From assembly GCA_037447655.1 (NCBI GenBank), contig JBBHKE010002555.1:354105-418104 (forward strand): a stretch of DNA of 64,000 nt, in the 5' to 3' direction. Under the pieces are notes generated by a model. It saw only the letters and a program-made list of their open reading frames with translations, searched no databases and was not told the origin of the DNA. This stretch comes from Zygnema cylindricum. Its lineage: Eukaryota; Streptophyta; Zygnematophyceae; Zygnematales; Zygnemataceae. Of the stretch, positions 1-64,000 are shown one piece after another. Both the position numbers and the translations under genes were made by a program. Positions within the stretch are counted from its first letter, which is position 1. Each line of letters starts with the position of its first letter.

Positions 1-436
1 TTATGTATTGCAACCAAGTTTATCAAAGCAATGGCAAACTGTTTTCTGCATCTTTGACCTGTTGGTGTGATCACTCTGTTTGGTGCTTTCATGTGAAACT
101 TTGTGGAGTTATTCTATGATATAGAATATATATGTCTGTGAAGTTTCATTGTATTCCACTATCTCTGTAAGATTCTGTGAGCAGTCTAAGTGGTTAGTTT
201 GTGAAGCTGTCAGCTGTTTATGTGAAACTCTGGAGCCTATATCTTCTAGATTCCTTGGTGGATTTAGCTGTAACTTTGGGAGTTTATAGTGTATATGGTA
301 TACTGCCTATTGGTGCAGTTTGAGGTGATTCTGTTTAGTTTGGAGTAATCTGTGCTGTCTGAAACACAACTGTTTTTGAGGTAGTCTGTGGGTGTTTCCG
401 TGAGTAATCCATGGCTGAAATAGGCTATGGACAACA
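1..436 (+). repeat. 5' LTR of element A, 3' portion
   Basis: This is a direct repeat of 3592-4026 and ends in ACAACA immediately before the primer-binding site. It includes the first 26 bases of the gag frame, because the Gag ATG at 411 is inside the LTR. The upstream half is outside the window. About seven substitutions over 436 bases separate it from the 3' LTR, suggesting a fairly recent insertion. Confidence 0.85.
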
Positions 437-2099
437 GGTTATGGGCCCACACCCATGGCTACCTATATTTGATGGATCAAAATATCACTACTGGAAGTGT
501 GCGCTTGAGAGCTTCTTCGAGATGATGGAGCTAATGGATGTGGTGGACGGTACCTTGGCCGAAACATCAAATGACTGGAAAAGGAAAAATCATGAGTGTC
601 TAAGGGTTATCAAGAACTCCTTGACTGAGGATTTGGTAATGTCATACCTAAGTTTTAAAAGGGCAGCTGAATTATGGAAGAGCTTAGAATGTATGTATGC
701 AATGACGTCTTTATATCATTTGCTCAACAGTGTTACCAAAATAGTTGAACACAAGTATGTAGGAGGTAGTATGGAGAAACACTATATTGACTTACAAGTA
801 TTATTTGCAGAAAATGATTTGGCAGGGGGAAACTTTAGAGATGCTCAACAAGCTATCTTGTTAATGAGAAGTCTACCTAAAGAATATAAGAGTGCACTAG
901 ATCGATTGATTTTAATTGATAAAAATGATTGGAGTATAACTGTAGCTAGACGAGCTATTCTAGATGAAGAGGCAAATAGAAAGGTTTTATCAAGTGAAAG
1001 GAATATGAAGGAATCTAAGTCTCAGTTTCAGAAATTTAAAGGTAATAGTGAGTTCGGAGATCGGCCAAAGAATTGTTTTTACTGTAATGATTTAGGACAT
1101 ACCTTCAGGGTATGTCCATCGTATAAAAGTGCATGTGTTACAGGGAATTTCAGAGATGGATGGGACAACACCCTAGTTCGAACCCTAACAAGAAAGGAAT
1201 CAAGTGCTTTCGTGAGTGAGAGACAAGACTCGACAAATGACAAAAGGCATACACCGTGTGTTGACGAATTTATGTATTTACCGACCTCCTGTGGTGTTTG
1301 GAATGGAGTAAAGAAGGAGGTGACAGAAAAGGATTTAATGTCTGTCCCTTTTCCCAACGTCAGATTGGTGAGTAACAAAGAGTTACAGGAGGAAGAGTTG
1401 GTTGAAGTAAAAGAAATTAGAGGAAGAGAAGGTCACTTGGAAGTGGAAGCCGAAAAATACTTAAACATAAAGACTAATAAACTAAACCCAATTTTTCTAG
1501 AAGGACCGGGCGAAAATATGAAGAAAACTGAAATTAGGAATGAGGTGTATAATGTGGAAACTGGTGGAAGGAGTTATGTCACCGAAGATAGTGTGGTGAA
1601 GGACGAAACAGAGAAGGACACGATTTCTGGTACCTTATCAAGTGAAAAATCTGTGAGTGAAAATTGCTTACAAGAAAGTTTGTTAACTAAAGCAAGAGGA
1701 GTTGAAGGAGGAGATGGACACTTACAAGCAGAAACTAGAAGTAAGGTGGCCGTGAAAATTGGTGAACTAGGAGAAAAACAAAGAAAAACTGTTCAAAAAA
1801 TTGGAGTGAGAAAAGAAGTTTGTGGGAGTGAAAAATGCAATAAAAATGCAGAAGTTAAAAGAGTGCAGCTGAAAAGAAGAAGAATCAAAATTAAAATTTC
1901 TCAAATGAATGAAGTTGACGGAAGTAGCAAATCTATGGAGAAAAACATAAAGGTGAAACAGAAAACTAGTATTTGTGACTTTAAACGAGTAGAAAATTGT
2001 GATAGAAATGTAAACTGTCAAACAAGACAAAAGATCATGAAGAAAACAAAAAGAAGATGTAATATTCAAAGGATCAAGGGTAGAAGAAAACATGCTTAG
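411..2099 (+). CDS. gag: Gag polyprotein of element A, with long charged tail
   Basis: This 562-residue open frame encodes the structural Gag that would form the virus-like particle and bind element RNA. Residues 1-20 span the LTR end and translated primer site (QVMGP). A UBN2-type Gag core follows to about residue 200 (YWKCALESFFE, then the AELWKSLE helix). A CCHC knuckle, C-FY-C-NDLG-H-TFRV-C, lies near residues 222-235. After it, instead of the protease motif of relatives, come about 320 residues rich in Lys, Glu and Arg, ending in basic clusters. The start at 411 matches the position used by every relative. The frame is intact while nearby pol genes are broken. The function of the charged tail is unknown. 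Confidence 0.8.
   Translation: MAEIGYGQQVMGPHPWLPIFDGSKYHYWKCALESFFEMMELMDVVDGTLAETSNDWKRKNHECLRVIKNSLTEDLVMSYLSFKRAAELWKSLECMYAMTSLYHLLNSVTKIVEHKYVGGSMEKHYIDLQVLFAENDLAGGNFRDAQQAILLMRSLPKEYKSALDRLILIDKNDWSITVARRAILDEEANRKVLSSERNMKESKSQFQKFKGNSEFGDRPKNCFYCNDLGHTFRVCPSYKSACVTGNFRDGWDNTLVRTLTRKESSAFVSERQDSTNDKRHTPCVDEFMYLPTSCGVWNGVKKEVTEKDLMSVPFPNVRLVSNKELQEEELVEVKEIRGREGHLEVEAEKYLNIKTNKLNPIFLEGPGENMKKTEIRNEVYNVETGGRSYVTEDSVVKDETEKDTISGTLSSEKSVSENCLQESLLTKARGVEGGDGHLQAETRSKVAVKIGELGEKQRKTVQKIGVRKEVCGSEKCNKNAEVKRVQLKRRRIKIKISQMNEVDGSSKSMEKNIKVKQKTSICDFKRVENCDRNVNCQTRQKIMKKTKRRCNIQRIKGRRKHA
437..450 (+). promoter_or_regulatory. Primer-binding site of element A (half-tRNA-iMet type)
   Basis: GGTTATGGGCCCAC directly follows the LTR end. 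It complements the anticodon-stem and loop region of initiator tRNA-Met rather than its 3' end, as in Drosophila copia, where a cleaved 5' half-tRNA primes minus-strand synthesis. It lies within the gag frame. Confidence 0.8.
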
Positions 2100-3051
2100 A
2101 AAGTGATCAAGAAAAGAGAGCGGAAGAAATGATTTTCTGGAGGATATTTCTGAAGAATGTGAATTTAGAGAAATCTTAGTTTTTGGAAAAACTTATTTTA
2201 CAGGCATGTCTTATAAAGACAACTTTGTTTGACATTCTATTTGTTTTTGGTTGGACTTTAGATTTGTATTCTTCCTTGTTGCGTTAGTTGAAAAGAAACA
2301 AAAAGATTTATTTATGTATTTTTGAAAACGAAGGAGGTGGTGGAAGCAATGACTTGTTCAGGAACGAAAATTTCGGGAGACATGGCAGAGCGCAGCGAAA
2401 GCAGTGGAGAATCATTGGAAGAAGTTCGCGTCGCGAAGAGCGACGCAGCATAGCGGCGCAACAAAAGGAGTGGTGTTGTATGACACTTACACGCTGATTA
2501 TTTTATTCCAGGTACAGGCGACTAAACATTCAGGGGTTATGCATTTATGGCATAAGAGGAGCTATTAGATGACACTTTTTTCAAGAAGGCAGCAAGCGAC
2601 TGGGAATTGGCAGAGGGCAGCAGGAGTAATGGCGATGTCGACAAAGCACTTGTGATGTGGGGTTTGTGCTAAATATATTGTTTGATGAATAGTGGAGGCT
2701 GATACAGAATTTTGAATATTTAAATATATATATATTTTTTTTGGTTTCTTTTGTTTATACATTAGAGTGGAAACATTTGCGTACAGCATGGACTAATGAG
2801 TCTAAAGCTTTAGGGGAGTATAGAATTTGAAAGCTTTAGTCTCAGTAGATGAGGCTATGAGGAGGAAGTCAAAGGTGAAAAAGAGCAGCAGTTAGAACTG
2901 CGATGTCAAACTAGCGCAGCGTAGCAGCATAGCAGTACACGCTGCACTTTGTATTCATACTGCGCTGCGATGTCAAACTAGCGCAGCGTAGCAACATAGC
3001 ATTACACGCTGCATAATTTTCTGGGTGCACGAAACTAAATTTTCGGGGGAG
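2100..3051 (+). other. Non-coding internal region of element A with a 49-bp direct repeat and PPT
   Basis: No copia enzyme domain is readable here. Two 49-base units at 2898-2946 and 2965-3013 are near-identical and rich in GCAGC/GCTGC words. The purine-rich tract at about 3041-3051 (CGGGGGAG at its end) directly precedes the 3' LTR and fits the polypurine tract that primes plus-strand synthesis. A short open frame at 2288-2497 is basic and low in complexity, and I do not call it a gene. Confidence 0.6.
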
Positions 3052-4026
3052 TGTTGTTTTGAAAAGTCAGTTTCGTGCGTACGAGACAGTTTGCCCGTAA
3101 CTGCTAATTGGATTTAATATGGAGGTTTGAATAGATTCACGGATTGGGGGAGCGAACGGATTGATATAATTAAAGTGACGTAAAAGACTCATTGAGTGGT
3201 GTGAACAAGCTGTGACAAATGGACGGCGGATCGCGAAGCGATCCGATGTAAAATAAACGGAATAGGCGCCGCCGGTACGGCGGAGCTGCGACGCAGTTAA
3301 GTCAACGTAGCTGCGGCTATTTGTATGACCCGTACGGACAAGCGCGGACAGCGCAGCTAGCGCAGCTGCGGATAATAAGACTAGGATAGATCTCGAGTAA
3401 TGATGATTGTACGGTAGTGGTAGCTTAGTAGTTGCTTAGTGGTAGCTTGGTTTCTGACATACGAAGAGTACGGTGTAAATATTCTGTATCACAGAGGTTT
3501 GTCCTTTTGACTAGTTAGGTTATTAGAGTAGATACAGTACGGCTGGTATGCCTCCGTACTCTGAGTATAACTTGCAGGACTTAGATTATTTTATGTATTG
3601 CAACCAAGTTTATCAAAGCAATGGCAAACTGTTTTCTCCATCTTTGACCTGTTGGTGTGATCACTCTGTTTGGTGCTTTCATGTGAAACTTTGTGGAGTT
3701 ATTCTATGATATATAATATATATGTGTGTGAAGTTTCATTGTATTCCACTATCTCTGTAAGATTCTGTGAGCAGTCTAAGTGGTTAGTTTGTGAAGCTGT
3801 CAGCTGTTTATGTGAAACTCTGGAGCCTATATCTTCTAGATTCCTTGGTGGATTTAGCTGTAACTTTGGGAGTTTATAGTGTATATGGTATACTGCCTAT
3901 TGGTGCAGTTTGAGGTGATTCTGTTCAGTTTGGAGTAATCTGTGCTGTCTGAAACAGAGCTGTTTTTGAGGTAGTCTGTGGGTGTTTCCGTGAGTAATCC
4001 ATGGCTGAAATAGGATATGGACAACA
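3052..4026 (+). repeat. 3' LTR of element A (975 bp)
   Basis: It begins TGTTG and ends CAACA, a 5-base terminal inverted repeat. The U3 part carries GCGCAGC-rich words (around 3280-3370) and tandem variants of AGTGGTAGCTT (around 3414-3452), also seen in the family C LTR at 17186-17253. An ATG at 4001 repeats the Gag start but leads nowhere downstream. No antisense tRNA-like module was found in this clade I LTR. Confidence 0.85.
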
Positions 4027-6617
4027 GCCTTAACCCATAGGAGTTCCTTGAGGGCAGAGCTGGCTGCCATATATTACGACTCCATCGTGTAATGAGCCGT
4101 GACCTTCTTTAATTTGCTGCTCCAGCAGCAAGTTCCATTCCCAATTTTCAGAATGAAACCGGTTGTTGATTTCCGGCTTGGCATATCTCCATAGCTGGCA
4201 TCGCTCCAAGTCTGTAATTTTACCTCTCCTCCACCGAGTATAAGCTCGAGGTTTCGGGTACCTGCCAGGTTTCTCAGAACCCTCTTTGCTGCTTCCCAAT
4301 CTGCTCTTTTAGGATTCTGAAGACTCCTAGTTAAGACTCCTACAGCTCTAGCGATGTCAAGCCTCGTACAATTTATAAAATAAATAAGACTTCCCACTAC
4401 TTGTCTGTATGGCTTTGTAGCCATAAACTCTTCCTCCCCTGACTCTAAGCTTTCACTAACCATTATGCCTGAGTCTGATTCACTTCCCTTCAACTTCTAC
4501 CTATCTTCCATGGGAGTTACAAATCCCTTCACATCTTTCATCTCAAATTTTTCCAGCATGTTCCCTATAACTTCTTTTTGGGTTAGCATAATCAATCTGT
4601 TATCTCTATCCCTTTCAACTTGTATGCCCAGATTATATTTAGCCTCACCGAGGTCTTTCATTTCAAACTTAGACCTGAAAGCTGCCTTAATACGGTTTAT
4701 TTCATCTATGGATTTGCTTATTCGTAAAAGATCATCCACATATACAACGATATAAAGAATTCCATCTTCCCCTTGTAAGACATATACTGAGTGATCTGAG
4801 CTGATTCTTTTGAATCATAGACTAGTCAAAAATTCATCTAGCTTTAGATTCCATTGCCTGGGGGCTTGTTTCAGCCCATACAGAGATTTTATCAGTTTAC
4901 AGACTGACTTTTCTTTTCTTTTTTCTTCATACATTTCAAGCTCATGCGTATAAATAGTTTTTTCTAACTCTCCATGCAAAAAGGCTGTCTTATCATCCAT
5001 CTGATGAATTTCCATGTTATCTATAGCAGCTATACTCAACAAAATTCTTACGGTAGGAAATCTGACGACTGGGGAGAAAGTTTCCTCAAAGTCAATACCT
5101 TCTTTCTGGTTGTGCTCTTTGGCCACAAGTGTGGCCTTATATCTTTCGATTGTGTTGTTCGGATTCAGTTTGACTTTGAAGATCCCCTTGCTTCCAATGG
5201 CTTTCCTCCTCGGAGGCAGGTCCACAAGCTCCTATGTCTGTGCCTCAATGATCGACTTCATCTCATTGTTGGCCGCCTCAATCCAGTGGTTTCTCTTTGG
5301 TGATGAGAAGGCCTCTTTGATGGTCATAGGCTCCCCTGATGCTGTAGAAAAAGCAAAGTGAGAACTGGTTTGCAGATGACTGCTAGATCTTCTTCCCCCC
5401 AGAAATTCTGAAGCTGAAATGGTCGCCAATCTCCGATTTTGTGGTGCTGAAACTGCCGCAGGATCCGAAGGGTTAACAGTCTGTTCCTCCGGAGTGTGAT
5501 AGAATGGAGAAGCATCCGTAGTAGGAACAAGCGGTGTAGTAGCAGAAGGTGTTATGGGAGGGGGTTGCACTGGAAAATACACCTGATGTTGATGGTGAAA
5601 GATGACATACTCCTGTTTCTTGTTTTCTGTCGCCTCATCTGTGACTTTGAACAGATCAACTGAATCCTGTTCATCTTTAATCTGAATGTTCCGATACACA
5701 AAGATTTTTTGTTTATCTAAGACATACACTCTGTACCCCTTTGCATTATCATCATACCCCAAGAGAATTCCTGCTAAGCTTTTGGCTTCCATTTTCCACT
5801 TATCTGGTGAGTTATCTAAAATAAAGCACTTACTTCCAAACACCTTAAAGTGACTAATATCTGGTACTTTTCCTGTCCAATGCTCATAAGGGGTAGAGCT
5901 GACAGATCTAGATGCAACTCTATTCTTTATATAAACCGCACAGTTAAGTGCTTCAGCCCAGAATTTCAGATCTATACCTTTGTCCGCAAGCATGGATCTA
6001 GCAATTTCTGTGACTGTCCTGTTTAGTCTTTCAGAAACTCCATTCTGTTCTGGAGTATACAAAACTGTCAGATTGAGACTTATACCCTCTTCAAGTAGAA
6101 ATTGCTTGAACTCGATAGAGGTGTATTCACCTCCATTATGCGATCTGAACGCCAAGATCGGAACTCCATGTAGCTTCTCTGCCCAAAGCTTGTAGTGCTT
6201 GAAGTGAGTGAACACTTAATTCTTGTTCTTCATAAAATAAACTTTGGTGTACCTGGAGAAATCATCAATGAATGTGACCATATATTGAACTCCTCCAGCC
6301 GATGCTACTTGGGACGGTCCGAGGACATCCGAATGAATGAGCTGGAGGACTCTTGTAGATCTATTTTCTGTCTCATGTGGAAATGGCAACTTATGAATCT
6401 TGCCTAGTGAGCAACCATCACATGTTTTAATAGATTGAGATGTGAGAGAAACACCTTTAACTTTCCCAGTATTCACCATCTTTTTCAGACTTTCATAATT
6501 AATATGTCCTAACCTTTTATGCCATAATTCATTCTCAGATGACACACTTGAATACAAAACATCTTTTTCTTTGCATTCGGCCATGTCCATCCTGTACATC
6601 TTACAGGCATCTCTAGT
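4027..6617 (-). pseudogene. pol: Element B pol: integrase, RT and partial RNase H (stops)
   Basis: Integrase begins at about 6600 with the zinc-binding WHKRLGHINYESL and CDGCSLGK motifs. The catalytic core follows, with IHSDVLGP, then SHNGGEY (expected SDNGGEY, so the second Asp is His), then NGVSERLNRT. A proline/threonine-rich linker (about 5460-5600) leads to RT motifs KVKLNPNNTIERYKA, HQMDDKTAFLHGELE and YGLKQAPRQWN. The RNase H part shows WSDASYGD and stops at LWVK beside element A. In-frame stops occur near 6617, 6216, 5230, 4815 and 4090. The copia order of domains is clear, but the enzyme cannot be made as one protein. Confidence 0.85.
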
Positions 6618-7958
6618 TCATGTTACTGCTATTTTGCCTAGCTTACTAACAACCTTTCTCCCCCTTTTAAGAGTGACTTCAAAACCTTTACTCTCTACTA
6701 AAGTAGAAAAGAGATTCTTCTTAAAATCTGGAACATGTAAAACATTGTGGAGAGTTCTTTCTAGAGACTTTCCCTCTACATCTACCATTAGAAATACACC
6801 CCCCCTAGCCGATGACTGGACACTCATGCCACATGCATAATATATATTTTTCAGAGGAGTTTGCTTTAAATTTGTAAAAATGGCTTTGTCCCAGCACATG
6901 TGGGGCGATGCCCCAGTGTCCATGATCCATCCATTGTCTTTGGGACCCTCCATTGCTGCCGCCATAGCAAATAACTCCGCATCCTCTTCATCATTGAAGC
7001 CTTGAGGTGAATCTGCATCATCTGCAAAGGTTGGAAAAAATGCATTCCCTCGTGATGGATTGCCAGAAAAGCCTTGGTGAAACTCGCTTTGTTGCGAACC
7101 AGGCCTGTATAAACCAGTTTCATTTGCCTTTTTCAGTTTTGGACAGTACCTATAACCATGTCCCCTCTCATAACAATAAAAGCAAGCGTTAGAAGACTGT
7201 CTATTTGGCCTTTGACTGCCCTGATTAAACTGGTTCTGATTCTGATTAAACTGGTTTTGAGTCTGGTTAAATGGGTTTCGGTTCTGATTAAACTTATTTT
7301 TCCTTTTCAAATCTATACTGAAAGCCTCTAATATCTTTTCACCATCAAGGACCTTACTTGTAGATTCTTCCTCTAGTATAAGATTATAAGCTAACTGAAA
7401 AGTCCAGCTAGACTTACTATGCCCTTTCAAAGCTGCGGACACTCCCTTCATATGACTAGGGAGACTTGTAATAAGTAAAGCAGCTTGCTGGAACTCTAGA
7501 AAAGTTCCACCAGCTGAAGAGTGTGCATCAATGAGTTCCCTAAACTTATCAAAATACTCGGTCATAGATCCCCCCGAGAATTTGTAGTCCCAGATCTGGC
7601 CAGCCACCAGAAGCTCCTCCAAAACGTTCGCTTTTTTGTGGGAATTTTTCAGTGAAGTCCAAATCTCGCTCGCCTTTTTCATCTCGAGCCGCGACATAAC
7701 CGGACTCTCTGAGATACAAAGAATCAAATTATTTCGAGCGAGAGAGTTCTTGTTAGCCCAACTCGGATCCGTTTCAGCAAGAGATCCATCGAAGACCCCC
7801 ATCAAGTCAACAGTTTCAAAAGATGATTCAACCATAGCTGCCCAGTATGCATACTTCTGGCCGTTGAAGACAGGAATTCTGGACGAAAGGCCCATAATCT
7901 GTTGTTCTACAACCACAGTTGCAGGTGGAGGTCCACCAGTAGTAGTGGATGTAGACAT
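6618..7958 (-). CDS. gag: Element B Gag-protease polyprotein segment
   Basis: An open frame of about 447 codons from the ATG at 7958, chosen because the family C relative starts at the same MSTST motif. The N terminus is Thr/Pro-rich and encoded by the LTR, followed by the translated primer site (EQQIMGLSS), the UBN2 Gag core, an Asn/Gln-rich tract of NQFNQ repeats (plus-strand 7200-7300), the CCHC knuckle C-FY-C-YERG-H-GYRY-C, and a protease active site GWIMDTGAS near residue 343. It ends in a stop just upstream of the integrase zinc motif where relatives read through. Gag and protease look intact, so some function in trans is possible. Confidence 0.8.
   Translation of the reverse strand: MSTSTTTGGPPPATVVVEQQIMGLSSRIPVFNGQKYAYWAAMVESSFETVDLMGVFDGSLAETDPSWANKNSLARNNLILCISESPVMSRLEMKKASEIWTSLKNSHKKANVLEELLVAGQIWDYKFSGGSMTEYFDKFRELIDAHSSAGGTFLEFQQAALLITSLPSHMKGVSAALKGHSKSSWTFQLAYNLILEEESTSKVLDGEKILEAFSIDLKRKNKFNQNRNPFNQTQNQFNQNQNQFNQGSQRPNRQSSNACFYCYERGHGYRYCPKLKKANETGLYRPGSQQSEFHQGFSGNPSRGNAFFPTFADDADSPQGFNDEEDAELFAMAAAMEGPKDNGWIMDTGASPHMCWDKAIFTNLKQTPLKNIYYACGMSVQSSARGGVFLMVDVEGKSLERTLHNVLHVPDFKKNLFSTLVESKGFEVTLKRGRKVVSKLGKIAVT
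7887..7899 (-). promoter_or_regulatory. Degenerate primer-binding site of element B
   Basis: On the minus strand, GATTATGGGCC follows the LTR terminus ACAACA. It matches the initiator tRNA-Met anticodon-half complement with a few changes. It encodes the QQIMG part of Gag. Confidence 0.6.
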
Positions 7959-8886
7959 AGACTTCAGCAAAAGCTACCAGAAATCCTATCAAACAACCAA
8001 CTTTGATATAACACAAAAACTGCTCACAGTTTCCAAATATCACCAAAATCTACAATATTACAGTATCACATGAAGTCTGCCAATCCCCAAAATTGCAGCC
8101 AAATTGAACTAGTATACAATAAGATACAACACTTGGAAGTTTCCCAAAAACTGTCCCTTAGAGAGGTAGATCTCAATACTGGATGATTACAATTTTGGCT
8201 AAGTCCTAACTTCTCACAGAGAGTATCTACTGAAAACTAACTAATCCGATGTCTACACCTGGAACAGCAGTACTGTACTACACTACGACAAGGTACCGAA
8301 TCAGTACACTTGTGTGAGTACGTCCAAACCCTATTTGACTACTAAACAAAAATATACTTAGTGGAACACTATATTCTAATCCGCTAAGTAAAAACTACTG
8401 TGTTTCAGATATGCAAATAGATTCCCGTACAGTAGTGTTGAAGGTGCGTAGTCTGCAGTGGATGCTAGCGTCCAGCCGACTGTTGATCAAGTGCTCCAAG
8501 TCACCTGAGATCGTACAAAGTGATGAGTCATTTGTGGTCCCACGTGAATCTCGTCCGTTCACTCGATTTGCATCTACGGTCGTCGTTGAATGTTGTACCA
8601 CTATCTTTGCGGACTATCGGTTGAGTCTCCGTCCGTGCGATTATTCAAGAGTATTCGTTCGATGTGTGACGCGTGGTAAAGTGTGTCGGTGCTTTCCCGA
8701 AAAACACGTATGATGTTTATTTTATGACGCGTGTCCCTACAGAAGTACAATACACTCAAAAGTACTACTGCTACTGTCACACTAAATGAGGTAAGTATGA
8801 AAACTTATCTAGACCAAAAATATTCTAAGTACTTGGTCTCTCCTCACAGCTCTGTTTAGTGAGTATAAAGATTTCTTATTTCAACA
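7900..8886 (-). repeat. 5' LTR of element B (right boundary tentative)
   Basis: The inner edge is set by the primer site. The outer edge at TTCAACA (8880-8886) is chosen because, on the minus strand, it gives a TGTTGAAAT start and a 987-base length typical of the neighbours. Part of the sequence near 8060-8160 resembles the R/U5 region of the family C LTR (TTTTTGGGAAACTTC followed by GTGTT). The partner LTR is outside the window, so the outer boundary is inferred. Confidence 0.5.
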
Positions 8887-9600
8887 GTCCTTATAGGCCC
8901 TTAAGTGCAACGAGCATCACAATTGATTTCCCCATTTTCTCAAATATGTTTCTTGTTACACATCACCTTCAAAGGGGTGGATGGTAGGGTAAACAATTCA
9001 TGGAACAAATGTCGATTCTACTGTTTGATAGTTGTAAAAATTATGTGTTTTCTTTGTACAACATTTTATTCATTCAGCCTTTGGTACGGAATTTACAGCG
9101 TTTCCTTTTTTTGTTTATAATTTACGCTTTCAGTGTTTCACGCTTAGGGCGATAGTGTCGAGCATACTCGCCTGTAATCAGAAAGTTAAAAAAAACATGA
9201 AAAATATGCGTAAACCCATTGTGCTTGCTCATTCGTGGAGAGTGCCGAAAATTTACCGCATACATATTTTTCCGTATTTTTGCTGTGACCAGGCAAGTGA
9301 TATTTATTTTCATATTTTGGCATTGTACTTGAAAATAAATTTCAGCCAAATTTACGAACAAAATGTATTTCGAACTAACCTATATATTTTGAACTTTGTC
9401 CTCTAGAAATGTATATATAAAATACTAACTATTTAATTTGGTTTTTATTAGGAGGAATCTTAATTTTGCGCTTTACAGTTCTAGCTTTCGTGAAAACCTA
9501 CCGTTACAAAATACCAATTGTACCTGGTAGCCCTATTCAGAGAATATTTTATTTTAGTTTATTTTTGCCGCCAAATTGTACGACAAAGAGAGGAATTTTA

Positions 9601-10145
9601 TCATAGTTCAAAAGTAGGTGAAAGTAGGCCCATACAATATGCCTTTAAGACCCATATTATATTGGTCGAAAAATGAAAAAAAAATAGTTACAAGGTTGAG
9701 TTGCACATAGATCGATAGAGAATTAAACGTCATTTCTAAATTTTGAAAAAAAATCGGACAAAAAAAACATTTTTTGTGAGTTTTGAGGTAAAACTTATTT
9801 AAACCGTTAGATTCAGACGATCGGGCGGTCTCTGAACAAAGTAGTGATCTAAGAAGATCACATGAAAAGCCCATAATACAACTTACGATAGGAGTATCTG
9901 TCATATTAGCGTCTGCAATTTTGAACCTCCGCGTGTTTAATTTTGAACCTCTGCGTGTTTTAGTTCGCTAAAAAATTTCGTCCGTCGGCGTGCGCTGAAC
10001 TATGATCATATGTCAGATTCGTACGTCCGTACAAGAGTGTCCACAACAAACACCCATACAGTATGCCTACTCTACGCGAGTTTAGTGCCAAGTTTTGTGC
10101 GCCTACCAAAGGCCTACCATAAAAACGCCTACTTTTGAACTATGA
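9601..10145. mobile_element. Candidate MITE-like segment with 20-bp terminal inverted repeats
   Basis: TCATAGTTCAAAAGTAGGTG at 9601-9620 is the reverse complement of 10126-10145 with one mismatch. The 545-base span has no coding. No clean target duplication is visible at the edges, so this is tentative. It could also be two inverted copies of a dispersed repeat. Confidence 0.35.
9917..9960 (+). repeat. 22-bp tandem duplication
   Basis: Two adjacent copies of AATTTTGAACCTCYGCGTGT plus TT, differing at one base. Confidence 0.8.
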
Positions 10146-10880
10146 ACTTTATAGATAATAAACAAGCAAATGATGATATGTCTGAAAAAGTTAAACGAAT
10201 TTTGTTTGCCGACTTCTAATATCGCCTTTTTTCGAACCACCTGCTATTTTGAACCACACATGCTGACAAAAATTAGAAGCTAAGCGACAATAATATTTGA
10301 TAGAGGTTTCCAAGTGAAACTGAACAAAAGAGGTTAAGATTTTTACAGCTTGCTTTTACGCGAACGACACGTTCCCCTAAAAAAAATGTCTTTTACAAAG
10401 GGACAAAATGAAAGTGAACCACCTCTCAGAATGCGACAAAACGTTATCTGACAATGTACCCCTAAAATCGCGAAAGCGTACGTTCATCAGAACCCTTTGC
10501 TGTACATAATGTCACATATCCAACGCCGTAAATAGTATTTGTAACGTCGGGTACCGTACAGAATTTCACATAACGCTGTCCGATCTTAACTGAGAACGTA
10601 GACAAGGACTTGTCGTTTCCTTCTATGTCATGGCGTACTCGGTACACCTTTATTCGGCACAGTCTTAACTGGAAACCAATTACCAAAACGTGCCGTTTCC
10701 TTTCATTTGTGTTGTTCGGTACACCAGTATTCGAAACAGGATTTCAGTACGTTAATTTTGGCAAATTATATTAATATACCAATCAATCCATATATAATTC
10801 AGTTTTGCATTCATTTTTTGCACTCACCCTCCCCTAATTTTCCTTTTATCCCCTATTCCTTATCACGTGTCCCCTCTAAA

Positions 10881-12711
<1,831 letters not shown>

Positions 12712-12871
12712 CACCCAAGCATATATTTTTCCCCATTTATATGTGAAACCGCAAATTTCGCACTCAATGTAAGGTCACATTTCTTGCCCAAAATAAATTC
12801 CTTGTTCGTATATACGTCCATTTCTTGATTAAGGCGAAAGTTTAAATCCCGTTAACACAATATGTTCCAAA
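12712..12871. other. Transition between polypyrimidine tract and D fragment
   Basis: Mixed-composition sequence with no recognisable gene or repeat. Confidence 0.4.
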
Positions 12872-14033
12872 AGGGAGAAAGAGTTGAAAAAGGATACAAG
12901 AAAAACAAGCCGCTCATAAGGTAACTAAGCGAACTCACCTAGATGAGCCTCAATCTTACTCGAAGGCAGTGAATAGCCCGGAGAAAAAAAGATGGATTAG
13001 AGCCATAAATGATAAGATGACCTCTATCATGGAAGCAAATACTTAGGAACTAGCGAATTGTCCTCCGGATAGAAAAACCTATTGGGTGTAAATGGGTATT
13101 TAAATTAAAAATGAACCCAAATAATACCATCGAGAGAATAAGGCTCGATTGGTAGCGAAAGGGTTCACCCAAAAAGAGGGGATTGACTATGAGGAGACCT
13201 TTGCTCCAGTTGTTTGGTTCCCATCAGTAAGGATTCTCCTCAGTCTGGCGGCAGTGAAAGACATGGAAATACACCAGATGGACATTAAGACTGCTTTTTT
13301 TAATGGTGAGTTAGAGGAAGAAATTTTCACGAGACAACCTGAGGGGTTCGTGGAAGAAGGAGAAGAGAGCAAAGTCTGCTGGCTCATTAAGTCTTTATAT
13401 GGACTGAAGCAAGCTCCCCGATAGTGGAATAAGAAACTAGATGAGTTTCTCACCGGTCTGGGATATATTGGGATCATAGCTGACCATTCTATCTATATGT
13501 TTGAAGATGAGAATGGTGTCATTTTTATTACAATTTATGTGGATGATATGCTTCTGTTGAGTAAATCTTTACGAAAAATTGTTAAGTTAAAGAAAGATTT
13601 TAGAAGCAGATTTGATATGAAGGATTTAGGAAGGCAAGATATATTTTGGGGACTGAAATGGAGAGAGATAGGGGGAAGATGATTATAACACTTACTCAGA
13701 AAGAAGCAATAGGTGATATGCTTGAAAAATTCCAGATGGAAAATGCTAACAGGTTGTACCACTCCCATGGACTTGAAAAAAATAAATGATGGGAGTGTAC
13801 AAGGAGGAGTGATGATCTTAGATGATCAGATGAGTCCAGAGGAGAGAGAGTTTATGAAGTCTATCCCTTATAGACAGGTTGTAGGAAGTTTAATCTATTT
13901 CATTAAGTGTACCAGGCCGGACATAGCGACAACAGCTGGAGTACTCAATAGGAGTCTTAATGATCCTAGGAACAAAGACTGGGAGGCAGCCAAGAGAGTC
14001 ATGAGATATTTGGTGGGCACCAAAGAGTTATGG
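12872..14033 (+). pseudogene. pol: Family D copia pol fragment (RT to RNase H)
   Basis: A truncated pol with the RT motifs ARLVAKGFTQKEGIDYEETF (starting near 13140), HQMDIKTAFFNGELEEEIF, YGLKQAPR and YVDD (YVDDMLLLSKS near 13540), then QVVGSLIYFIKCTRPDIA, ending at VGTKELWL. It has stop codons (for example TAG for Trp at about 13423) and a frameshift near 13640. It closely resembles D2 (32695-34682) and L. At 14033 it switches directly into the integrase region of family C, an abrupt recombination or deletion junction. Confidence 0.8.
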
Positions 14034-16949
14034 TTATGATAGTTTGAGGAAAATGGTCATTGCTGGAAAAATATAAGGTGTATCAATCACAAATGAGCCG
14101 GTCAAAACTTGTGATGGTTGCGCTTTAGGCAAAATCCACATATTGCCATTTCCTAAAGAGTCTGAGCATCGGTCAACAAAACTCTTACAACAAATTCATT
14201 CGGATGTTTTTGGTCCTGCGAACGTTCCATCTGCCGGGGGGATGAAATATATGGTCTCCGTCACAGATGATTTCTCTAAGTTTACAAAAGTTTACTTCAT
14301 GAAGGAGAAGAGTGAAGTGTTTGGTCACTTCAAACACTATAAAGCATGGGCTGAAAAACTTCATAATTCACCTATTTTGCAACTCAGATCAGACAATGGT
14401 GGTGAATATACGTCAAAAGAATTTGAAACCTTTTTACTCGAGGAAGGTATTAGTCATATGTTGACTGTTCCATATTCACCGGAACAAAATGGGGTGTCGA
14501 AAAGACTAAATAGAACTCTCACGGAGAGCTCTAGGTCGATGCTCGCAGATAAAAATGTGGATCAAAATTTTGGGCTGAGGCTCTAAATTGTGCAGTTTAT
14601 ATTAAGAATAGGATAGCATCCAGATCAGTAGACACTACTCCTTACGAGATCTGGACAGGTAGCAAACCAGATGTTAGCCATTTCAAAGTCTTTGGTAGTC
14701 AATGCTTTATCTTGGATACGTCTTTGAACAGATGGAAAATGGAACCGAAGGGACTACCAGGTATTTTGTTAGGATATGATGATCAATCTAAAGGTTACAA
14801 TGTCTTTGTGTTTGAGAGGCAGAAAATAGTTGTAGCAAGGAATATCATTTTCAAAGATGAGCTTTACTCGATAGATATATTTCAAATGACAGAGCAGCAA
14901 AAACAACAAAAAGTACAAGAGTATGTCATCTTAGATTGCATGTAAGAAATTGCGTGTCATCTTAGATTGCATGCAAGAAATTGTCCAGCAGGTGCAACAT
15001 TCTCTGGTATTGACTCTAAAGTCAGACTCTCTCCAAATTCCTCATCCAGTTCAGTTCCAACCGGACTACCAGCAGTCAATACACACGGATCGCAATCAGC
15101 GCAATCAGCGCAATGTGCGGCATCTGACGATCTCAGCCTCAGAATTTCCGGGGTGAAGAAGATCCAGCAGCCGCCTGCAAGCAAGTTCTCACTTTGCCTA
15201 CTCGGTAGCCTTGAGGAGCCTTTGACCATTCAGGGTGCCTTCTCTTCACCAGAACGGAATCACTAGATCGAGGCAGCAAACGACAAAATGAAGTCCATTA
15301 TGGAGGCTCAAACATGGGAGCTTGTGGGCCTTCCTCCGGACCGAAAAGCGATCGGCAGCAAATGGGTATTCAAGGTGAAGTTAATGTAGAAACTAATGGT
15401 TTTATTAGTATTTTCTAGGTCTGAAAAGAAATATAGAAGTCGAGGCAGTCTATCTCTAACTTCTCTCTCCAACTCTCAAACTTGTCGCAGTCACTGAGAA
15501 ATTGGACTGTCCCTAGCTGCTATAGAAGATATGGAAATACATCAGATGGAAGAAAAGACGGCCTTTTTGCATGGAGAACTAGAAGAGACCATTTACATGC
15601 AGCAGCCTGAAAAGTATGTGGAACGTGGAAAAGAGCACTTAGTATGCAAGTTGCTAAAATCTCTGTACGGCCTAAAACATGCCCCCATATAGTGGAATCT
15701 GAAGCTTGATGATTTCCTAACTAGCCTAGGATTTCAAAGGATAAGTTCTGATCACTCTGTCTACATTCTAAACGGTAAAAATGGGATAGTGTATATAGCG
15801 GTTTATGTAGATGATTAACTATTAATTAGCAAATCAATGGCTGAAATTAACAAAATCAAAACTGCTCTAAACTCACGGTTCGAGATGAAAGACCTCGGTG
15901 AGGCAATATATATTTTGGGTATTCAGGTAGAGAGGGACAGAAATAAGAAAGTAATAAAATTGACTCAAAAGGAGGCTATTGGAAACATGTTAGATGAGTA
16001 CGGAATGCGGGGGGCAAAAGGATGTCTAACTCCAATGGAGGTTCGGCAGAAGTTAGAGGGAGAAGAGACAGAACCAGGTGTCATTGTTAGCGAGTATTTA
16101 GAATCAGGGGAGAATGATTTATGACACAAATACCTTACTGACAGATAGTCGGAACCTTAATATATTTTATGAATTGTACCCGTCCTGACATTGCTGCAGC
16201 AGTCAGGGTACTGAGCTGGAGTCTAGAGAATCCGAGAAAATCTGACTTTGATGCAGCAAAGAGAGTATTAAGATATTTGGCCGGAACCAAAGACCTCAAA
16301 CTCACACTAGACGGAGGAGAAGTAAAACTGCAAACGTGGAGTGATGCAAGCTATGGCGACATGCTAAGCCGGAAGTCCACCACGAGATTCGTTTTACAAG
16401 TTGGGAACGACACTTGCTACTGGAGCAGCAAACTTCAAAAGGTGACAGCACAGTCGAGAATGGAGTCAGAATATATGGCAGCAAGCTTGGCCCTAAAAGA
16501 ATTCTTATGGGTAAAATCCATGTTACAAGAACTAGGATACATGCAAGTTGGTCCATAGATGATCTGGTGTGATAACCAGGCTGCCATTGCCATTGCTTCT
16601 AACCTGAGTTTTCACTTCAAAAGCAAGCACATGGATGTACGATTACACTTTGTAAGAGAAAAAGTGTTCTCTAGAGTGATTAAATTATGTTATTTGCCAG
16701 ATGCAAAAATGATTCCTGATATGCTCACTAAAGCTCTTCCTACTCCTAAGCTGAAGTATTGTAGGGACGCAGTGGGATTAAGTGAATAGTTTAATTGCTG
16801 CACTGCTATACTGCCACTCTGCGATAAGTCCACTGTTGAGATGTAGTGGGACTGGGTGACTTGCTAATTGCTATATTGCTATGCTGCGATGCTGCGCTAG
16901 TTTATCATCGCAGCTAAGCCGATATAGCGTGTCTCAAGCTTTAGGGGAG
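14034..16949 (+). pseudogene. pol: Family C copia body 1 (integrase to RNase H, truncated 5')
   Basis: It starts mid-integrase (YDSLRKMV), with CDGCALGKIH, IHSDVFGP, RSDNGGEYTS and the NGVSKRLNRT region (Glu changed to Lys at the catalytic Glu). The linker at about 14940-15240 precedes RT. RT is interrupted at 15385-15505 by a scar of the element E LTR, then resumes at the AAIEDMEIHQ segment. RNase H motifs WSDASYGD, SRMESEYMAAS and CDNQAAIAIA follow to about 16789. The 3' untranslated part ends in AGGGGAG before the LTR at 16950. Several stops make it non-functional. It is nearly identical to body 2 at 18983-20343 and 26924-27825. Confidence 0.85.
15385..15505 (+). repeat. Scar: first 121 bp of an element E 5' LTR inside C body 1
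   Basis: Identical by eye to the first 121 bases of the E 5' LTR (20344 onward), including a base that distinguishes E's 5' from its 3' LTR. It is joined at the same GAAGTTAA site where complete E sits in body 2. Its right edge jumps into C RT sequence about 130 bases downstream of the insertion point, so one deletion removed nearly all of E plus flanking C. Confidence 0.85.
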
Positions 16950-17618
16950 TGTTGTCTTTTGGAAAGCTTTCAGTCTCAGAGCAGCGCAACAGCGCAATAG
17001 CAATACAGAGAAGAGCAGCGCAGCAGCAGAGCAACAGAGCAGCGCACCAGCAAAGCTGCAACACAGACAGGACAACGCAACCACGATTATATTTGATATG
17101 GTCCGTACGACAACGCAGCGTCTGATATTCTTAATGTGATTCTGTACCGGATAGAGCAAATGCGATAGATACGATTCTAGTCAACTTAGTGGGTAGCTCT
17201 GTGGTAGCTTAGTGATAGCTCAGTGGTAGCTTGACAGATTAGTGGTAGCTTGGTGGTTTGACGTACCTCTCAAGTACATTGGTGTTGCCAAATCAACACA
17301 AGTATAAGACTTATGACTCTGAACATATTATGTATCCACACTTCCAAGTAGTAAAACTGCAAACAATTTTTGGGAAACTTCTGAGTGTTATATCTTGAGT
17401 GTTGTCGAGTCAATTGTGTTGAAACTTTGGGAGTTGTCACTGTCTATGCTACTCTATATTCTGATAGAGTTTTGTGAGGTTTGGATCCTTGTATAAGAAT
17501 TGGTGAGCACTTAAGAACAACTGTTTTGTAGGATTCTTGATAGCTTCTGAGAGTGTCTCATGTCTACTTCTACTACTACTGCTGCTCCTCCACCTGCACC
17601 GGTGGTCGTAGAACAACA
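16950..17618 (+). repeat. Family C LTR shared by body 1 (as 3' LTR) and body 2 (as 5' LTR)
   Basis: It begins TGTTG after the purine tract TTTAGGGGAG and ends ACAACA before a primer site, giving 669 bases. It serves as the right end of body 1 and the left end of body 2, the arrangement left by unequal LTR recombination. It holds tandem AGTGGTAGCTT-like words (about 17186-17253) and GCAGC/GCGCA-rich words near the start. The Gag ATG of body 2 (17560) is inside it. Confidence 0.8.
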
Positions 17619-18798
17619 AGTTATGGGCTTGTCATCAAGAATTCCTATCTTTTTTGGGGATAAGTATGTTTACTGGGCGGATATGGTGGAGACACGTTTT
17701 GAGAATGTCAATCTTTTGGATATATTGGATGGTTCACTGGATGAATCTGATCCGTCATGGTCTAAGAAAAATACGCAAGCTCGTTCTATTATGAAATTTT
17801 GTACATCTAAGGAGTTAGCTATGACTCGGATAAAAATGAAAAAAGCAATTGATATCTGCAAATCCTTTAAAAGTGATTATGAAAAGGCTAATGTCTAGGA
17901 AGAGCTTCTATTTGCTGGAAATATTTGGGATTTTAAGTACACTGGCGGTACAATGGCTGAATATTCTAACAAATTTCGTATCCTTCTAGATGCACATGCT
18001 TGTGCAGGTGGGGTGTTTCCTCCGTTTCAACAGGCAGCATTGCTCATGAGGGCTTTCCCTCGTAGTATGAAAGGAGCATCTGACATGCTCAAACAGAAAG
18101 ATAAAGCTAGCTGGACTTTACAGTTAGCCATCAATATTTTGCTAGAGGAGGAAGCTACATCTAATATTCTCAATGTTGAGCAAGTAGAGGCTTTTAATTC
18201 AGACTTTAGGAGGAAAGGTCAGTTTAATCAGCAACGTAATCAGTTTACCCAGTTCAGACAGTTTAATCAGAGTGGAAATAGACAATCCAACAATGCATGT
18301 TTTTATTGCAGTGAGAGAGGTCATGGATACAAATTCTGTCCTAAACTTAAACAAGCTAACGATACAGGTTTATACAGGCCGGGATGGCAACAAAGTAAGT
18401 TTTACAAAAGCCTCACGGGGCCTACACCTCGTGGAAATGCACTGTTTTCAGCTTCTTCATCACTCCAAGACGAGACTTTATCATTTTCTGAGGAGGACGA
18501 CATTGATCTTTTCTCTATGGCGACAGCAATGGAGGGCGCAAAGGACCCTAGATGGATAATGGATACAGGAGCGTCAGCCCACATGTGCTGGGACAAGGCT
18601 ATCTTCAAAAATCTGAAAGCAACGCCGGAGAAAAATATTTATTATGCTTGTGGAATGAGTGTCCTGACTCGTGCTATGGGTGATGTGTCCTTGCTAGTTG
18701 ATGTAGAAGGAAAAGCAATTGAAAGAACCCTTCACAATGTCTTATTTGTGCCTGACTTTAAGAAAATTTTGTTTTCTACGTCGTTGGTAGAGAGTTAA
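17560..18798 (+). pseudogene. gag: Family C body 2 gag-protease (two stops)
   Basis: The ATG at 17560 lies 59 bases before the LTR end and gives MSTSTTTAAPPPAP, followed by the translated primer site (EQQVMGLSSR). The Gag core has a premature TAG at about 17896 and continues in frame after it. The CCHC knuckle is C-FY-C-SERG-H-GYKF-C, and the protease active site is RWIMDTGASAHMC near 18550-18590. A TAA at about 18796 ends the frame at LVES before the integrase. Both stops look like single-base changes. Confidence 0.85.
17619..17632 (+). promoter_or_regulatory. Degenerate primer-binding site of family C body 2
   Basis: AGTTATGGGCTTG after the LTR end matches the initiator tRNA-Met anticodon-half complement with a few changes, and is translated as QVMGL. 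Confidence 0.6.
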
Positions 18799-20343
18799 GG
18801 CTTTGAGGTTAATTTGAAAAATGGTCGGCAGGTTGTTAGCAAATGGCAAGGTTGTGGTTACAGGTACTAGAGATAGTAGCAAGATGTACCGCACGGATAT
18901 GGCTAATACCAAGGAGAATGATGTTCTGTACTCCGGTGTTTTGCACTCAGATGAGTTGTGGCATAAGAGATTAGGCCATGTAAACTATGATAGTTTGAGG
19001 AAAATGGTCATTGCTGGAAAAATAGAAGGTGTATCAATCACAAATGAGCCGGTAAAAAATTGTGATGGTTGTGCTTTAGGCAAAATCCACAGATTGCCAT
19101 TTCCTAAAGAGTCTGAGCATTGGTTAACGAAACTTTTACAACAAATTCATTCGGATGTTTTTGGTCCTGCGAAGGTTCCATCTGCCAGGGGGATGAAATA
19201 TATGATCACCTTCACAGATGATTTTTCCAAGTTTACAAAAGTTTACTTCATGAAGGAGAAGAGTGAAGTGTTTAATCACTTCAAACACTATAAAGCATGG
19301 GTTGAAAAACTTCATAATTCCCCTATTTTGCAGCTCAGATCGGACAATGGTGGTGAATATACGTCAAAAGAATTTGAAACCTTTTTACTCGAGGAAGGTA
19401 TTAGTCATCTGTTGACTATTCCATATTCACCGGAACAAAATAGGGTGTCGGAAAGAATAAATAGAACTCTCACGGAGAGCTCTAGGTCGATGCTCGCAGA
19501 TAAAAATGTGGATCCGAAATTCTGGGATGAGGCTCTAAATTGTGCAGTTTATATTAAGAATAGGATAGCATCCAGATTTGTATACACTTTTCCTTACGAG
19601 ATCTGGACAGGTAGCAAACCACATGTTAGCCATTTCAAAGTCTTTGGTAGTCAATGTTTTATCTTGGATACGTCTTCGGACAGATGGAAAATGGAACCGA
19701 AGGGACTACTAGGTATTTTGTTAGGATATGGTGATCACTCTAAAGGTTACACAGTTTTTGTATTTGAGAAGCAGAAAATAGTTGTACAAGGAATATCATT
19801 GTCAAAGATGAGCTTGACTCGATAGATATATTTCAAATGACAGAGCAGCAAAAACAACAAAAAGTACAGGAGTATGTCAACTTAGATTGCATGCAAGAAA
19901 TTGTCCCCCAGGTGCAACATTTTTCGATAATGACTCCAGAGTCAAACTCTCTCCAAATTCCTCTTCCAGTTCAGTTTGAACTGGACCACCAGCACTCAAT
20001 ACACACGGATCGCAACCAGCGCAATCAGCGCAATGCGCGTCATCCGACGATCTCAGCCTCAAAATTTCCGAGGGGAAGAATGTTGAAATAAGTAGTTTTT
20101 AGTATATTTTCTAGGTCTAAATTTAGTAGAAAACATGAAAAGAAAATGTAGTCAGCCTGCCTCTATCTCTTCTCTCTCTCTCGCCCCCATACTTGTTGTA
20201 GTCAATGAAGGAGAGAGAGAGAGAGCAATGGAGCCATGGCTGCCTCAACTCCATAGGAAGGACTAAAGAGTGGCTTAAGCTTGTGGGCCTTCCTCCGGAC
20301 CGAAAAGCGATCGGCAGCAAATGGGTATTCAAGGTGAAGTTAA
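18799..20343 (+). pseudogene. pol: Family C body 2 integrase and start of RT, with LTR scar
   Basis: The zinc motif is WHKRLGHVNYDSL with CDGCALGK. The core has IHSDVFGP, RSDNGGEYTS and a Glu-containing NRVSERINRT segment (Gly to Arg change). A frameshift lies near 19790-19830. The linker contains DRNQRNQRN repeats. At 20081-20277 a clade II LTR scar replaces about 160 bases of linker and RT start. The RT then reads PPDRKAIGSKWVFKVKL before being split by element E after GTTAA at 20339-20343. Confidence 0.85.
20081..20277 (+). repeat. Scar: first ~197 bp of a family D-type LTR inside C body 2
   Basis: It starts TGTTGAAATAAG and follows the D2 LTR (34683 onward) through the TATTTTCTAGGTCT, ACTTGTTGTAGTCA and GAGCCATGGCTGCCTC blocks to ACTAAAGAGTGG. 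It then jumps to family C RT at an AGCTT-like microhomology. It is absent from body 1, so it arose after the tandem duplication or in only one allele. Confidence 0.8.
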
Positions 20344-20551
20344 TGTAGAAACTAATGGTTTTATTAGTATTTTCTAGGTCTGAAAAGAAATATAGAAGTC
20401 GAGGCAGTCTATCTCTAACTTCTCTCTCCAACTCTCAAACTTGTCGCAGTCACTGAGAAATTGGAGAGGAAGCTAGAGCCATGGCTACCTTGGCTATCCT
20501 GAGGTTTACGGGAAATTTATATTAGGGTTTATTTATTAAAGTGAAAGCTTA

Positions 20552-20632
20552 TGCCGGCGGCAGGATTTGATCCTTGTACCTACCGGCCGGCAGTCAGGAT
20601 ATAGCCGGTAGCCTTAGCCGTTTAGTCTAGCA
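20552..20632 (-). promoter_or_regulatory. Antisense tRNA-like module in E 5' LTR
   Basis: On the minus strand a D-arm-like GGCTAAGGC is followed about 45 bases later by the B-box GGATCAAATCC, as in tRNA-derived Pol III promoters. No T4 run follows within 25 bases in this copy. It could be a fossil of an ancestral tRNA or SINE insertion. Confidence 0.55.
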
Positions 20633-20989
20633 GTATTGTTACGTAGCATATAGTTTGATAGTTATTTAAATAGGTATACGTGCGAAAAACCATTTAACTG
20701 CAATGAATTACGGGATACATAGATCCAGTAATATATAATGTATGACTTACGGTACGGACACAAATCAGTACCGCGCATTTGTTTCGTAAATGAAACAAAT
20801 ACCGCGCATGTATTTATTACGGCTACGATTAAAGCCGAATTTAATCGGACGGCCGGGATTAGCGCCGAGATCGCGGAGGAAGATTTCGGCGGTTTGTGGC
20901 CATCGCCAGATCGGATGACGCGTGGCGAAATTCCGTTGGATTGTGGAATCTCCGGAGATTATGGCACCGAATCCGGATTTGACATGTGT

Positions 20990-21090
20990 CGACATTTTGG
21001 CCATGTCGTACAATGTCCGTACATAAAGTACACCGGCAGCTGTACTTTTGCGTACGGAACTCAATTGTGATTGGTTCCGTACATCAGTAG
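20990..21090 (+). promoter_or_regulatory. GTAC-rich promoter block of E 5' LTR
   Basis: About six GTAC tetramers in under 90 bases, with spacing matching the other clade II LTRs. GTAC is the core recognised by plant SBP-box factors, but binding here is only inference. Confidence 0.5.
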
Positions 21091-21371
21091 ATAGAGTCTG
21101 TGAGAGAGATAGGACTTAGAAAAATTAGAAGATAGGACCCCCTCTCCCAGAGAGCTTCTGTACAAAAGGTCAACTTTGACCCTCCATAACTTACTGCTCA
21201 GGGGAGCAAATTCAGAGATTCTTTTTGCTATCCACTCAGGGGAGTCTTGTCTTCACAGGGGTGAAGTTGGTCAGGTTTTTTGTCTGCCACGGTGGCAGTT
21301 ATTTTTGCTTAAACACAAAGGGGTCAGGATTATCCTAGAGGCTTCTTGGAAGCTGTCCACTCTGAGGACTT

Positions 21372-22127
21372 ATGGAGGTCTCAGAGTTTCAGGTTATGGG
21401 CCCACCCTCTAGGGTACCAATCTTTAATGGAACTGGCTTCATATACTGGGAAAGTATGATGATAGGAGCTCTATGCGAAAAAAAGTTTTGGGGGATAGTG
21501 AGTGGACGATTGGGGCGTCCATCAAGTCTTCGAATTCCTCCAGGGTTTAAAGGAAGCAGATTCACCAGGAAAGAGGATTCACCTTCAACGGAGGAAACAA
21601 AGGAAGGAGAGGTGGTGGACAAAGGAAAGGAGAAGGAGGCGACCACACCAATAGCAACTGGTTTAGCATTCATGTCACCTATTCCGAGGAACGAGGAGAA
21701 TGATACTAAAACCTGGGACTTCAATAATATGGCGGCAAAGCACTTCATCCTACGCCATCTCACTCAAGGACTTGCATGTCCTCATTTGCAGGTAGAGAGG
21801 GCATCCGATCTTTGGATGTCTCTCATAGAGATGTACCGAAGTGGTACGATTCAGCAACAACAGTTGGCTGATCAGAAAGTTAAGGAGTATGTATACAAAG
21901 GGGGAAATATGTTGGATTTTTGCAATGAGCTTGCTACACTCTTCATGGAGCTAGAGAGTGCGGATAAAGTTTTTAGTGAAAAAGAAAAAGTTAACTGTTT
22001 ACTAATGAAGTTACCTGATGAGTTCGAGAACATAGTCAACCGTGTGCAGGACTTGCCGGACTCAAGGTGGATATGGAACTCAGTGGTAGGGATGATTCTC
22101 GTTCGAGAGAATACGATTGAGATCTGA
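21372..22127 (+). pseudogene. gag: Element E gag, 5' segment (premature stop)
   Basis: The ATG at 21372 is in the LTR, 20 bases before its end, giving MEVSEFQVMGPPSRVPIF with the primer site translated. It has a UBN2-type Gag with a clade II spacer (Lys/Glu-rich, about residues 70-110), then the LWMSLIEMYRSGTIQQQQLA and LLMKLPDEFENIV segments. It ends at a TGA near 22125 where relatives continue to a CCHC knuckle. The knuckle region (about 22255-22310) is further damaged by a frameshift. Confidence 0.85.
21392..21406 (+). promoter_or_regulatory. Primer-binding site of element E (perfect half-tRNA-iMet match)
   Basis: GGTTATGGGCCCACC is the exact complement of the plant-type initiator tRNA-Met anticodon stem and loop as I recall it. 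It lies immediately after the LTR. Confidence 0.8.
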
Positions 22128-22297
22128 AGGGGAGGAAAGAGTGGCCAAGCCTTGGCAACAGCGACCGATTAGAGGAACAAGGATTCCCGGAAACCAGTTG
22201 GAAACTATGGGGGTAAGGAGCAGAAAAAACAGGTTGGCGAGTTCGAACCAAGGGCTCCCAAAGGTTTATATCATTTTTGTAAGATACCGGACACTAT

Positions 22298-23576
22298 ATG
22301 GCAGAGTGCACCAAGCTAACCGAGCTTCGGTTAAAGGAGGGGCAGACCGGTGGTACCCCGAGAGGAAAGAAAAAGGCCCTTGTCACACAGGTACTTGAGG
22401 CGGAATCCGAGGACGAGGACGATGAGCTCCTTTTGGATGAGGAGTTGGAGGCGAAAACTGAGGTTGAAATTCCACGAAGGCAGAAATGTGCTTACGGTGG
22501 ATTGAAAGGTGAAGCAGGCTGGATTGTAGATTCAGGTGCCTCAATGCACATGTGTAAGGATAGACACCTGTTCACTAAGATAAGAAAGATTCCCACCGTA
22601 GAGATAGAGTACGGAGATGGGAGGATAGTCACCACTACTCTTGTAGGATCGGTAGACCTGAAAGTGTTAGTAAAAGGAAAGACATCCATATTAACATTCT
22701 CCGATGTATTGTTTATTCCGGAGCAGAACAAAAACCTTATCTCTACATCAGTATTAGATGATAAGGGATTTTTTACTAGCACTAGGGAAGGAGTCTTTAC
22801 TGCTAGTTTTGAGGAGGATGTCTATTTCATTGCTGAGAAAGGTAGCCATGGGATGTTTAGGCTGATCTTAAGTAATGAAACGAAGAAACTTTATTATGCT
22901 GGTGTTCATGATATTATGATGTGGCATAAGAGGCTTGGGCATGTGAATCTAGATAAGTTAAGAGAGATGAAAAAGATGGGAGTGGTGGAAGGGATTCAGT
23001 TCAGTGAGAGTGATGATATAAGTGATTGTAGTGGGTGTGCTCAAGGTAAAGCACACAGATTACCCTTTCCAAAAACAACCACCTACATGGGAGAAAAACT
23101 TCTAGATCTAGTACACACAGATATTTGGGGACCGGCTAGAGTGCCCTCACCGGGGGGGGAAGAGATTTATGATGACCATAACTGATGATTGGTCTCGGTA
23201 TTCCCGAGTATATTTTTTGAAAAACAAGTCAGAGGCTGAGGACTGTTTTAGACAATATAAAGCATGGAGCGAAAAACTCCATGAAATTCCAATCAAGAGA
23301 GTAAGGAGTGACAATGGTGGAGAGTATACTTCTAACCAGTTTGAGGATTTTTTGAGGGAAGATGGGGTTCAACACCAAAAGACAGTTCCAGAAAATCCGG
23401 AACAGAATGGGGTAGCTGAAAGGTTAAATAGAACACTAAGTGATAGTGCTAGAAGTATGTTGTCAGATAAGAAGATAGGAAAAAGGTTTTGGGCAGAAGC
23501 AATGAACTGTGCTAATTACCTCAAAAATAGAGTTCTTACTTCAGCTATAAAAGATCAAACACCTTATGAGAGATGA
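22298..23576 (+). pseudogene. pol: Element E protease and integrase (frameshift and stop)
   Basis: Picks up at the last knuckle residues (MAECTKL). The protease site is GWIVDSGASMHMC (near 22520). The integrase zinc motif is WHKRLGHVNLDKL with CSGCAQGKAH. The catalytic core has VHTDIWGP, then a frameshift at the G run 23151-23158, then RSDNGGEYTS and NGVAERLNRT with the catalytic Asp and Glu present. A TGA near 23574 replaces Trp in the YERWTGRKP motif. All lesions are single events, so the copy was probably competent before decay. Confidence 0.85.
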
Positions 23577-23774
23577 ACAGGCCGGAAACCAGACTTATCT
23601 CATTTAAAGGTTTTCGGCAGTCAAGTATTCAGTCTAGATACAGATCGGTCTAATTGGAAGCTAGATCCTAAAGGAAAACCGGGATACTTATTAGGATATG
23701 ATGAGGATGTTAAAGGATATAGAGTTTATGATCTAAAAAGAGAAGATATAATCTTAGTAAAGCATCTAGTAGTT

Positions 23775-25730
23775 ATGGATGAAGGAAAGTCTGTGGATCC
23801 CTTCAAATATACAAAGTCAGTAAAAATCAGATTTGAGTCAGAAAATTCTGATGACTTTGAGCTTCCTAACTATCCAGGTTTTAGAGACGATGACATTCTT
23901 GCAGGAACAAATCAGACCGAAAAGGACTCGGCTGTGGAAACTCCAGTGACAACTCTACTCGAAGCGGAAGACGTGGTGGAAATTGATTCGGAATCAAGGG
24001 ATAGGGGAGAAGCCGAGTTTGTTCGAAAGAATCCACGAGAACCATCTATTCCGGCCTCAGATTTTGAGGGGGGGAGGAGAAGTAGCAAAAGACTGCAAGA
24101 AAAACAGGTTAATAACAAGGTAACTAAACTATCTCATCAAGATGAACCTCAAACTTATGGAGAGGCGATGAATTGTCCAGAAAGAAATCGGTGGAAGACA
24201 GCCATCAATGAAGAGATGGCCTCAATTATGAAAGCTGATACTTGGGAGCTGGTGGATTGTCCACCTAACCGAAAACCAATCGGTTGTAAGTGGGTTTTCA
24301 AATTAAAACTGAACCCAGATAACACAATCGAGCGCTACAAGGCCCGACTAGTGGCAAAGGGATTTACACAAAAGGAGGGAATTGACTACGAGGAAACCTT
24401 TGCCCCGGTGGTCAGATTTCCCTCCGTCCGCATACTTCTCAGCCTAGCAGCATCGGAAGACATGGAAGTGCACCAGATGGACATCAAAACAACCTTTTTG
24501 CATGGAGAATTGGAAGAGGAGATCTTCATGCGACAACCCGAAGGGTTTGTGGAAGAAGGAGAGGAGAGTAAGGTATGCCGGCTGATTAAATCTCTTTATG
24601 GTTTGAAACAGGCGCCTCGACAGTGGAATAAGAAGCTTGATGAGTTTCTTACCGGTCTAGGATATATTCGGATCAGCTCAGATCACTCAATCTATGTTTT
24701 CGAAGACGAGGAAGGTTTTATATTTATTGCAATTTATGTTGATGATTTGCTTGTTTTAAGTAAATCAATGGAAAAAATTAATAAACTAAAAACCGATCTT
24801 AAGGGGAGATTTGAAATGAAGGATATGGGGGAAGCAAAATATATTTTGGGAATTCAAGTAAAGAGAGACCGAAAAAGAAAAATTATCAGATTGACTCAAA
24901 AGGAAGCAATAGGGAACATGCTTGAAAAATTTCAAATGGATAAAGCTAATAGTTGTACAACTCCAATGGAATTGAAGAAGGGAAGTGAGGGGAGTGAGGA
25001 ACAAGGAGTCATAGTCTTAGACGAGGAATTATCTCCTGATGAAGAGAAGTTCATGCAGACTATTCCTTACAGGCAAGTAGTGGGAAGTCTAATCTATTTT
25101 ATGAATTGTACCCGGCCGGATTTCGCTGCAGCTGTAGGAGTGCTGAGTAGAAGTCTAAATGCTCCCACTAAGAAGGATTGGGAGGCAGCTAAGAGAGTCC
25201 TTAGATACTTGGTAGGAACTAGAGATCTATGGTTGCATTTGGGTGGGGAGAATACTGACATCACTACTTGGAGTGATGTCAGTTATGGTGATGCTCCGAT
25301 GGGAAGATGTACTTCTGGATATGTATTATATGTGGGTGATGGGGCTTGCTGTTGGAGTAGCAAACAGCAAAAGGTTATTGCTCAGTCCACCATCGAGGCT
25401 GAGTATATGGCCTCTTGCTCTGCTGTAAAAGAATTGATGTGGGTCAAGTCTTTGCTTGGTGAGCTTGGTCACCTTAAGAGTGGTGTGCAGAAAATATTTT
25501 GTGATAATCAGGCAGCAATCGCTATTTCTGCCAATCCTAAACACCATTTTAAAGCCAAACACATGGACATCAGACTCAGCTTTGTTAGAGAGAAAGAAGA
25601 AAACAAAATAATCAGTTTAGAGTACAGACCAGATAGTGAGATGGTAGCAGATATGATGACCAAACCTGTGCCTTCCCCTAAGCTAATTTTTTGCAGGGAG
25701 AAGTGTGGTCTGAAATTAAAGATTGACTAG
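23775..25730 (+). CDS. pol: Element E integrase C-terminal linker, RT and RNase H (651 codons open)
   Basis: The longest intact enzyme frame in the window. Residues 1-125 are the integrase tail and linker (KSVDPFKY start). RT follows, with TWELVDCPPNRKPIGCKWVF, ARLVAKGFTQKEGIDYEETF, HQMDIKTTFLHGELEEEIF, YGLKQAPRQWNKKL and the YVDD active site at about residues 321-324. RNase H has WSDVSYGD near 499, a catalytic-type Glu in STIEAEYMAS near 542, and DNQAAIAIS near 577. The frame ends just before the polypurine tract. It belongs to the gag-pol polyprotein, so the listed ATG is internal and not a natural start. Confidence 0.85.
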   Translation: MDEGKSVDPFKYTKSVKIRFESENSDDFELPNYPGFRDDDILAGTNQTEKDSAVETPVTTLLEAEDVVEIDSESRDRGEAEFVRKNPREPSIPASDFEGGRRSSKRLQEKQVNNKVTKLSHQDEPQTYGEAMNCPERNRWKTAINEEMASIMKADTWELVDCPPNRKPIGCKWVFKLKLNPDNTIERYKARLVAKGFTQKEGIDYEETFAPVVRFPSVRILLSLAASEDMEVHQMDIKTTFLHGELEEEIFMRQPEGFVEEGEESKVCRLIKSLYGLKQAPRQWNKKLDEFLTGLGYIRISSDHSIYVFEDEEGFIFIAIYVDDLLVLSKSMEKINKLKTDLKGRFEMKDMGEAKYILGIQVKRDRKRKIIRLTQKEAIGNMLEKFQMDKANSCTTPMELKKGSEGSEEQGVIVLDEELSPDEEKFMQTIPYRQVVGSLIYFMNCTRPDFAAAVGVLSRSLNAPTKKDWEAAKRVLRYLVGTRDLWLHLGGENTDITTWSDVSYGDAPMGRCTSGYVLYVGDGACCWSSKQQKVIAQSTIEAEYMASCSAVKELMWVKSLLGELGHLKSGVQKIFCDNQAAIAISANPKHHFKAKHMDIRLSFVREKEENKIISLEYRPDSEMVADMMTKPVPSPKLIFCREKCGLKLKID

Positions 25731-25743
25731 AAAATAAGGGGAG
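25730..25743 (+). promoter_or_regulatory. Polypurine tract of element E
   Basis: AGAAAATAAGGGGAG-type sequence directly before the 3' LTR TGTAGA. The same tract precedes the 3' LTRs of E2, E3 and H. Confidence 0.75.
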
Positions 25744-26792
25744 TGTAGAAACTAATGGTTTTATTAGTATTTTCTAGGTCTGAAAAGAAGTATAGAAGTC
25801 GAGGCAGTCTATCTCTAACTTCTCTCTCCAACTCTCAAACTTGTCGCAGTCACTGAGAAATTGGAGAGGAAGCTAGAGCCATGGCTACCTTGGCTATCCT
25901 GAGATTTACGGGAATTTTATATTAGGGTTTATATATTTAATTAAAATGTATGTGCCGGCGGCAGGATTTGATCCTTGTACCTGCCGGCCGGCAGACACGA
26001 AGTAGCCGGTAGCCTTAGCCGTTAGGTCTAGCGGAAGTGTTACGTAGTATATAGTCTGATAATTATTTAACTATGTATACAAGCGATAAACCATTTAACT
26101 AGAATTAATTACGGGATACATAGATCCAGTAATATGTAATGTACGACTTACGGTACGGACATAAATCAGTACCGCCCATTTGTTTCGTAAATGAAACAAA
26201 TACCGCGCATATATTTATTACGGCCACGATTAAAGCCGAATTTAATCGGACGGCCGGGATTAGCGCCGAGATCGCGGAGGAAGATTTCGGCGGTTTGTGG
26301 CCATCGCCACATCGGATGACGCGTGGCAAAATTCCGTTGGATTGTGGAATCTCCGGAGATTATGGCACCGAATCCGGATTTGACATGTGTCGACATTTTG
26401 GCCATGTCGTACAGTGTCCGTACATAAAGTACACCGGCAGCTGTACTTTTGCGTACGAAACTCAATTCTGATTGGTTCCGTACATCAGTAGATAGAGTCT
26501 GTGAGAGAGATAGGACTTAGAAAAATTAGAAGATAGGACCCCCTCTCCCAGAGAGCTTCTTTACAAAAGGTCAACTTTGACCCTCCATAACTTACTGCTC
26601 AGGGGAGCAAATTCAGATATTCTTTTTGCTATCGACTCAGGGGAGTCTTATCTTCACAGAGGTGAAGTTGGTCAGAGTTTTTGTCTGCCAGGGTGGCAGT
26701 TATTTTTGCTTAAACACAAAGGGGTCAGGATTATCCTAGAGGCTTCTTAGAAGCTGTCCACTCTGAGGACTTATGGAGGTCTCAGAGTTTCA
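25744..26792 (+). repeat. 3' LTR of element E (1049 bp)
   Basis: Direct repeat of 20344-21391 with scattered differences, the clearest around 25930-25955. It ends GAGTTTCA followed by the GTTAA target duplication. Confidence 0.93.
25953..26033 (-). promoter_or_regulatory. Antisense tRNA-like module in E 3' LTR, with T4 terminator
   Basis: On the minus strand, GACCTAACGGCTAAGGC matches the D-arm of a plant tRNA-Arg at 15 of 17 bases by my recollection of that tRNA. The B-box is GGATCAAATCC. A TTTT run follows about 8 bases after the module's 3' end. Confidence 0.6.
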
Positions 26793-27825
26793 GTTAAATC
26801 CCGACAACACCATTGAACGTTAAAAAGCTAGACTTGTGGCAAAGGGGTATAATTAAAAGGAAGAAATCGATTTTGAAGAAACATTTTCTCCGGTTGTAAG
26901 ATTTACGACAGTTAGGATTTTACTGTCCCTAGCTGCTATAGAAGATATGGAAATACATCAGATGGAAGAAAAGACGGCTTTTTTGCATGGAGAACTAGAA
27001 GAGACCATTTACATGCAGCAGCCTGAAAAGTATGTGGAACGTGGAAAAGAGCACTTAGTATGCAAGTTGCTAAAATCTCTGTACGGCCTAAAACATGCCC
27101 CCATATAGTGGAATCTGAAGCTTGATGATTTCCTAACTAGCCTAGGATTTCAAAGGATAAGTTCTGATCACTCTGTCTACATTCTAAACGGTGAAAATGG
27201 GATAATGTATATAGCAGTGTATGTAGATGATTTACTATTAATTAGCAAATCAATGGCTGAAATTAACAAAATCAAAACTGCTCTAAACTCACGGTTCGAG
27301 ATGAAAGACCTCGGTGAGGCAATATATATTTTGGGTATTCAGGTAGAGAGGGACAGAAATAAGAAAGTAATAAAATTGACTCAAAAGGAGGCTATTGGAA
27401 ACATGTTAGATGAGTACGGAATGCGGGGGGCAAAAGGATGTCTAACTCCAATGGAGGTTCGGCAGAAGTTAGAGGGAGAAGAGACAGAACTAGGTGTCAT
27501 TGTTAGCGAGTATTTAGAATCAGGGGAGAATGATTTATGACACAAATACCTTACAGACAGATAGTCGGAACCTTAATATATTTCATGAATTGTACTCGTC
27601 CTGACATTGCTGCAGCAGTCAGGGTACTGAGCTGGAGTCTAGAGAATCCGAGAAAATCTGACTTTGATGCAGCAAAGAGAGTCTTAAGATATTTGGCCGG
27701 AACCAAAGACCTCAAACTCACAGTATGCGGAGGAGAAGTAAAACTGCAAACGTGGAGTGATGCAAGCTATGGCGACATGCCAAGCCGGAAGTCCACCACG
27801 GGATTCGTTCTACAAGTTAGGAACG
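26793..27825 (+). pseudogene. pol: Family C body 2, rest of RT and RNase H (truncated)
   Basis: Resumes with NPDNTIER after element E. Stops are present early and at about 27106 (TAG for Trp in the QWN motif), then YVDDLLLISKS (near 27220) and RNase H up to WSDASYGDMPSRKSTTGFVLQV. It breaks at about 27825, where the sequence flips into minus-strand RNase H of element F at the equivalent motif. Confidence 0.85.
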
Positions 27826-29989
27826 GTTGTAGATTGAGCTGTTACCTTTTAAAGCTTTTGCTCCAGCAGCATGTTCGAGTTCCAATCTTCAAAATGAATT
27901 CAGTGGTGGAACGGTGGCTTCGCATGTCTCCATAGCTAGCATCACTCCACGTCTGAATTTTGACTTCATCTCCACCGAGAGCAAGTCAAAGTTTCCGTGT
28001 TCTTGCAAGGTATTGAAGAACCCTTTTTGCGGCCTCCCAAACTGTTTTTCTCGGATTCTGCAAACTCCGGCTCAAAGCGCCAACTGCTGCCGAAATATCC
28101 GGCCTCGTGCAGTTCATGAAGTAAATTAGGCTCCCAACAATCTGTCGGTGTGGAATGGTGGCTATAAAATTTGCCTCCCCTGACTCTAAGGTATCGTCAA
28201 AAATGATTCCCCCATCGGTCTCCATGCCTTCCACTTTATACTTAAATTCCATGGGAGTGCCTCTTCCATTTGCCTCTGCCATGCCAAACTTTTCAAGCAC
28301 ATTTCCTATCGCTTCATGCTGCGTTAGATGGATTGTTCTCCTATCTATATCCCTTTCTACTTGAATTCCAAGAATATACTTTGCCTCACCTAAGTCTTTA
28401 ATCTCAAATCTTGAATTCAAGGCTGCCTTTATTTTGTTAATCTCATTTAATGACTTGCTTAACAGCAGCAAATCATCTACATATACCGCAATGTACATAA
28501 TCCCATCTTTTCCTTCCATAACATAGACTGAGTGATCTGAGCTAATCCTAACGAATCCTAGACCGGTTACGAACTCATCTAGTTTTAGGTTCCACTGACG
28601 TGGAGCCTGCTTCAAACCATACAAGGATTTCAACAGCTTACAAACCAAATTTTCTTTTCCTGTCTCTTCATAGCTTTCAGGCTGCTTTATATAAATTACT
28701 TCCTCTTAATCTCCATGCAAGAAAGCTGTCTTAACATCCATTTGATGTAGTTCCATATTCTCAATGGCCGCTCAGGATAACAAAATTCTAATTGTTGGAA
28801 ACCGAACAACCGGAGAGAAAGTCTCTTTATAGTCAATTCCCTCCTTCTAACTATAGCCTTTAGCAATAAGCCTAGCCTTATATCTTTCAATAGAGTTATC
28901 GAGATTCAACTTTACTTTAAAAACCCACTTACCGCCGATGGCTTTTCGGTCTGGTGGAAGCTCCACAAGCTCCCAAGTTTGAGCCTCCATTATGGATCGC
29001 ATTTCATCGTTAGCCGCAGCGATCCATTGATCTTTTTGCGGAGCTGAAAAGGCTTCCTGTATTGTGACCGGTTCCATCATGCTGGCAGATAATAGATCAG
29101 TTTCGCAGCTTCGCAATTTCGCAGCGTCGCATCTTTGCAGCTTCGCAGCATCACAGCTTCGCAGTTTTGTAGCGTCGCAGTTTTCATTCAGATCCAACGT
29201 ACCGACAGAAAATAGAGCAGCTTCGCAATTTAGCAGCTTGCTGCTTTGCCTTTTTCCCCCCGGAAAATTTGAAGCTCAAATTGTTGGATCCGTAGGTTGC
29301 CGCCGAGGAGGAGGTGGAGGAGGAGGAGGAGGAGGATTCTCCACACGTGGACCAGCCAAAGTGTCTAAAGTGGGACTAGAAGAAGTGAGAGGAACACTTT
29401 CAAAAATATCATATTCTTTGATGTTGGAATCCTTTTCAAAATCTGTCATACCAAAAACATCTACCGATCTGCTCTCTTTCTTAACCTGAATTTTTCTAGC
29501 AGTCTGAAGATTATTCCTTTCCTTATTAAATACTCTATAGCCCACGGATTCATCATCATAACCCATAAAAATTCATGGAATCGATTTCGGACTAAGCTTA
29601 GAAATAGGGAGATTATCCAAAATAAAACATTTACTCCCAAAAACCTTAAAGTGACTAACATTCGGTTTTCTTCCGGTCCACACTTCATATGGTGTTTTCC
29701 CTTTTACTGCTGTAGTCTCTATTCTATTCCTAATATACGACGCACACGAGAACGCCTCACCCCAAAATTTGAAATCTATTCCTTTATCTAGTAACATAGA
29801 CTTTGCACTTTCCGTTAGAGTTCGGTTGAGTCTTTCGGATACTCCATTCTTTTCCGGATTATAAGGAACTGTAAATTGCCAAGAAATGACATTGTCTTTT
29901 AAATATTCAGAGAATGTATGAGAAATATATTCCCCTCTGTTGTCGGACCGAAGGGAAAGGATCAGTTTCCCATGAAGTTTTTGGCCCAT
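27826..29989 (-). pseudogene. pol: Element F integrase C-terminal half, RT, partial RNase H
   Basis: The integrase core has RSDNRGEYIS and NGVSERLNRTLTES, then a VKGKTPYEVWTGRKP motif. The linker carries a ten-proline run (plus-strand 29301-29335 GGA/GGC repeats) and a repeated Cys-Asp-Ala-Ala-Lys-Leu peptide (plus-strand about 29095-29200). RT follows with ERYKARLIAKGYS (near 28860), the region around 28700-28850 is frameshifted, and a 220-codon frame at 27986-28648 has YGLKQAPRQWNLKL and YVDDLLLLSKS. RNase H is cut at the C junction. Confidence 0.8.
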
Positions 29990-30033
29990 ACCCGAAAATG
30001 CTTGAAGTGAGTGAGCACTTCACTCTTTTTCTT

Positions 30034-30928
30034 TCATAAAGTAAACCTTGCTTTATCTTGAGAAGTCACCCGTAAAAGTGACCAAAAACCGGTTGCCACT
30101 GAGTGAAGGAACTTTTGATGGTCCCCACACATCCGAATGAATAATTTACAGCAAATCCGTGGCCCGGTTATCCGCTGTCTGAGGTAGTGGCAGCTTATGA
30201 AGTTTTCCCAAAGCACATCCATCACATACATGGGACTCCGATTGTCCTAATTTAACACCATCTTTCATATTTTGCTTTACCATTTTATCAAGCCTTTCAT
30301 GATGAACATGACCGAGCCTCTTATGCCACAAAACATTTTCCGGAAAGACAGTAGAGTATGCAAAGTCGATTTCATTAGCCAAGTCCATCCGGTATAACAA
30401 GTTTGGGCCTCTAGTTCCTACCAAAGCTACCTTTCCATCTTTGCTTACTACCTTTTTCCCATTATTTTGTAAAATTTCAAAACCTTTCATTTCTGCTACC
30501 GAAGTGGAAAACAAGTTTTTTGTAAACTTTGGGATATAGAGAACATCATGCAAGGTTTTCTTTACAATCTGACCATTGATGTCACATGCTAACTCCACGC
30601 TTCCCTTTGCTGTAGCCTCCACATCGCTGTCATCCGCGTAATAAATCCGACGAGTGGGAATTGGAGTAAGCGTTTTGATGAAACCTCGGTTGCCATACAT
30701 GTGGGAGGAGCATCCGGAGTCCATAATCCATCCGTTCTCTCGAGGTCCCTCCATGAGATCTTTTGCAAGAGCAAACAACTCGTCATCATCCGATTGCGGA
30801 AATCTGACCACATCTTCTTTTCCTTCCAGTCGTTCATCTTGTGACGTCTCATCAAATGCAAGGAACGTCGCATTTTTAATCGGCAGTTTTGATGTCGGAA
30901 ATTTTGGTGATGAATCCTCCGATCGCAC
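30034..30928 (-). pseudogene. pol: Element F protease and integrase zinc domain
   Basis: An open stretch of about 260 codons holds the protease site GWIMDSGCSSHMYG (Ala to Cys after DSG), the conserved LHDVLYIPKFTKNLFST segment, and the integrase zinc motif WHKRLGHVHHERL with CDGCALGKLH. It ends in a stop just before the core (near 30146), and the following part is frameshifted. Confidence 0.8.
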
Positions 30929-31075
30929 CCTCCATCCCGCACGATAAATTCCTGTTTCACACGCTTTTATAAATGCCGTACACAGCCGGAAAACATGACC
31001 TTGACCAAAGCAATAGACACACCTATCATATTGCCTATAATTCGGATTGGGGGTAAAGTTTCTGTTTCCAAAAAA

Positions 31076-31742
31076 TCAAACAGGCTTATATGTCTGTGCA
31101 TTGTAAGCAACTATTGTTTGACCACCATTTAATGCTATCTGAGTTGCCTCTTCGTCTAAGATATAAGCCTGAGCTACTGCTATATTCCATTTACTCTTCT
31201 CTAACCTTCTTAGCTGCTCCGCTGCTCCTTTATATTCAGTAGGAAGCCCTCTCATTAGAATCATAGCTTGATGATAAGGAGGAAAACTCCCCCTGGAACA
31301 TGCATTCTCCGACAATAGAAGTTTCAAGCCATTACAATATGAGTTCATGTCACCCCCAGTATATTTATAATCCCAAATTTTTCCAGCAGTAACAACCTCA
31401 TTCTACTCACTAGCTAAGACATAAGATTCACTCAAAGCCTTCCATATTTCAGATGCCGTAGAGATATTGATATATATCAAGTTAAGATCTTCTGACATAA
31501 GTAACTTCAAAACATGCAATGCATCTTCATTTTTCTTTCCAAACTCTAGATCCGTATCCGAAAGAATACCAGAAATCACATCATATAATTTCACTTGTTT
31601 CAAATAAGACTTAGTCAAATCCGCCAAATAAAGATACTTCTGCCTATTAAACAACGCGATCCGTTAGGGAGGGCCCGTGACCTGTTGATTTGAGGCAGTT
31701 GGTGCCACTGAAGAAGATGAAGAAGCACCAGCAGTTGCCATG
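31076..31742 (-). pseudogene. gag: Element F gag (stops)
   Basis: The minus-strand ATG at about 31742 begins MATAGASSSS, then the LTR end and the translated, degenerate primer site. UBN2-like segments YLADLTKSYLKQVKLYD and AEQLRRLEKSKW are visible in two frames (31403-31654 and 31076-31348) separated by a stop near 31402. A damaged knuckle lies near 31000. Confidence 0.75.
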
Positions 31743-32694
31743 ATAATCAATTGTGCAAAGAGGTAACTCTCACGAAATCCCACAAACAACCAACTTCACA
31801 ATGAAGCCCCAAAAAAAAACCAGACAAACTCTAGTTCAGCAAATTTGCCACAATATAGAATATACACCTAAAAAACCATATGCAAAATTTCACAAAGTTC
31901 TGCCAAAAGATCACAATGATCTTATAATTCAAACACACCCAAAAACTGCTTCACAGTTTTCCTACACAACAATCCTACTTTCCCTAAAGTAATCTAAGTC
32001 CTATATATACAAGTGAGCCTACAGTTGATCACACCTTACTACAACTAGCGTGGTCAATTGGTACACTGTTTCTTCATTAACACAATCCTACCGTCGAATG
32101 CACTTAATTATTTACACCAATCAGATAGCCGCTAGAAATGAAATAGTACGCGGTTAAAGTTCGTCCGCTGAAATGACGGTACAGTCAATACTTCTTTTCA
32201 AAAATGACGGCGGACTTCGTCCGCTTTCCACGTATTCTTTCATCACCGAAGATGAACCTCCACGTGTAACTTTGGTCCTCAAATGTAACTATACCTTTTC
32301 TTCTAGAACAACCAAACTTGACTATCTCACCGACCGACACGTGTGCTTGAAGTGCACCGAATCTATGTACTCCCTTTCGAGTTACATACTCACTAAATCA
32401 TGTCTCCGTCAATTTATCTTCACATAAACTGACTCATATTCAGATCACCTTACTTGCGCAGACTGCTATAACTGCTATGACTCTGCTACAACTGCTATGA
32501 CTGCTATGACTGATATGATCTGTCAGCGCAGCTGTGATATTAGAGTAACGCAGGTGCGATGTTAGATCTGAGCAACATAGCAGCACAGCAACAAGTGTAG
32601 AGTGCTCAAGGTTTCTAGCTGCGATGTCAAACTTAGCGCACCATGGCAGCATAGCAGCAAGATATAGAGAGGACTCAAGGTTTCCAAAACAACA
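31683..32694 (-). repeat. 5' LTR of element F (1012 bp)
   Basis: On the minus strand it runs from TGTTGTTTTGGAAACC to AAATCAACA. It has GCAGC/GCTGC-rich words near its start (32520-32660) like the A and C LTRs. The Gag ATG is inside. No tRNA-like module was found. Confidence 0.75.
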
Positions 32695-34682
32695 AAACAC
32701 CTAGTTGGCATGGATGAAGGGAAGTCATTTGACCCCTTCAAATACACTAAGAAAATCAGAATCACTTTTGAGTCCTATAGTGAGGATGACTTAGATCTTC
32801 CCAGAAAAGATAGGAGTAAAAACATGATTGCAGATTCAGGAGAGATCCAACATGGGGGAGAAATATCGAAATCTCCAAATATTTCTACACACTCTGAGGA
32901 GAGAGAGGAAGAGGAGCCAGAACCGGTTTTCATGGATAGGGGAGCTGGTGAGACCGTGCAAAGGAATCCAAGACTTCCCTCAATTCCAGCTTAAGACTTC
33001 AAGGGAGGATAGAGGAGTAGCAAAAGACTACAAGATAAACAGGCTGCTCACAAGGTAACAAAGCTATCTCACCCAGATGATCCTCAGTCATACTCTGAGG
33101 CAATGGACAGTCCGGAGAAAGACCGATGGGTTAGAGCCATAAATGATGAGATGGCTTCCATCATGGAAGTGAATACTTGGGAGCTAGTGGACTGTCTTCT
33201 TGACAGAAAATCAATCGGGTGCAAATGGGTATTTGAATTGAAGCTGAACCCAGATAAAACCATTGAGAGATATAATGCTCGGTTAGTAGCAAAGGGGTTC
33301 ACCCAAAAAGAAGGGATAGATTATAAAGAGACTTTTGCTCCTGTGGTTCCGTTCCCATCTGTAAGGATTCTCTTTGGTCTAGCAGCAGCGCAAGACATGG
33401 AAATTCACCAGATAGATATCAAGACAGACTTCCTCAACGGTGAACTAGAGGAAGAAATCTTCATGCGGCAGCGAGAGGGTTTTGTAGAGGAAGGAGAGGA
33501 GAGCAAAGTTTGCATGCTCATAAAGTCGTTATATGGACTGAAGTAGGCTCCTCGACAATGGAAGAATAAACTAGATGAGTTTCTCATCGGTCTTGGATAT
33601 ATTAGGATCAATTCTGACCATCCTATTTATATGTTTGAGGATGAGAATAGTGTGATTTTTATTGAAATTTATGTGGATGATTTGCTGGTGTTAAGTAAGT
33701 CTATGGAAAAGACCAATAAGCTAAAGAAAGATCTTAGAGGCAAATTTGACATGAAGGATTTAGGGGAGGCTAAATATATTTTGGGAATTCACATAGAAAG
33801 AGATAGGGGGAAGAGGATAATTAGACTTACTCAGAAAGAAGCTATTGTAAATATGCTTGAGAAATTTCAGATGGAAAAGGCAAACAGTTGTACCACTCCC
33901 ATGGACTTGAAGAAAGTAAGTGATGGGAGTTTAGAAGGATTAGTGATGATACTAGATCATCAGATGAGTCCAAAGAGAGATAGCTTATGAAGTCTATTCC
34001 GTACAGACAGGTTGTAGGAAGCTTGATTTACTTTATGAATTGTTCTACACCAGACATAGTAGTAGCAATTGGAGTCCTCGGTAGGAGTCTTAATGATCCT
34101 AGGAAGAGAGACTGGGAGGTTGCCAAAAGAGTCATGAGATACTTGGTAGGAACCACAAATTTATGGTTGCACTTGGGAGGGGAGCACACTGACATCACTA
34201 CTTGGAGTGATGCCAGTTATGGGGATGCACCTATGAGAAGATGCACTTCTGTGTATGTGTTGTATGTGGGTGAAGGTGCTTGCTGCTGGAGCAGCAAGCA
34301 ACAAAAGATGGTTGCTCAGTCTATTATGGAGGCTGAGTACATGGCTTTTTGTTCTGCTGTAAAAGAGCTGATGTGGGTCAAGTCTTTATTCAAAAAACTG
34401 AGACATATAAAAAATGGAGTGCATGAAGTGTTTTGTGATAATCAGGCTGCAATTGCTATTGCAGACAATCAAAAACATCATTTTAAGGCTAAGCATATAG
34501 ATATAAGATTGAGTTTTGTGAGGGAAAAAGTTGAAAACAAAATTGTGAATTTGGTGTATAGGGGTGATAGGAAATGGTGGCTAATACGATGACAAAACCT
34601 GTGCCATCTTCCAAGTTAAAATACTGTAGAGAAAAGGGTGGTTTAAAAGCGAAACTGAAATTAGACTAGAAAATATGGGGAG
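32695..34682 (+). pseudogene. pol: Family D2 pol fragment (integrase tail, RT, RNase H) and 3' UTR
   Basis: Starts at KHLVGMDEGKSFDPFKYTKK directly beside element F. The linker holds a stop (SIPA followed by TAA near 32993). RT at 33103-33546 has TWELVDCLLDRKSIGCKWVF and ends at YGLK then TAG. The YVDDLLVLSKS motif is near 33670. RNase H follows with WSDASYGDAPMRRCTS, SIMEAEYMAF and CDNQAAIAIA. A frameshift near 33988 and loss of frame at 34590 inactivate it. A GAAAATATGGGGAG polypurine tract precedes the LTR. Confidence 0.85.
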
Positions 34683-35702
34683 TGTTGAAATCACTAGATA
34701 TAGGGGAGGTATTTTCTAGGTCTTAATTAATTAAAATTGCTAAAATAAAAGCACAGGCAGCCTGGCTCCACCTTCTCTCTCCAGCCCCCATACTTGTTGT
34801 AGTCACTGAACGAGAGAGAGGGCGGTGGAGCCATGGCTGCCTCAGCTCCAGAGGCAGGACTAAAGAGTGACCTAAGTCACTCTCAACAAAAAAGTTGAGT
34901 TCGGCAAGACTCGAACCTCCGACCGGCAGAGCAAGGCGTAGCCATCAACTCTTACCAGTCTATCGTAGTAGTCCGTTACAATACATAGGGTTTGATAGCC
35001 ATTTAAACATTAACTACATCATTAATCCTATTAACGGAATAACAAAATAAGAACATATGAACTAGTTGGGATTTAGTGTGCACAAAAACAAAAATACCGG
35101 ACATTTGTTATTTTGGACGGCGAACATTAAAAGCTGGTTTGGATCCAACGGCCCGCACCATCGCCGGGATCCCTGAATGGCCGTCTTGGCGGTTTTCGAA
35201 TGTGACATGACTTGTCGACACGTGGCAATATATCATTGGGAAGCGTGAATCCCGGGGAGCATGAAGACAAGTCCGAAGGAGACAGATGTCACCTCCATGG
35301 CCTTGTTGTACACCAGCCGTACAGAAAGTACATCGGCCGTAGTACCTTTCTATACTATACAGTCTTCAGATTAGTTCGTACATCTGTAGATAGGGGTTGT
35401 GAGAGGGGTTAACGACTTAGAGGATTGAGAAGTAGCCGCCTCTCTCCCCACAAGCTTGTATGAATATTGACATCTTTGCCATTTGATAATTAATTGCCTG
35501 GTTGGGCATTTTCAGTGATTTCTTTTTTTTGTGGACTCAACGGAGTCCAGATTGCACAAGGGTGCAGTCACATTGTCTAGGGTGCAGTCAGATTGTCTAA
35601 TTGCCTGCTTAGGTAGCAGTGATCCAAATTGAAAGAGGGCTAGTCAAAAGCTATCTAGAGGCTTTTCGAATTTAGTGATCCAATAGGGGACACAAAATTG
35701 CA
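34683..35702 (+). repeat. 3' LTR of D2 (1020 bp)
   Basis: Starts TGTTGAAATCAC and ends AAAATTGCA, matching in reverse the LTRs of element L. It has the TATTTTCTAGGTCT, ACTTGTTGTAGTCACTGAA and GAGCCATGGCTGCCTC blocks, two short hairpins, the antisense tRNA-like module and a GTAC promoter block. The sequence to its right resumes E2 RT, indicating that D2 inserted in E2. Confidence 0.85.
34895..34965 (-). promoter_or_regulatory. Antisense tRNA-like module in D2 LTR, with T6 terminator
   Basis: The minus-strand B-box GGTTCGAGTC follows a degenerate D-arm. TTTTTT occurs within about 12 bases after the module's 3' end, in the loop of a CTCAAC/GTTGAG hairpin. Confidence 0.6.
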
Positions 35703-36414
35703 GATTTGTGGAGCAACGAGAGGAGAGTAAGGTATGCCGGCTGGTTAAATCTCTTTATGGTTTGAAACAGGCGCCTCGACAGTGGAATAAGAAGCTTGAT
35801 GAGTTTCTTACCGGTCTGGGATATATCCGGATCAGCTCAGATCACTCAATCTATGTTTTCGAAGATGAGAAAGGTTTTATATTTATTGCAATTTATGTTG
35901 ATGATTTGCTTGTTTTAAGTAAATCAATGGACTAAATTAATAAACTGAAAACCGATCTTAAAGGGAGATTTGAGATGAAAGATATGGGGGAGGCAAGATA
36001 TATTTTGGGAATTCAAGTAGAAAGAGACCGAAAAAGAAAGATTATAAGACAGACTCAAAATGAAGCAATAGGGAATATGTTGGATAAGTTTCAGATGGAT
36101 AAGGCTAATAGTTGTATAACTCCAACTGAGTTAAAGAAATGAAGTTTGGGGAGTGTGGAAAAAAGAGTCATAATCTTAGACGAAAAATAATGACATGATC
36201 AACAAAAGTTCAAGCAGACTATTCCTTACCAACAAGTAGGTGGAAGCCTAATCTATTTTATGAATTGTACCCGGCCGGATTAAGCTATATTTGTAGGAGT
36301 GCTGAGTAGAAGTGTAAATGCTCCCACTAAGAGAGATTTGGAGGCAATTAAGAGAGTTCTTACATATTTGATAGGAACTGGGGATCTATGGTTGCATTTG
36401 GGTGGTGGCAATAT
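35703..36414 (+). pseudogene. pol: Element E2 RT and RNase H fragment (left part)
   Basis: Closely resembles E (24540-25260), with YGLKQAPRQWNKKLDEFLTGLGY and YVDDLLVLSKSMD, then a stop. Further stops follow in the RNase H lead-in. It is interrupted after CAATA by a solo LTR. Confidence 0.8.
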
Positions 36415-37308
36415 GTTGAAAATAGGTAATTAATAGTTCACTTCTTTATTTTAGTTAGACTCTAAAAAGAGAGAGAGAGGATCAAAGACACACCATGGTT
36501 GTCGCGTTATTTAGAAGGTGGTAGATTGGAGAAAAAACATTTTTACCAAAATTGGTGCCACAAAGGAGATTTGCACCAGCGCCCGTATAGACACAATATA
36601 GCCGTACGCCTTAACAATTAAGGCGATTTCGAAACGATACATGTAGTTGGTTCGATAGATACATTATGTTTAACAAGTCAGCTGAATCATACCAAATTGA
36701 CGAATATGCGTATGTGAAACAAATCATGCACAAACGTGAATCCACACCATGTAAATTTAATTGATCGGACGGCCATCGTTCGAGCCCCCACCCGGAATGA
36801 GTTTTTTTGCAGCCTTTGGAGATAGCCTCACGCGATGCCACGTGGCGCCACATTATTGGATATCGAGGAAGATGGGACAAGGAATCATGGCTCCTGATTT
36901 GAAAGGCGTCACCTTGAAGGCCATGTCGAACAATAATCATACAGTAAATACTTCGGCTAGTGTACCTTTTTGTACTATACAGTGTTTCTATTGGACGAGG
37001 GTTTAGTAGTAGGTAGACGTGAGTAGATAGTCTAAGACTTAGTGAAATTTAGGTACCTACCTCTAAGAGAGCTTGTAACTATAAAGGTCATCTTTGACCA
37101 ACCATAATGACTGCTTAGGAGAGCAAATTTAGTGATTTTTTTTGCGTTCGGCTCAGAGAAATCATGTGCTCACAACGGTGAGGATGGTCACAATATTTCT
37201 GTGCATGGGTGGCACTTATTCAGTGAGAAAGTGAAAGGGGAAAATATTTTCTTAGAGGCTTTACATAGGCTGCCCATTCTGTGGGTCAATGGAGACCACA
37301 GAATTGCA
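36415..37308 (+). repeat. Solo LTR of family J (894 bp), TSD CAATA/GAATA
   Basis: Runs from TGTTGAAAATAGG to AGAATTGCA, matching the J and J2 LTRs. Flanked by CAATA and GAATA, a 5-base target duplication with one change. E2 RNase H coding continues across it, so the body was lost by LTR-LTR recombination. See the finding on the duplicated site for an alternative reading as J's 5' LTR. Confidence 0.75.
36554..36628 (-). promoter_or_regulatory. Antisense tRNA-like module in solo J LTR, with T4 terminator
   Basis: The minus strand carries CCTTAATTGTTAAGGCG, resembling a tRNA-Arg D-arm, and a one-mismatch B-box GTGCAAATC, then TTTT within about 15 bases of the end. Confidence 0.5.
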
Positions 37309-37440
37309 GAATACTGACATCACTACTTGGATTGATGCCAGTTATGGTGATGCTCCAATGAGGAGATGTACTCATGGATATGTATTATATTTGGGTGATG
37401 GGGCTTGTTTCTATAGTAGCAAATAGTAAAACAACTCCCA
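37309..37440 (+). pseudogene. E2 RNase H fragment after the solo LTR
   Basis: Continues TDITTW-DASYGDAPMRRCT to SSK with a stop. It shares the CTCATG variant with the E2 part at 46657, suggesting that the two derive from one duplicated copy. Confidence 0.7.
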
Positions 37441-37503
37441 CACTAATCGCAATCACTGAAGGTTAAAGAGGGAGCTAGAGCCATGACTGCCTTTGATGTT
37501 TGG
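37441..37503 (+). repeat. Short clade II LTR fragment at a chimeric junction
   Basis: Contains only the CTCCCACAC, AATCACTGAAGG, GAGGGAGCTAGAGCCATG block of an LTR, with E2 RNase H on the left and element J gag on the right. Confidence 0.65.
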
Positions 37504-40500
37504 AGATAGCAAACAGTTGTAAAGCAGCAACAGTTGGCAGAAAATATGATTGTAACCTATACTTATAAAAGAGGAAGCATGAACAATTATTGCAATGATC
37601 TAAGAGATTTATTTGGAGAACTAGAGTGTGCAGGTAACTCATGGTCTGAGAGTTAAAGAGTAAACACCTTGATTATGAAGTTACTTGAAGAGTATGAGAA
37701 TATCATTAACTGGTTGTAGAATATAGGAGATAGTAATTGGAATTGGGATGATACAGTGGGAGTGATTGTTTGTAAAAGAAAGCACAATAGAACTTAGGAT
37801 AGGGAGTCCAAGTGTTCAAGCATTGGCTGTAGGATCTGATTGGCGGAAGCGTGATGAGGAGAAAGGGAAAGATCCCTATCGAAAATTTGGAGAAACAAGA
37901 CAAGGAGGTGGCAGATTTGATTGACATGGGAGAGGAACTCCTCGAGGAAATCAAGACTATATCATTTCTAGAAGAAATCAAGACACTATATAGCAGATTG
38001 TGCCAAACTTGAAAATCTTCGTTTGCAAGATGGACAAAGAACCTCAAAAGATGGAAGAAAGAGAAAGGCCTTCTTAACTCAAGTTCATTATGAGGAAGAG
38101 GAGGATGCGACCGAACCCGAAGAAAAGCTTGAGGAGCTCCTTCCCAATCCGAAAAACCATTGAGAAGCATGTCGACATTCCAAGGAGACAAAAGTGTGTT
38201 TTCGGAGGTAAGAGGGATCCACCCGAGGATGGGTGGATCATAGACTCAGAAGCCTCAATGCATATGTGCAAGGATAAGAGGTGGTATATTAAACTAAGGA
38301 AGATCCCAATAGATGAGATAGAGTACGAAGATGATAGAGTAAAAACCAGTAGCCTCGTCAGATCAGTTGACTTAAAGGTTCTAGTTGATAGAAAAGCCTC
38401 AATTGTAATACTCTCAGATGTTCTTTACTTTCCACAACTTAGCAAAAACCTAGTCTTTACAACTGTCCTAGATGAAAATGAGTTTGAAACACAAACTAAG
38501 AAAGAAATTTTCACAGCCAGCTTTGATAATGAGGTTTATTTCATAGTTGAGAATGGTAGTCAAGGAATGTTCAGAATTGTACTCTATAATGAAAAGAGTG
38601 TTATTTACCCATGTGCAAGTGATATGATGCTTTGGCACAAAAGATTGGGGCATATGAATCTAGATAGATTAAAGAAAATGAAGAAAAAATGAATAGTGGA
38701 TGGTATTAAATTTGAGGATGATGAGACCTCAGATGATTGCAGTGGATGTGCCCAAGGGAAAATTCATAGACTTCCATTCCCAAAGGCAACTACTTTTAGG
38801 AGAGAGAAAGTATTCAATCTAATTCACACAGATGTTTGAGGACCTGCTAGGTATACTTCACATAGAGGGAAGAGATGGATGTTAACTATCACTAATGATT
38901 GGTCTAGATACACTAAGGTTAACATCCTCGGACATAAGTCAGAGGAATTGAAATGTCTCAAAGAATACAAAGTATGGAGTGAAAAATTACATGAAACCTC
39001 TATAAAAGAGATAACAAGTGATTATGGGAAAGAATACACCTTTAGGGAATTTGAGGAAGTTCTTAAAGAAGAAGGAATTCATCATGAGAAAAATGTTCCT
39101 TTTAATCCGGAAAAAAATGTAGTAGCAGAAAGAATTTAAAGAACTTTAGAGGATATGTCCAGAAGTATGCTATCTGATAAAAAGATAGGATTGCAATTTG
39201 GGCCGAGTCAATGAATTATGCTAACTACATCAAAAGTAGAGTCCTAACTTCAACAAATAAAGAGAAGTTCCATATGAGAGGTGGACAGGAAGAAAGCCAG
39301 ATTTGTCTAGTTTGAGAGTGTTCGGAAGTCAAGTCTACAGTTTGGATTCTGATTAGACTAAATGGAAACTTGAGGGAAGAGGGAAATCGGAGTATCTTGT
39401 AGGATATGATAAGAGCACAGAAGAATACCGAGTGTATGACTTGAAAAAGAGAGATATCATTTTGCTAAAACACATAGTGGTGATGAATGAAGTAAAGTCT
39501 ATTGATCCATTCAAATATAATAAAGAAGTAAATATCAGATTTGAACCGGATCAGCTTTTTTGACTTTGACTTTGGAAATGAAGAAAAAGAGGGGGAAAAA
39601 GAAAAATTTGCCAAACTACCAAAAGAGAAGGAGGAAAAGACAACAACCGAGGTAACACCACAATATGAAGTGGAAACCAATGAGGAGCTTGATGAGGCAC
39701 CGGAATTAGAAGATAGGGGAGCTAAAGATATTCTGAAACGGAACGCGAGGATGCCTTCCATACTGGCCTCAGACTTTAAAGGAGGAAGAAAAGTAGTAAA
39801 CGACTTCAATAATGACAAACAAACAACTAACTCACAAAGATGTCGCATCAGGATGAACCTCAAACATACTTAGAGCCCATAAATACCCCAGATAGTAGCC
39901 TGTGGATCACAACTATTATGAAGAAATGGCCTTCATCATGGAAGCCAATACATGGGAGTTGGTAGATTGTCCCCCGAACCGAAAACCAATTGGGTGTAAG
40001 TGGGTTTTCAAACTTAAACTAAACCCAGATAATACCATACAAAGATACAAAGCTAGGTTGGTTGCTAAAGATTATACTCAGAAAGAAAGAATAGACTATG
40101 AAGAAACCTTTGCACCTTTAGTCAGATTTCCCTTTGTCATAATTCTCTTAAGTTTAGCCGCACCAAAGGATATGGAAATACACCAGATGGATATTAAGAC
40201 GGCCTTCATACACGGAGAGTTAGAAGAAGAAATCTACATGAAGCAACTGGATGGTTTCATGGAAAGTGGAGAAGAAAGCAAGGAATGCAAACTAATAAAA
40301 TCACTTTATTGCCTTAAGCAGCCCCCACGACAATGGAACATAAAGCAAGATGAATTTCTGAACGGTTTGGGGTATACCAGGATTAGTTCAGATCATTCCA
40401 TGTATCTATTTGAGGATGAGAATGGATGATATTTATTGCTATTTATGTGGATGATTTGTTAGTTTTAAGCAAGTCTTTAGATAAAAATAACAAACTAAAA

Positions 40501-41450
40501 CACGATCTAAGAAGCCTGTTTGACATGAAAGACCTTGGTGAAGCAAAGTATATTTTGGGGATTCAAATGGAGAGGGATAGAGGAAACATAATTATAAGAC
40601 TCACCCAAAAAGAAGGTATTGGTAATATGCTAGAAAAGTTTCAGATGGACAAAGCAATGGATATACTAGTCCCATGAATCTGAAGAAAATATTAGAGGGG
40701 AGTGAACAGAGAGGAATATTGATTTTGAATGATGAGATGGATGAGGAAGAAAAGAGGTTTATAGAAAGAATTCCATATCGCCAAATTGCAGGCTGTTTAA
40801 TTTACTTTATGAACTGTACTCATCCAGACATAGCTACAGTTGTAGGAGTCCTCAATAGGAGTCTAAATGAGCCCAAGAAAAGAGACTAGGAATCAGCTAA
40901 AAGGGTGATGAGATATTTGGTGGGAACAAGGGAATTGTGGTTGCATTTACAAGAGAAGCACACTGACATCACTACTTCGAATGATGCCAGTTATAAGGAT
41001 GTGCTTTTAAGGTGGTGTACATCTGGATATGTGTTGCAAATTGTATCCGGTGCATGCTGTTGGAGTACTAAGCAGCAAAAAGTAGTTGCTCAGTCCACTA
41101 TGGAGGTTGAGTAAATGACTTCCTGTGCTTCTACCAAAGAATTAATGTGGGTAAAATCTCTTATTGAAGAACTTAGGTTCATGAAGTCTGGAACTCAAAT
41201 GTTTTTTGTGATAATCAAGCTGCTATATTTGTTTCAGCTAATCCAAAACATCACTTCAAAGCTAAGCATATGGATGTTAGACTAAGCTTTGTCACAGAGA
41301 AGGTTGAAAATAAAATCATTAAACTGGTTCATTAAACTAATAAAGAAATGATTGCAGACAAGATGACAAAACCAGTGCCTTCCCCTAAGTTGATTTATTG
41401 CAAGAAAAACTGCTGATTAAAATTGAAAAGTGACTAGGAATTAAGGGTAG
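37504..41450 (+). pseudogene. pol: Element J gag-pol (many stops), 5' end missing
   Basis: Begins mid-Gag at KQQQLAENMIV with SMNNYCNDLRDLF, followed by a damaged knuckle near 37980. The protease site is GWIIDSEASMHMC (Gly to Glu at 38240-38270). The integrase zinc motif is WHKRLGHMNLDRL with CSGCAQGKIH; the core shows SDYGKEYT (Asn to Tyr) and a broken Glu motif. The RT frame at 39902-40429 has TWELVDCPPNRKPIGCKWVF, HQMDIKTAFIHGELEEEIY and IAIYVDDLLVLSKS after a frameshift at 40426. RNase H ends near 41430 with DKMTKPVPSPKL. At least ten stops or frameshifts are present. Nearest relative in the window is J2. Confidence 0.85.
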
Positions 41451-41658
41451 TGTTGAAAAGAGGTAATTAATAGTTCACTTCTCTATTTTAGTTAGACTCT
41501 AAAGAGAGAGAGAGAGGATCAAAGTCACGCCATGGCTGTCGCGTTATTTAGAAGGTGGCAGATTGGAGAAGAAGCATTTTTACCAAAATTGGTTCCACAA
41601 TGGAGATTTGAGCCTGCGACCGTATAAACTCAATATAGCCGTACGCCTTAACCATTAA
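41451..41658 (+). repeat. 3' LTR of element J, left part (split by H)
   Basis: Starts TGTTGAAAAGAGG after AATTAAGGGTAG. It is interrupted after ATTAA at 41658 by element H and resumes at 45972. The two parts total 893 bases, matching the 894-base solo LTR. Confidence 0.88.
41595..41658 (-). promoter_or_regulatory. Antisense tRNA-like module of J LTR, interrupted by H
   Basis: The B-box-like GCTCAAATC and a TTTT run are present on the minus strand. The D-arm AATGGTTAAGGCG is cut by the H insertion within the A-box region. Confidence 0.5.
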
Positions 41659-41849
41659 TGTTGATATTTGAGTATTTTATAGGTCTGTATTAGGATAGAA
41701 AAAGAGCTGAGGCGGTCTGCCTCTAACTCCCCTTTCCAAGCCCCCATACTTGTTGTAGTCACTGAAGGCTGGATAGGGAGCTAGAGCCATGGCTGCCTAG
41801 GCTCTCTAGAGAAGACAGGGGGTAAATTAGGTAGACTTACCAAAAGTTA

Positions 41850-41930
41850 GTTGACGGACCCAGGAATTGATCCTGGTACCTACCGTCCGTCAATCCTCAG
41901 TAGCCGTTAGCTCTAGCCGTTATGTCTAGA
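41850..41930 (-). promoter_or_regulatory. Antisense tRNA-like module in H 5' LTR, with T4 terminator
   Basis: The minus-strand B-box GGATCAATTCC sits about 45 bases after a D-arm-like AACGGCTAGAGCTAACGGC. The paired CCAGG/CCTGG around the B-box would form the T stem. TTTT follows about 10 bases after the module's 3' end. Confidence 0.6.
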
Positions 41931-42219
41931 ACAGATATTACGATATATAGGGTTTGACAGATATATAAATCGTCATATGTAGATTAATCCGTTTAACGGC
42001 TAATAGATACTTAGTACATAGATACAGTTTAATTTAGTACGAAGTACGGAATGGGGGCAAAAACAAATACCGCGCATTTGTTTCGATAGCGAAACAAATA
42101 CCGCGTGTCGAATTTCAGCGGCTAGGATTGTAGCCGATTTTGATCGGACGGCCACGATAGGTGCCGCGATCACGGAACATGTACTTTTGGCGTTTTTCAG
42201 CCATCGCCACGTAATGTGA

Positions 42220-42470
42220 CACGTGGCGCGACAATGTTGGATTGCGGCGACTCCGGAGATTGCGGAAACAAATCCAGCTATGACACGTGTCGACAATTTG
42301 GCCATGTTGTACAATGGCCGTACAGAAAGTACACCGGCACCTGTACTTTTATGTACGACACAGTAATTTGATTGGTGCCGTACTTCAGTAGATAGAGTTT
42401 TAGAGGGGGAATAGGACTTAGGAAATTTTGGGTAGATAGCTGTCTCTCCAAAAGAGCACCTTGTATAAAT
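42220..42470 (+). promoter_or_regulatory. Promoter block of H 5' LTR: G-boxes, GTAC cluster, TATA box
   Basis: CACGTGGC at 42220-42227 is an ABRE-type G-box and CACGTGTC at 42284-42291 a second one. Six GTAC tetramers lie between about 42308 and 42390. TATAAAT at 42464-42470 fits a TATA box, placing RNA start near 42500. Response to abscisic acid or copper is possible from the motifs alone but not shown. Confidence 0.6.
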
Positions 42471-42819
42471 GGCTAACTTTGGGCAGCCATAACTATCAAT
42501 TTACTTGACCATTTTCAGTGATTCTTTTTGCTGCGGACTCAGGGGAGTTCAAGCTACACACGGGTGTAGTCGTTCAGAGTTTTTGTCTGCCAGGGTGGCT
42601 GCATTTCCAAGGGAAAGTCAAAGTGGGTGAATGTGTCCAAATCTCATATTCTAACTTTGCATTCTGTGGTGGAACTGAGCACACAGAAAGTGTTATTTCA
42701 CAGGGGTGAATCTATATTGGGGTTCTGACTGTCAAGGGGTCAGTCACTTGGGTTTATATTAACTTGGAGTCGGCACTATATAGATTAGCTTCTTTTGGAT
42801 CTGCATACTCTGAGGGCCA

Positions 42820-44706
42820 ATGGAGGTCTCAGAGTTTCAGGTTATGGGCCCACCATCTAGGGTGCCTATGTTCGATGGAACAGACTTCACTTATTGGGAG
42901 TTTACAATGGCGGGATTGCTTTTTGAGAAACACTTATGGGGAATTGTTTCGGGACAAGTGAGATGTCCGCCACCCGGCTTTGGAGGAGCTTACTATGGAG
43001 ATTCATCTGAGGCTGCCCAGAATAACAACCGGAGCTCAGATGCAACGGAAGGTGAAGGGAAAAGTCTTTCCGTGGATAGGGAAATAGGGGAGAAGGAAAA
43101 AGGGACACCTATGGTGAGGGGAGCTAGGCTCTCAGCTATGGTACCACATGTAGGGATTAAAACTGAAGAAAATGACACAAAAATATGGGAATACAAAAAC
43201 ACTATAGCAAAACATCTCATACTTAGATATGTGTCTAAGTCAATAGCTATCACTCTTTTAAGTCTAACTAAAGCTTCAGATATATGGGAAGCACTAATTC
43301 AGATTTATAAGAGTGAGACTATTCAGAGGCAGCAATTAGTAAAACAGGAAATAGATGCCTACGTTTATAAAGGCAGTAGCATGATAGAGTTTTGCAATGA
43401 TATTGCTGCGTTATACGTTGAGCTTACTAGTGCGGGATATGTAGAATCTGAGGAGAGTAAGATTAATACACTACTTATGAAACTCCCTGATGAGTACGAA
43501 AACATCATTTGTCGTATGCAGGCAATGGATGGCTCCTCATGGACTTGGAGCTTTACCATGGGGATAATTCTTGTGAGGGAAAGCACTTTGGAGCTTCGTA
43601 GGGGAAAGGACAGGGTCAATGCATTTTCAGCTGGTGGTGATTGGCGGAAGCGTGATGAGAGGAACGGCGGTGACGAGCGGAAGCGTGATGAGAGGAACGG
43701 TGGTGACGAGCGGAAGCGTGATGAGAGGAAGAAAGACAAAGGTAAACCTTATCGGAACTTTGGTGGAAAAAGAGGGAGAAGAAAAGACACGGGGGCTTTG
43801 AAAAAAGGGGTTTGCTTCTTTTGTAGGGAACCGGGTCATTATATGGAGGAATGCCCTTGTTTGGAAAAACTTAGAAGTTGGAATGTGGATGATGAGGACG
43901 AAGAGGAAGAGGAGAAAGAGGATGAAGAAAAATTGGAGCTTCTTCACATCGGTAGAATGGGGAAGAGAGAAAAGTACACAGAAATTGGACGAAGGCAACA
44001 GTGTGCTTTTGGAGGTATAAGGGAAGTAAAGAGAGAAGAGATACTTGAAGAAGTTCAAAATATTGAGGATAGTTTCATAGATATTTTGGAAACAGAAAAC
44101 TGGTCGGAAAGGGAGACTTCAACGGATTCCGAGGAAAGGGGAGAATTAATTCTAGAGGGGGTTTTAAAGGATAGGGGAGAAGAGAAATATTTATTGGGAA
44201 TTAAAATAGAAATTGATAGTGGAAAGAATTCCATGGGAGACAGTGAGGGAAGTTCAGAAAATGGGGTAATTATCATGGATAAAAATATGATTACGGAAGT
44301 AGATCTTATGAGGAACCTAGTGGGGACTAGTGGTTTTTGGGAATATTTGGAGGTGGATGGATTTGACATCACTACTTGGTGTGATGTCTCTTGTGAAGAT
44401 GTGCCTGTAAAAGGGTTATCATCCGGGTATGTGTTGAAGGTTGGGGATGGGGCTGGTTGTTTGAATTTCAAGAGGGAAAGTGGATTTAGTGTGGATGGAA
44501 AAGGGAAGAGGTGGATAAAATCTTTGCTCGGATTTATGAAAAATGGGATGTTAAATAAAATGTGTGATACAATTATCATTTTAGTTCATTTAATGCACTG
44601 TGTTAAATACTTAAGTTTTATGAAAGGAAAAGGAAAAAGGAAAAAGAAAAGGAAAAAAGGGAGGGGGTGTTTGTTTACTTGTTTGTGGAAGTTGAAAGGA
44701 AAATAG
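42820..44706 (+). CDS. gag: Element H Gag with collapsed Pol remnant (628 aa)
   Basis: Starts in the LTR as MEVSEFQVMGPPSRVPMFDG. A full clade II Gag follows, with an acidic/basic spacer (about residues 60-105), a 27-base tandem repeat encoding RKRDERNGG units (about 265-305), and the CCHC knuckle C-FF-C-REPG-H-YMEE-C near 332-345. The protease, integrase and RT catalytic parts are gone. In their place are short in-frame RT/RNase H remnants: KYLLGIKI, RNLVGTSGFWEYL, DITTWCDVS, SSGYVLKVGDGAGC and IKSLLGFMKNGM. The C terminus is Lys-rich. The unbroken frame, despite several deletions of pol, suggests the fusion protein has been maintained. Its function beyond Gag is unknown. Confidence 0.85.
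   Translation: MEVSEFQVMGPPSRVPMFDGTDFTYWEFTMAGLLFEKHLWGIVSGQVRCPPPGFGGAYYGDSSEAAQNNNRSSDATEGEGKSLSVDREIGEKEKGTPMVRGARLSAMVPHVGIKTEENDTKIWEYKNTIAKHLILRYVSKSIAITLLSLTKASDIWEALIQIYKSETIQRQQLVKQEIDAYVYKGSSMIEFCNDIAALYVELTSAGYVESEESKINTLLMKLPDEYENIICRMQAMDGSSWTWSFTMGIILVRESTLELRRGKDRVNAFSAGGDWRKRDERNGGDERKRDERNGGDERKRDERKKDKGKPYRNFGGKRGRRKDTGALKKGVCFFCREPGHYMEECPCLEKLRSWNVDDEDEEEEEKEDEEKLELLHIGRMGKREKYTEIGRRQQCAFGGIREVKREEILEEVQNIEDSFIDILETENWSERETSTDSEERGELILEGVLKDRGEEKYLLGIKIEIDSGKNSMGDSEGSSENGVIIMDKNMITEVDLMRNLVGTSGFWEYLEVDGFDITTWCDVSCEDVPVKGLSSGYVLKVGDGAGCLNFKRESGFSVDGKGKRWIKSLLGFMKNGMLNKMCDTIIILVHLMHCVKYLSFMKGKGKRKKKRKKGRGCLFTCLWKLKGK
42840..42854 (+). promoter_or_regulatory. Primer-binding site of element H
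   Basis: GGTTATGGGCCCACC directly after the LTR, identical to that of element E. Confidence 0.8.
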
Positions 44707-44710
44707 ACTA

Positions 44711-44724
44711 GAAAATAAGGGGAG
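44711..44724 (+). promoter_or_regulatory. Polypurine tract of element H
   Basis: GAAAATAAGGGGAG directly before the 3' LTR TGTTGA. Confidence 0.8.
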
Positions 44725-45966
44725 TGTTGATATTTGAGTATTTTATAGGTCTGTATTAGGATAGAAAAAGAGCTGAGGCGGTCTGCCTCTAACTCCCCTT
44801 TCCAAGCCCCCATACTTGTTGTAGTCACTGAAGGCTGGATAGGGAGCTAGAGCCATGGCTGCCTAGGCTCTCTAAAGAAGACAAGGGGTAAATTAGGTAG
44901 ACTTACCAAAAGTTAGTTGACGGACCCAGGAATTGATCCTGGTACCTACCGTCCGTCAATCCTCAGTAGCCGTTAGCTCTAGCCGTTATGTCTAGAACAG
45001 ATATTACGATATATAGGGTTTGACAGATATATAAATCGTCATATGTAGATTAATCCGTTTAACGGCTAATAGATACTTAGTACATAGATACAGTTTAATT
45101 TAGTACGAAGTACGGAATGGGGGCAGAACGGATACCGCGCATTTTTTTCGATAGCGAAACAAATACCGCGCATTTGTTTCGACAGCGAAACAAATACCGC
45201 GCATTTGTTTCGATAGGGAAACAAATACCGCGCGTCGAATTTCAGCGGCTAGGATTGTAGCTGGTTTTGATCGGACGACCACGATAGTTGCCGCGATCAC
45301 GGAACATGTACTTTTGGCGTTTTTCAGCCATCGCCACGTAATTTGACACGTGGCGCGACAATGTTGGATTGCGGCGACTCCGAAGATTGCGGAAACAAAT
45401 CCAGCTATGACACGTGTCGACAATTTGGCCATGTTGTACAATGGCCGTACAGAAAGTACACCGGCACTTGTACTTTTATGTACGACACAGTAATTTGATT
45501 GGTGCCGTACTTCAGTAGATAGAGTTTTAGAGGGGGAATAGGACTTAGGAAATTTTGGGTAGATAGCTGTCTCTCCAAGAGAGCACCTTGTATAAATGGC
45601 TAACTTTGGGCAGCCATAACTATCAATTTACTTGACCATTTTCAGTGATTCTTTTTGCTGCGGACTCAGGGGAGTTCAAGCTACACACGGGTGTAGTCGT
45701 TCAGAGTTTTTGTCTGCCAGGGTGGCTGCATTTCCAAGGGAAAGTCAAAGTGGGTGAATGTGTCCAAATCTCATATTCTAACTTTGCATTCTGTGGTGGA
45801 ACTGAGCACACAGAAAGTGTTATTTCACAGGGGTGAATCTATATTGGGGTTCTGACTGTCAAGGGGTCAGTCACTTGGGTTTATATTAACTTGGAGTCGG
45901 CACTATATAGATTAGCTTCTTTTGGATCTGCATACTATGAGGGCCAATGGAGGTCTCAGAGTTTCA
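44725..45966 (+). repeat. 3' LTR of element H (1242 bp)
   Basis: Direct repeat of 41659-42839. It is about 61 bases longer because of two extra copies of a ~31-base unit with palindromic TTTGTTTCG/CGAAACAAA at about 45140-45235. A TATA box lies at 45591-45597. Confidence 0.93.
44916..44997 (-). promoter_or_regulatory. Antisense tRNA-like module in H 3' LTR, with T4 terminator
   Basis: Same sequence as the 5' LTR copy, with B-box GGATCAATTCC and a downstream TTTT. Confidence 0.6.
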
Positions 45967-45971
45967 ATTAA

Positions 45972-46656
45972 TGCGTTGTCAAAACGATACACGTAGTTGG
46001 TTCGATAGATACATTATGTTTAACAAGTCATCTGAATCATATCAAATTGACGAAGAGGCGTGTGTGAAACAATTCATGCACAGACGTGAATCCGCACCAT
46101 GTAAATTTAATTGATCGGACGGCCGTCGTTGCAGCCCCCACTCAGAATGAGATTTTTGGCAGCCTTTGGAGATAGCCTCACGCGATGCCATGTGGCGCCA
46201 CATTATTGGATACCAGGGAAGAAAGGAGGAGGAACCATGGCTCCTGATTTGAAAGGCGTCACCTTGAAGGCCATGTTGAACAATAATCGTACAATAAGTA
46301 TATCGGCCATTCTACCTTTTTGTACTATACAATGTTTCTATTGGACGAGGGTTTAGTAGTAATAGATGTGACTAGATATTCTGAGACTTAGTGAAATTTA
46401 GGTACCTCTCTCTAACACAACTTGTAACTATAAAGGTCATCTTTGACCAAGAATAACTGATTGCTTAGGGGAGGAAATTTAGTGATTTTTTTTGCGTTCC
46501 GCTCAGAGGAGTCATGTCCTCAGAGCGGTGAGAATGGTCATAATATTTGTGTGCATGGGTGGCAGTTATTCAATGAGAAAGCGAAAGGGGGAAATATTAT
46601 CCTAGAGGCTTTATATAGGCTCCATTCTGTGGGTCAACGGAGACCACAAAATTGCA
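45972..46656 (+). repeat. 3' LTR of element J, right part
   Basis: Resumes the J LTR after element H and its ATTAA duplication, and ends CAAAATTGCA. It matches the solo LTR 36620-37308. E2-like RNase H follows at once. Confidence 0.85.
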
Positions 46657-47131
46657 TAATACTGACATCACTACTAGGAGTGATGCCTGTTAACGTGATG
46701 CTCCGATGTGGAGATGTACTCATGTATATGTATTACATAAAGGTGAGGGGGCTTCTTGTTAGAGTAGCAAACAACAAAACCTTAGGCTGAGTTTATGACC
46801 TCTTGCTCTGCTATAAAAAAATTGATGTGGGTCAATTCTTTGCTTGGTGAGCTTGGTCACCTTAAGAGTGGTGTGTATAATTTTTTTTGTGATAATCAAG
46901 CAGCAATCTCTATTTCTGCCAATCCTAAACATCATTTTAAAGCCAAACACAAGGACATTAGACTCAGCTTTGTTAGAGAGAAGGTAGAAAACAAAATTAT
47001 CAGTTTAGAGTACAGACCAGATAGCGACATGGTAGGAGATATATTGACCAAACCTGTGCCTTCCCCTAAGCTAATTTTATACAGGGAGAAGTGTGGTTTG
47101 AAATTAACGAATGACTTGAAAATAAGGGGAG
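46657..47131 (+). pseudogene. E2 RNase H C-terminal part and polypurine tract
   Basis: RNase H resumes at TDITT, with stops near 46760 and 46795, then LMWVNSLLGELGHLKSGV and CDNQAAISIS. It closes with a KPVPSPKLILYREKCGLKL tail and AAAATAAGGGGAG. It parallels E 25255-25743. Confidence 0.85.
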
Positions 47132-48177
47132 TGTAGAAATTAATGGTTATTTTAGTATTTTCTACGTATAAAATGAATAGCAGAAAAAAAAGCCAAGGCA
47201 ATCGGCCTCTAACTCCTCTCTTCCGCTCCCACACTTGTCGCACTCACTGAAGGTTGAAAAGGAAGCTAGAGCCATGGTTTCCTATGTTGTCTAGAGAGAG
47301 ACAAGCAATTTTTTTTAATAGGTTACTAAACAGATACTTGACGGACCCAAGATTTGATCTTGGTTCCTGCCGTCCGTCAAGTTGGCCGGTAGCGGTCAAC
47401 TTTATCTTATTAGTTTAGGACCAATGCTAAATGCTATAAGGTTTGATAGATATTTATAAATTTAGAAGTGAAGTAATTCATTTAACTGAAACTATATACG
47501 ATATGCATAAATACAATTTTGTAAAGTACAGAGTACGGTACGGTTTTGAATCAGATACAGCGCATTTTGTTTCGACAGCGAAAAAAATTTCGTGCAAATA
47601 TTTATGACGGCTACGATTGAAATTCAGTTTTGATCGGACGGCCGTGAAGGATGTCGTGATCGCGGAATAGAATTTCGGTGATTTGCGGTCACGGCCACAT
47701 TGATTGACATGTGGCACAACCACATTTGATTGCGGCATCTTCGGGGATTACAGGAACGAATCCAAATATGACATGTGTCGACTTCTTGGCCATGTCGTAC
47801 AATGGTCGTACAGAAAGTACACAGGCACCATACCTTTGTGTACAACACAGTATTATTATTGGTGCCGTACTTCAATAGATAGATTTTAAGAGAGACATAG
47901 GACTTAGAAAAATTTACTAGATATGACCCTCTCTATGAGAGAGCTTATGTACAAAAGGTCAACTTTGACCCTCCATAACTTACTGCTTATGGGAGCAATT
48001 TCAAAGATTCTTTTTGCTATCGACTCAGGGGAATCTTCCTTTCACAGAGGTGAAAGTGGTTAGATTTTTTTTCCCCTAGGGTGGCAGTTATTTTTTCTGA
48101 AACACAAAAGGGTCAGGGTTATCATAGAGGCTTCGTGTGAGCTGCTTACTCTGAAGGCCAATGGAGGTCTCAGAGTT
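47132..48177 (+). repeat. 3' LTR of E2 (about 1046 bp; last few bases missing)
   Basis: Starts TGTAGAAATTAATGG like E. It has the clade II blocks and an antisense tRNA-like module at 47338-47420. It ends at GGTCTCAGAGTT and abuts element K gag in opposite orientation. Confidence 0.85.
47338..47420 (-). promoter_or_regulatory. Antisense tRNA-like module in E2 LTR (no T4 run)
   Basis: Minus-strand B-box core GATCAAATC with degenerate D-arm. Only TTT occurs in the 20 bases after it, so the terminator is not conserved here. Confidence 0.5.
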
Positions 48178-48363
48178 CGAAAACCTCACTCCACTAAACC
48201 TTAGTGGAATTCCCTGAGATGGACGTTTCACTTGTCCACTGACGATACCCCAGTATCGTTTTTCACACAAAGCCCCTACCATCATGGCTTCCCAATAAAT
48301 GAAACGAGATCCGTTGAAGATGGGCACACTAGAGGGTGGGCCCATAACTAGCAATAATGTGTC
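48178..48363 (-). pseudogene. gag: Element K gag N-terminal fragment
   Basis: Minus-strand start MGDTLLLVMGPPSSVPIF, with the ATG inside the LTR and the primer site (AGTTATGGGCCCACC) translated. It continues YWEAMMVGALCEKRYWGIVSG and is cut at the junction with the E2 LTR. Closest to L and E Gag. Confidence 0.8.
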
Positions 48364-49361
48364 CCCCATTGAACTACAAAATTAAAGAAGCCTCTACATA
48401 GCTTTAAATTAACCCTACTTCAGCTAGGATCACAAATACCCAAATAAACAATCAAGCAATCTAACTACACCTCAAGGCACTCTAGACTCGCCTAAAACCG
48501 CAGCAAAAGAAAAAAAAATCACTGAAAAGCCCAACCTAACGATTAGTTATCGAGTGGCAAAGATGCCAAAATATATACGAGCTCATTGGGAGAGAGGCGG
48601 CTACCTCCTAAATTTGCTAAGTCCAAAACCCATTTCAAAACCCCTATCTACTGATGTACAAACCAATCATATAACTGTAAAGTATAGAAAGGTACTCTGG
48701 CCGGTGTACTTCATGTACAATCTGTGTACAACTCGGTCATTGAGTGGACGCTTGTCTCCTCCACACTCACCCTCATGCTCTCCGGGATTCATGCTTCCCA
48801 ATGTTATCTTGCCACGTGGCGCCAAGTCATGCCACGCACAAAAACGGCCAAAGCGACCATTTCGGGATCTTAGCGATGAGGTGTGTCGTCGGATCCAAAT
48901 CGGCTCTGAATGCTAGCCGTTGAAAATCTATGTTCGGTAAATTTGTTTTGTGCAGTTTCACATTCGCACTATATTTCATTTTGTTTCTATGTTACTTATA
49001 CGAAATTTCGTTAATTGGATTAGTAAATTCTAACATGTTTAAATACTCATCATACCTCATGTACTTCAACCAACTTCAACGACAGACTGCCTAAAGCAAA
49101 CGGATATGCCTCGCTCTGCCGGTGAGAGGTTCAAGTCGTGCCGAACTCAACTTTTTTGTTAGAAGGGACTTACGTCACTTCTTTTGACCTGCCTAATGAG
49201 CCAAGGCAGCCATGGCTCCACCATCCTCTCTTTCTTTCAGTGACTAGAATAAGTACGGGGGATAGAGGGAAGAGGTGGTGGCAAACTGCCTACGTTTATT
49301 TTTCTATTTTCACTAAGTTATTCAGACCTAGAAAATACTTTATAAATCTTATAATTCAATA
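48350..49361 (-). repeat. 5' LTR of element K (1012 bp)
   Basis: Minus-strand LTR of the D/L type with a G-box (CACGTGGC, near 48812), GTAC motifs, the CCATGGCT block near 49210 and a tRNA-like module. Its outer end reads TATTGAA instead of TGTTGAA. It lies in E3 RNase H, which starts at 49362 with AATCAGTTTAGAG. Confidence 0.75.
49079..49150 (+). promoter_or_regulatory. tRNA-like module in K LTR (antisense to K), with T6 terminator
   Basis: Plus-strand B-box AGGTTCAAGTC, followed within about 15 bases by TTTTTT. Confidence 0.55.
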
Positions 49362-49497
49362 ATAATCAGTTTAGAGTATAGACTAAATAGTGAGATGGAA
49401 GCAGATATGATGACCAAACCTACGCCTTCCCCTAAACTGATTTTTGCAGGGAGAAGTGTGGTCTTAAATTTAAAAGTCACTAGAAAATAAGGGGAGT
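49362..49497 (+). pseudogene. E3 RNase H tail and polypurine tract
   Basis: Short 3' remnant with the D-MMTKPTPSPKL tail seen in E (25640-25730), followed by AAAATAAGGGGAG. Confidence 0.75.
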
Positions 49498-49640
49498 GAA
49501 GGAATTAATGGTTCTTGTTAGTATTTTGTAAGTATTAAACTGTATAAATAATGTAGAAAATAAGCAGAGTCAATCTGCCTCTAACTCCTCCCTTCAACTC
49601 CCACACTTGTCGTAGTCATTGAAGGTTGGAGAGGGAGCTA
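49498..49640 (+). repeat. 3' LTR of E3, left part (split by L)
   Basis: Starts TGAAGGAATTAATGG, with the TCGTAGTCATTGAAGG and GGGAGCTA blocks. Element L interrupts it just before the CCATGG block; it resumes at 63402. Confidence 0.85.
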
Positions 49641-50648
49641 TGCAATTCTGTGTCATCTATTGGACTACAAAATTCAGGAAGCCTCTAGATAGCTTTTAAC
49701 TAACCCACTTCAAGCCACAACCACTGCTGACCAAGAGAGCAAACTGACAATCTAACTACACCCTTGTGTAACTTGGATTCCCCTGAGTTGGTAGCAAAAA
49801 GAATCACTAAAAACGGCCAACTAGCCGATAAGTTATGAGCTGGCAAAAAATGCCAATTTTATACAAAGCTCTATTAGAGAAAGGTGACTACCTAACAGAT
49901 TTTCCTAAGTCCTAAACCCCTCTCACAACCCCTATCTACTGAAATACGAACCAATCACATGACTGTAAAGTATAGAAAGGTACTACGGCTGATATCCATT
50001 CTGTACGGCCTGGGACGACAAGGCCACTGAGAGGACACGTGTCACCCTTCCACTCGTCCGTATATTCCCCAGAATTCCTACGACCAAATTTTATCCCTCC
50101 ACGTGGCGCCAAGTCATGCCACGTCTATAAACGCCAAAGTGATCATTCCGCGATCTCGGCAGTGTTGCATGCCGTTGGATGAAATCTGACATTAAATGTC
50201 GGCCGTTGAAACAAATGTCCGATTCATTTGTTTTGTGCGAAATGATGTCGGCACTGAAATTTTAACTAGTTCTATGCTCCTTTGTTCACATTTTAGTTAA
50301 TGGGTTAGAAGACCATGTAGAATTTTAAATACGTATGAAAACCTATGTATCTTAACGGACTTCTATGACAGACTGGTTAGAGCTAACAGCTACGCCATAC
50401 TCTAGTGGTCGGAAGTTCGAGTCCGGCCGGACTCAACCTTTTGTTGAGAGTGACATAAGTCACTCTTTAGTCCTGCCTGTGGAACTAAGGCAGCCATGGC
50501 TCAACCACCTTATCTATCCTTTAGTGACTACAACAAGTATGGTGGCTAGAGAGAGGAGGTTGAGGTAGGTTGTCCGCCCTTTTGTTTTCCCTTTTATACT
50601 GGCATATTTAGACCTATGAAATACCATATAAATCTAATAATTTCAACA
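49641..50648 (-). repeat. 3' LTR of element L (1008 bp)
   Basis: Minus-strand TGTTGAAATTATT to ATTGCA. The polypurine tract complement (CTCCCTTTATTTCC) follows at 50649. tRNA-like module at 50362-50438. Confidence 0.9.
50362..50438 (+). promoter_or_regulatory. tRNA-like module in L 3' LTR (antisense to L), with T4 terminator
   Basis: The D-loop word CTGGTTAGAGC is identical to many real tRNAs. The B-box is AAGTTCGAGTCC, followed by TTTT about 12 bases later inside a CTCAAC/GTTGAG hairpin. Confidence 0.65.
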
Positions 50649-51485
50649 CTCCCTTTATTTCCTAGTCTAACTTTAACTTCAATTTTAGTCCACACTTTTC
50701 TCTCCAATATTTTAATTTGGGAGAAGGCACTGGTTTTGTCATCATATCAACCACCATTTCCTTATTTGATCTATATATAAGATTCACAATATTATATTCA
50801 ACTTTTTCTCTCAGAAAACTCAACCTTATGTCCATATGCTTAGCCTTGAAATGATGTTTTGGATTCGTTGCAATTGCAATGGTAGCTTGATTATCACAGA
50901 ACACTTCATGCACTCCCTTCTTCATATACCCCAGTTCTTGCAACAAAGACTTGACCCACATCAATACTTTCACAGCAAAACAAGAGGCCATATACTTAGC
51001 CTCCATAGTAGACTGAGCAACCGTCTTTTATTGGTAACCGCTCCAACAGCAAGCACCTTTCCCCACATACAATACATACCTAGAAGTGCATCTTCTCATA
51101 GGTGCATCCCTATAATTGGCATCACTCTAAGTAGTGATATGAGTGTGATCCCCTCCCAAATGCAACCATAACTCCCTGGTTCCTACCAAATATTTCGTGA
51201 CTTTCTTGGCTGCCTCCCAATCTCTCTTCCTAGGATAATTAAGACTCCTATTGAAGACTCCTACTGCTGTCGCTATGTCCGGCCTAGTACAGTTCATAAT
51301 ATAGATGAAACTTCCTACGACCCTTCTATAAGGGATAGGATTCATAAACTCTCTCTCCTCTAGACTCATCTGATCAGTTAAGATTATCACTCCTCCTTCT
51401 ACACTCCCATCACTTACTTTTTTCAAGTCAATGGGAGTGGTACAAATGTTAGCCTTTTCCATCGAGAATTTCTCAAGCAGCATAT
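50649..51485 (-). pseudogene. pol: Element L RNase H and RT thumb region
   Basis: Minus-strand segments MEAKYMASCFAVKVLMWVKS, CDNQATIAIATNPKHHF and MMTKPVPSPKLKYW form one open piece (50662-51006). The preceding RRVVGSFIYIMNCTRPDIA and VGTRELWLHLGG lie in 51127-51480, with a stop between. It is interrupted by a solo LTR at LLEKF. Confidence 0.85.
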
Positions 51486-52655
51486 TGTTGTTTTGAAATG
51501 TTAGTTTCGTGCGTACGCCACACTTTGAGCGCACGCGACATTTCATGCGTAGATTATTACCGGAAATAATGTGGTGGTACAAATGGAGGTTCGAATGAAA
51601 TTGTTGATTGGGGGAGTAATTGACGATTGGAAATTGAGTGGCTCGAAATACGTTTGTAAATAGACGGCGGATCGCGAAGCGATCCTATGTGAAATGTACG
51701 AAATGTTAAATATGTACACCGCCGGTACGGAGCGTCTTGTTTAGACAAGTGTACTTCATTTACGACAGGCTCATTTATTGCAAAGGACGCATGTTCAGTG
51801 CGGAAAAGATTTTGAAGGTACGGTTTAATTTCGGCAAGTGGGTCATGGTACATTTGGAGGGCGGACGGCGTCTGGCCGATATTTTCAAGGGATCGCAATT
51901 TTGATGACGTGGTTTCAAGTGTACCGTACTTATGTGAAGTTGATTCACTACGTGGTTTCGTCCACAAGTAAATAATCGAGTTGATACTCAATACGCGGAT
52001 TTTATGGAATCGTCGGTGAAAATATTTTGATTTAACATTGTTTTGTCTTTTTGTGCATTAATTATTAGTGTATAATTACATTTTCTGACATACCTCGAAT
52101 TATTCAGGTATACTTACATTAATTTAAGTAGATGGTAAATTACGTACGGCTGCTATGCCTCCGTACATTTAGTGGTAGGCCTGAGTGTATATATTGTAGA
52201 ACTTAGTCATTTCAGAACATAGGAACTTTCTGTACCAAAACCTGTTTATGGACATTTTTGGTAATTTTATCTGAGTAATGCTCTCATATATCTTGGTAGA
52301 ATTATCTGAAATTTTGCATGTGTGTTCCTCCCTGTATTTTCTACATTTTAACAGATTTGCAGGCGTATTGTGTGCCTGTTCTGTGTTTTACTTCATTGTG
52401 AAGTTGGTCGGTTTTATCAAAGTTTTGGCAGACTGTTTTTCTGCAACTTTGACTAGATGATGTGAATACTCTATTTATTATTTTTGTCTGAAACTTTGTA
52501 AGGTTATTCTATAGCCTAGAAAATATTTTTGATTGTAGTTTAAGCGTGTTTTGTTTTTTTTCTAGAATTCTGTGATGATTCAAAGTAGGCTATTTTTGGG
52601 TAGTCTGTGGTGCTTCCAAGGGTAAATCCATGGCTGAAAATGGCTATGGACAACA
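51486..52655 (+). repeat. Solo clade I (A-type) LTR, 1170 bp, TSD CATAT/CACAT
   Basis: Starts TGTTGTTTTGAAATG and ends ATGGACAACA like element A, and contains the ATGGCTGAAA start-codon context. Flanked by CATAT (51481-51485) and CACAT (52656-52660), while L RT reads across (IGN then MLEKF). It is about 200 bases longer than the A LTR. Confidence 0.85.
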
Positions 52656-53295
52656 CACATTACCTATTCCTTCTTTCTGAGTAAGTCTGATAAGTAATTT
52701 CTCCCTATCTCTCTCCATTTCGATCCCTAAAACGTATCTTGCCTCACCTAAATCTTTCATATCAAAATCTGCTTTTAAGATATTTTTTTTGCCTATTGAT
52801 TTTTTCCAAAGACTTACTAAGCACAAGCAAATCATCCACATAGATTGCAATAACAATAACACCATTCTCATCTTCAAACATGTAGATAGAATGGTCAGAG
52901 CTTATCCGGATATATTACAGACCGGTGAGAAACTCATCTTGTTTCTTATTCCAATGTCGGGGAGCTTGCTTCGGTCCATATAAGGACTTTATGAGCCTGC
53001 AAACTTTGCTCTTTTCTCCTTCAACCACGAACCCCTCTGGTTGCCTCATGAAAATTTCTTCCTCTGACTCACCATTAAGAAAAGCAGTCTTTATGTCCAT
53101 CTCGTGTATTTCCATGTCTTCCGCAGTTGCGAGACTGAGGAGAATCCTTATTGATCGGAACCAAACAACAGGAGCAAAGGTCTCCTCATAGTCAATCCCC
53201 TCCTTTTGAGTGAACCCTTTCGCTATCAATGAGCCTTATATCTCTCAATGGTGTTATCTGGGTTCAGTTTTAGTTTAAATACCCATTTACAGCTA
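52656..53295 (-). pseudogene. pol: Element L RT (palm and fingers)
   Basis: The minus strand carries RLTQKEGIGN and a disrupted YVDD area near 52830 with a frameshift. The YGPKQAPRHWNKK, HEMDIKTAFLNGESEEEIF and IAKGFTQKEGIDYEETF motifs are in one frame (52915-53229). It ends in the IGCKWVF motif at the J2 insertion. Confidence 0.85.
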
Positions 53296-54184
53296 GTCTC
53301 CATTGACCCTAAGAATGAGCAGCCTATGTAAAGCCTCTAGGATAATATTTGCCCCTTCTATTTTCCCGCTGAATAAGCGCCGCCCAGACACAAAAATATT
53401 CTAACCACTCTCACACATGAGACGACAAGACTCCTTTGAGTCAAACACAAAAAGAAACACTGAATTTGCTCCCCTGAGCAGTAAGTTATGGCTGGTCAAA
53501 GATGACCTTTATAGTTACAATCTCTCTTAGAGAGAGGTACCTAAATTTTATTAAGTCCTAGTCTGCCTACTTACGCCTGCCTACTACTAAACCCTAGTCC
53601 AATAGAAACACTATATAGTACAAGAAGGTACTCTAGGCAATGTACTTATTGTACGGCCATTGTACGACATGGCTTTGAAAGTGACGCTTGTCAAAACGGA
53701 GCCATGGTTCCTCCTCCCATGTTCTCCGGTCTCCAATAGTATGGTGCCACATGGCGTCGCGTGACGCTATCCCCAAAGGCTGCCGAAAGTTTATTGCGGA
53801 TGGCGGCTGCAATTGTGGTCGTCCGATCATTTGTATTTATGCGGCTTCGATTCGCTTCTATGCATGAATTGATTAATGTGTGTTTTCATTAGTCTGCTGC
53901 AAATTTGTCCGTTTAAAAAATATATGAATATGCCTGAAACGTAATAAATATATCGTTTCGCTGGTGCGTGAATGGATAAGGCTTAGGTCTATATAGTGGT
54001 CCGTAGACCCCGGTTCAAATCCGGCCAGAGGCACTATTTTGCTACATATAGTAAAATACCTTCTATTTCATTCTGCCTCCTTCTAAATGACGCGGCAGCC
54101 ATGGCGTGCCTTTGGTTCTCTCTTTCTCTCTCTTTACATTCTAACTAAAATACAGAAGTGACGATTTATTACCTCTTTTCAACA
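53296..54184 (-). repeat. 3' LTR of J2 (889 bp, U5 end truncated)
   Basis: Minus-strand TGTTGAAAAGAGG start as in J. It contains the GCAGCCATGGCGTGCC block, a tRNA-like module and GTAC motifs. Confidence 0.88.
53960..54034 (+). promoter_or_regulatory. tRNA-like module in J2 3' LTR (antisense to J2), with T4 terminator
   Basis: AATGGATAAGGC equals the tRNA-Arg D-loop word. B-box CGGTTCAAATCC is canonical. TTTT follows about 6 bases after the GAGGCAC end. Confidence 0.65.
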
Positions 54185-56210
54185 CTCCCCTTAATTCTTA
54201 GTCACTTTTTAATTTTAATCCACAGTTTTCTCTGGAATAAATCAACTTAGGGGAAGAAACTGGTTTTGTCATCATGTCTGCAATCATTTCTTTATCAGTT
54301 TTATGAAGTAGTTTAATGATTTTAGTTTCAACCTTTTCTTTGACAAAGCTTAGTCTAATATCCATATGCTTAGCTTTGAAGTGATGTTTCGGATTAGCTG
54401 CAATAAAGATAGCAGCTTGATTATAACAAAAAACATTTTGAGTTCTTGTCTTCAGGAACCCAAGTTCTTCAAGAAGAGATTTCACCCACATTAATTCTTT
54501 TGTGGCAACAGAAGAAGCCATGTATTCAGCCTCCATAGTGGACTGATCAACTACTTTCTGTTGCTTGCTACTCGAATAGCATGCACCAGATCGAATTTGC
54601 AACACATATCTAGTCGTACACCACCTTAAAGGCACATCTCCATAACTGGCATCACTCCAGGTTGTGATGTCAGTGTGCTCCCCTCCCAAAGGCAACCACA
54701 ATTCCCTTGTCCCCACCAGATACCTCATCACCCTTTTGGCAGCCTCCTAGTCTCTCTTTCTTAGTTCATTTAGACTCTTGCTGAGGACTCCTACGGCTAC
54801 AGCTTTATCCAGCCGGGTACAATTCATAAAATATATTAAACTGCCTACAATCTGCCGATAAGGGATATTTTCCATAAATCTTCTTTCTATCTCATCTATC
54901 TCATTATTAATGATCAATATTCATCCCTCTTCACTCCCCTCACAAACTTTGTTCAAATCCATGGGAGTAGTACATCCGTTTGCTTTCTCCATTTAAAATT
55001 TTTCTGGCATATTACTAATTGATTTTTTCTGAGTGAGTTTTATAATCCTATTCCCTCTATCTCTCTCCATTTGAATTCCCAAAATGTACTTTGTTTCGCC
55101 GAGATCTTTCATGTCAAAGCGGCTTCTAAGATCATGTTTTAGTTTGTTAATTTTATGTATGGACTTGCTTAAGACCAACAAAGCATCCACATAAAAAGCA
55201 ATAAATATCACTCCATCCTCATCCTCAAATAAATATATGGAGTGATCTGAACTAATTCTGATATACCCCAAACCGGTCAGAAATTCGTCGAGCTTTATAT
55301 TCCACTGTCGCGGGGCTTACTTAAGCCCATAGAGTGATTTTATAATTTTGCAAACTTTGTTTTCTTCCCCACTCTCCAAGAATCCTTCCGGTTGCCTCAT
55401 GTAAATTTCTTCCTCCAACTCGCCGTGCAAAAATGTCTTTTTAATATCCATCAGGTGTATCTCTATATCCTTCGGTGCACCTATACTTAAAAGGATTCTA
55501 ATAGAAGGAAATCTGAATACAGGTGCAAAGGTTTCTTTGTAGTCTATCCCCTCTTTTTGAGTATATCCTTTTGCAACTAACCTACCTTTGTACCTCTCAA
55601 TGGTATTATCGGGGTTTAATTTAAGTTTAAAAACCCACTTACATCCGATCGGTTTTCGGTACGGTGGACAATCTACCAACTCCCATGTATTCGCTTCCAT
55701 GATAGAGGCCATTTCTTCATTTATAGTTGTGATCCACCTGCTACTTTTCGAAGTGTTTATGGCCTCTAAGTATGTTTGAGGTTCATCTGGGTGAGACATC
55801 TTTGTGAGTTGGTTATTTACTTGTCTTTCTTGAAGTCTTTTCCTACTTCTTTTTCCCCCTTCAAAATTGGACGCAAGTATGGAAGGCATCCTTCGGTTTC
55901 GTTTAGGGAGATTTTCAGCTCCCCTATCTTCCAATTCCTGTGTCTCATCAAGTTCCTTATCGGTTTCCACTTCGTATTGTGGCTTTGCCTCGGATGTTGT
56001 CCTTTCCTCCCTCTCCTTTGGTAGATCTGCAGATTTTTCTTTTTCTCCCTCTTCCTTCTCTTCATCTTCAAAGTCAAATTCAAAAAACTGATCCGTTTCA
56101 AATCTGATTCTGACTTCCTTATTATATTTGAATGGATCAATGGACTTCTCTTCATTCATCACCATTATGTGTTTTACCAAAATTATATCTTTTTTTTTCA
56201 ATTCATACAC
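54185..56210 (-). pseudogene. pol: Element J2 RT and RNase H
   Basis: Right to left: integrase tail and linker (MNEEKSIDPFKYNKE near 56160), then RT in one long frame to 55317 (TWELVDCPPYRKPIGCKWVF, KGYTQKEGIDYKETF, HLMDIKKTFLHGELEEEIY). A stop after YGLK is followed by the frame 54993-55271, whose YVDA replaces YVDD (Asp to Ala). After a gap, RNase H at 54198-54731 shows WSDASYGDVPLRWCT, STMEAEYMAS and YNQAAIFIA (Asp to Tyr). Catalytic changes in both RT and RNase H mark it as dead. Confidence 0.85.
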
Positions 56211-57662
56211 TCGGTATCCTTTTGTGCTCTCATCATATCATACAAGATATCCTAGCTTCCCTCTCCCCTCTAACTTCCATTTAGTCTTATCGGAATCCAA
56301 ACCATAGACTTGACTTCCGAACACTCTCACACTAGACAAATTAGGCTTTCGTCCTGTCCACCTCTCATACGGAGTGTCCTCCTTATTTGCTAAAGTAATG
56401 ACTCTATTTTTGATGAAATTAGCATAGTTCATAGACTCTGCCCAAAAGTGCAACCCTATCCTCTTATCGGTTAACATATTTCTGGATATATCTCCTAAAG
56501 TTTTATTCACTCTTTCTGCTTCTCTATTTTGTTCTGGATTATAAGGAAAAGTTTTCTCATGATGAATTCCTTCTTCTTTAAGATATTCTTCAAATTCCCT
56601 TGAGTTGTATTCTTTCCCATTATCACTTCTTATCTCTTTTATTGAGGTTTCGTGTAGTTTTTCACTCCATACTATATACTCTTTGAAACATCTCAATACC
56701 TCTGACTTATGTCTAAGAAAATATACCTTCGTGTATATAGACCAATCATCTGTGATAGTTAACATCCACCTCTTCCCCCCATGTGAAGCATATATAGCAG
56801 GTCCCCAAAAATTGGTGTGAATTAGATCCAATACTTCCTCTCTTCAAAATGTGGTTGTCTTTGGAAATGGAAGTCTATCAATTCTCCCTTGGGCACATCC
56901 ACTTTAATCATCATAGGTCTCATCATCCTCAAAAGTAATACCCTCCACTATTCTCTTTTTCTTCATTTTCTTTAATCTATCTAGATGCACATGCCCCAAC
57001 CTTTTGTGCCAAAGCATCATCTCACTTGTACACAAGTAGAGAACATTTTTTTCATTGCAAAGAACAATTCTGAACATTCTTTGACTGCCGTTCTCAGCTA
57101 TGAAATATACATCATTATCAAAGCTTGCTGTGAAGATTCCTTTCCTAGTTCCTGTTTCAAACTCCTTTTCATCTAGGACAGCTGTTGTGACTAGGTTCTT
57201 ACTAAGCTGTCGAATGTAAAGAACGTCTGAGAGTGTTACAATTGAGGCCTTTCCATCAACTAGAACCTTCAAGTCAACAGTTCCAACAAGACTTGTGGTT
57301 TCTACTCTACCATCTCGGTACTCTATCTCAACTGTTGGGATCTTTCTCAGTTTAGTTAACCACCCTTTATCTTTGCACATATGCATTGAGGCTTCTAAGT
57401 CTATGATCCACCCATCTTCAGGTGGATCCCTCTTACCTCTGAAAGAACACTTTTGTCTCCGTGGAATGTCAACATGCTTTTGAGTGTTTTTCGGATTAAG
57501 AACAAGTTCCTCAAGCTTCTCAAGCTCATCTTCTTGTTCGGTTTCTTCGTTATCTTGCTCATCATAAACTTCAGTTAGGAAAGCATTTTTCTTTCCTCCA
57601 TTTCTTGAGGTCCCTTGCCAATCTTTTAGTCGAAGATCTGCAAGTTTGCCACAATCTGCCAT
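56211..57662 (-). pseudogene. pol: Element J2 protease and integrase
   Basis: A 252-codon open piece (56904-57662) holds the end of the knuckle (MADCGKLADLRLKD), a protease site GWIIDLEASMHMC (DSGA changed to DLEA) and the zinc motif WHKRLGHVHLDRL. A second piece (56238-56831) holds the core with IHTNFWGP (catalytic Asp to Asn), RSDNGKEYNS and NREAERVNKT. A stop near 56904 separates them. Confidence 0.85.
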
Positions 57663-58641
57663 ATAGTGTCCCGGTTTCTTGCAGAAGTGACATAATCCTC
57701 CTCAAGAAGTTCCTCTCCCTTGTCTATCAAATCTGCCACCTTTTTGTCCTCTTCCTCCAAAGTTTCGATAGGGATCTTTCTCTCTCTCCTCATCACGCTT
57801 CCGCCAATCAGCTCCTGCAGACAATGCTTGAACACTTGGACTCCCTCTCCTAAGCTCTATGGTGCTATCTTTCACTAAATTCATTCCCACTATGTCATCC
57901 CAATTCCAATTGCTATCTCCTATATCTTGTAATCGATTAATGATATTCTCATACAATTTAGGTAGTTTCATCATTAATTTGTTCACTTTTTGACTCTCAG
58001 ACCTTGAGTTAGCTGCACTCTCTAGCTCTCTTAATAATCCTCCTAAATCATTGCAATAATTATTCATTCTTCCTCCCTTATAAGTATAAGCTGCAATCTT
58101 GTTTTTGCCAACTGTTGCTCCTGTAATGATCCACTCTTATATATTTTTAACCAGTGATATCCAAATCTGAGATGAAAATTTGACAGGCATAAGGGAAATG
58201 GCAATGCCCTTTGCTACACTTTTAAGAATTAAGAGCTTAGCAACCTTGTCTTTGTAGTTCCACTTTTCATACTCTGATCTTTCGATCTGAACCCTTGTCG
58301 CCGTTGTTGGTGGTGTAGCTGCCAGATTGCCTTCGGCAATGGTGTCACTTGAGTTGTAACTCCTCCCATTTCTCCTTCCATGATAATCTCCTCTCCTCCT
58401 CGTCTTCATCCTCAAAGATGGTGGCAGCTGATCTACCTACTGTATAGGCGGAGGTGCCAAAAAAACGTGTTCCTCCAAACCCAAGTGGAGGTGGGCATCA
58501 AACTTGTCCGGACACTATGCCCCATAGGTGTTTCTCAAATAGTTCTCCCTCCATCATCATTTAACAAAAAAAATAGTCTGATCCATCAAATATGGGCACC
58601 CTAGAGGGTGGGCCCATAACCTGCAATTTTGTGGTCTCCAT
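57620..58641 (-). pseudogene. gag: Element J2 gag
   Basis: The minus-strand ATG at about 58641 lies in the LTR and gives METTKLQVMGPPSRVPIF with the primer site translated. It then hits a stop soon after. Clade II Gag segments MNNYCNDLGGLLRELESA and LMMKLPKLYENI are in the frame 57702-58067. The knuckle reads C-HF-C-KKPG-H-YMAD-C across a frameshift near 57690. Confidence 0.8.
58607..58621 (-). promoter_or_regulatory. Primer-binding site of J2
   Basis: On the minus strand GGTTATGGGCCCACC follows the LTR end ATTGCA, identical to those of E, H and L. Confidence 0.8.
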
Positions 58642-59522
58642 TGACCCAGAGAATGAGCAGCCTATGTAAAGCCTCTAAGATAATATTTGCCCCTTCTACT
58701 TTCCCGCTGAATAAGCGCCTCTTAGGCACACAAATATTCTGACCACTCTCACCCTTGTGAGGACAAGACTCCCTTGAAGCAAACGCAAAAAGAATCACTA
58801 AATTTGCTCCCTTGAGGAGTAAGTTATGGCTAGTCAAAGATGGACTTTATAGTTACAAGCTCTCTTAGACAGAGGTACCTAAATCTCACTAAGTCCTGGT
58901 CTGCCTACTAAAGACTCCCTACTACTAAACCCTAGTCCTATAGAAACCCTATATAGTACAAGAAGGTACACTAGGCGATGTACTTATTGTACGGCCATTG
59001 TACGACATGGTTTTCAAAGTGACGCTTGTCAAAACGGAGCCATGGTTCCTCATCAAATCTTCTCCGGTATCCAGTAGTATGGTGCCACGTGGCATCACGT
59101 GATGCTATCCCTAAAGGCTGCCGAAATTTTATTACGTATGGCGGCTGCAATTGTGGCCGTCCGATCATTTGTATTTATGCGGCTTTGATTCGCTTCCATG
59201 CATGAATTGATTAATGCGTGTTTTCATTAGTCTGCTGCAAATTCGTCCATTTAATAAATAGATGAATATGCGTGAAACGTAATAAGTATATCGTTTCGCT
59301 AGTGCCTTAATGGATAAGGCTTAGGTCTATGTAGTGGTTTGTAGACCCTGGTACAAATCCGGCCAGAGGCGTATTTTGCTACAAATAGTAAAATGCCTTC
59401 TATTTCATTCTGCCTCCTTCTAAATGACGCGACAGCCATGGCGTGCCTTTGGTTCTCTCTTTCTCTCTCTTTACAATCTAACTAAAATATAAAAGTGAAC
59501 TATTAATTACATTTTTTCAACA
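58622..59522 (-). repeat. 5' LTR of J2 (901 bp)
   Basis: Matches 53296-54184. It contains CACGTGGC near 59094, GTAC repeats near 58957-59000, and the tRNA-like module at 59299-59371. Confidence 0.88.
59299..59371 (+). promoter_or_regulatory. tRNA-like module in J2 5' LTR (antisense to J2), with T4 terminator
   Basis: CCTTAATGGATAAGGC is very close to the tRNA-Arg D-arm. The B-box has one mismatch (GTACAAATC). TTTT lies just after the GAGGCG end. Confidence 0.6.
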
Positions 59523-61408
59523 AGGTTTTCTGTCTGGAGGAGAATCTGCTAGTTTCCAGGTATTTGCTAACATGATGGAAGCCATCTCATCATTTATGGC
59601 TCTTATCCATCTATCTTTTTCTGGGCTGATCACTGCCTCCAAGTATGACTGAGGCTCATCAGGATGAGATAGCTTAGTTATCTTATGGGCAACGTATTTC
59701 TCTTATATCCTTTTGCTGCTCCATCTCCCTCGCTCAAACTCTGAAGCAGGAATTGAAGGAAGTCTTGGGTTTCTCCTTACTGTCTCATCGGCTCCCCTAT
59801 TCATAGAAGCCGGTTCTAGTTCCATCTCTTCTGACTCCCCAAAGTCCATAGGAATAAGTGAGGTGTTCGGAAGATCTCGTGTATCTTGAATATCCGTTGA
59901 ATCTGCAAACACAGTTTCACTTATGTCTTTTTCGGGAAAGACATGACTCTCCTCGCTTTTAGACTGAAAGCCTATTTTTATCTTTTTGGTATATTTCAAT
60001 GGGTCAAATGACTTTCCGTCATCCATGACAACTAGGTGTTTGACCAGAATAATATCTTGCTTTGCTAAGTCATAGACTCTATATCCATTGACATCCTCAT
60101 CATATCCTACAAAGTATCCAGGTTTGCCATTAGCATCTAGTTTCCAATTTTTCTTATCCGTATCAAGTCTGTAAACTTGGCTTTCGAATACTTTAAGGTG
60201 TCAGATATCTAGTTTCCTTCCAACCCATCTCTCATAAGGTGTCATTCCCTTTACGGTTGAGGTAAGGACTCTATTCTTAATGTAGTTGGCACAGTTCTCT
60301 ACCCAAAATGTCTTCCATATTTTGTTGTCGGCCAACATACTACATACACTATATTATAGTGTTTAGTTTAGTCTTTCAGCTACCCCATTTTGTTCCGCGT
60401 TTGATGGTACAGTGTTCTGGTGTTGAACTCCCTCATCTCTCAGGTTTTCCTCAAAAGGGTTAGAGATACATTCTCCCCCATTATCACTCTTTATTCCCTT
60501 AATGGGGCTTCCATGCAACTTCTCACTCCATGCTTTATATTCTCTGAAGTTAGTTGGTTTTTCAGACTTTGTTTTAGGAAGTAGACTTTGGAGTACCTAA
60601 ACCAATCATCATTTATTGTTAAAATAAACCTCTTCTCCCCAACCGATGGTACTCTTGCAGGTCCCCAGATATCTGTATGGACTAGATCTAGTACCTTTTA
60701 CCCCCTATATGTGGCGGCTTTGGGAAATGGAAATCTGTGAGCTTTTCCTTGAGAACATCCACTACAATCATCCACCATTTCATTATCACCAAACTGAATG
60801 CCTTCTACTACAATAAGCTTCTTCATTTCCCTCAGCCTATCAAAATGCACATGCCCAAACCGCTTATGCCAAATCATCAATTTTGGTACACCAACATAAT
60901 AAGCATTCTTTTTTTTCATTACTCAAGTTAAGCCTATACATGCCTTGGCTACCTTTATCTACCGTGAAGTAGACTTCATCCCCATACTTGGCCGTAAAGA
61001 CTCCGTTATAGTGAAGGTATCAAATTCTTTGTCATCTAAAACAGATGTAGAGACAAGATTTTTGCTCAGTTGAGGAATATATAGTACTTCTGAGAATGTG
61101 TGTAAAGAAGTCTTACCCTCCACTAAGACTTTCATATCTACTAAATCCACTAGATCTGTAGTAACCACTCTCCCATCGCCATACTCTATCTCTACAGGAG
61201 GGATCTTTCTTAGCTTAGTGAAAAGTTAACTATCACGACACATATGCATGGATGCACAGGAGTCGATGATCCATCCTTCCTGTGGAGCTTCCCGAATTGC
61301 TCCAAGGGCATACTTTTGTCTCCAATGGATCTCGTTCTCCTCTTGACTCTCTTGAAAAAGAAGCTCCCCATCCTCCTCATAGGACTCGTCCTTAGTTTCT
61401 CCTGTCAC
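59523..61408 (-). pseudogene. pol: Element L protease, integrase and RT start
   Basis: Right to left: protease site GWIIDSCASMHMC (Gly to Cys); zinc motif WHKRFGHVHFDRL with CSGCSQGKAH (60698-60919). The core region is broken by frameshifts (about 60200-60690). The linker has DDGKSFDPLKYTKK (59703-60026). RT begins near 59600 and is interrupted by J2 after PPDRKP. Several stops show that it is inactive. Confidence 0.8.
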
Positions 61409-62406
61409 TTTTATGACCGGAAGTGCCTTTTATTCCCTCTGCAAGAACCCCTTCCATGGTTCTTTTGGAGCCTCTGCTCCTAGAGCTTGACACAATTTGC
61501 GATAAAGTGTCCCGGCTTTTTGCAAAAATGACTAAGGCCCTTTGGGGGCCTTGGTCCTCCAGGCTGATCACTCTCTCCTTTGAATGATTTTTTCAGATCC
61601 TTCCCCCATCGGTTTCCTCCTACAGCTAGAGTTTGGATGCTCTTCCCTCCGCTCCTAATCTCAAGTGTGTTCTCCTGCACACGTATCATCCGGACCAGTG
61701 TGTTCCACTTCCATGAACAGTCAGTCATTTCTTGTACTTAGTACACTATGTTTTCATACTCGTCTGGTAATTTCATGATGAGAGTGTTAACTTTCATCTT
61801 CATTGTACCTGTCCACCTAGCACTTTCCATCTCCATATACAAACAGGAAAGATCATTACAATAATCCTATATCTTTCCTCCTTTGTAAGTGTAACTCACT
61901 AGCGTTTGCTTAGCCAATTGGAGCTCTTGAATGGTACCAGCTCTATAGATCTCCACCAAACTCACCCACAACTCCTCGGCCTTGTAAATGTGAAGGTGAG
62001 GGGTGGCCAAAACTTGAGTGAGGTGCCTTAGAATGAAGTTCTTTGCAGCCATGTTTACGTCTTCCCACATTTGAGTATTGTTCTCCACGGTGTTCACAGC
62101 CGTTGCTTTCGGTGCCGTGGCAATAGGAGTGAGGGGTGTCTCCTTCCCTTTCCCCTTTTCGGACACACTGCTGTCCCCATCATCTACCTCGTCCGGTGAA
62201 GCAGTCGCTTCTGCAGGAAACCTTATTCCTCCAAATCTTGGTGGAGTTCCCGAATGTGGAACTTTCACTTGTCCACTTACAATACCCCAGTATCGTTTTT
62301 TGCACAAAGTCCCCATCACCATGGCTTCCCAATAGATGAATCCATATCCATTGAAGGTGGGCACCTAAGAGGGTGGGCCCATAACCTGCAATTCTATGTC
62401 CTCCAT
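61409..62406 (-). pseudogene. gag: Element L gag
   Basis: The minus-strand ATG at about 62406 in the LTR gives MEDIELQVMGPPS, then a TAG, then VPTFNGYGFIYWEAM in frame. The clade II spacer and the ELWVSLVEIYRAGTIQELQLA core continue to a stop near 61867. A further part at 61480-61728 has the knuckle C-KKPG-H-FIAN-C with its first Cys changed to Ser. Confidence 0.85.
62372..62386 (-). promoter_or_regulatory. Primer-binding site of element L
   Basis: Minus-strand GGTTATGGGCCCACC adjoining the LTR. Confidence 0.8.
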
Positions 62407-63396
62407 TGGACTACAGAATTCAAGAAGCCTCTAGATAGCTTTTAACTAACCCACTTCAAGCCACAACCACTGCTGCCCAAGAGAGCAAACTGACAATCTA
62501 ACTGCACCCCTGTGCAGCCTCGAATTTCTTGAGTCCGTTGCAAAAAGAATTACTGAAAACGGCCAACCAACCGATAAGTTACGAGCCAACAAAAATTGCC
62601 AATTTTATAGAAAGCTCTCTTAGAGAGAGGTGACTACCTACCAGATTTTCCTAAATCCTAAACCCCTCTCACAACCCCTATCTACTGAAGTACGAACCAA
62701 CCACATGACTGTAAAGTACACAAAGGAACTACGGCCGATGTTCTTTCTGTACGGCCTGTGTACGACAAGGCCACTAAGTGGACACGTGTCACCCTTCCAC
62801 TCATCTGTATGTTCCGCGGAATTCGTGCGACCAAATGTTAACCCTCCACGTGGCGCTAGGTCATGCCACGTCCATAAACGCCAAAGTGACCATTCCGCAA
62901 TCTCGGCAGTGATGCATGCCATTGGATGAAATCTAACATTAAATGTCGGCCATCGAAGCAAATGTCCGATTCATTTGTTTTGTGCGAAATGACGTCGGCA
63001 CTGAAATTTTAACGAGTTCTATGTTCCTTTGTTAACATTTTAGTTAGTCAGTTAGAAGACCATGTACGAGTTTAAATACGTATCAAACCCTATGTATCTT
63101 AATAGACTTCTACGACAAACTGGTTAGAGCTAACAGGTTACGCCGTACTCTACCGGTCGGAGGTTCGAGTCTTGCCAAACTCAACCTTTTGTTGAGAGTG
63201 AGATAAGTCACTCTTTAGTCTTGCCTGTGGAACTAAGGCAGCCATGGCTCAACCACCCTTTATATCTTTCAATGACTACATTAAGTATGGTGTCTACAAA
63301 GAGGAGGTGGAGGTAGGTTGTCCACCTTTTTCTTTTCCCTTTTATACTCGCATATTTAGACCTAGGAAATCCCATATAAATCAAATAATTTCAACA
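62387..63396 (-). repeat. 5' LTR of element L (1010 bp)
   Basis: Pairs with 49641-50648. CACGTGTC near 62784, CACGTGGC near 62848, a GTAC cluster near 62690-62765 and the tRNA-like module at 63107-63184 are present. Confidence 0.9.
63107..63184 (+). promoter_or_regulatory. tRNA-like module in L 5' LTR (antisense to L), with T4 terminator
   Basis: D-loop word CTGGTTAGAGC and B-box AGGTTCGAGTCT, then TTTT after CTCAACC. GGTCGGAGGTTCGAGTC resembles the T-arm of a tRNA-Ile. Confidence 0.65.
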
Positions 63397-63401
63397 AGCT
63401 A

Positions 63402-63464
63402 AAGCCATGGCTGCCTATGGTGTCTAGAGAGACAGGCAGTAGTTTGGTAGGTTTACCAAAAGGG
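63402..63464 (+). repeat. 3' LTR of E3, right part
   Basis: Continues AAGCCATGGCTGCC and GGTGTCTAGAGAGACAGGC after element L. It is cut at 63464 by another LTR. Confidence 0.8.
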
Positions 63465-64000
63465 TGTTGTTTTTGAAAACTTAGTTTCGTTCGTATGTGA
63501 CCTTTTATACGCTTAATACATTTTGTGCATTTATTATTAACGTGGAGGTTTGAATGGATTCACGGATTGGGGGAGCCAGATAAAACTAAAGTGAAGTAAG
63601 GGAGTTATTGAGTGGCGTAACTACGCAGTAAGAAATGGACGACAGATCCCGAAGCGATACGATTTGAAATGTACGGAACATTGAAACACGCGCCACCGAT
63701 ACGGCGCGTCTATATAAGACAAATGAACTTTAAATATGACAACGCAGCTGCTACAAAGCTGCATTTATTTTTGGATATGTCCAGGTATGTGACAACGCAG
63801 CTGCGACGAAGCTGACAACGCAGCTGCTGTTGATATGAATCAAGTCGGTGGACGAGATTCATACGAATATCACAAGTGACTAAGCAAGTTGACGTTTCGG
63901 AGATGTCGGTGTAAATATTTGGTTGAACAGTGGTTTGTCCTTTTGTTAATTAGTTTATTAGTATAGATTAATTCATTCTGACATACATCGAATTATTCGG
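63465..64000 (+). repeat. Clade I (A-type) LTR, running off the window
   Basis: Starts TGTTGTTTTTGAAAAC and follows the A LTR: GGTTTGAATGGATTCACGG, GGGGGAGC, GACAACGCAGCTGC repeats and CGAATTATTCGG. The end is outside the window, so whether it is solo or full length is unknown. Confidence 0.8.

Follow-up and report, generated by a model that had tools for sequence, protein, structure and literature searches.

Antisense tRNA-derived modules with a retained B box in the LTRs of copia elements from Zygnema cylindricum

The nearest published kind of element is Helenus (TRIMp3), whose LTRs contain Pol III boxes within a tRNA-derived sequence (Kojima 2024, PMC10886601). These elements are non-autonomous and 311-1263 bp long; parts of boxes A and B are conserved in most of them, and a functional tRNA product is considered unlikely. 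Fungal Helenus elements have 5-bp TSDs and are thought to be mobilised by copia elements; their primer site mostly corresponds to a tRNA anticodon loop, with tRNA-iMet being dominant (PMC10886601). The paper argues that the autonomous partners of TRIMp3 have to rely on Pol II, and that a long LTR stretch common to both is unlikely (PMC10886601). According to the same paper, "not a few" Repbase LTRs are partially tRNA-like, and partial tRNA likeness alone is therefore not new. The text of that paper uses neither "antisense" nor "opposite" and has "orientation" a single time, in a legend that deals with primer tRNAs. Bovine and simian foamy viruses possess Pol III-directed miRNAs, and LTR-encoded miRNAs have also been described (PMC7693620, PMC7104284).

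The window analysed here is the whole stretch of 64,000 nucleotides from Zygnema cylindricum. Thirteen LTRs of a copia clade span the position of the tRNA-like module. They are 0.9-1.2 kb long and belong to three families (A, B and C). Because eight of the 13 modules lie in the LTR pairs of four elements, the modules are not independent and represent nine insertions. The elements and their parts are:

20344..21391, + strand: 5' LTR of element E1, family A; starts with TG, ends with CA, 95% identical to the 3' LTR
20397..20498, + strand: hairpin near the LTR start (RNAalifold), with the CCATGGCT block as its 3' arm
21366..25730, + strand: E1 reading frames for gag and pol, divided among several pieces (ORFs and domain matches)
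21390..21406, + strand: primer-binding site (PBS) region, GGTTATGGGCCCACC, presumably the complement of the tRNA-iMet anticodon loop
25744..26792, + strand: 3' LTR of E1, family A
41659..45966, + strand: element E2 with LTRs A6/A7, inserted into module C5 of a family C LTR; TSD ATTAA
49641..63396, - strand: element E3 with LTRs B10/B13 (89% alike); TSD AGCTA
53296-59522: element E4 with LTRs C11/C12 (90% alike), nested within E3

E1 has a length of 6.45 kb and is flanked on both sides by the TSD GTTAA, a 5-bp duplication. A domain search covering E1 except for the piece 23112-23576 identified gag (PF14223), Pol_BBD (PF22936), gag_pre-integrs (PF13976), SH3 (PF25597) and RT (RVT_2, PF07727). 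The PBS word has eight matches in the window at up to three mismatches, compared to 0.16 expected. A homology search with pol yielded 7665 relatives among 7968 scored candidates. Among the matches listed, which are the best 120 of the 7665, the best five by E-value are plant proteins with 34-47% over 42-92% of the query, and those with a coverage of at least 95% of the query reach about 36-40%; by name, no rust-fungus protein is among the 120. A gag-like ORF is present in E2; residues 1-400 of the ORF at 42814-44703 gave zero relatives in the homology search. Viral contigs contained neither an exact match to a 24-base LTR block nor a relative of pol. The hairpin near the LTR start comprises 23 pairs, seven of them with two-sided changes (RNAalifold, 10 LTRs of families A and B).

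The modules are listed below with their scores from a tRNA covariance model (CM) and a sequence-only tRNA profile (HMM):

20551..20632, - strand: module A1; B box 20564-20572; no T4; CM 13.0 bits, HMM 6.2 bits
25952..26034, - strand: module A2; B box 25965-25973; T4; CM 10.4 bits
34895..34960, - strand: module B3; B box 34908-34916; T6; CM 12.5, HMM 14.0
36554..36620, - strand: module C4; B box with one mismatch; T4; no CM or HMM match
41592..41658, - strand: module C5; B box with one mismatch; T4; 5' side cut by E2; HMM 4.2 bits, no CM match
41851..41930, - strand: module A6; B box 41864-41872; T4; acceptor/T-arm hairpin 41851-41893; CM 17.1 bits, no HMM match
44917..44996, - strand: module A7, LTR twin of A6; CM 17.1 bits
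47338..47417, - strand: module A8; B box 47351-47359; no T4; hairpin 47338-47380; CM 12.3, no HMM match
49079..49148, + strand: module B9; B box 49129-49137; T6; no CM or HMM match
50360..50434, + strand: module B10; B box 50415-50423; T4; D word CTGGTTAGAGC; HMM 21.8 bits (profile positions 16-72), no CM match
53960..54034, + strand: module C11; B box 54013-54021; T4; D word AATGGATAAGGC; CM 11.8; relaxed ARAGORN match (-ps90) at 53954-54032
59298..59371, + strand: module C12; B box with one mismatch; T4; CM 10.0, no HMM match
63110..63184, + strand: module B13; B box 63163-63171; T4; HMM 15.9, CM 9.1

A preliminary description of this DNA had proposed thirteen such modules, each antisense to its element and present in every LTR of the clade that reaches the region. 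All 13 were confirmed, each on the strand opposite to its element, and a BLAST search of the window at E 1e-3 detected no LTR that spans the module position and lacks a module. Five LTR fragments end before this position (15385-15506, 20081-20279, 37432-37518, 49497-49640 and 63396-63462), 49497-49640 and 63396-63462 being the two halves of a single LTR. Two further fragments start past it (8191-8233 and 45965-46656), the second of which is the remainder of the LTR bearing the module at 41595. Eleven of the 13 LTRs have an exact CCATGGCT block, and those at 36414 and 47139 have CCATGGTT instead. The D words are family-specific: AATGGATAAGGC is limited to the modules at 53960 and 59299, and CTGGTTAGAGC to those at 50362 and 63107.

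The tRNA likeness of the modules is above chance. When the covariance model was run unfiltered on the 64 kb, 15 matches were listed; the nine best (17.1 to 9.1 bits, with A6 and its twin A7 at the top) are modules, all on the expected strand, and the remaining six have E-values of 4 or more. This low-threshold run bears out the tRNA likeness that had been described. Missing from the listing are the modules at 49079, 50362, 36554 and 41595, and three of the four displayed alignments skip the D and anticodon arms. The profile gave 16 matches in the window, seven of which are modules. Three scores exceed 9.4, the best of 30 simulated 64-kb windows: 50373 (21.8 bits), 63120 (15.9) and 34957 (14.0). 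Below this value are 54007 (8.8), 20597 (6.2), 41623 (4.2) and 25996 (3.6). Taken one by one, seven of the 13 modules outscore all 400 of their own shuffles and six have no profile match; the shuffle test of profile scores gives a combined p of 0.0012 over eight groups, with a tRNA set that was gathered by a pattern containing GGTTAGAGC and GGTTCGAATCC and thus favours family B words.

ARAGORN in default mode found zero tRNAs in the window, and no tRNA emerged from Rfam, either from the window (E up to 1) or from two modules that were searched singly (E up to 10). With relaxed settings, ARAGORN reported two matches at -ps90, and the 25 and 163 matches at 80 and 70 are noise. A functional tRNA gene is unsupported: default ARAGORN and Rfam recognise no cloverleaf, and the 13 modules have only three consensus pairs, for which reason the cloverleaf was also rejected as the conserved entity. 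A role of the module as the primer tRNA of the element was likewise dismissed, as inspection by eye revealed no complementarity between PBS and module.

The B box GWTCRANNC is exact in 10 of the 13 modules and one mismatch off in the other three (36554, 41595 and 59299), as had been described; the word alone is not rare, with 21 exact occurrences on both strands of the window and 459 at up to one mismatch. Eleven modules, again in agreement with the earlier count, have TTTT or longer beginning 13-17 nt past the end of the B box, the exceptions being 20552 and 47338. The scan covered 34 nt downstream of the B box, where such a run has a chance of 0.228; all 11 lie inside 22 nt, with a chance of 0.145. 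The run stands where a tRNA gene would end. Both the B box and the downstream T run of a Pol III type-2 unit are therefore found. The A boxes, already called degenerate, match in 5-7 of eight positions, the median of random 50-nt stretches being 6. A1 reaches 7/8, and A2, A6 and A7 reach 6/8 at 55 or 56 nt before the B box; the best matches of family B (5-6/8) lie 66 or 67 nt before it, farther than in a tRNA, and those of family C lie at 40, 47 and 59 nt, all these scores being usual in random 50-nt stretches. With box A at chance level, there is no support for a complete Pol III type-2 promoter.

A further word lies between the module and the element body of E1:

20665..20670, no strand: palindrome TTTAAA; on the tRNA-like strand it precedes the B box by 97 nt

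In A1 it lies some 38 nt ahead of the expected +1; in the element sense, it is downstream of the module. As raw counts, TTTAAA occurs 90-91 nt before the B box in B3, B9, B10 and B13 and 100 nt before it in C11; it is absent from seven of the 13 modules. The identity of the TTTAAA block between families A and B is 0.76.

Between families, the B box has identities of 0.65 (A-B), 0.75 (A-C) and 0.69 (B-C), and the D-loop word 0.67, 0.69 and 0.63, respectively. Elsewhere the values are 0.24-0.35 for the spacer and 0.28-0.33 for the middle of the module (anticodon and variable region); this table rests on a multiple alignment that was itself guided by such conserved islands. Windows of 11 nt match or beat the B box in 2 of 504 cases for A-C, 12 of 504 for B-C and 95 of 448 for A-B, which means that about a fifth of the A-B windows are kept as well as the B box. 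Apart from B box, D-loop word and CCATGGCT, the U3 of family C has near-random identity to those of A and B. Within the three families, 18%, 19% and 45% of the windows are conserved as well as the B box, which is thus unexceptional there. Retention of B box and T run amid diverging flanking U3 is supported between families; within them, the B box falls short of the excess conservation that had been asked for. In pairwise alignments of U3, a significant block beside the module is common to A and B (A6-B3, p 0.005; A1-B13, p 0.005; A8-B3, p 0.01). None of 13 cross-family pairs is significant at the module itself, and only A1-C11 (p 0.33) and B10-C11 (p 0.18) have B box against B box as their best local match.

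The tRNA likeness, the antisense orientation, the fixed place in the LTR and the retention of B box and T run are directly observed, and to this extent the interpretation that had been suggested is supported; the part of it that would require a full type-2 promoter is not. Retention of the B box amid diverging DNA suggests a maintained, putative docking site for the tRNA-gene machinery. We propose, with about even confidence and on the basis of nine insertions in one window known from sequence alone, that a tRNA-derived sequence was fixed backwards in U3 and kept as a putative TFIIIC/Pol III docking site. The source would be a tRNA gene or the head of a SINE, reversed in the U3 of a copia-lineage LTR, probably before families A and B split. 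Its 3' half, made up of the D-loop word, the T arm that contains the B box and the 3' side of the acceptor, would have been kept together with the T run, and the 5' half and anticodon region would have drifted. Docking of TFIIIC at the retained B box may lead to weak antisense Pol III transcription, with a transcript predicted to terminate in the T run, just within the LTR and near its start, or to occupancy by TFIIIC/TFIIIB. With TTTAAA between module and element body, U3 could act as a divergent promoter, Pol II directing inward and Pol III outward, although the strand using TTTAAA and any effect on the element are likewise predicted. Alternatively, the unit might serve as a boundary that keeps U3 open. 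It is a more doubtful proposition that gag-pol copia elements kept such a divergent Pol II/tRNA-type Pol III promoter, with one common TTTAAA, throughout the split into three families, and that their way of life includes an antisense U3 RNA or a TFIIIC boundary.

Instead, an ancestral U3 might have received a single tRNA or SINE that was then copied with the LTRs and is decaying without function, its common words being mere remnants. Ordinary conservation within families, box A at chance level, the six modules without a profile match of their own and the 95 of 448 A-B windows that equal the B box all fit such a fossil. It is nevertheless less likely than a maintained site, and rather unlikely in itself, given that B box and D-loop word retain 0.63-0.75 identity between family C and the other two where U3 is otherwise near random, and that no B box in the 13 modules deviates by more than one mismatch. 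Distinctly unlikely is an independent gain of tRNA-derived sequence at the same place by several families, above all C, either by SINE insertion or by reverse transcription continuing into the tRNA, the words being alike because tRNAs are alike. Family-specific D-loop words and the low cross-family identity of the anticodon and variable region argue for such repeated capture, as does the fact that the sole significant alignment of C with A or B (A8-C12, p 0.04) lies outside the module. However, a CTA word in the anticodon-loop region has kept its T and A unchanged in all 13 modules, which is unexpected for different tRNAs, and one orientation prevails throughout three families.

Selection could also act on the acceptor/T-arm hairpin rather than on the B box, for example if the RNA of either strand used it as a signal for RNase P/Z or for packaging. 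In family A this hairpin has 14 pairs with 85.7% of cells paired; three pairs carry two-sided changes and none do when the hairpin is slid, and the folding z-scores on the tRNA-like strand are -2.8 (A6) and -3.8 (A8). Yet the comparison comprises only four distinct rows, one of which supplied the structure, and as many two-sided pairs arise in 80 of 500 shuffles. Folding of the element strand is equally strong or stronger (A8, z -5.4), so that a selected hairpin could lie in the RNA of either strand. The lack of a fold common to all 13 modules fits a promoter better than an RNA, and we regard the hairpin explanation as very unlikely. Pol III genes attract the integration of Ty1, Ty3 and other elements, and the module might by analogy direct copia integration into existing LTRs. 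Among five insertion sites read, E2 lies within module C5 (TSD ATTAA) and another (about 63465, with one flank within the window) is at the T run of an LTR. The flanks of E1 and E4 are pol-like, however, E3 sits in an LTR hairpin arm, and the pattern was spotted post hoc from these five sites; a targeting signal is most improbable.

Like tRNA-derived SINEs (SINE2), the modules have a decayed tRNA head with a B box. In contrast to SINE2, the nine best CM matches in this window all fall in LTRs, at one LTR position, with no separate copy. Extra-TFIIIC sites contain a B box only; the present modules, known from sequence, resemble them in that the B box is kept and box A is not, and differ in the T run that follows the B box. 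The foamy virus miRNAs are retroviral hairpins, and the opening parts of the abstracts name no tRNA-derived antisense unit (PMC7693620, PMC7104284). Cassandra and Ajax are non-autonomous TRIMs derived from 5S rRNA (PMC10853983); with an E-value limit of 1, Rfam found no 5S match in the window. By title and the start of the abstract, none of the open-licence papers surveyed deals with an antisense tRNA-like unit in an autonomous LTR. For tRNA and SINE annotation pipelines, such LTRs would be a further source of tRNA-like repeats to beware of.

Helenus, with its tRNA-derived sequence inside the LTR, comes closest. The fungal Helenus elements share with the present ones the 5-bp TSDs (here GTTAA, ATTAA and AGCTA) and a PBS resembling the tRNA-iMet loop. 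Unlike the non-autonomous Helenus, E1 has gag and RT domains and the LTRs measure 0.9-1.2 kb; moreover, the B box is kept here and box A is not above chance. The present modules are antisense to the element. LTR elements with Pol III promoters have so far been described as short passengers whose autonomous partners were claimed to be different. If true, antisense tRNA-derived units in gag-pol elements would provide a sequence-based test of whether TFIIIC sites aid LTR promoters, and would extend the known kind.

The window is eukaryotic-looking DNA full of nested copia-type elements, and a domain search of selected ORFs identified gag, gag-pre-integrase and RT domains. Self-comparison yielded 13 LTRs of one copia clade, in three families, which span the position of the tRNA-like module; five further fragments end before this position and two start past it. 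Families B and C are linked to pol through DNA similarity alone. Modules are named by family and order along the window.

20344-21391 and 25744-26792: 5' and 3' LTR of element E1 (modules A1/A2), 95% alike, TG start, CA end
20344, 25744, 41659, 44725 and 47139: family A LTRs
34683, 48351, 49641 and 62383: family B LTRs
36414, 41451, 53296 and 58621: family C LTRs
41659-45966: element E2 (A6/A7), interrupting a family C LTR within its tRNA-like module; duplication ATTAA at 41654-41658 and 45967-45971
49641-63396: element E3 (B10/B13), duplication AGCTA
53296-59522: element E4 (C11/C12), nested within E3

The LTR pairs of these four elements account for eight of the 13 LTRs; the sample, one window, therefore comprises nine insertions. 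Two scans of viral contigs gave no further copies. E1, flanked by the 5-bp duplication GTTAA, is the best-preserved element in the window. Its coding region is spread over several reading frames, and activity of this copy is therefore not claimed. E2 (4.3 kb) has as its longest frame (42814-44706) a gag-like ORF of 630 aa, whose zinc-knuckle match falls under the curated cut-off; a domain search of this ORF found no RT, and E2 is possibly a non-autonomous copia. The family A LTR targeted by E3 continues past AGCTA (63397-64000) and is interrupted at its own T run (~63465) by an apparent LTR from a different family (TGTTGTTTTTGAAAAC, resembling 3052); its module, a 14th if any, would fall beyond the window end. 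Elsewhere, a CT-rich repeat stretch with strand bias extends over ~2 kb (10870-12750), the GC skew across 10001-12000 being -0.58. The sole Rfam match in the window at E up to 1, mir-653 (minus strand, 45143-45192; 30.3 bits against a gathering score of 77), is probably due to chance.

Directly 3' of the 5' LTR of E1 lies GGTTATGGGCCCACC, which we take to be complementary to the anticodon loop of tRNA-iMet. Drosophila copia uses half-tRNA priming via this loop. The word follows LTRs of all three families (A, 21390 and 42838; B, 48335 and 62372; C, 58607) and, with up to three mismatches allowed, matches eight times in the window, compared to 0.16 expected. At 21366-21440 the gag frame begins within the LTR and continues across the primer-binding site, which therefore codes for part of the VMGP motif.

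The preliminary description had regarded the modules as tRNA-like and antisense to the element. This was borne out by a covariance model of 36 prokaryote tRNAs, applied unfiltered to every position of both window strands. Of the 15 listed hits, the nine that scored highest are modules, each of them antisense. The best, at 41852 and 44918, reached 17.1 bits (E 0.003 each), followed by 20550, 34896, 47339, 53987, 25953, 59325 and 63155 (the last with 9.1 bits and an E of 1.4); the remaining six hits (E 4-10) are outside modules. The probability that nine hits fall by chance on the 0.86% of strand positions occupied by modules is, as a rough figure, ~3e-19, or ~4e-13 if six lineages are counted. 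Three of the four displayed alignments comprise acceptor and T arm only, skipping the D and anticodon arms; the one at 20550 extends over every arm and has an insert within the anticodon loop. With a sequence-only profile built on 67 tRNAs there were 16 hits, seven of which are modules. The top hit was 50373 (21.8 bits, profile positions 16-72), followed by 63120 and 34957; the maximum across 30 simulated windows was 9.4 bits, and the four lower module hits (8.8, 6.2, 4.2 and 3.6 bits) lie within this null. Seven modules outscore every one of their 400 shuffles, and no hit was obtained for the other six (combined p 0.0012 over 8 groups). The profile hits lack the 5' part, comprising the 5' strand of the acceptor and, in box A, the TRGY half, and neither default ARAGORN nor Rfam called a tRNA gene. 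Judged by these similarities, the modules are tRNA-derived.

The promoter-like signals were likewise found as first described. The B box is exact in ten modules and one mismatch away in three, all of family C and each with a different change. A T run begins 13-17 nt past the B box in 11 of 13, at the expected end of a tRNA gene (the probability by chance is 0.145 in 22 nt and 0.228 in the 34 nt searched). The A boxes are indeed degenerate: the best matches reach 5-7 of 8 positions versus a random median of 6, and a box A is not supported. Four of the five family A copies have TAGAC(N)2AACGG at an invariant position; the best family B matches lie at B-66/67, more distant than in a tRNA. The palindrome TTTAAA precedes the B box by 97 nt in A1, 90-91 nt in B3, B9, B10 and B13, and 100 nt in C11, and is missing in the other seven modules. 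In A1 and the family B modules it lies, by our own count, 38-40 nt upstream of the expected start; it may equally be a Pol II TATA box in element sense. By eye, a near-perfect palindrome like GAGTGACNTANGTCACTC adjoins the T run in family B LTRs (34840-34900, 49100-49185, 50430-50490, 63180-63240), and the T run of B3, B10 and B13 lies within the loop of CTCAAC..GTTGAG.

No common fold was found across the 13 modules, with only three consensus pairs. In family A the T arm has been converted to a stacked acceptor/T-arm hairpin of 14 pairs. Tested on four distinct rows with the structure taken from A6, 85.7% of cells are paired versus 75.2% in shuffles (3 of 500 equally high); three pairs show two-sided changes, a number reached by 80 of 500 shuffles, and none do with the partner slid. 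Among 11 modules folded, A6 and A8 fold well on the antisense strand (z -2.8 and -3.8; the other nine, -2.6 to +0.45) and on the element strand (-2.8 and -5.4), and the RNA strand of the hairpin may therefore be either. A further, conserved hairpin lies near the LTR start in ten LTRs (20397-20498, 34750-34850, 41703-41806 and seven others), with the CCATGGCT block as 3' arm and a well-kept loop like CATACTTGTTGTAGTCACTGAA; RNAalifold on these family A and B LTRs gave 23 pairs, seven with two-sided changes.

Are these signals kept, or fossil? In a multiple alignment guided by the same conserved islands, identity between families is 0.65 (A-B), 0.75 (A-C) and 0.69 (B-C) for the B box and 0.67, 0.69 and 0.63 for the D-loop word, compared to 0.24-0.35 for the spacer and 0.28-0.33 for the module middle. 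CCATGGCTNCC (0.82-0.91) exceeds the B box in all three comparisons, as do, in A-C, the CTA word of the anticodon-loop region (0.83) and, in A-B, the TTTAAA block (0.76). The B box is matched by 2/504 windows in A-C, 12/504 in B-C and 95/448 in A-B. It is not outstanding in A-B, where identity in the LTR 5' part (0.56) exceeds near-random levels; the contrast thus comes from family C. Such a pattern would be expected of a kept promoter word, or of tRNA words captured more than once. Every one of the 13 modules has the same T and A in the CTA word, which favours a single origin.

The excess B-box conservation that maintenance would predict did not hold within families: B-box identity there (0.82-0.84) does not stand out from the LTR means (0.66, 0.72 and 0.75), and 18%, 19% and 45% of windows equal it (C5 excluded). 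At the module itself, no significant alignment resulted for any of the 13 cross-family U3 pairs; A6-B3, A1-B13 and A8-B3 align significantly at the adjacent TTTAAA block and A8-C12 outside the module (p 0.04). For these reasons, and because the alignment was island-guided, maintenance of the module signals is rated as likely only.

The best reading, we infer, is that a tRNA-derived sequence was inserted in reverse into U3, the part of the LTR holding the modules, and that its B box was retained as a putative docking site for TFIIIC. Binding could result in an outward Pol III transcript terminating at the T run, or in a boundary holding the adjacent promoter open. According to the account of Helenus (PMC10886601), non-autonomous elements, dependent on copia in fungi and on gypsy in animals, likewise carry tRNA-derived sequences within their LTRs. 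Compared to Helenus as described there, the present case differs in its gag-pol element, its kilobase-sized LTRs, the reverse orientation of the tRNA-derived sequence and a box A not above chance.
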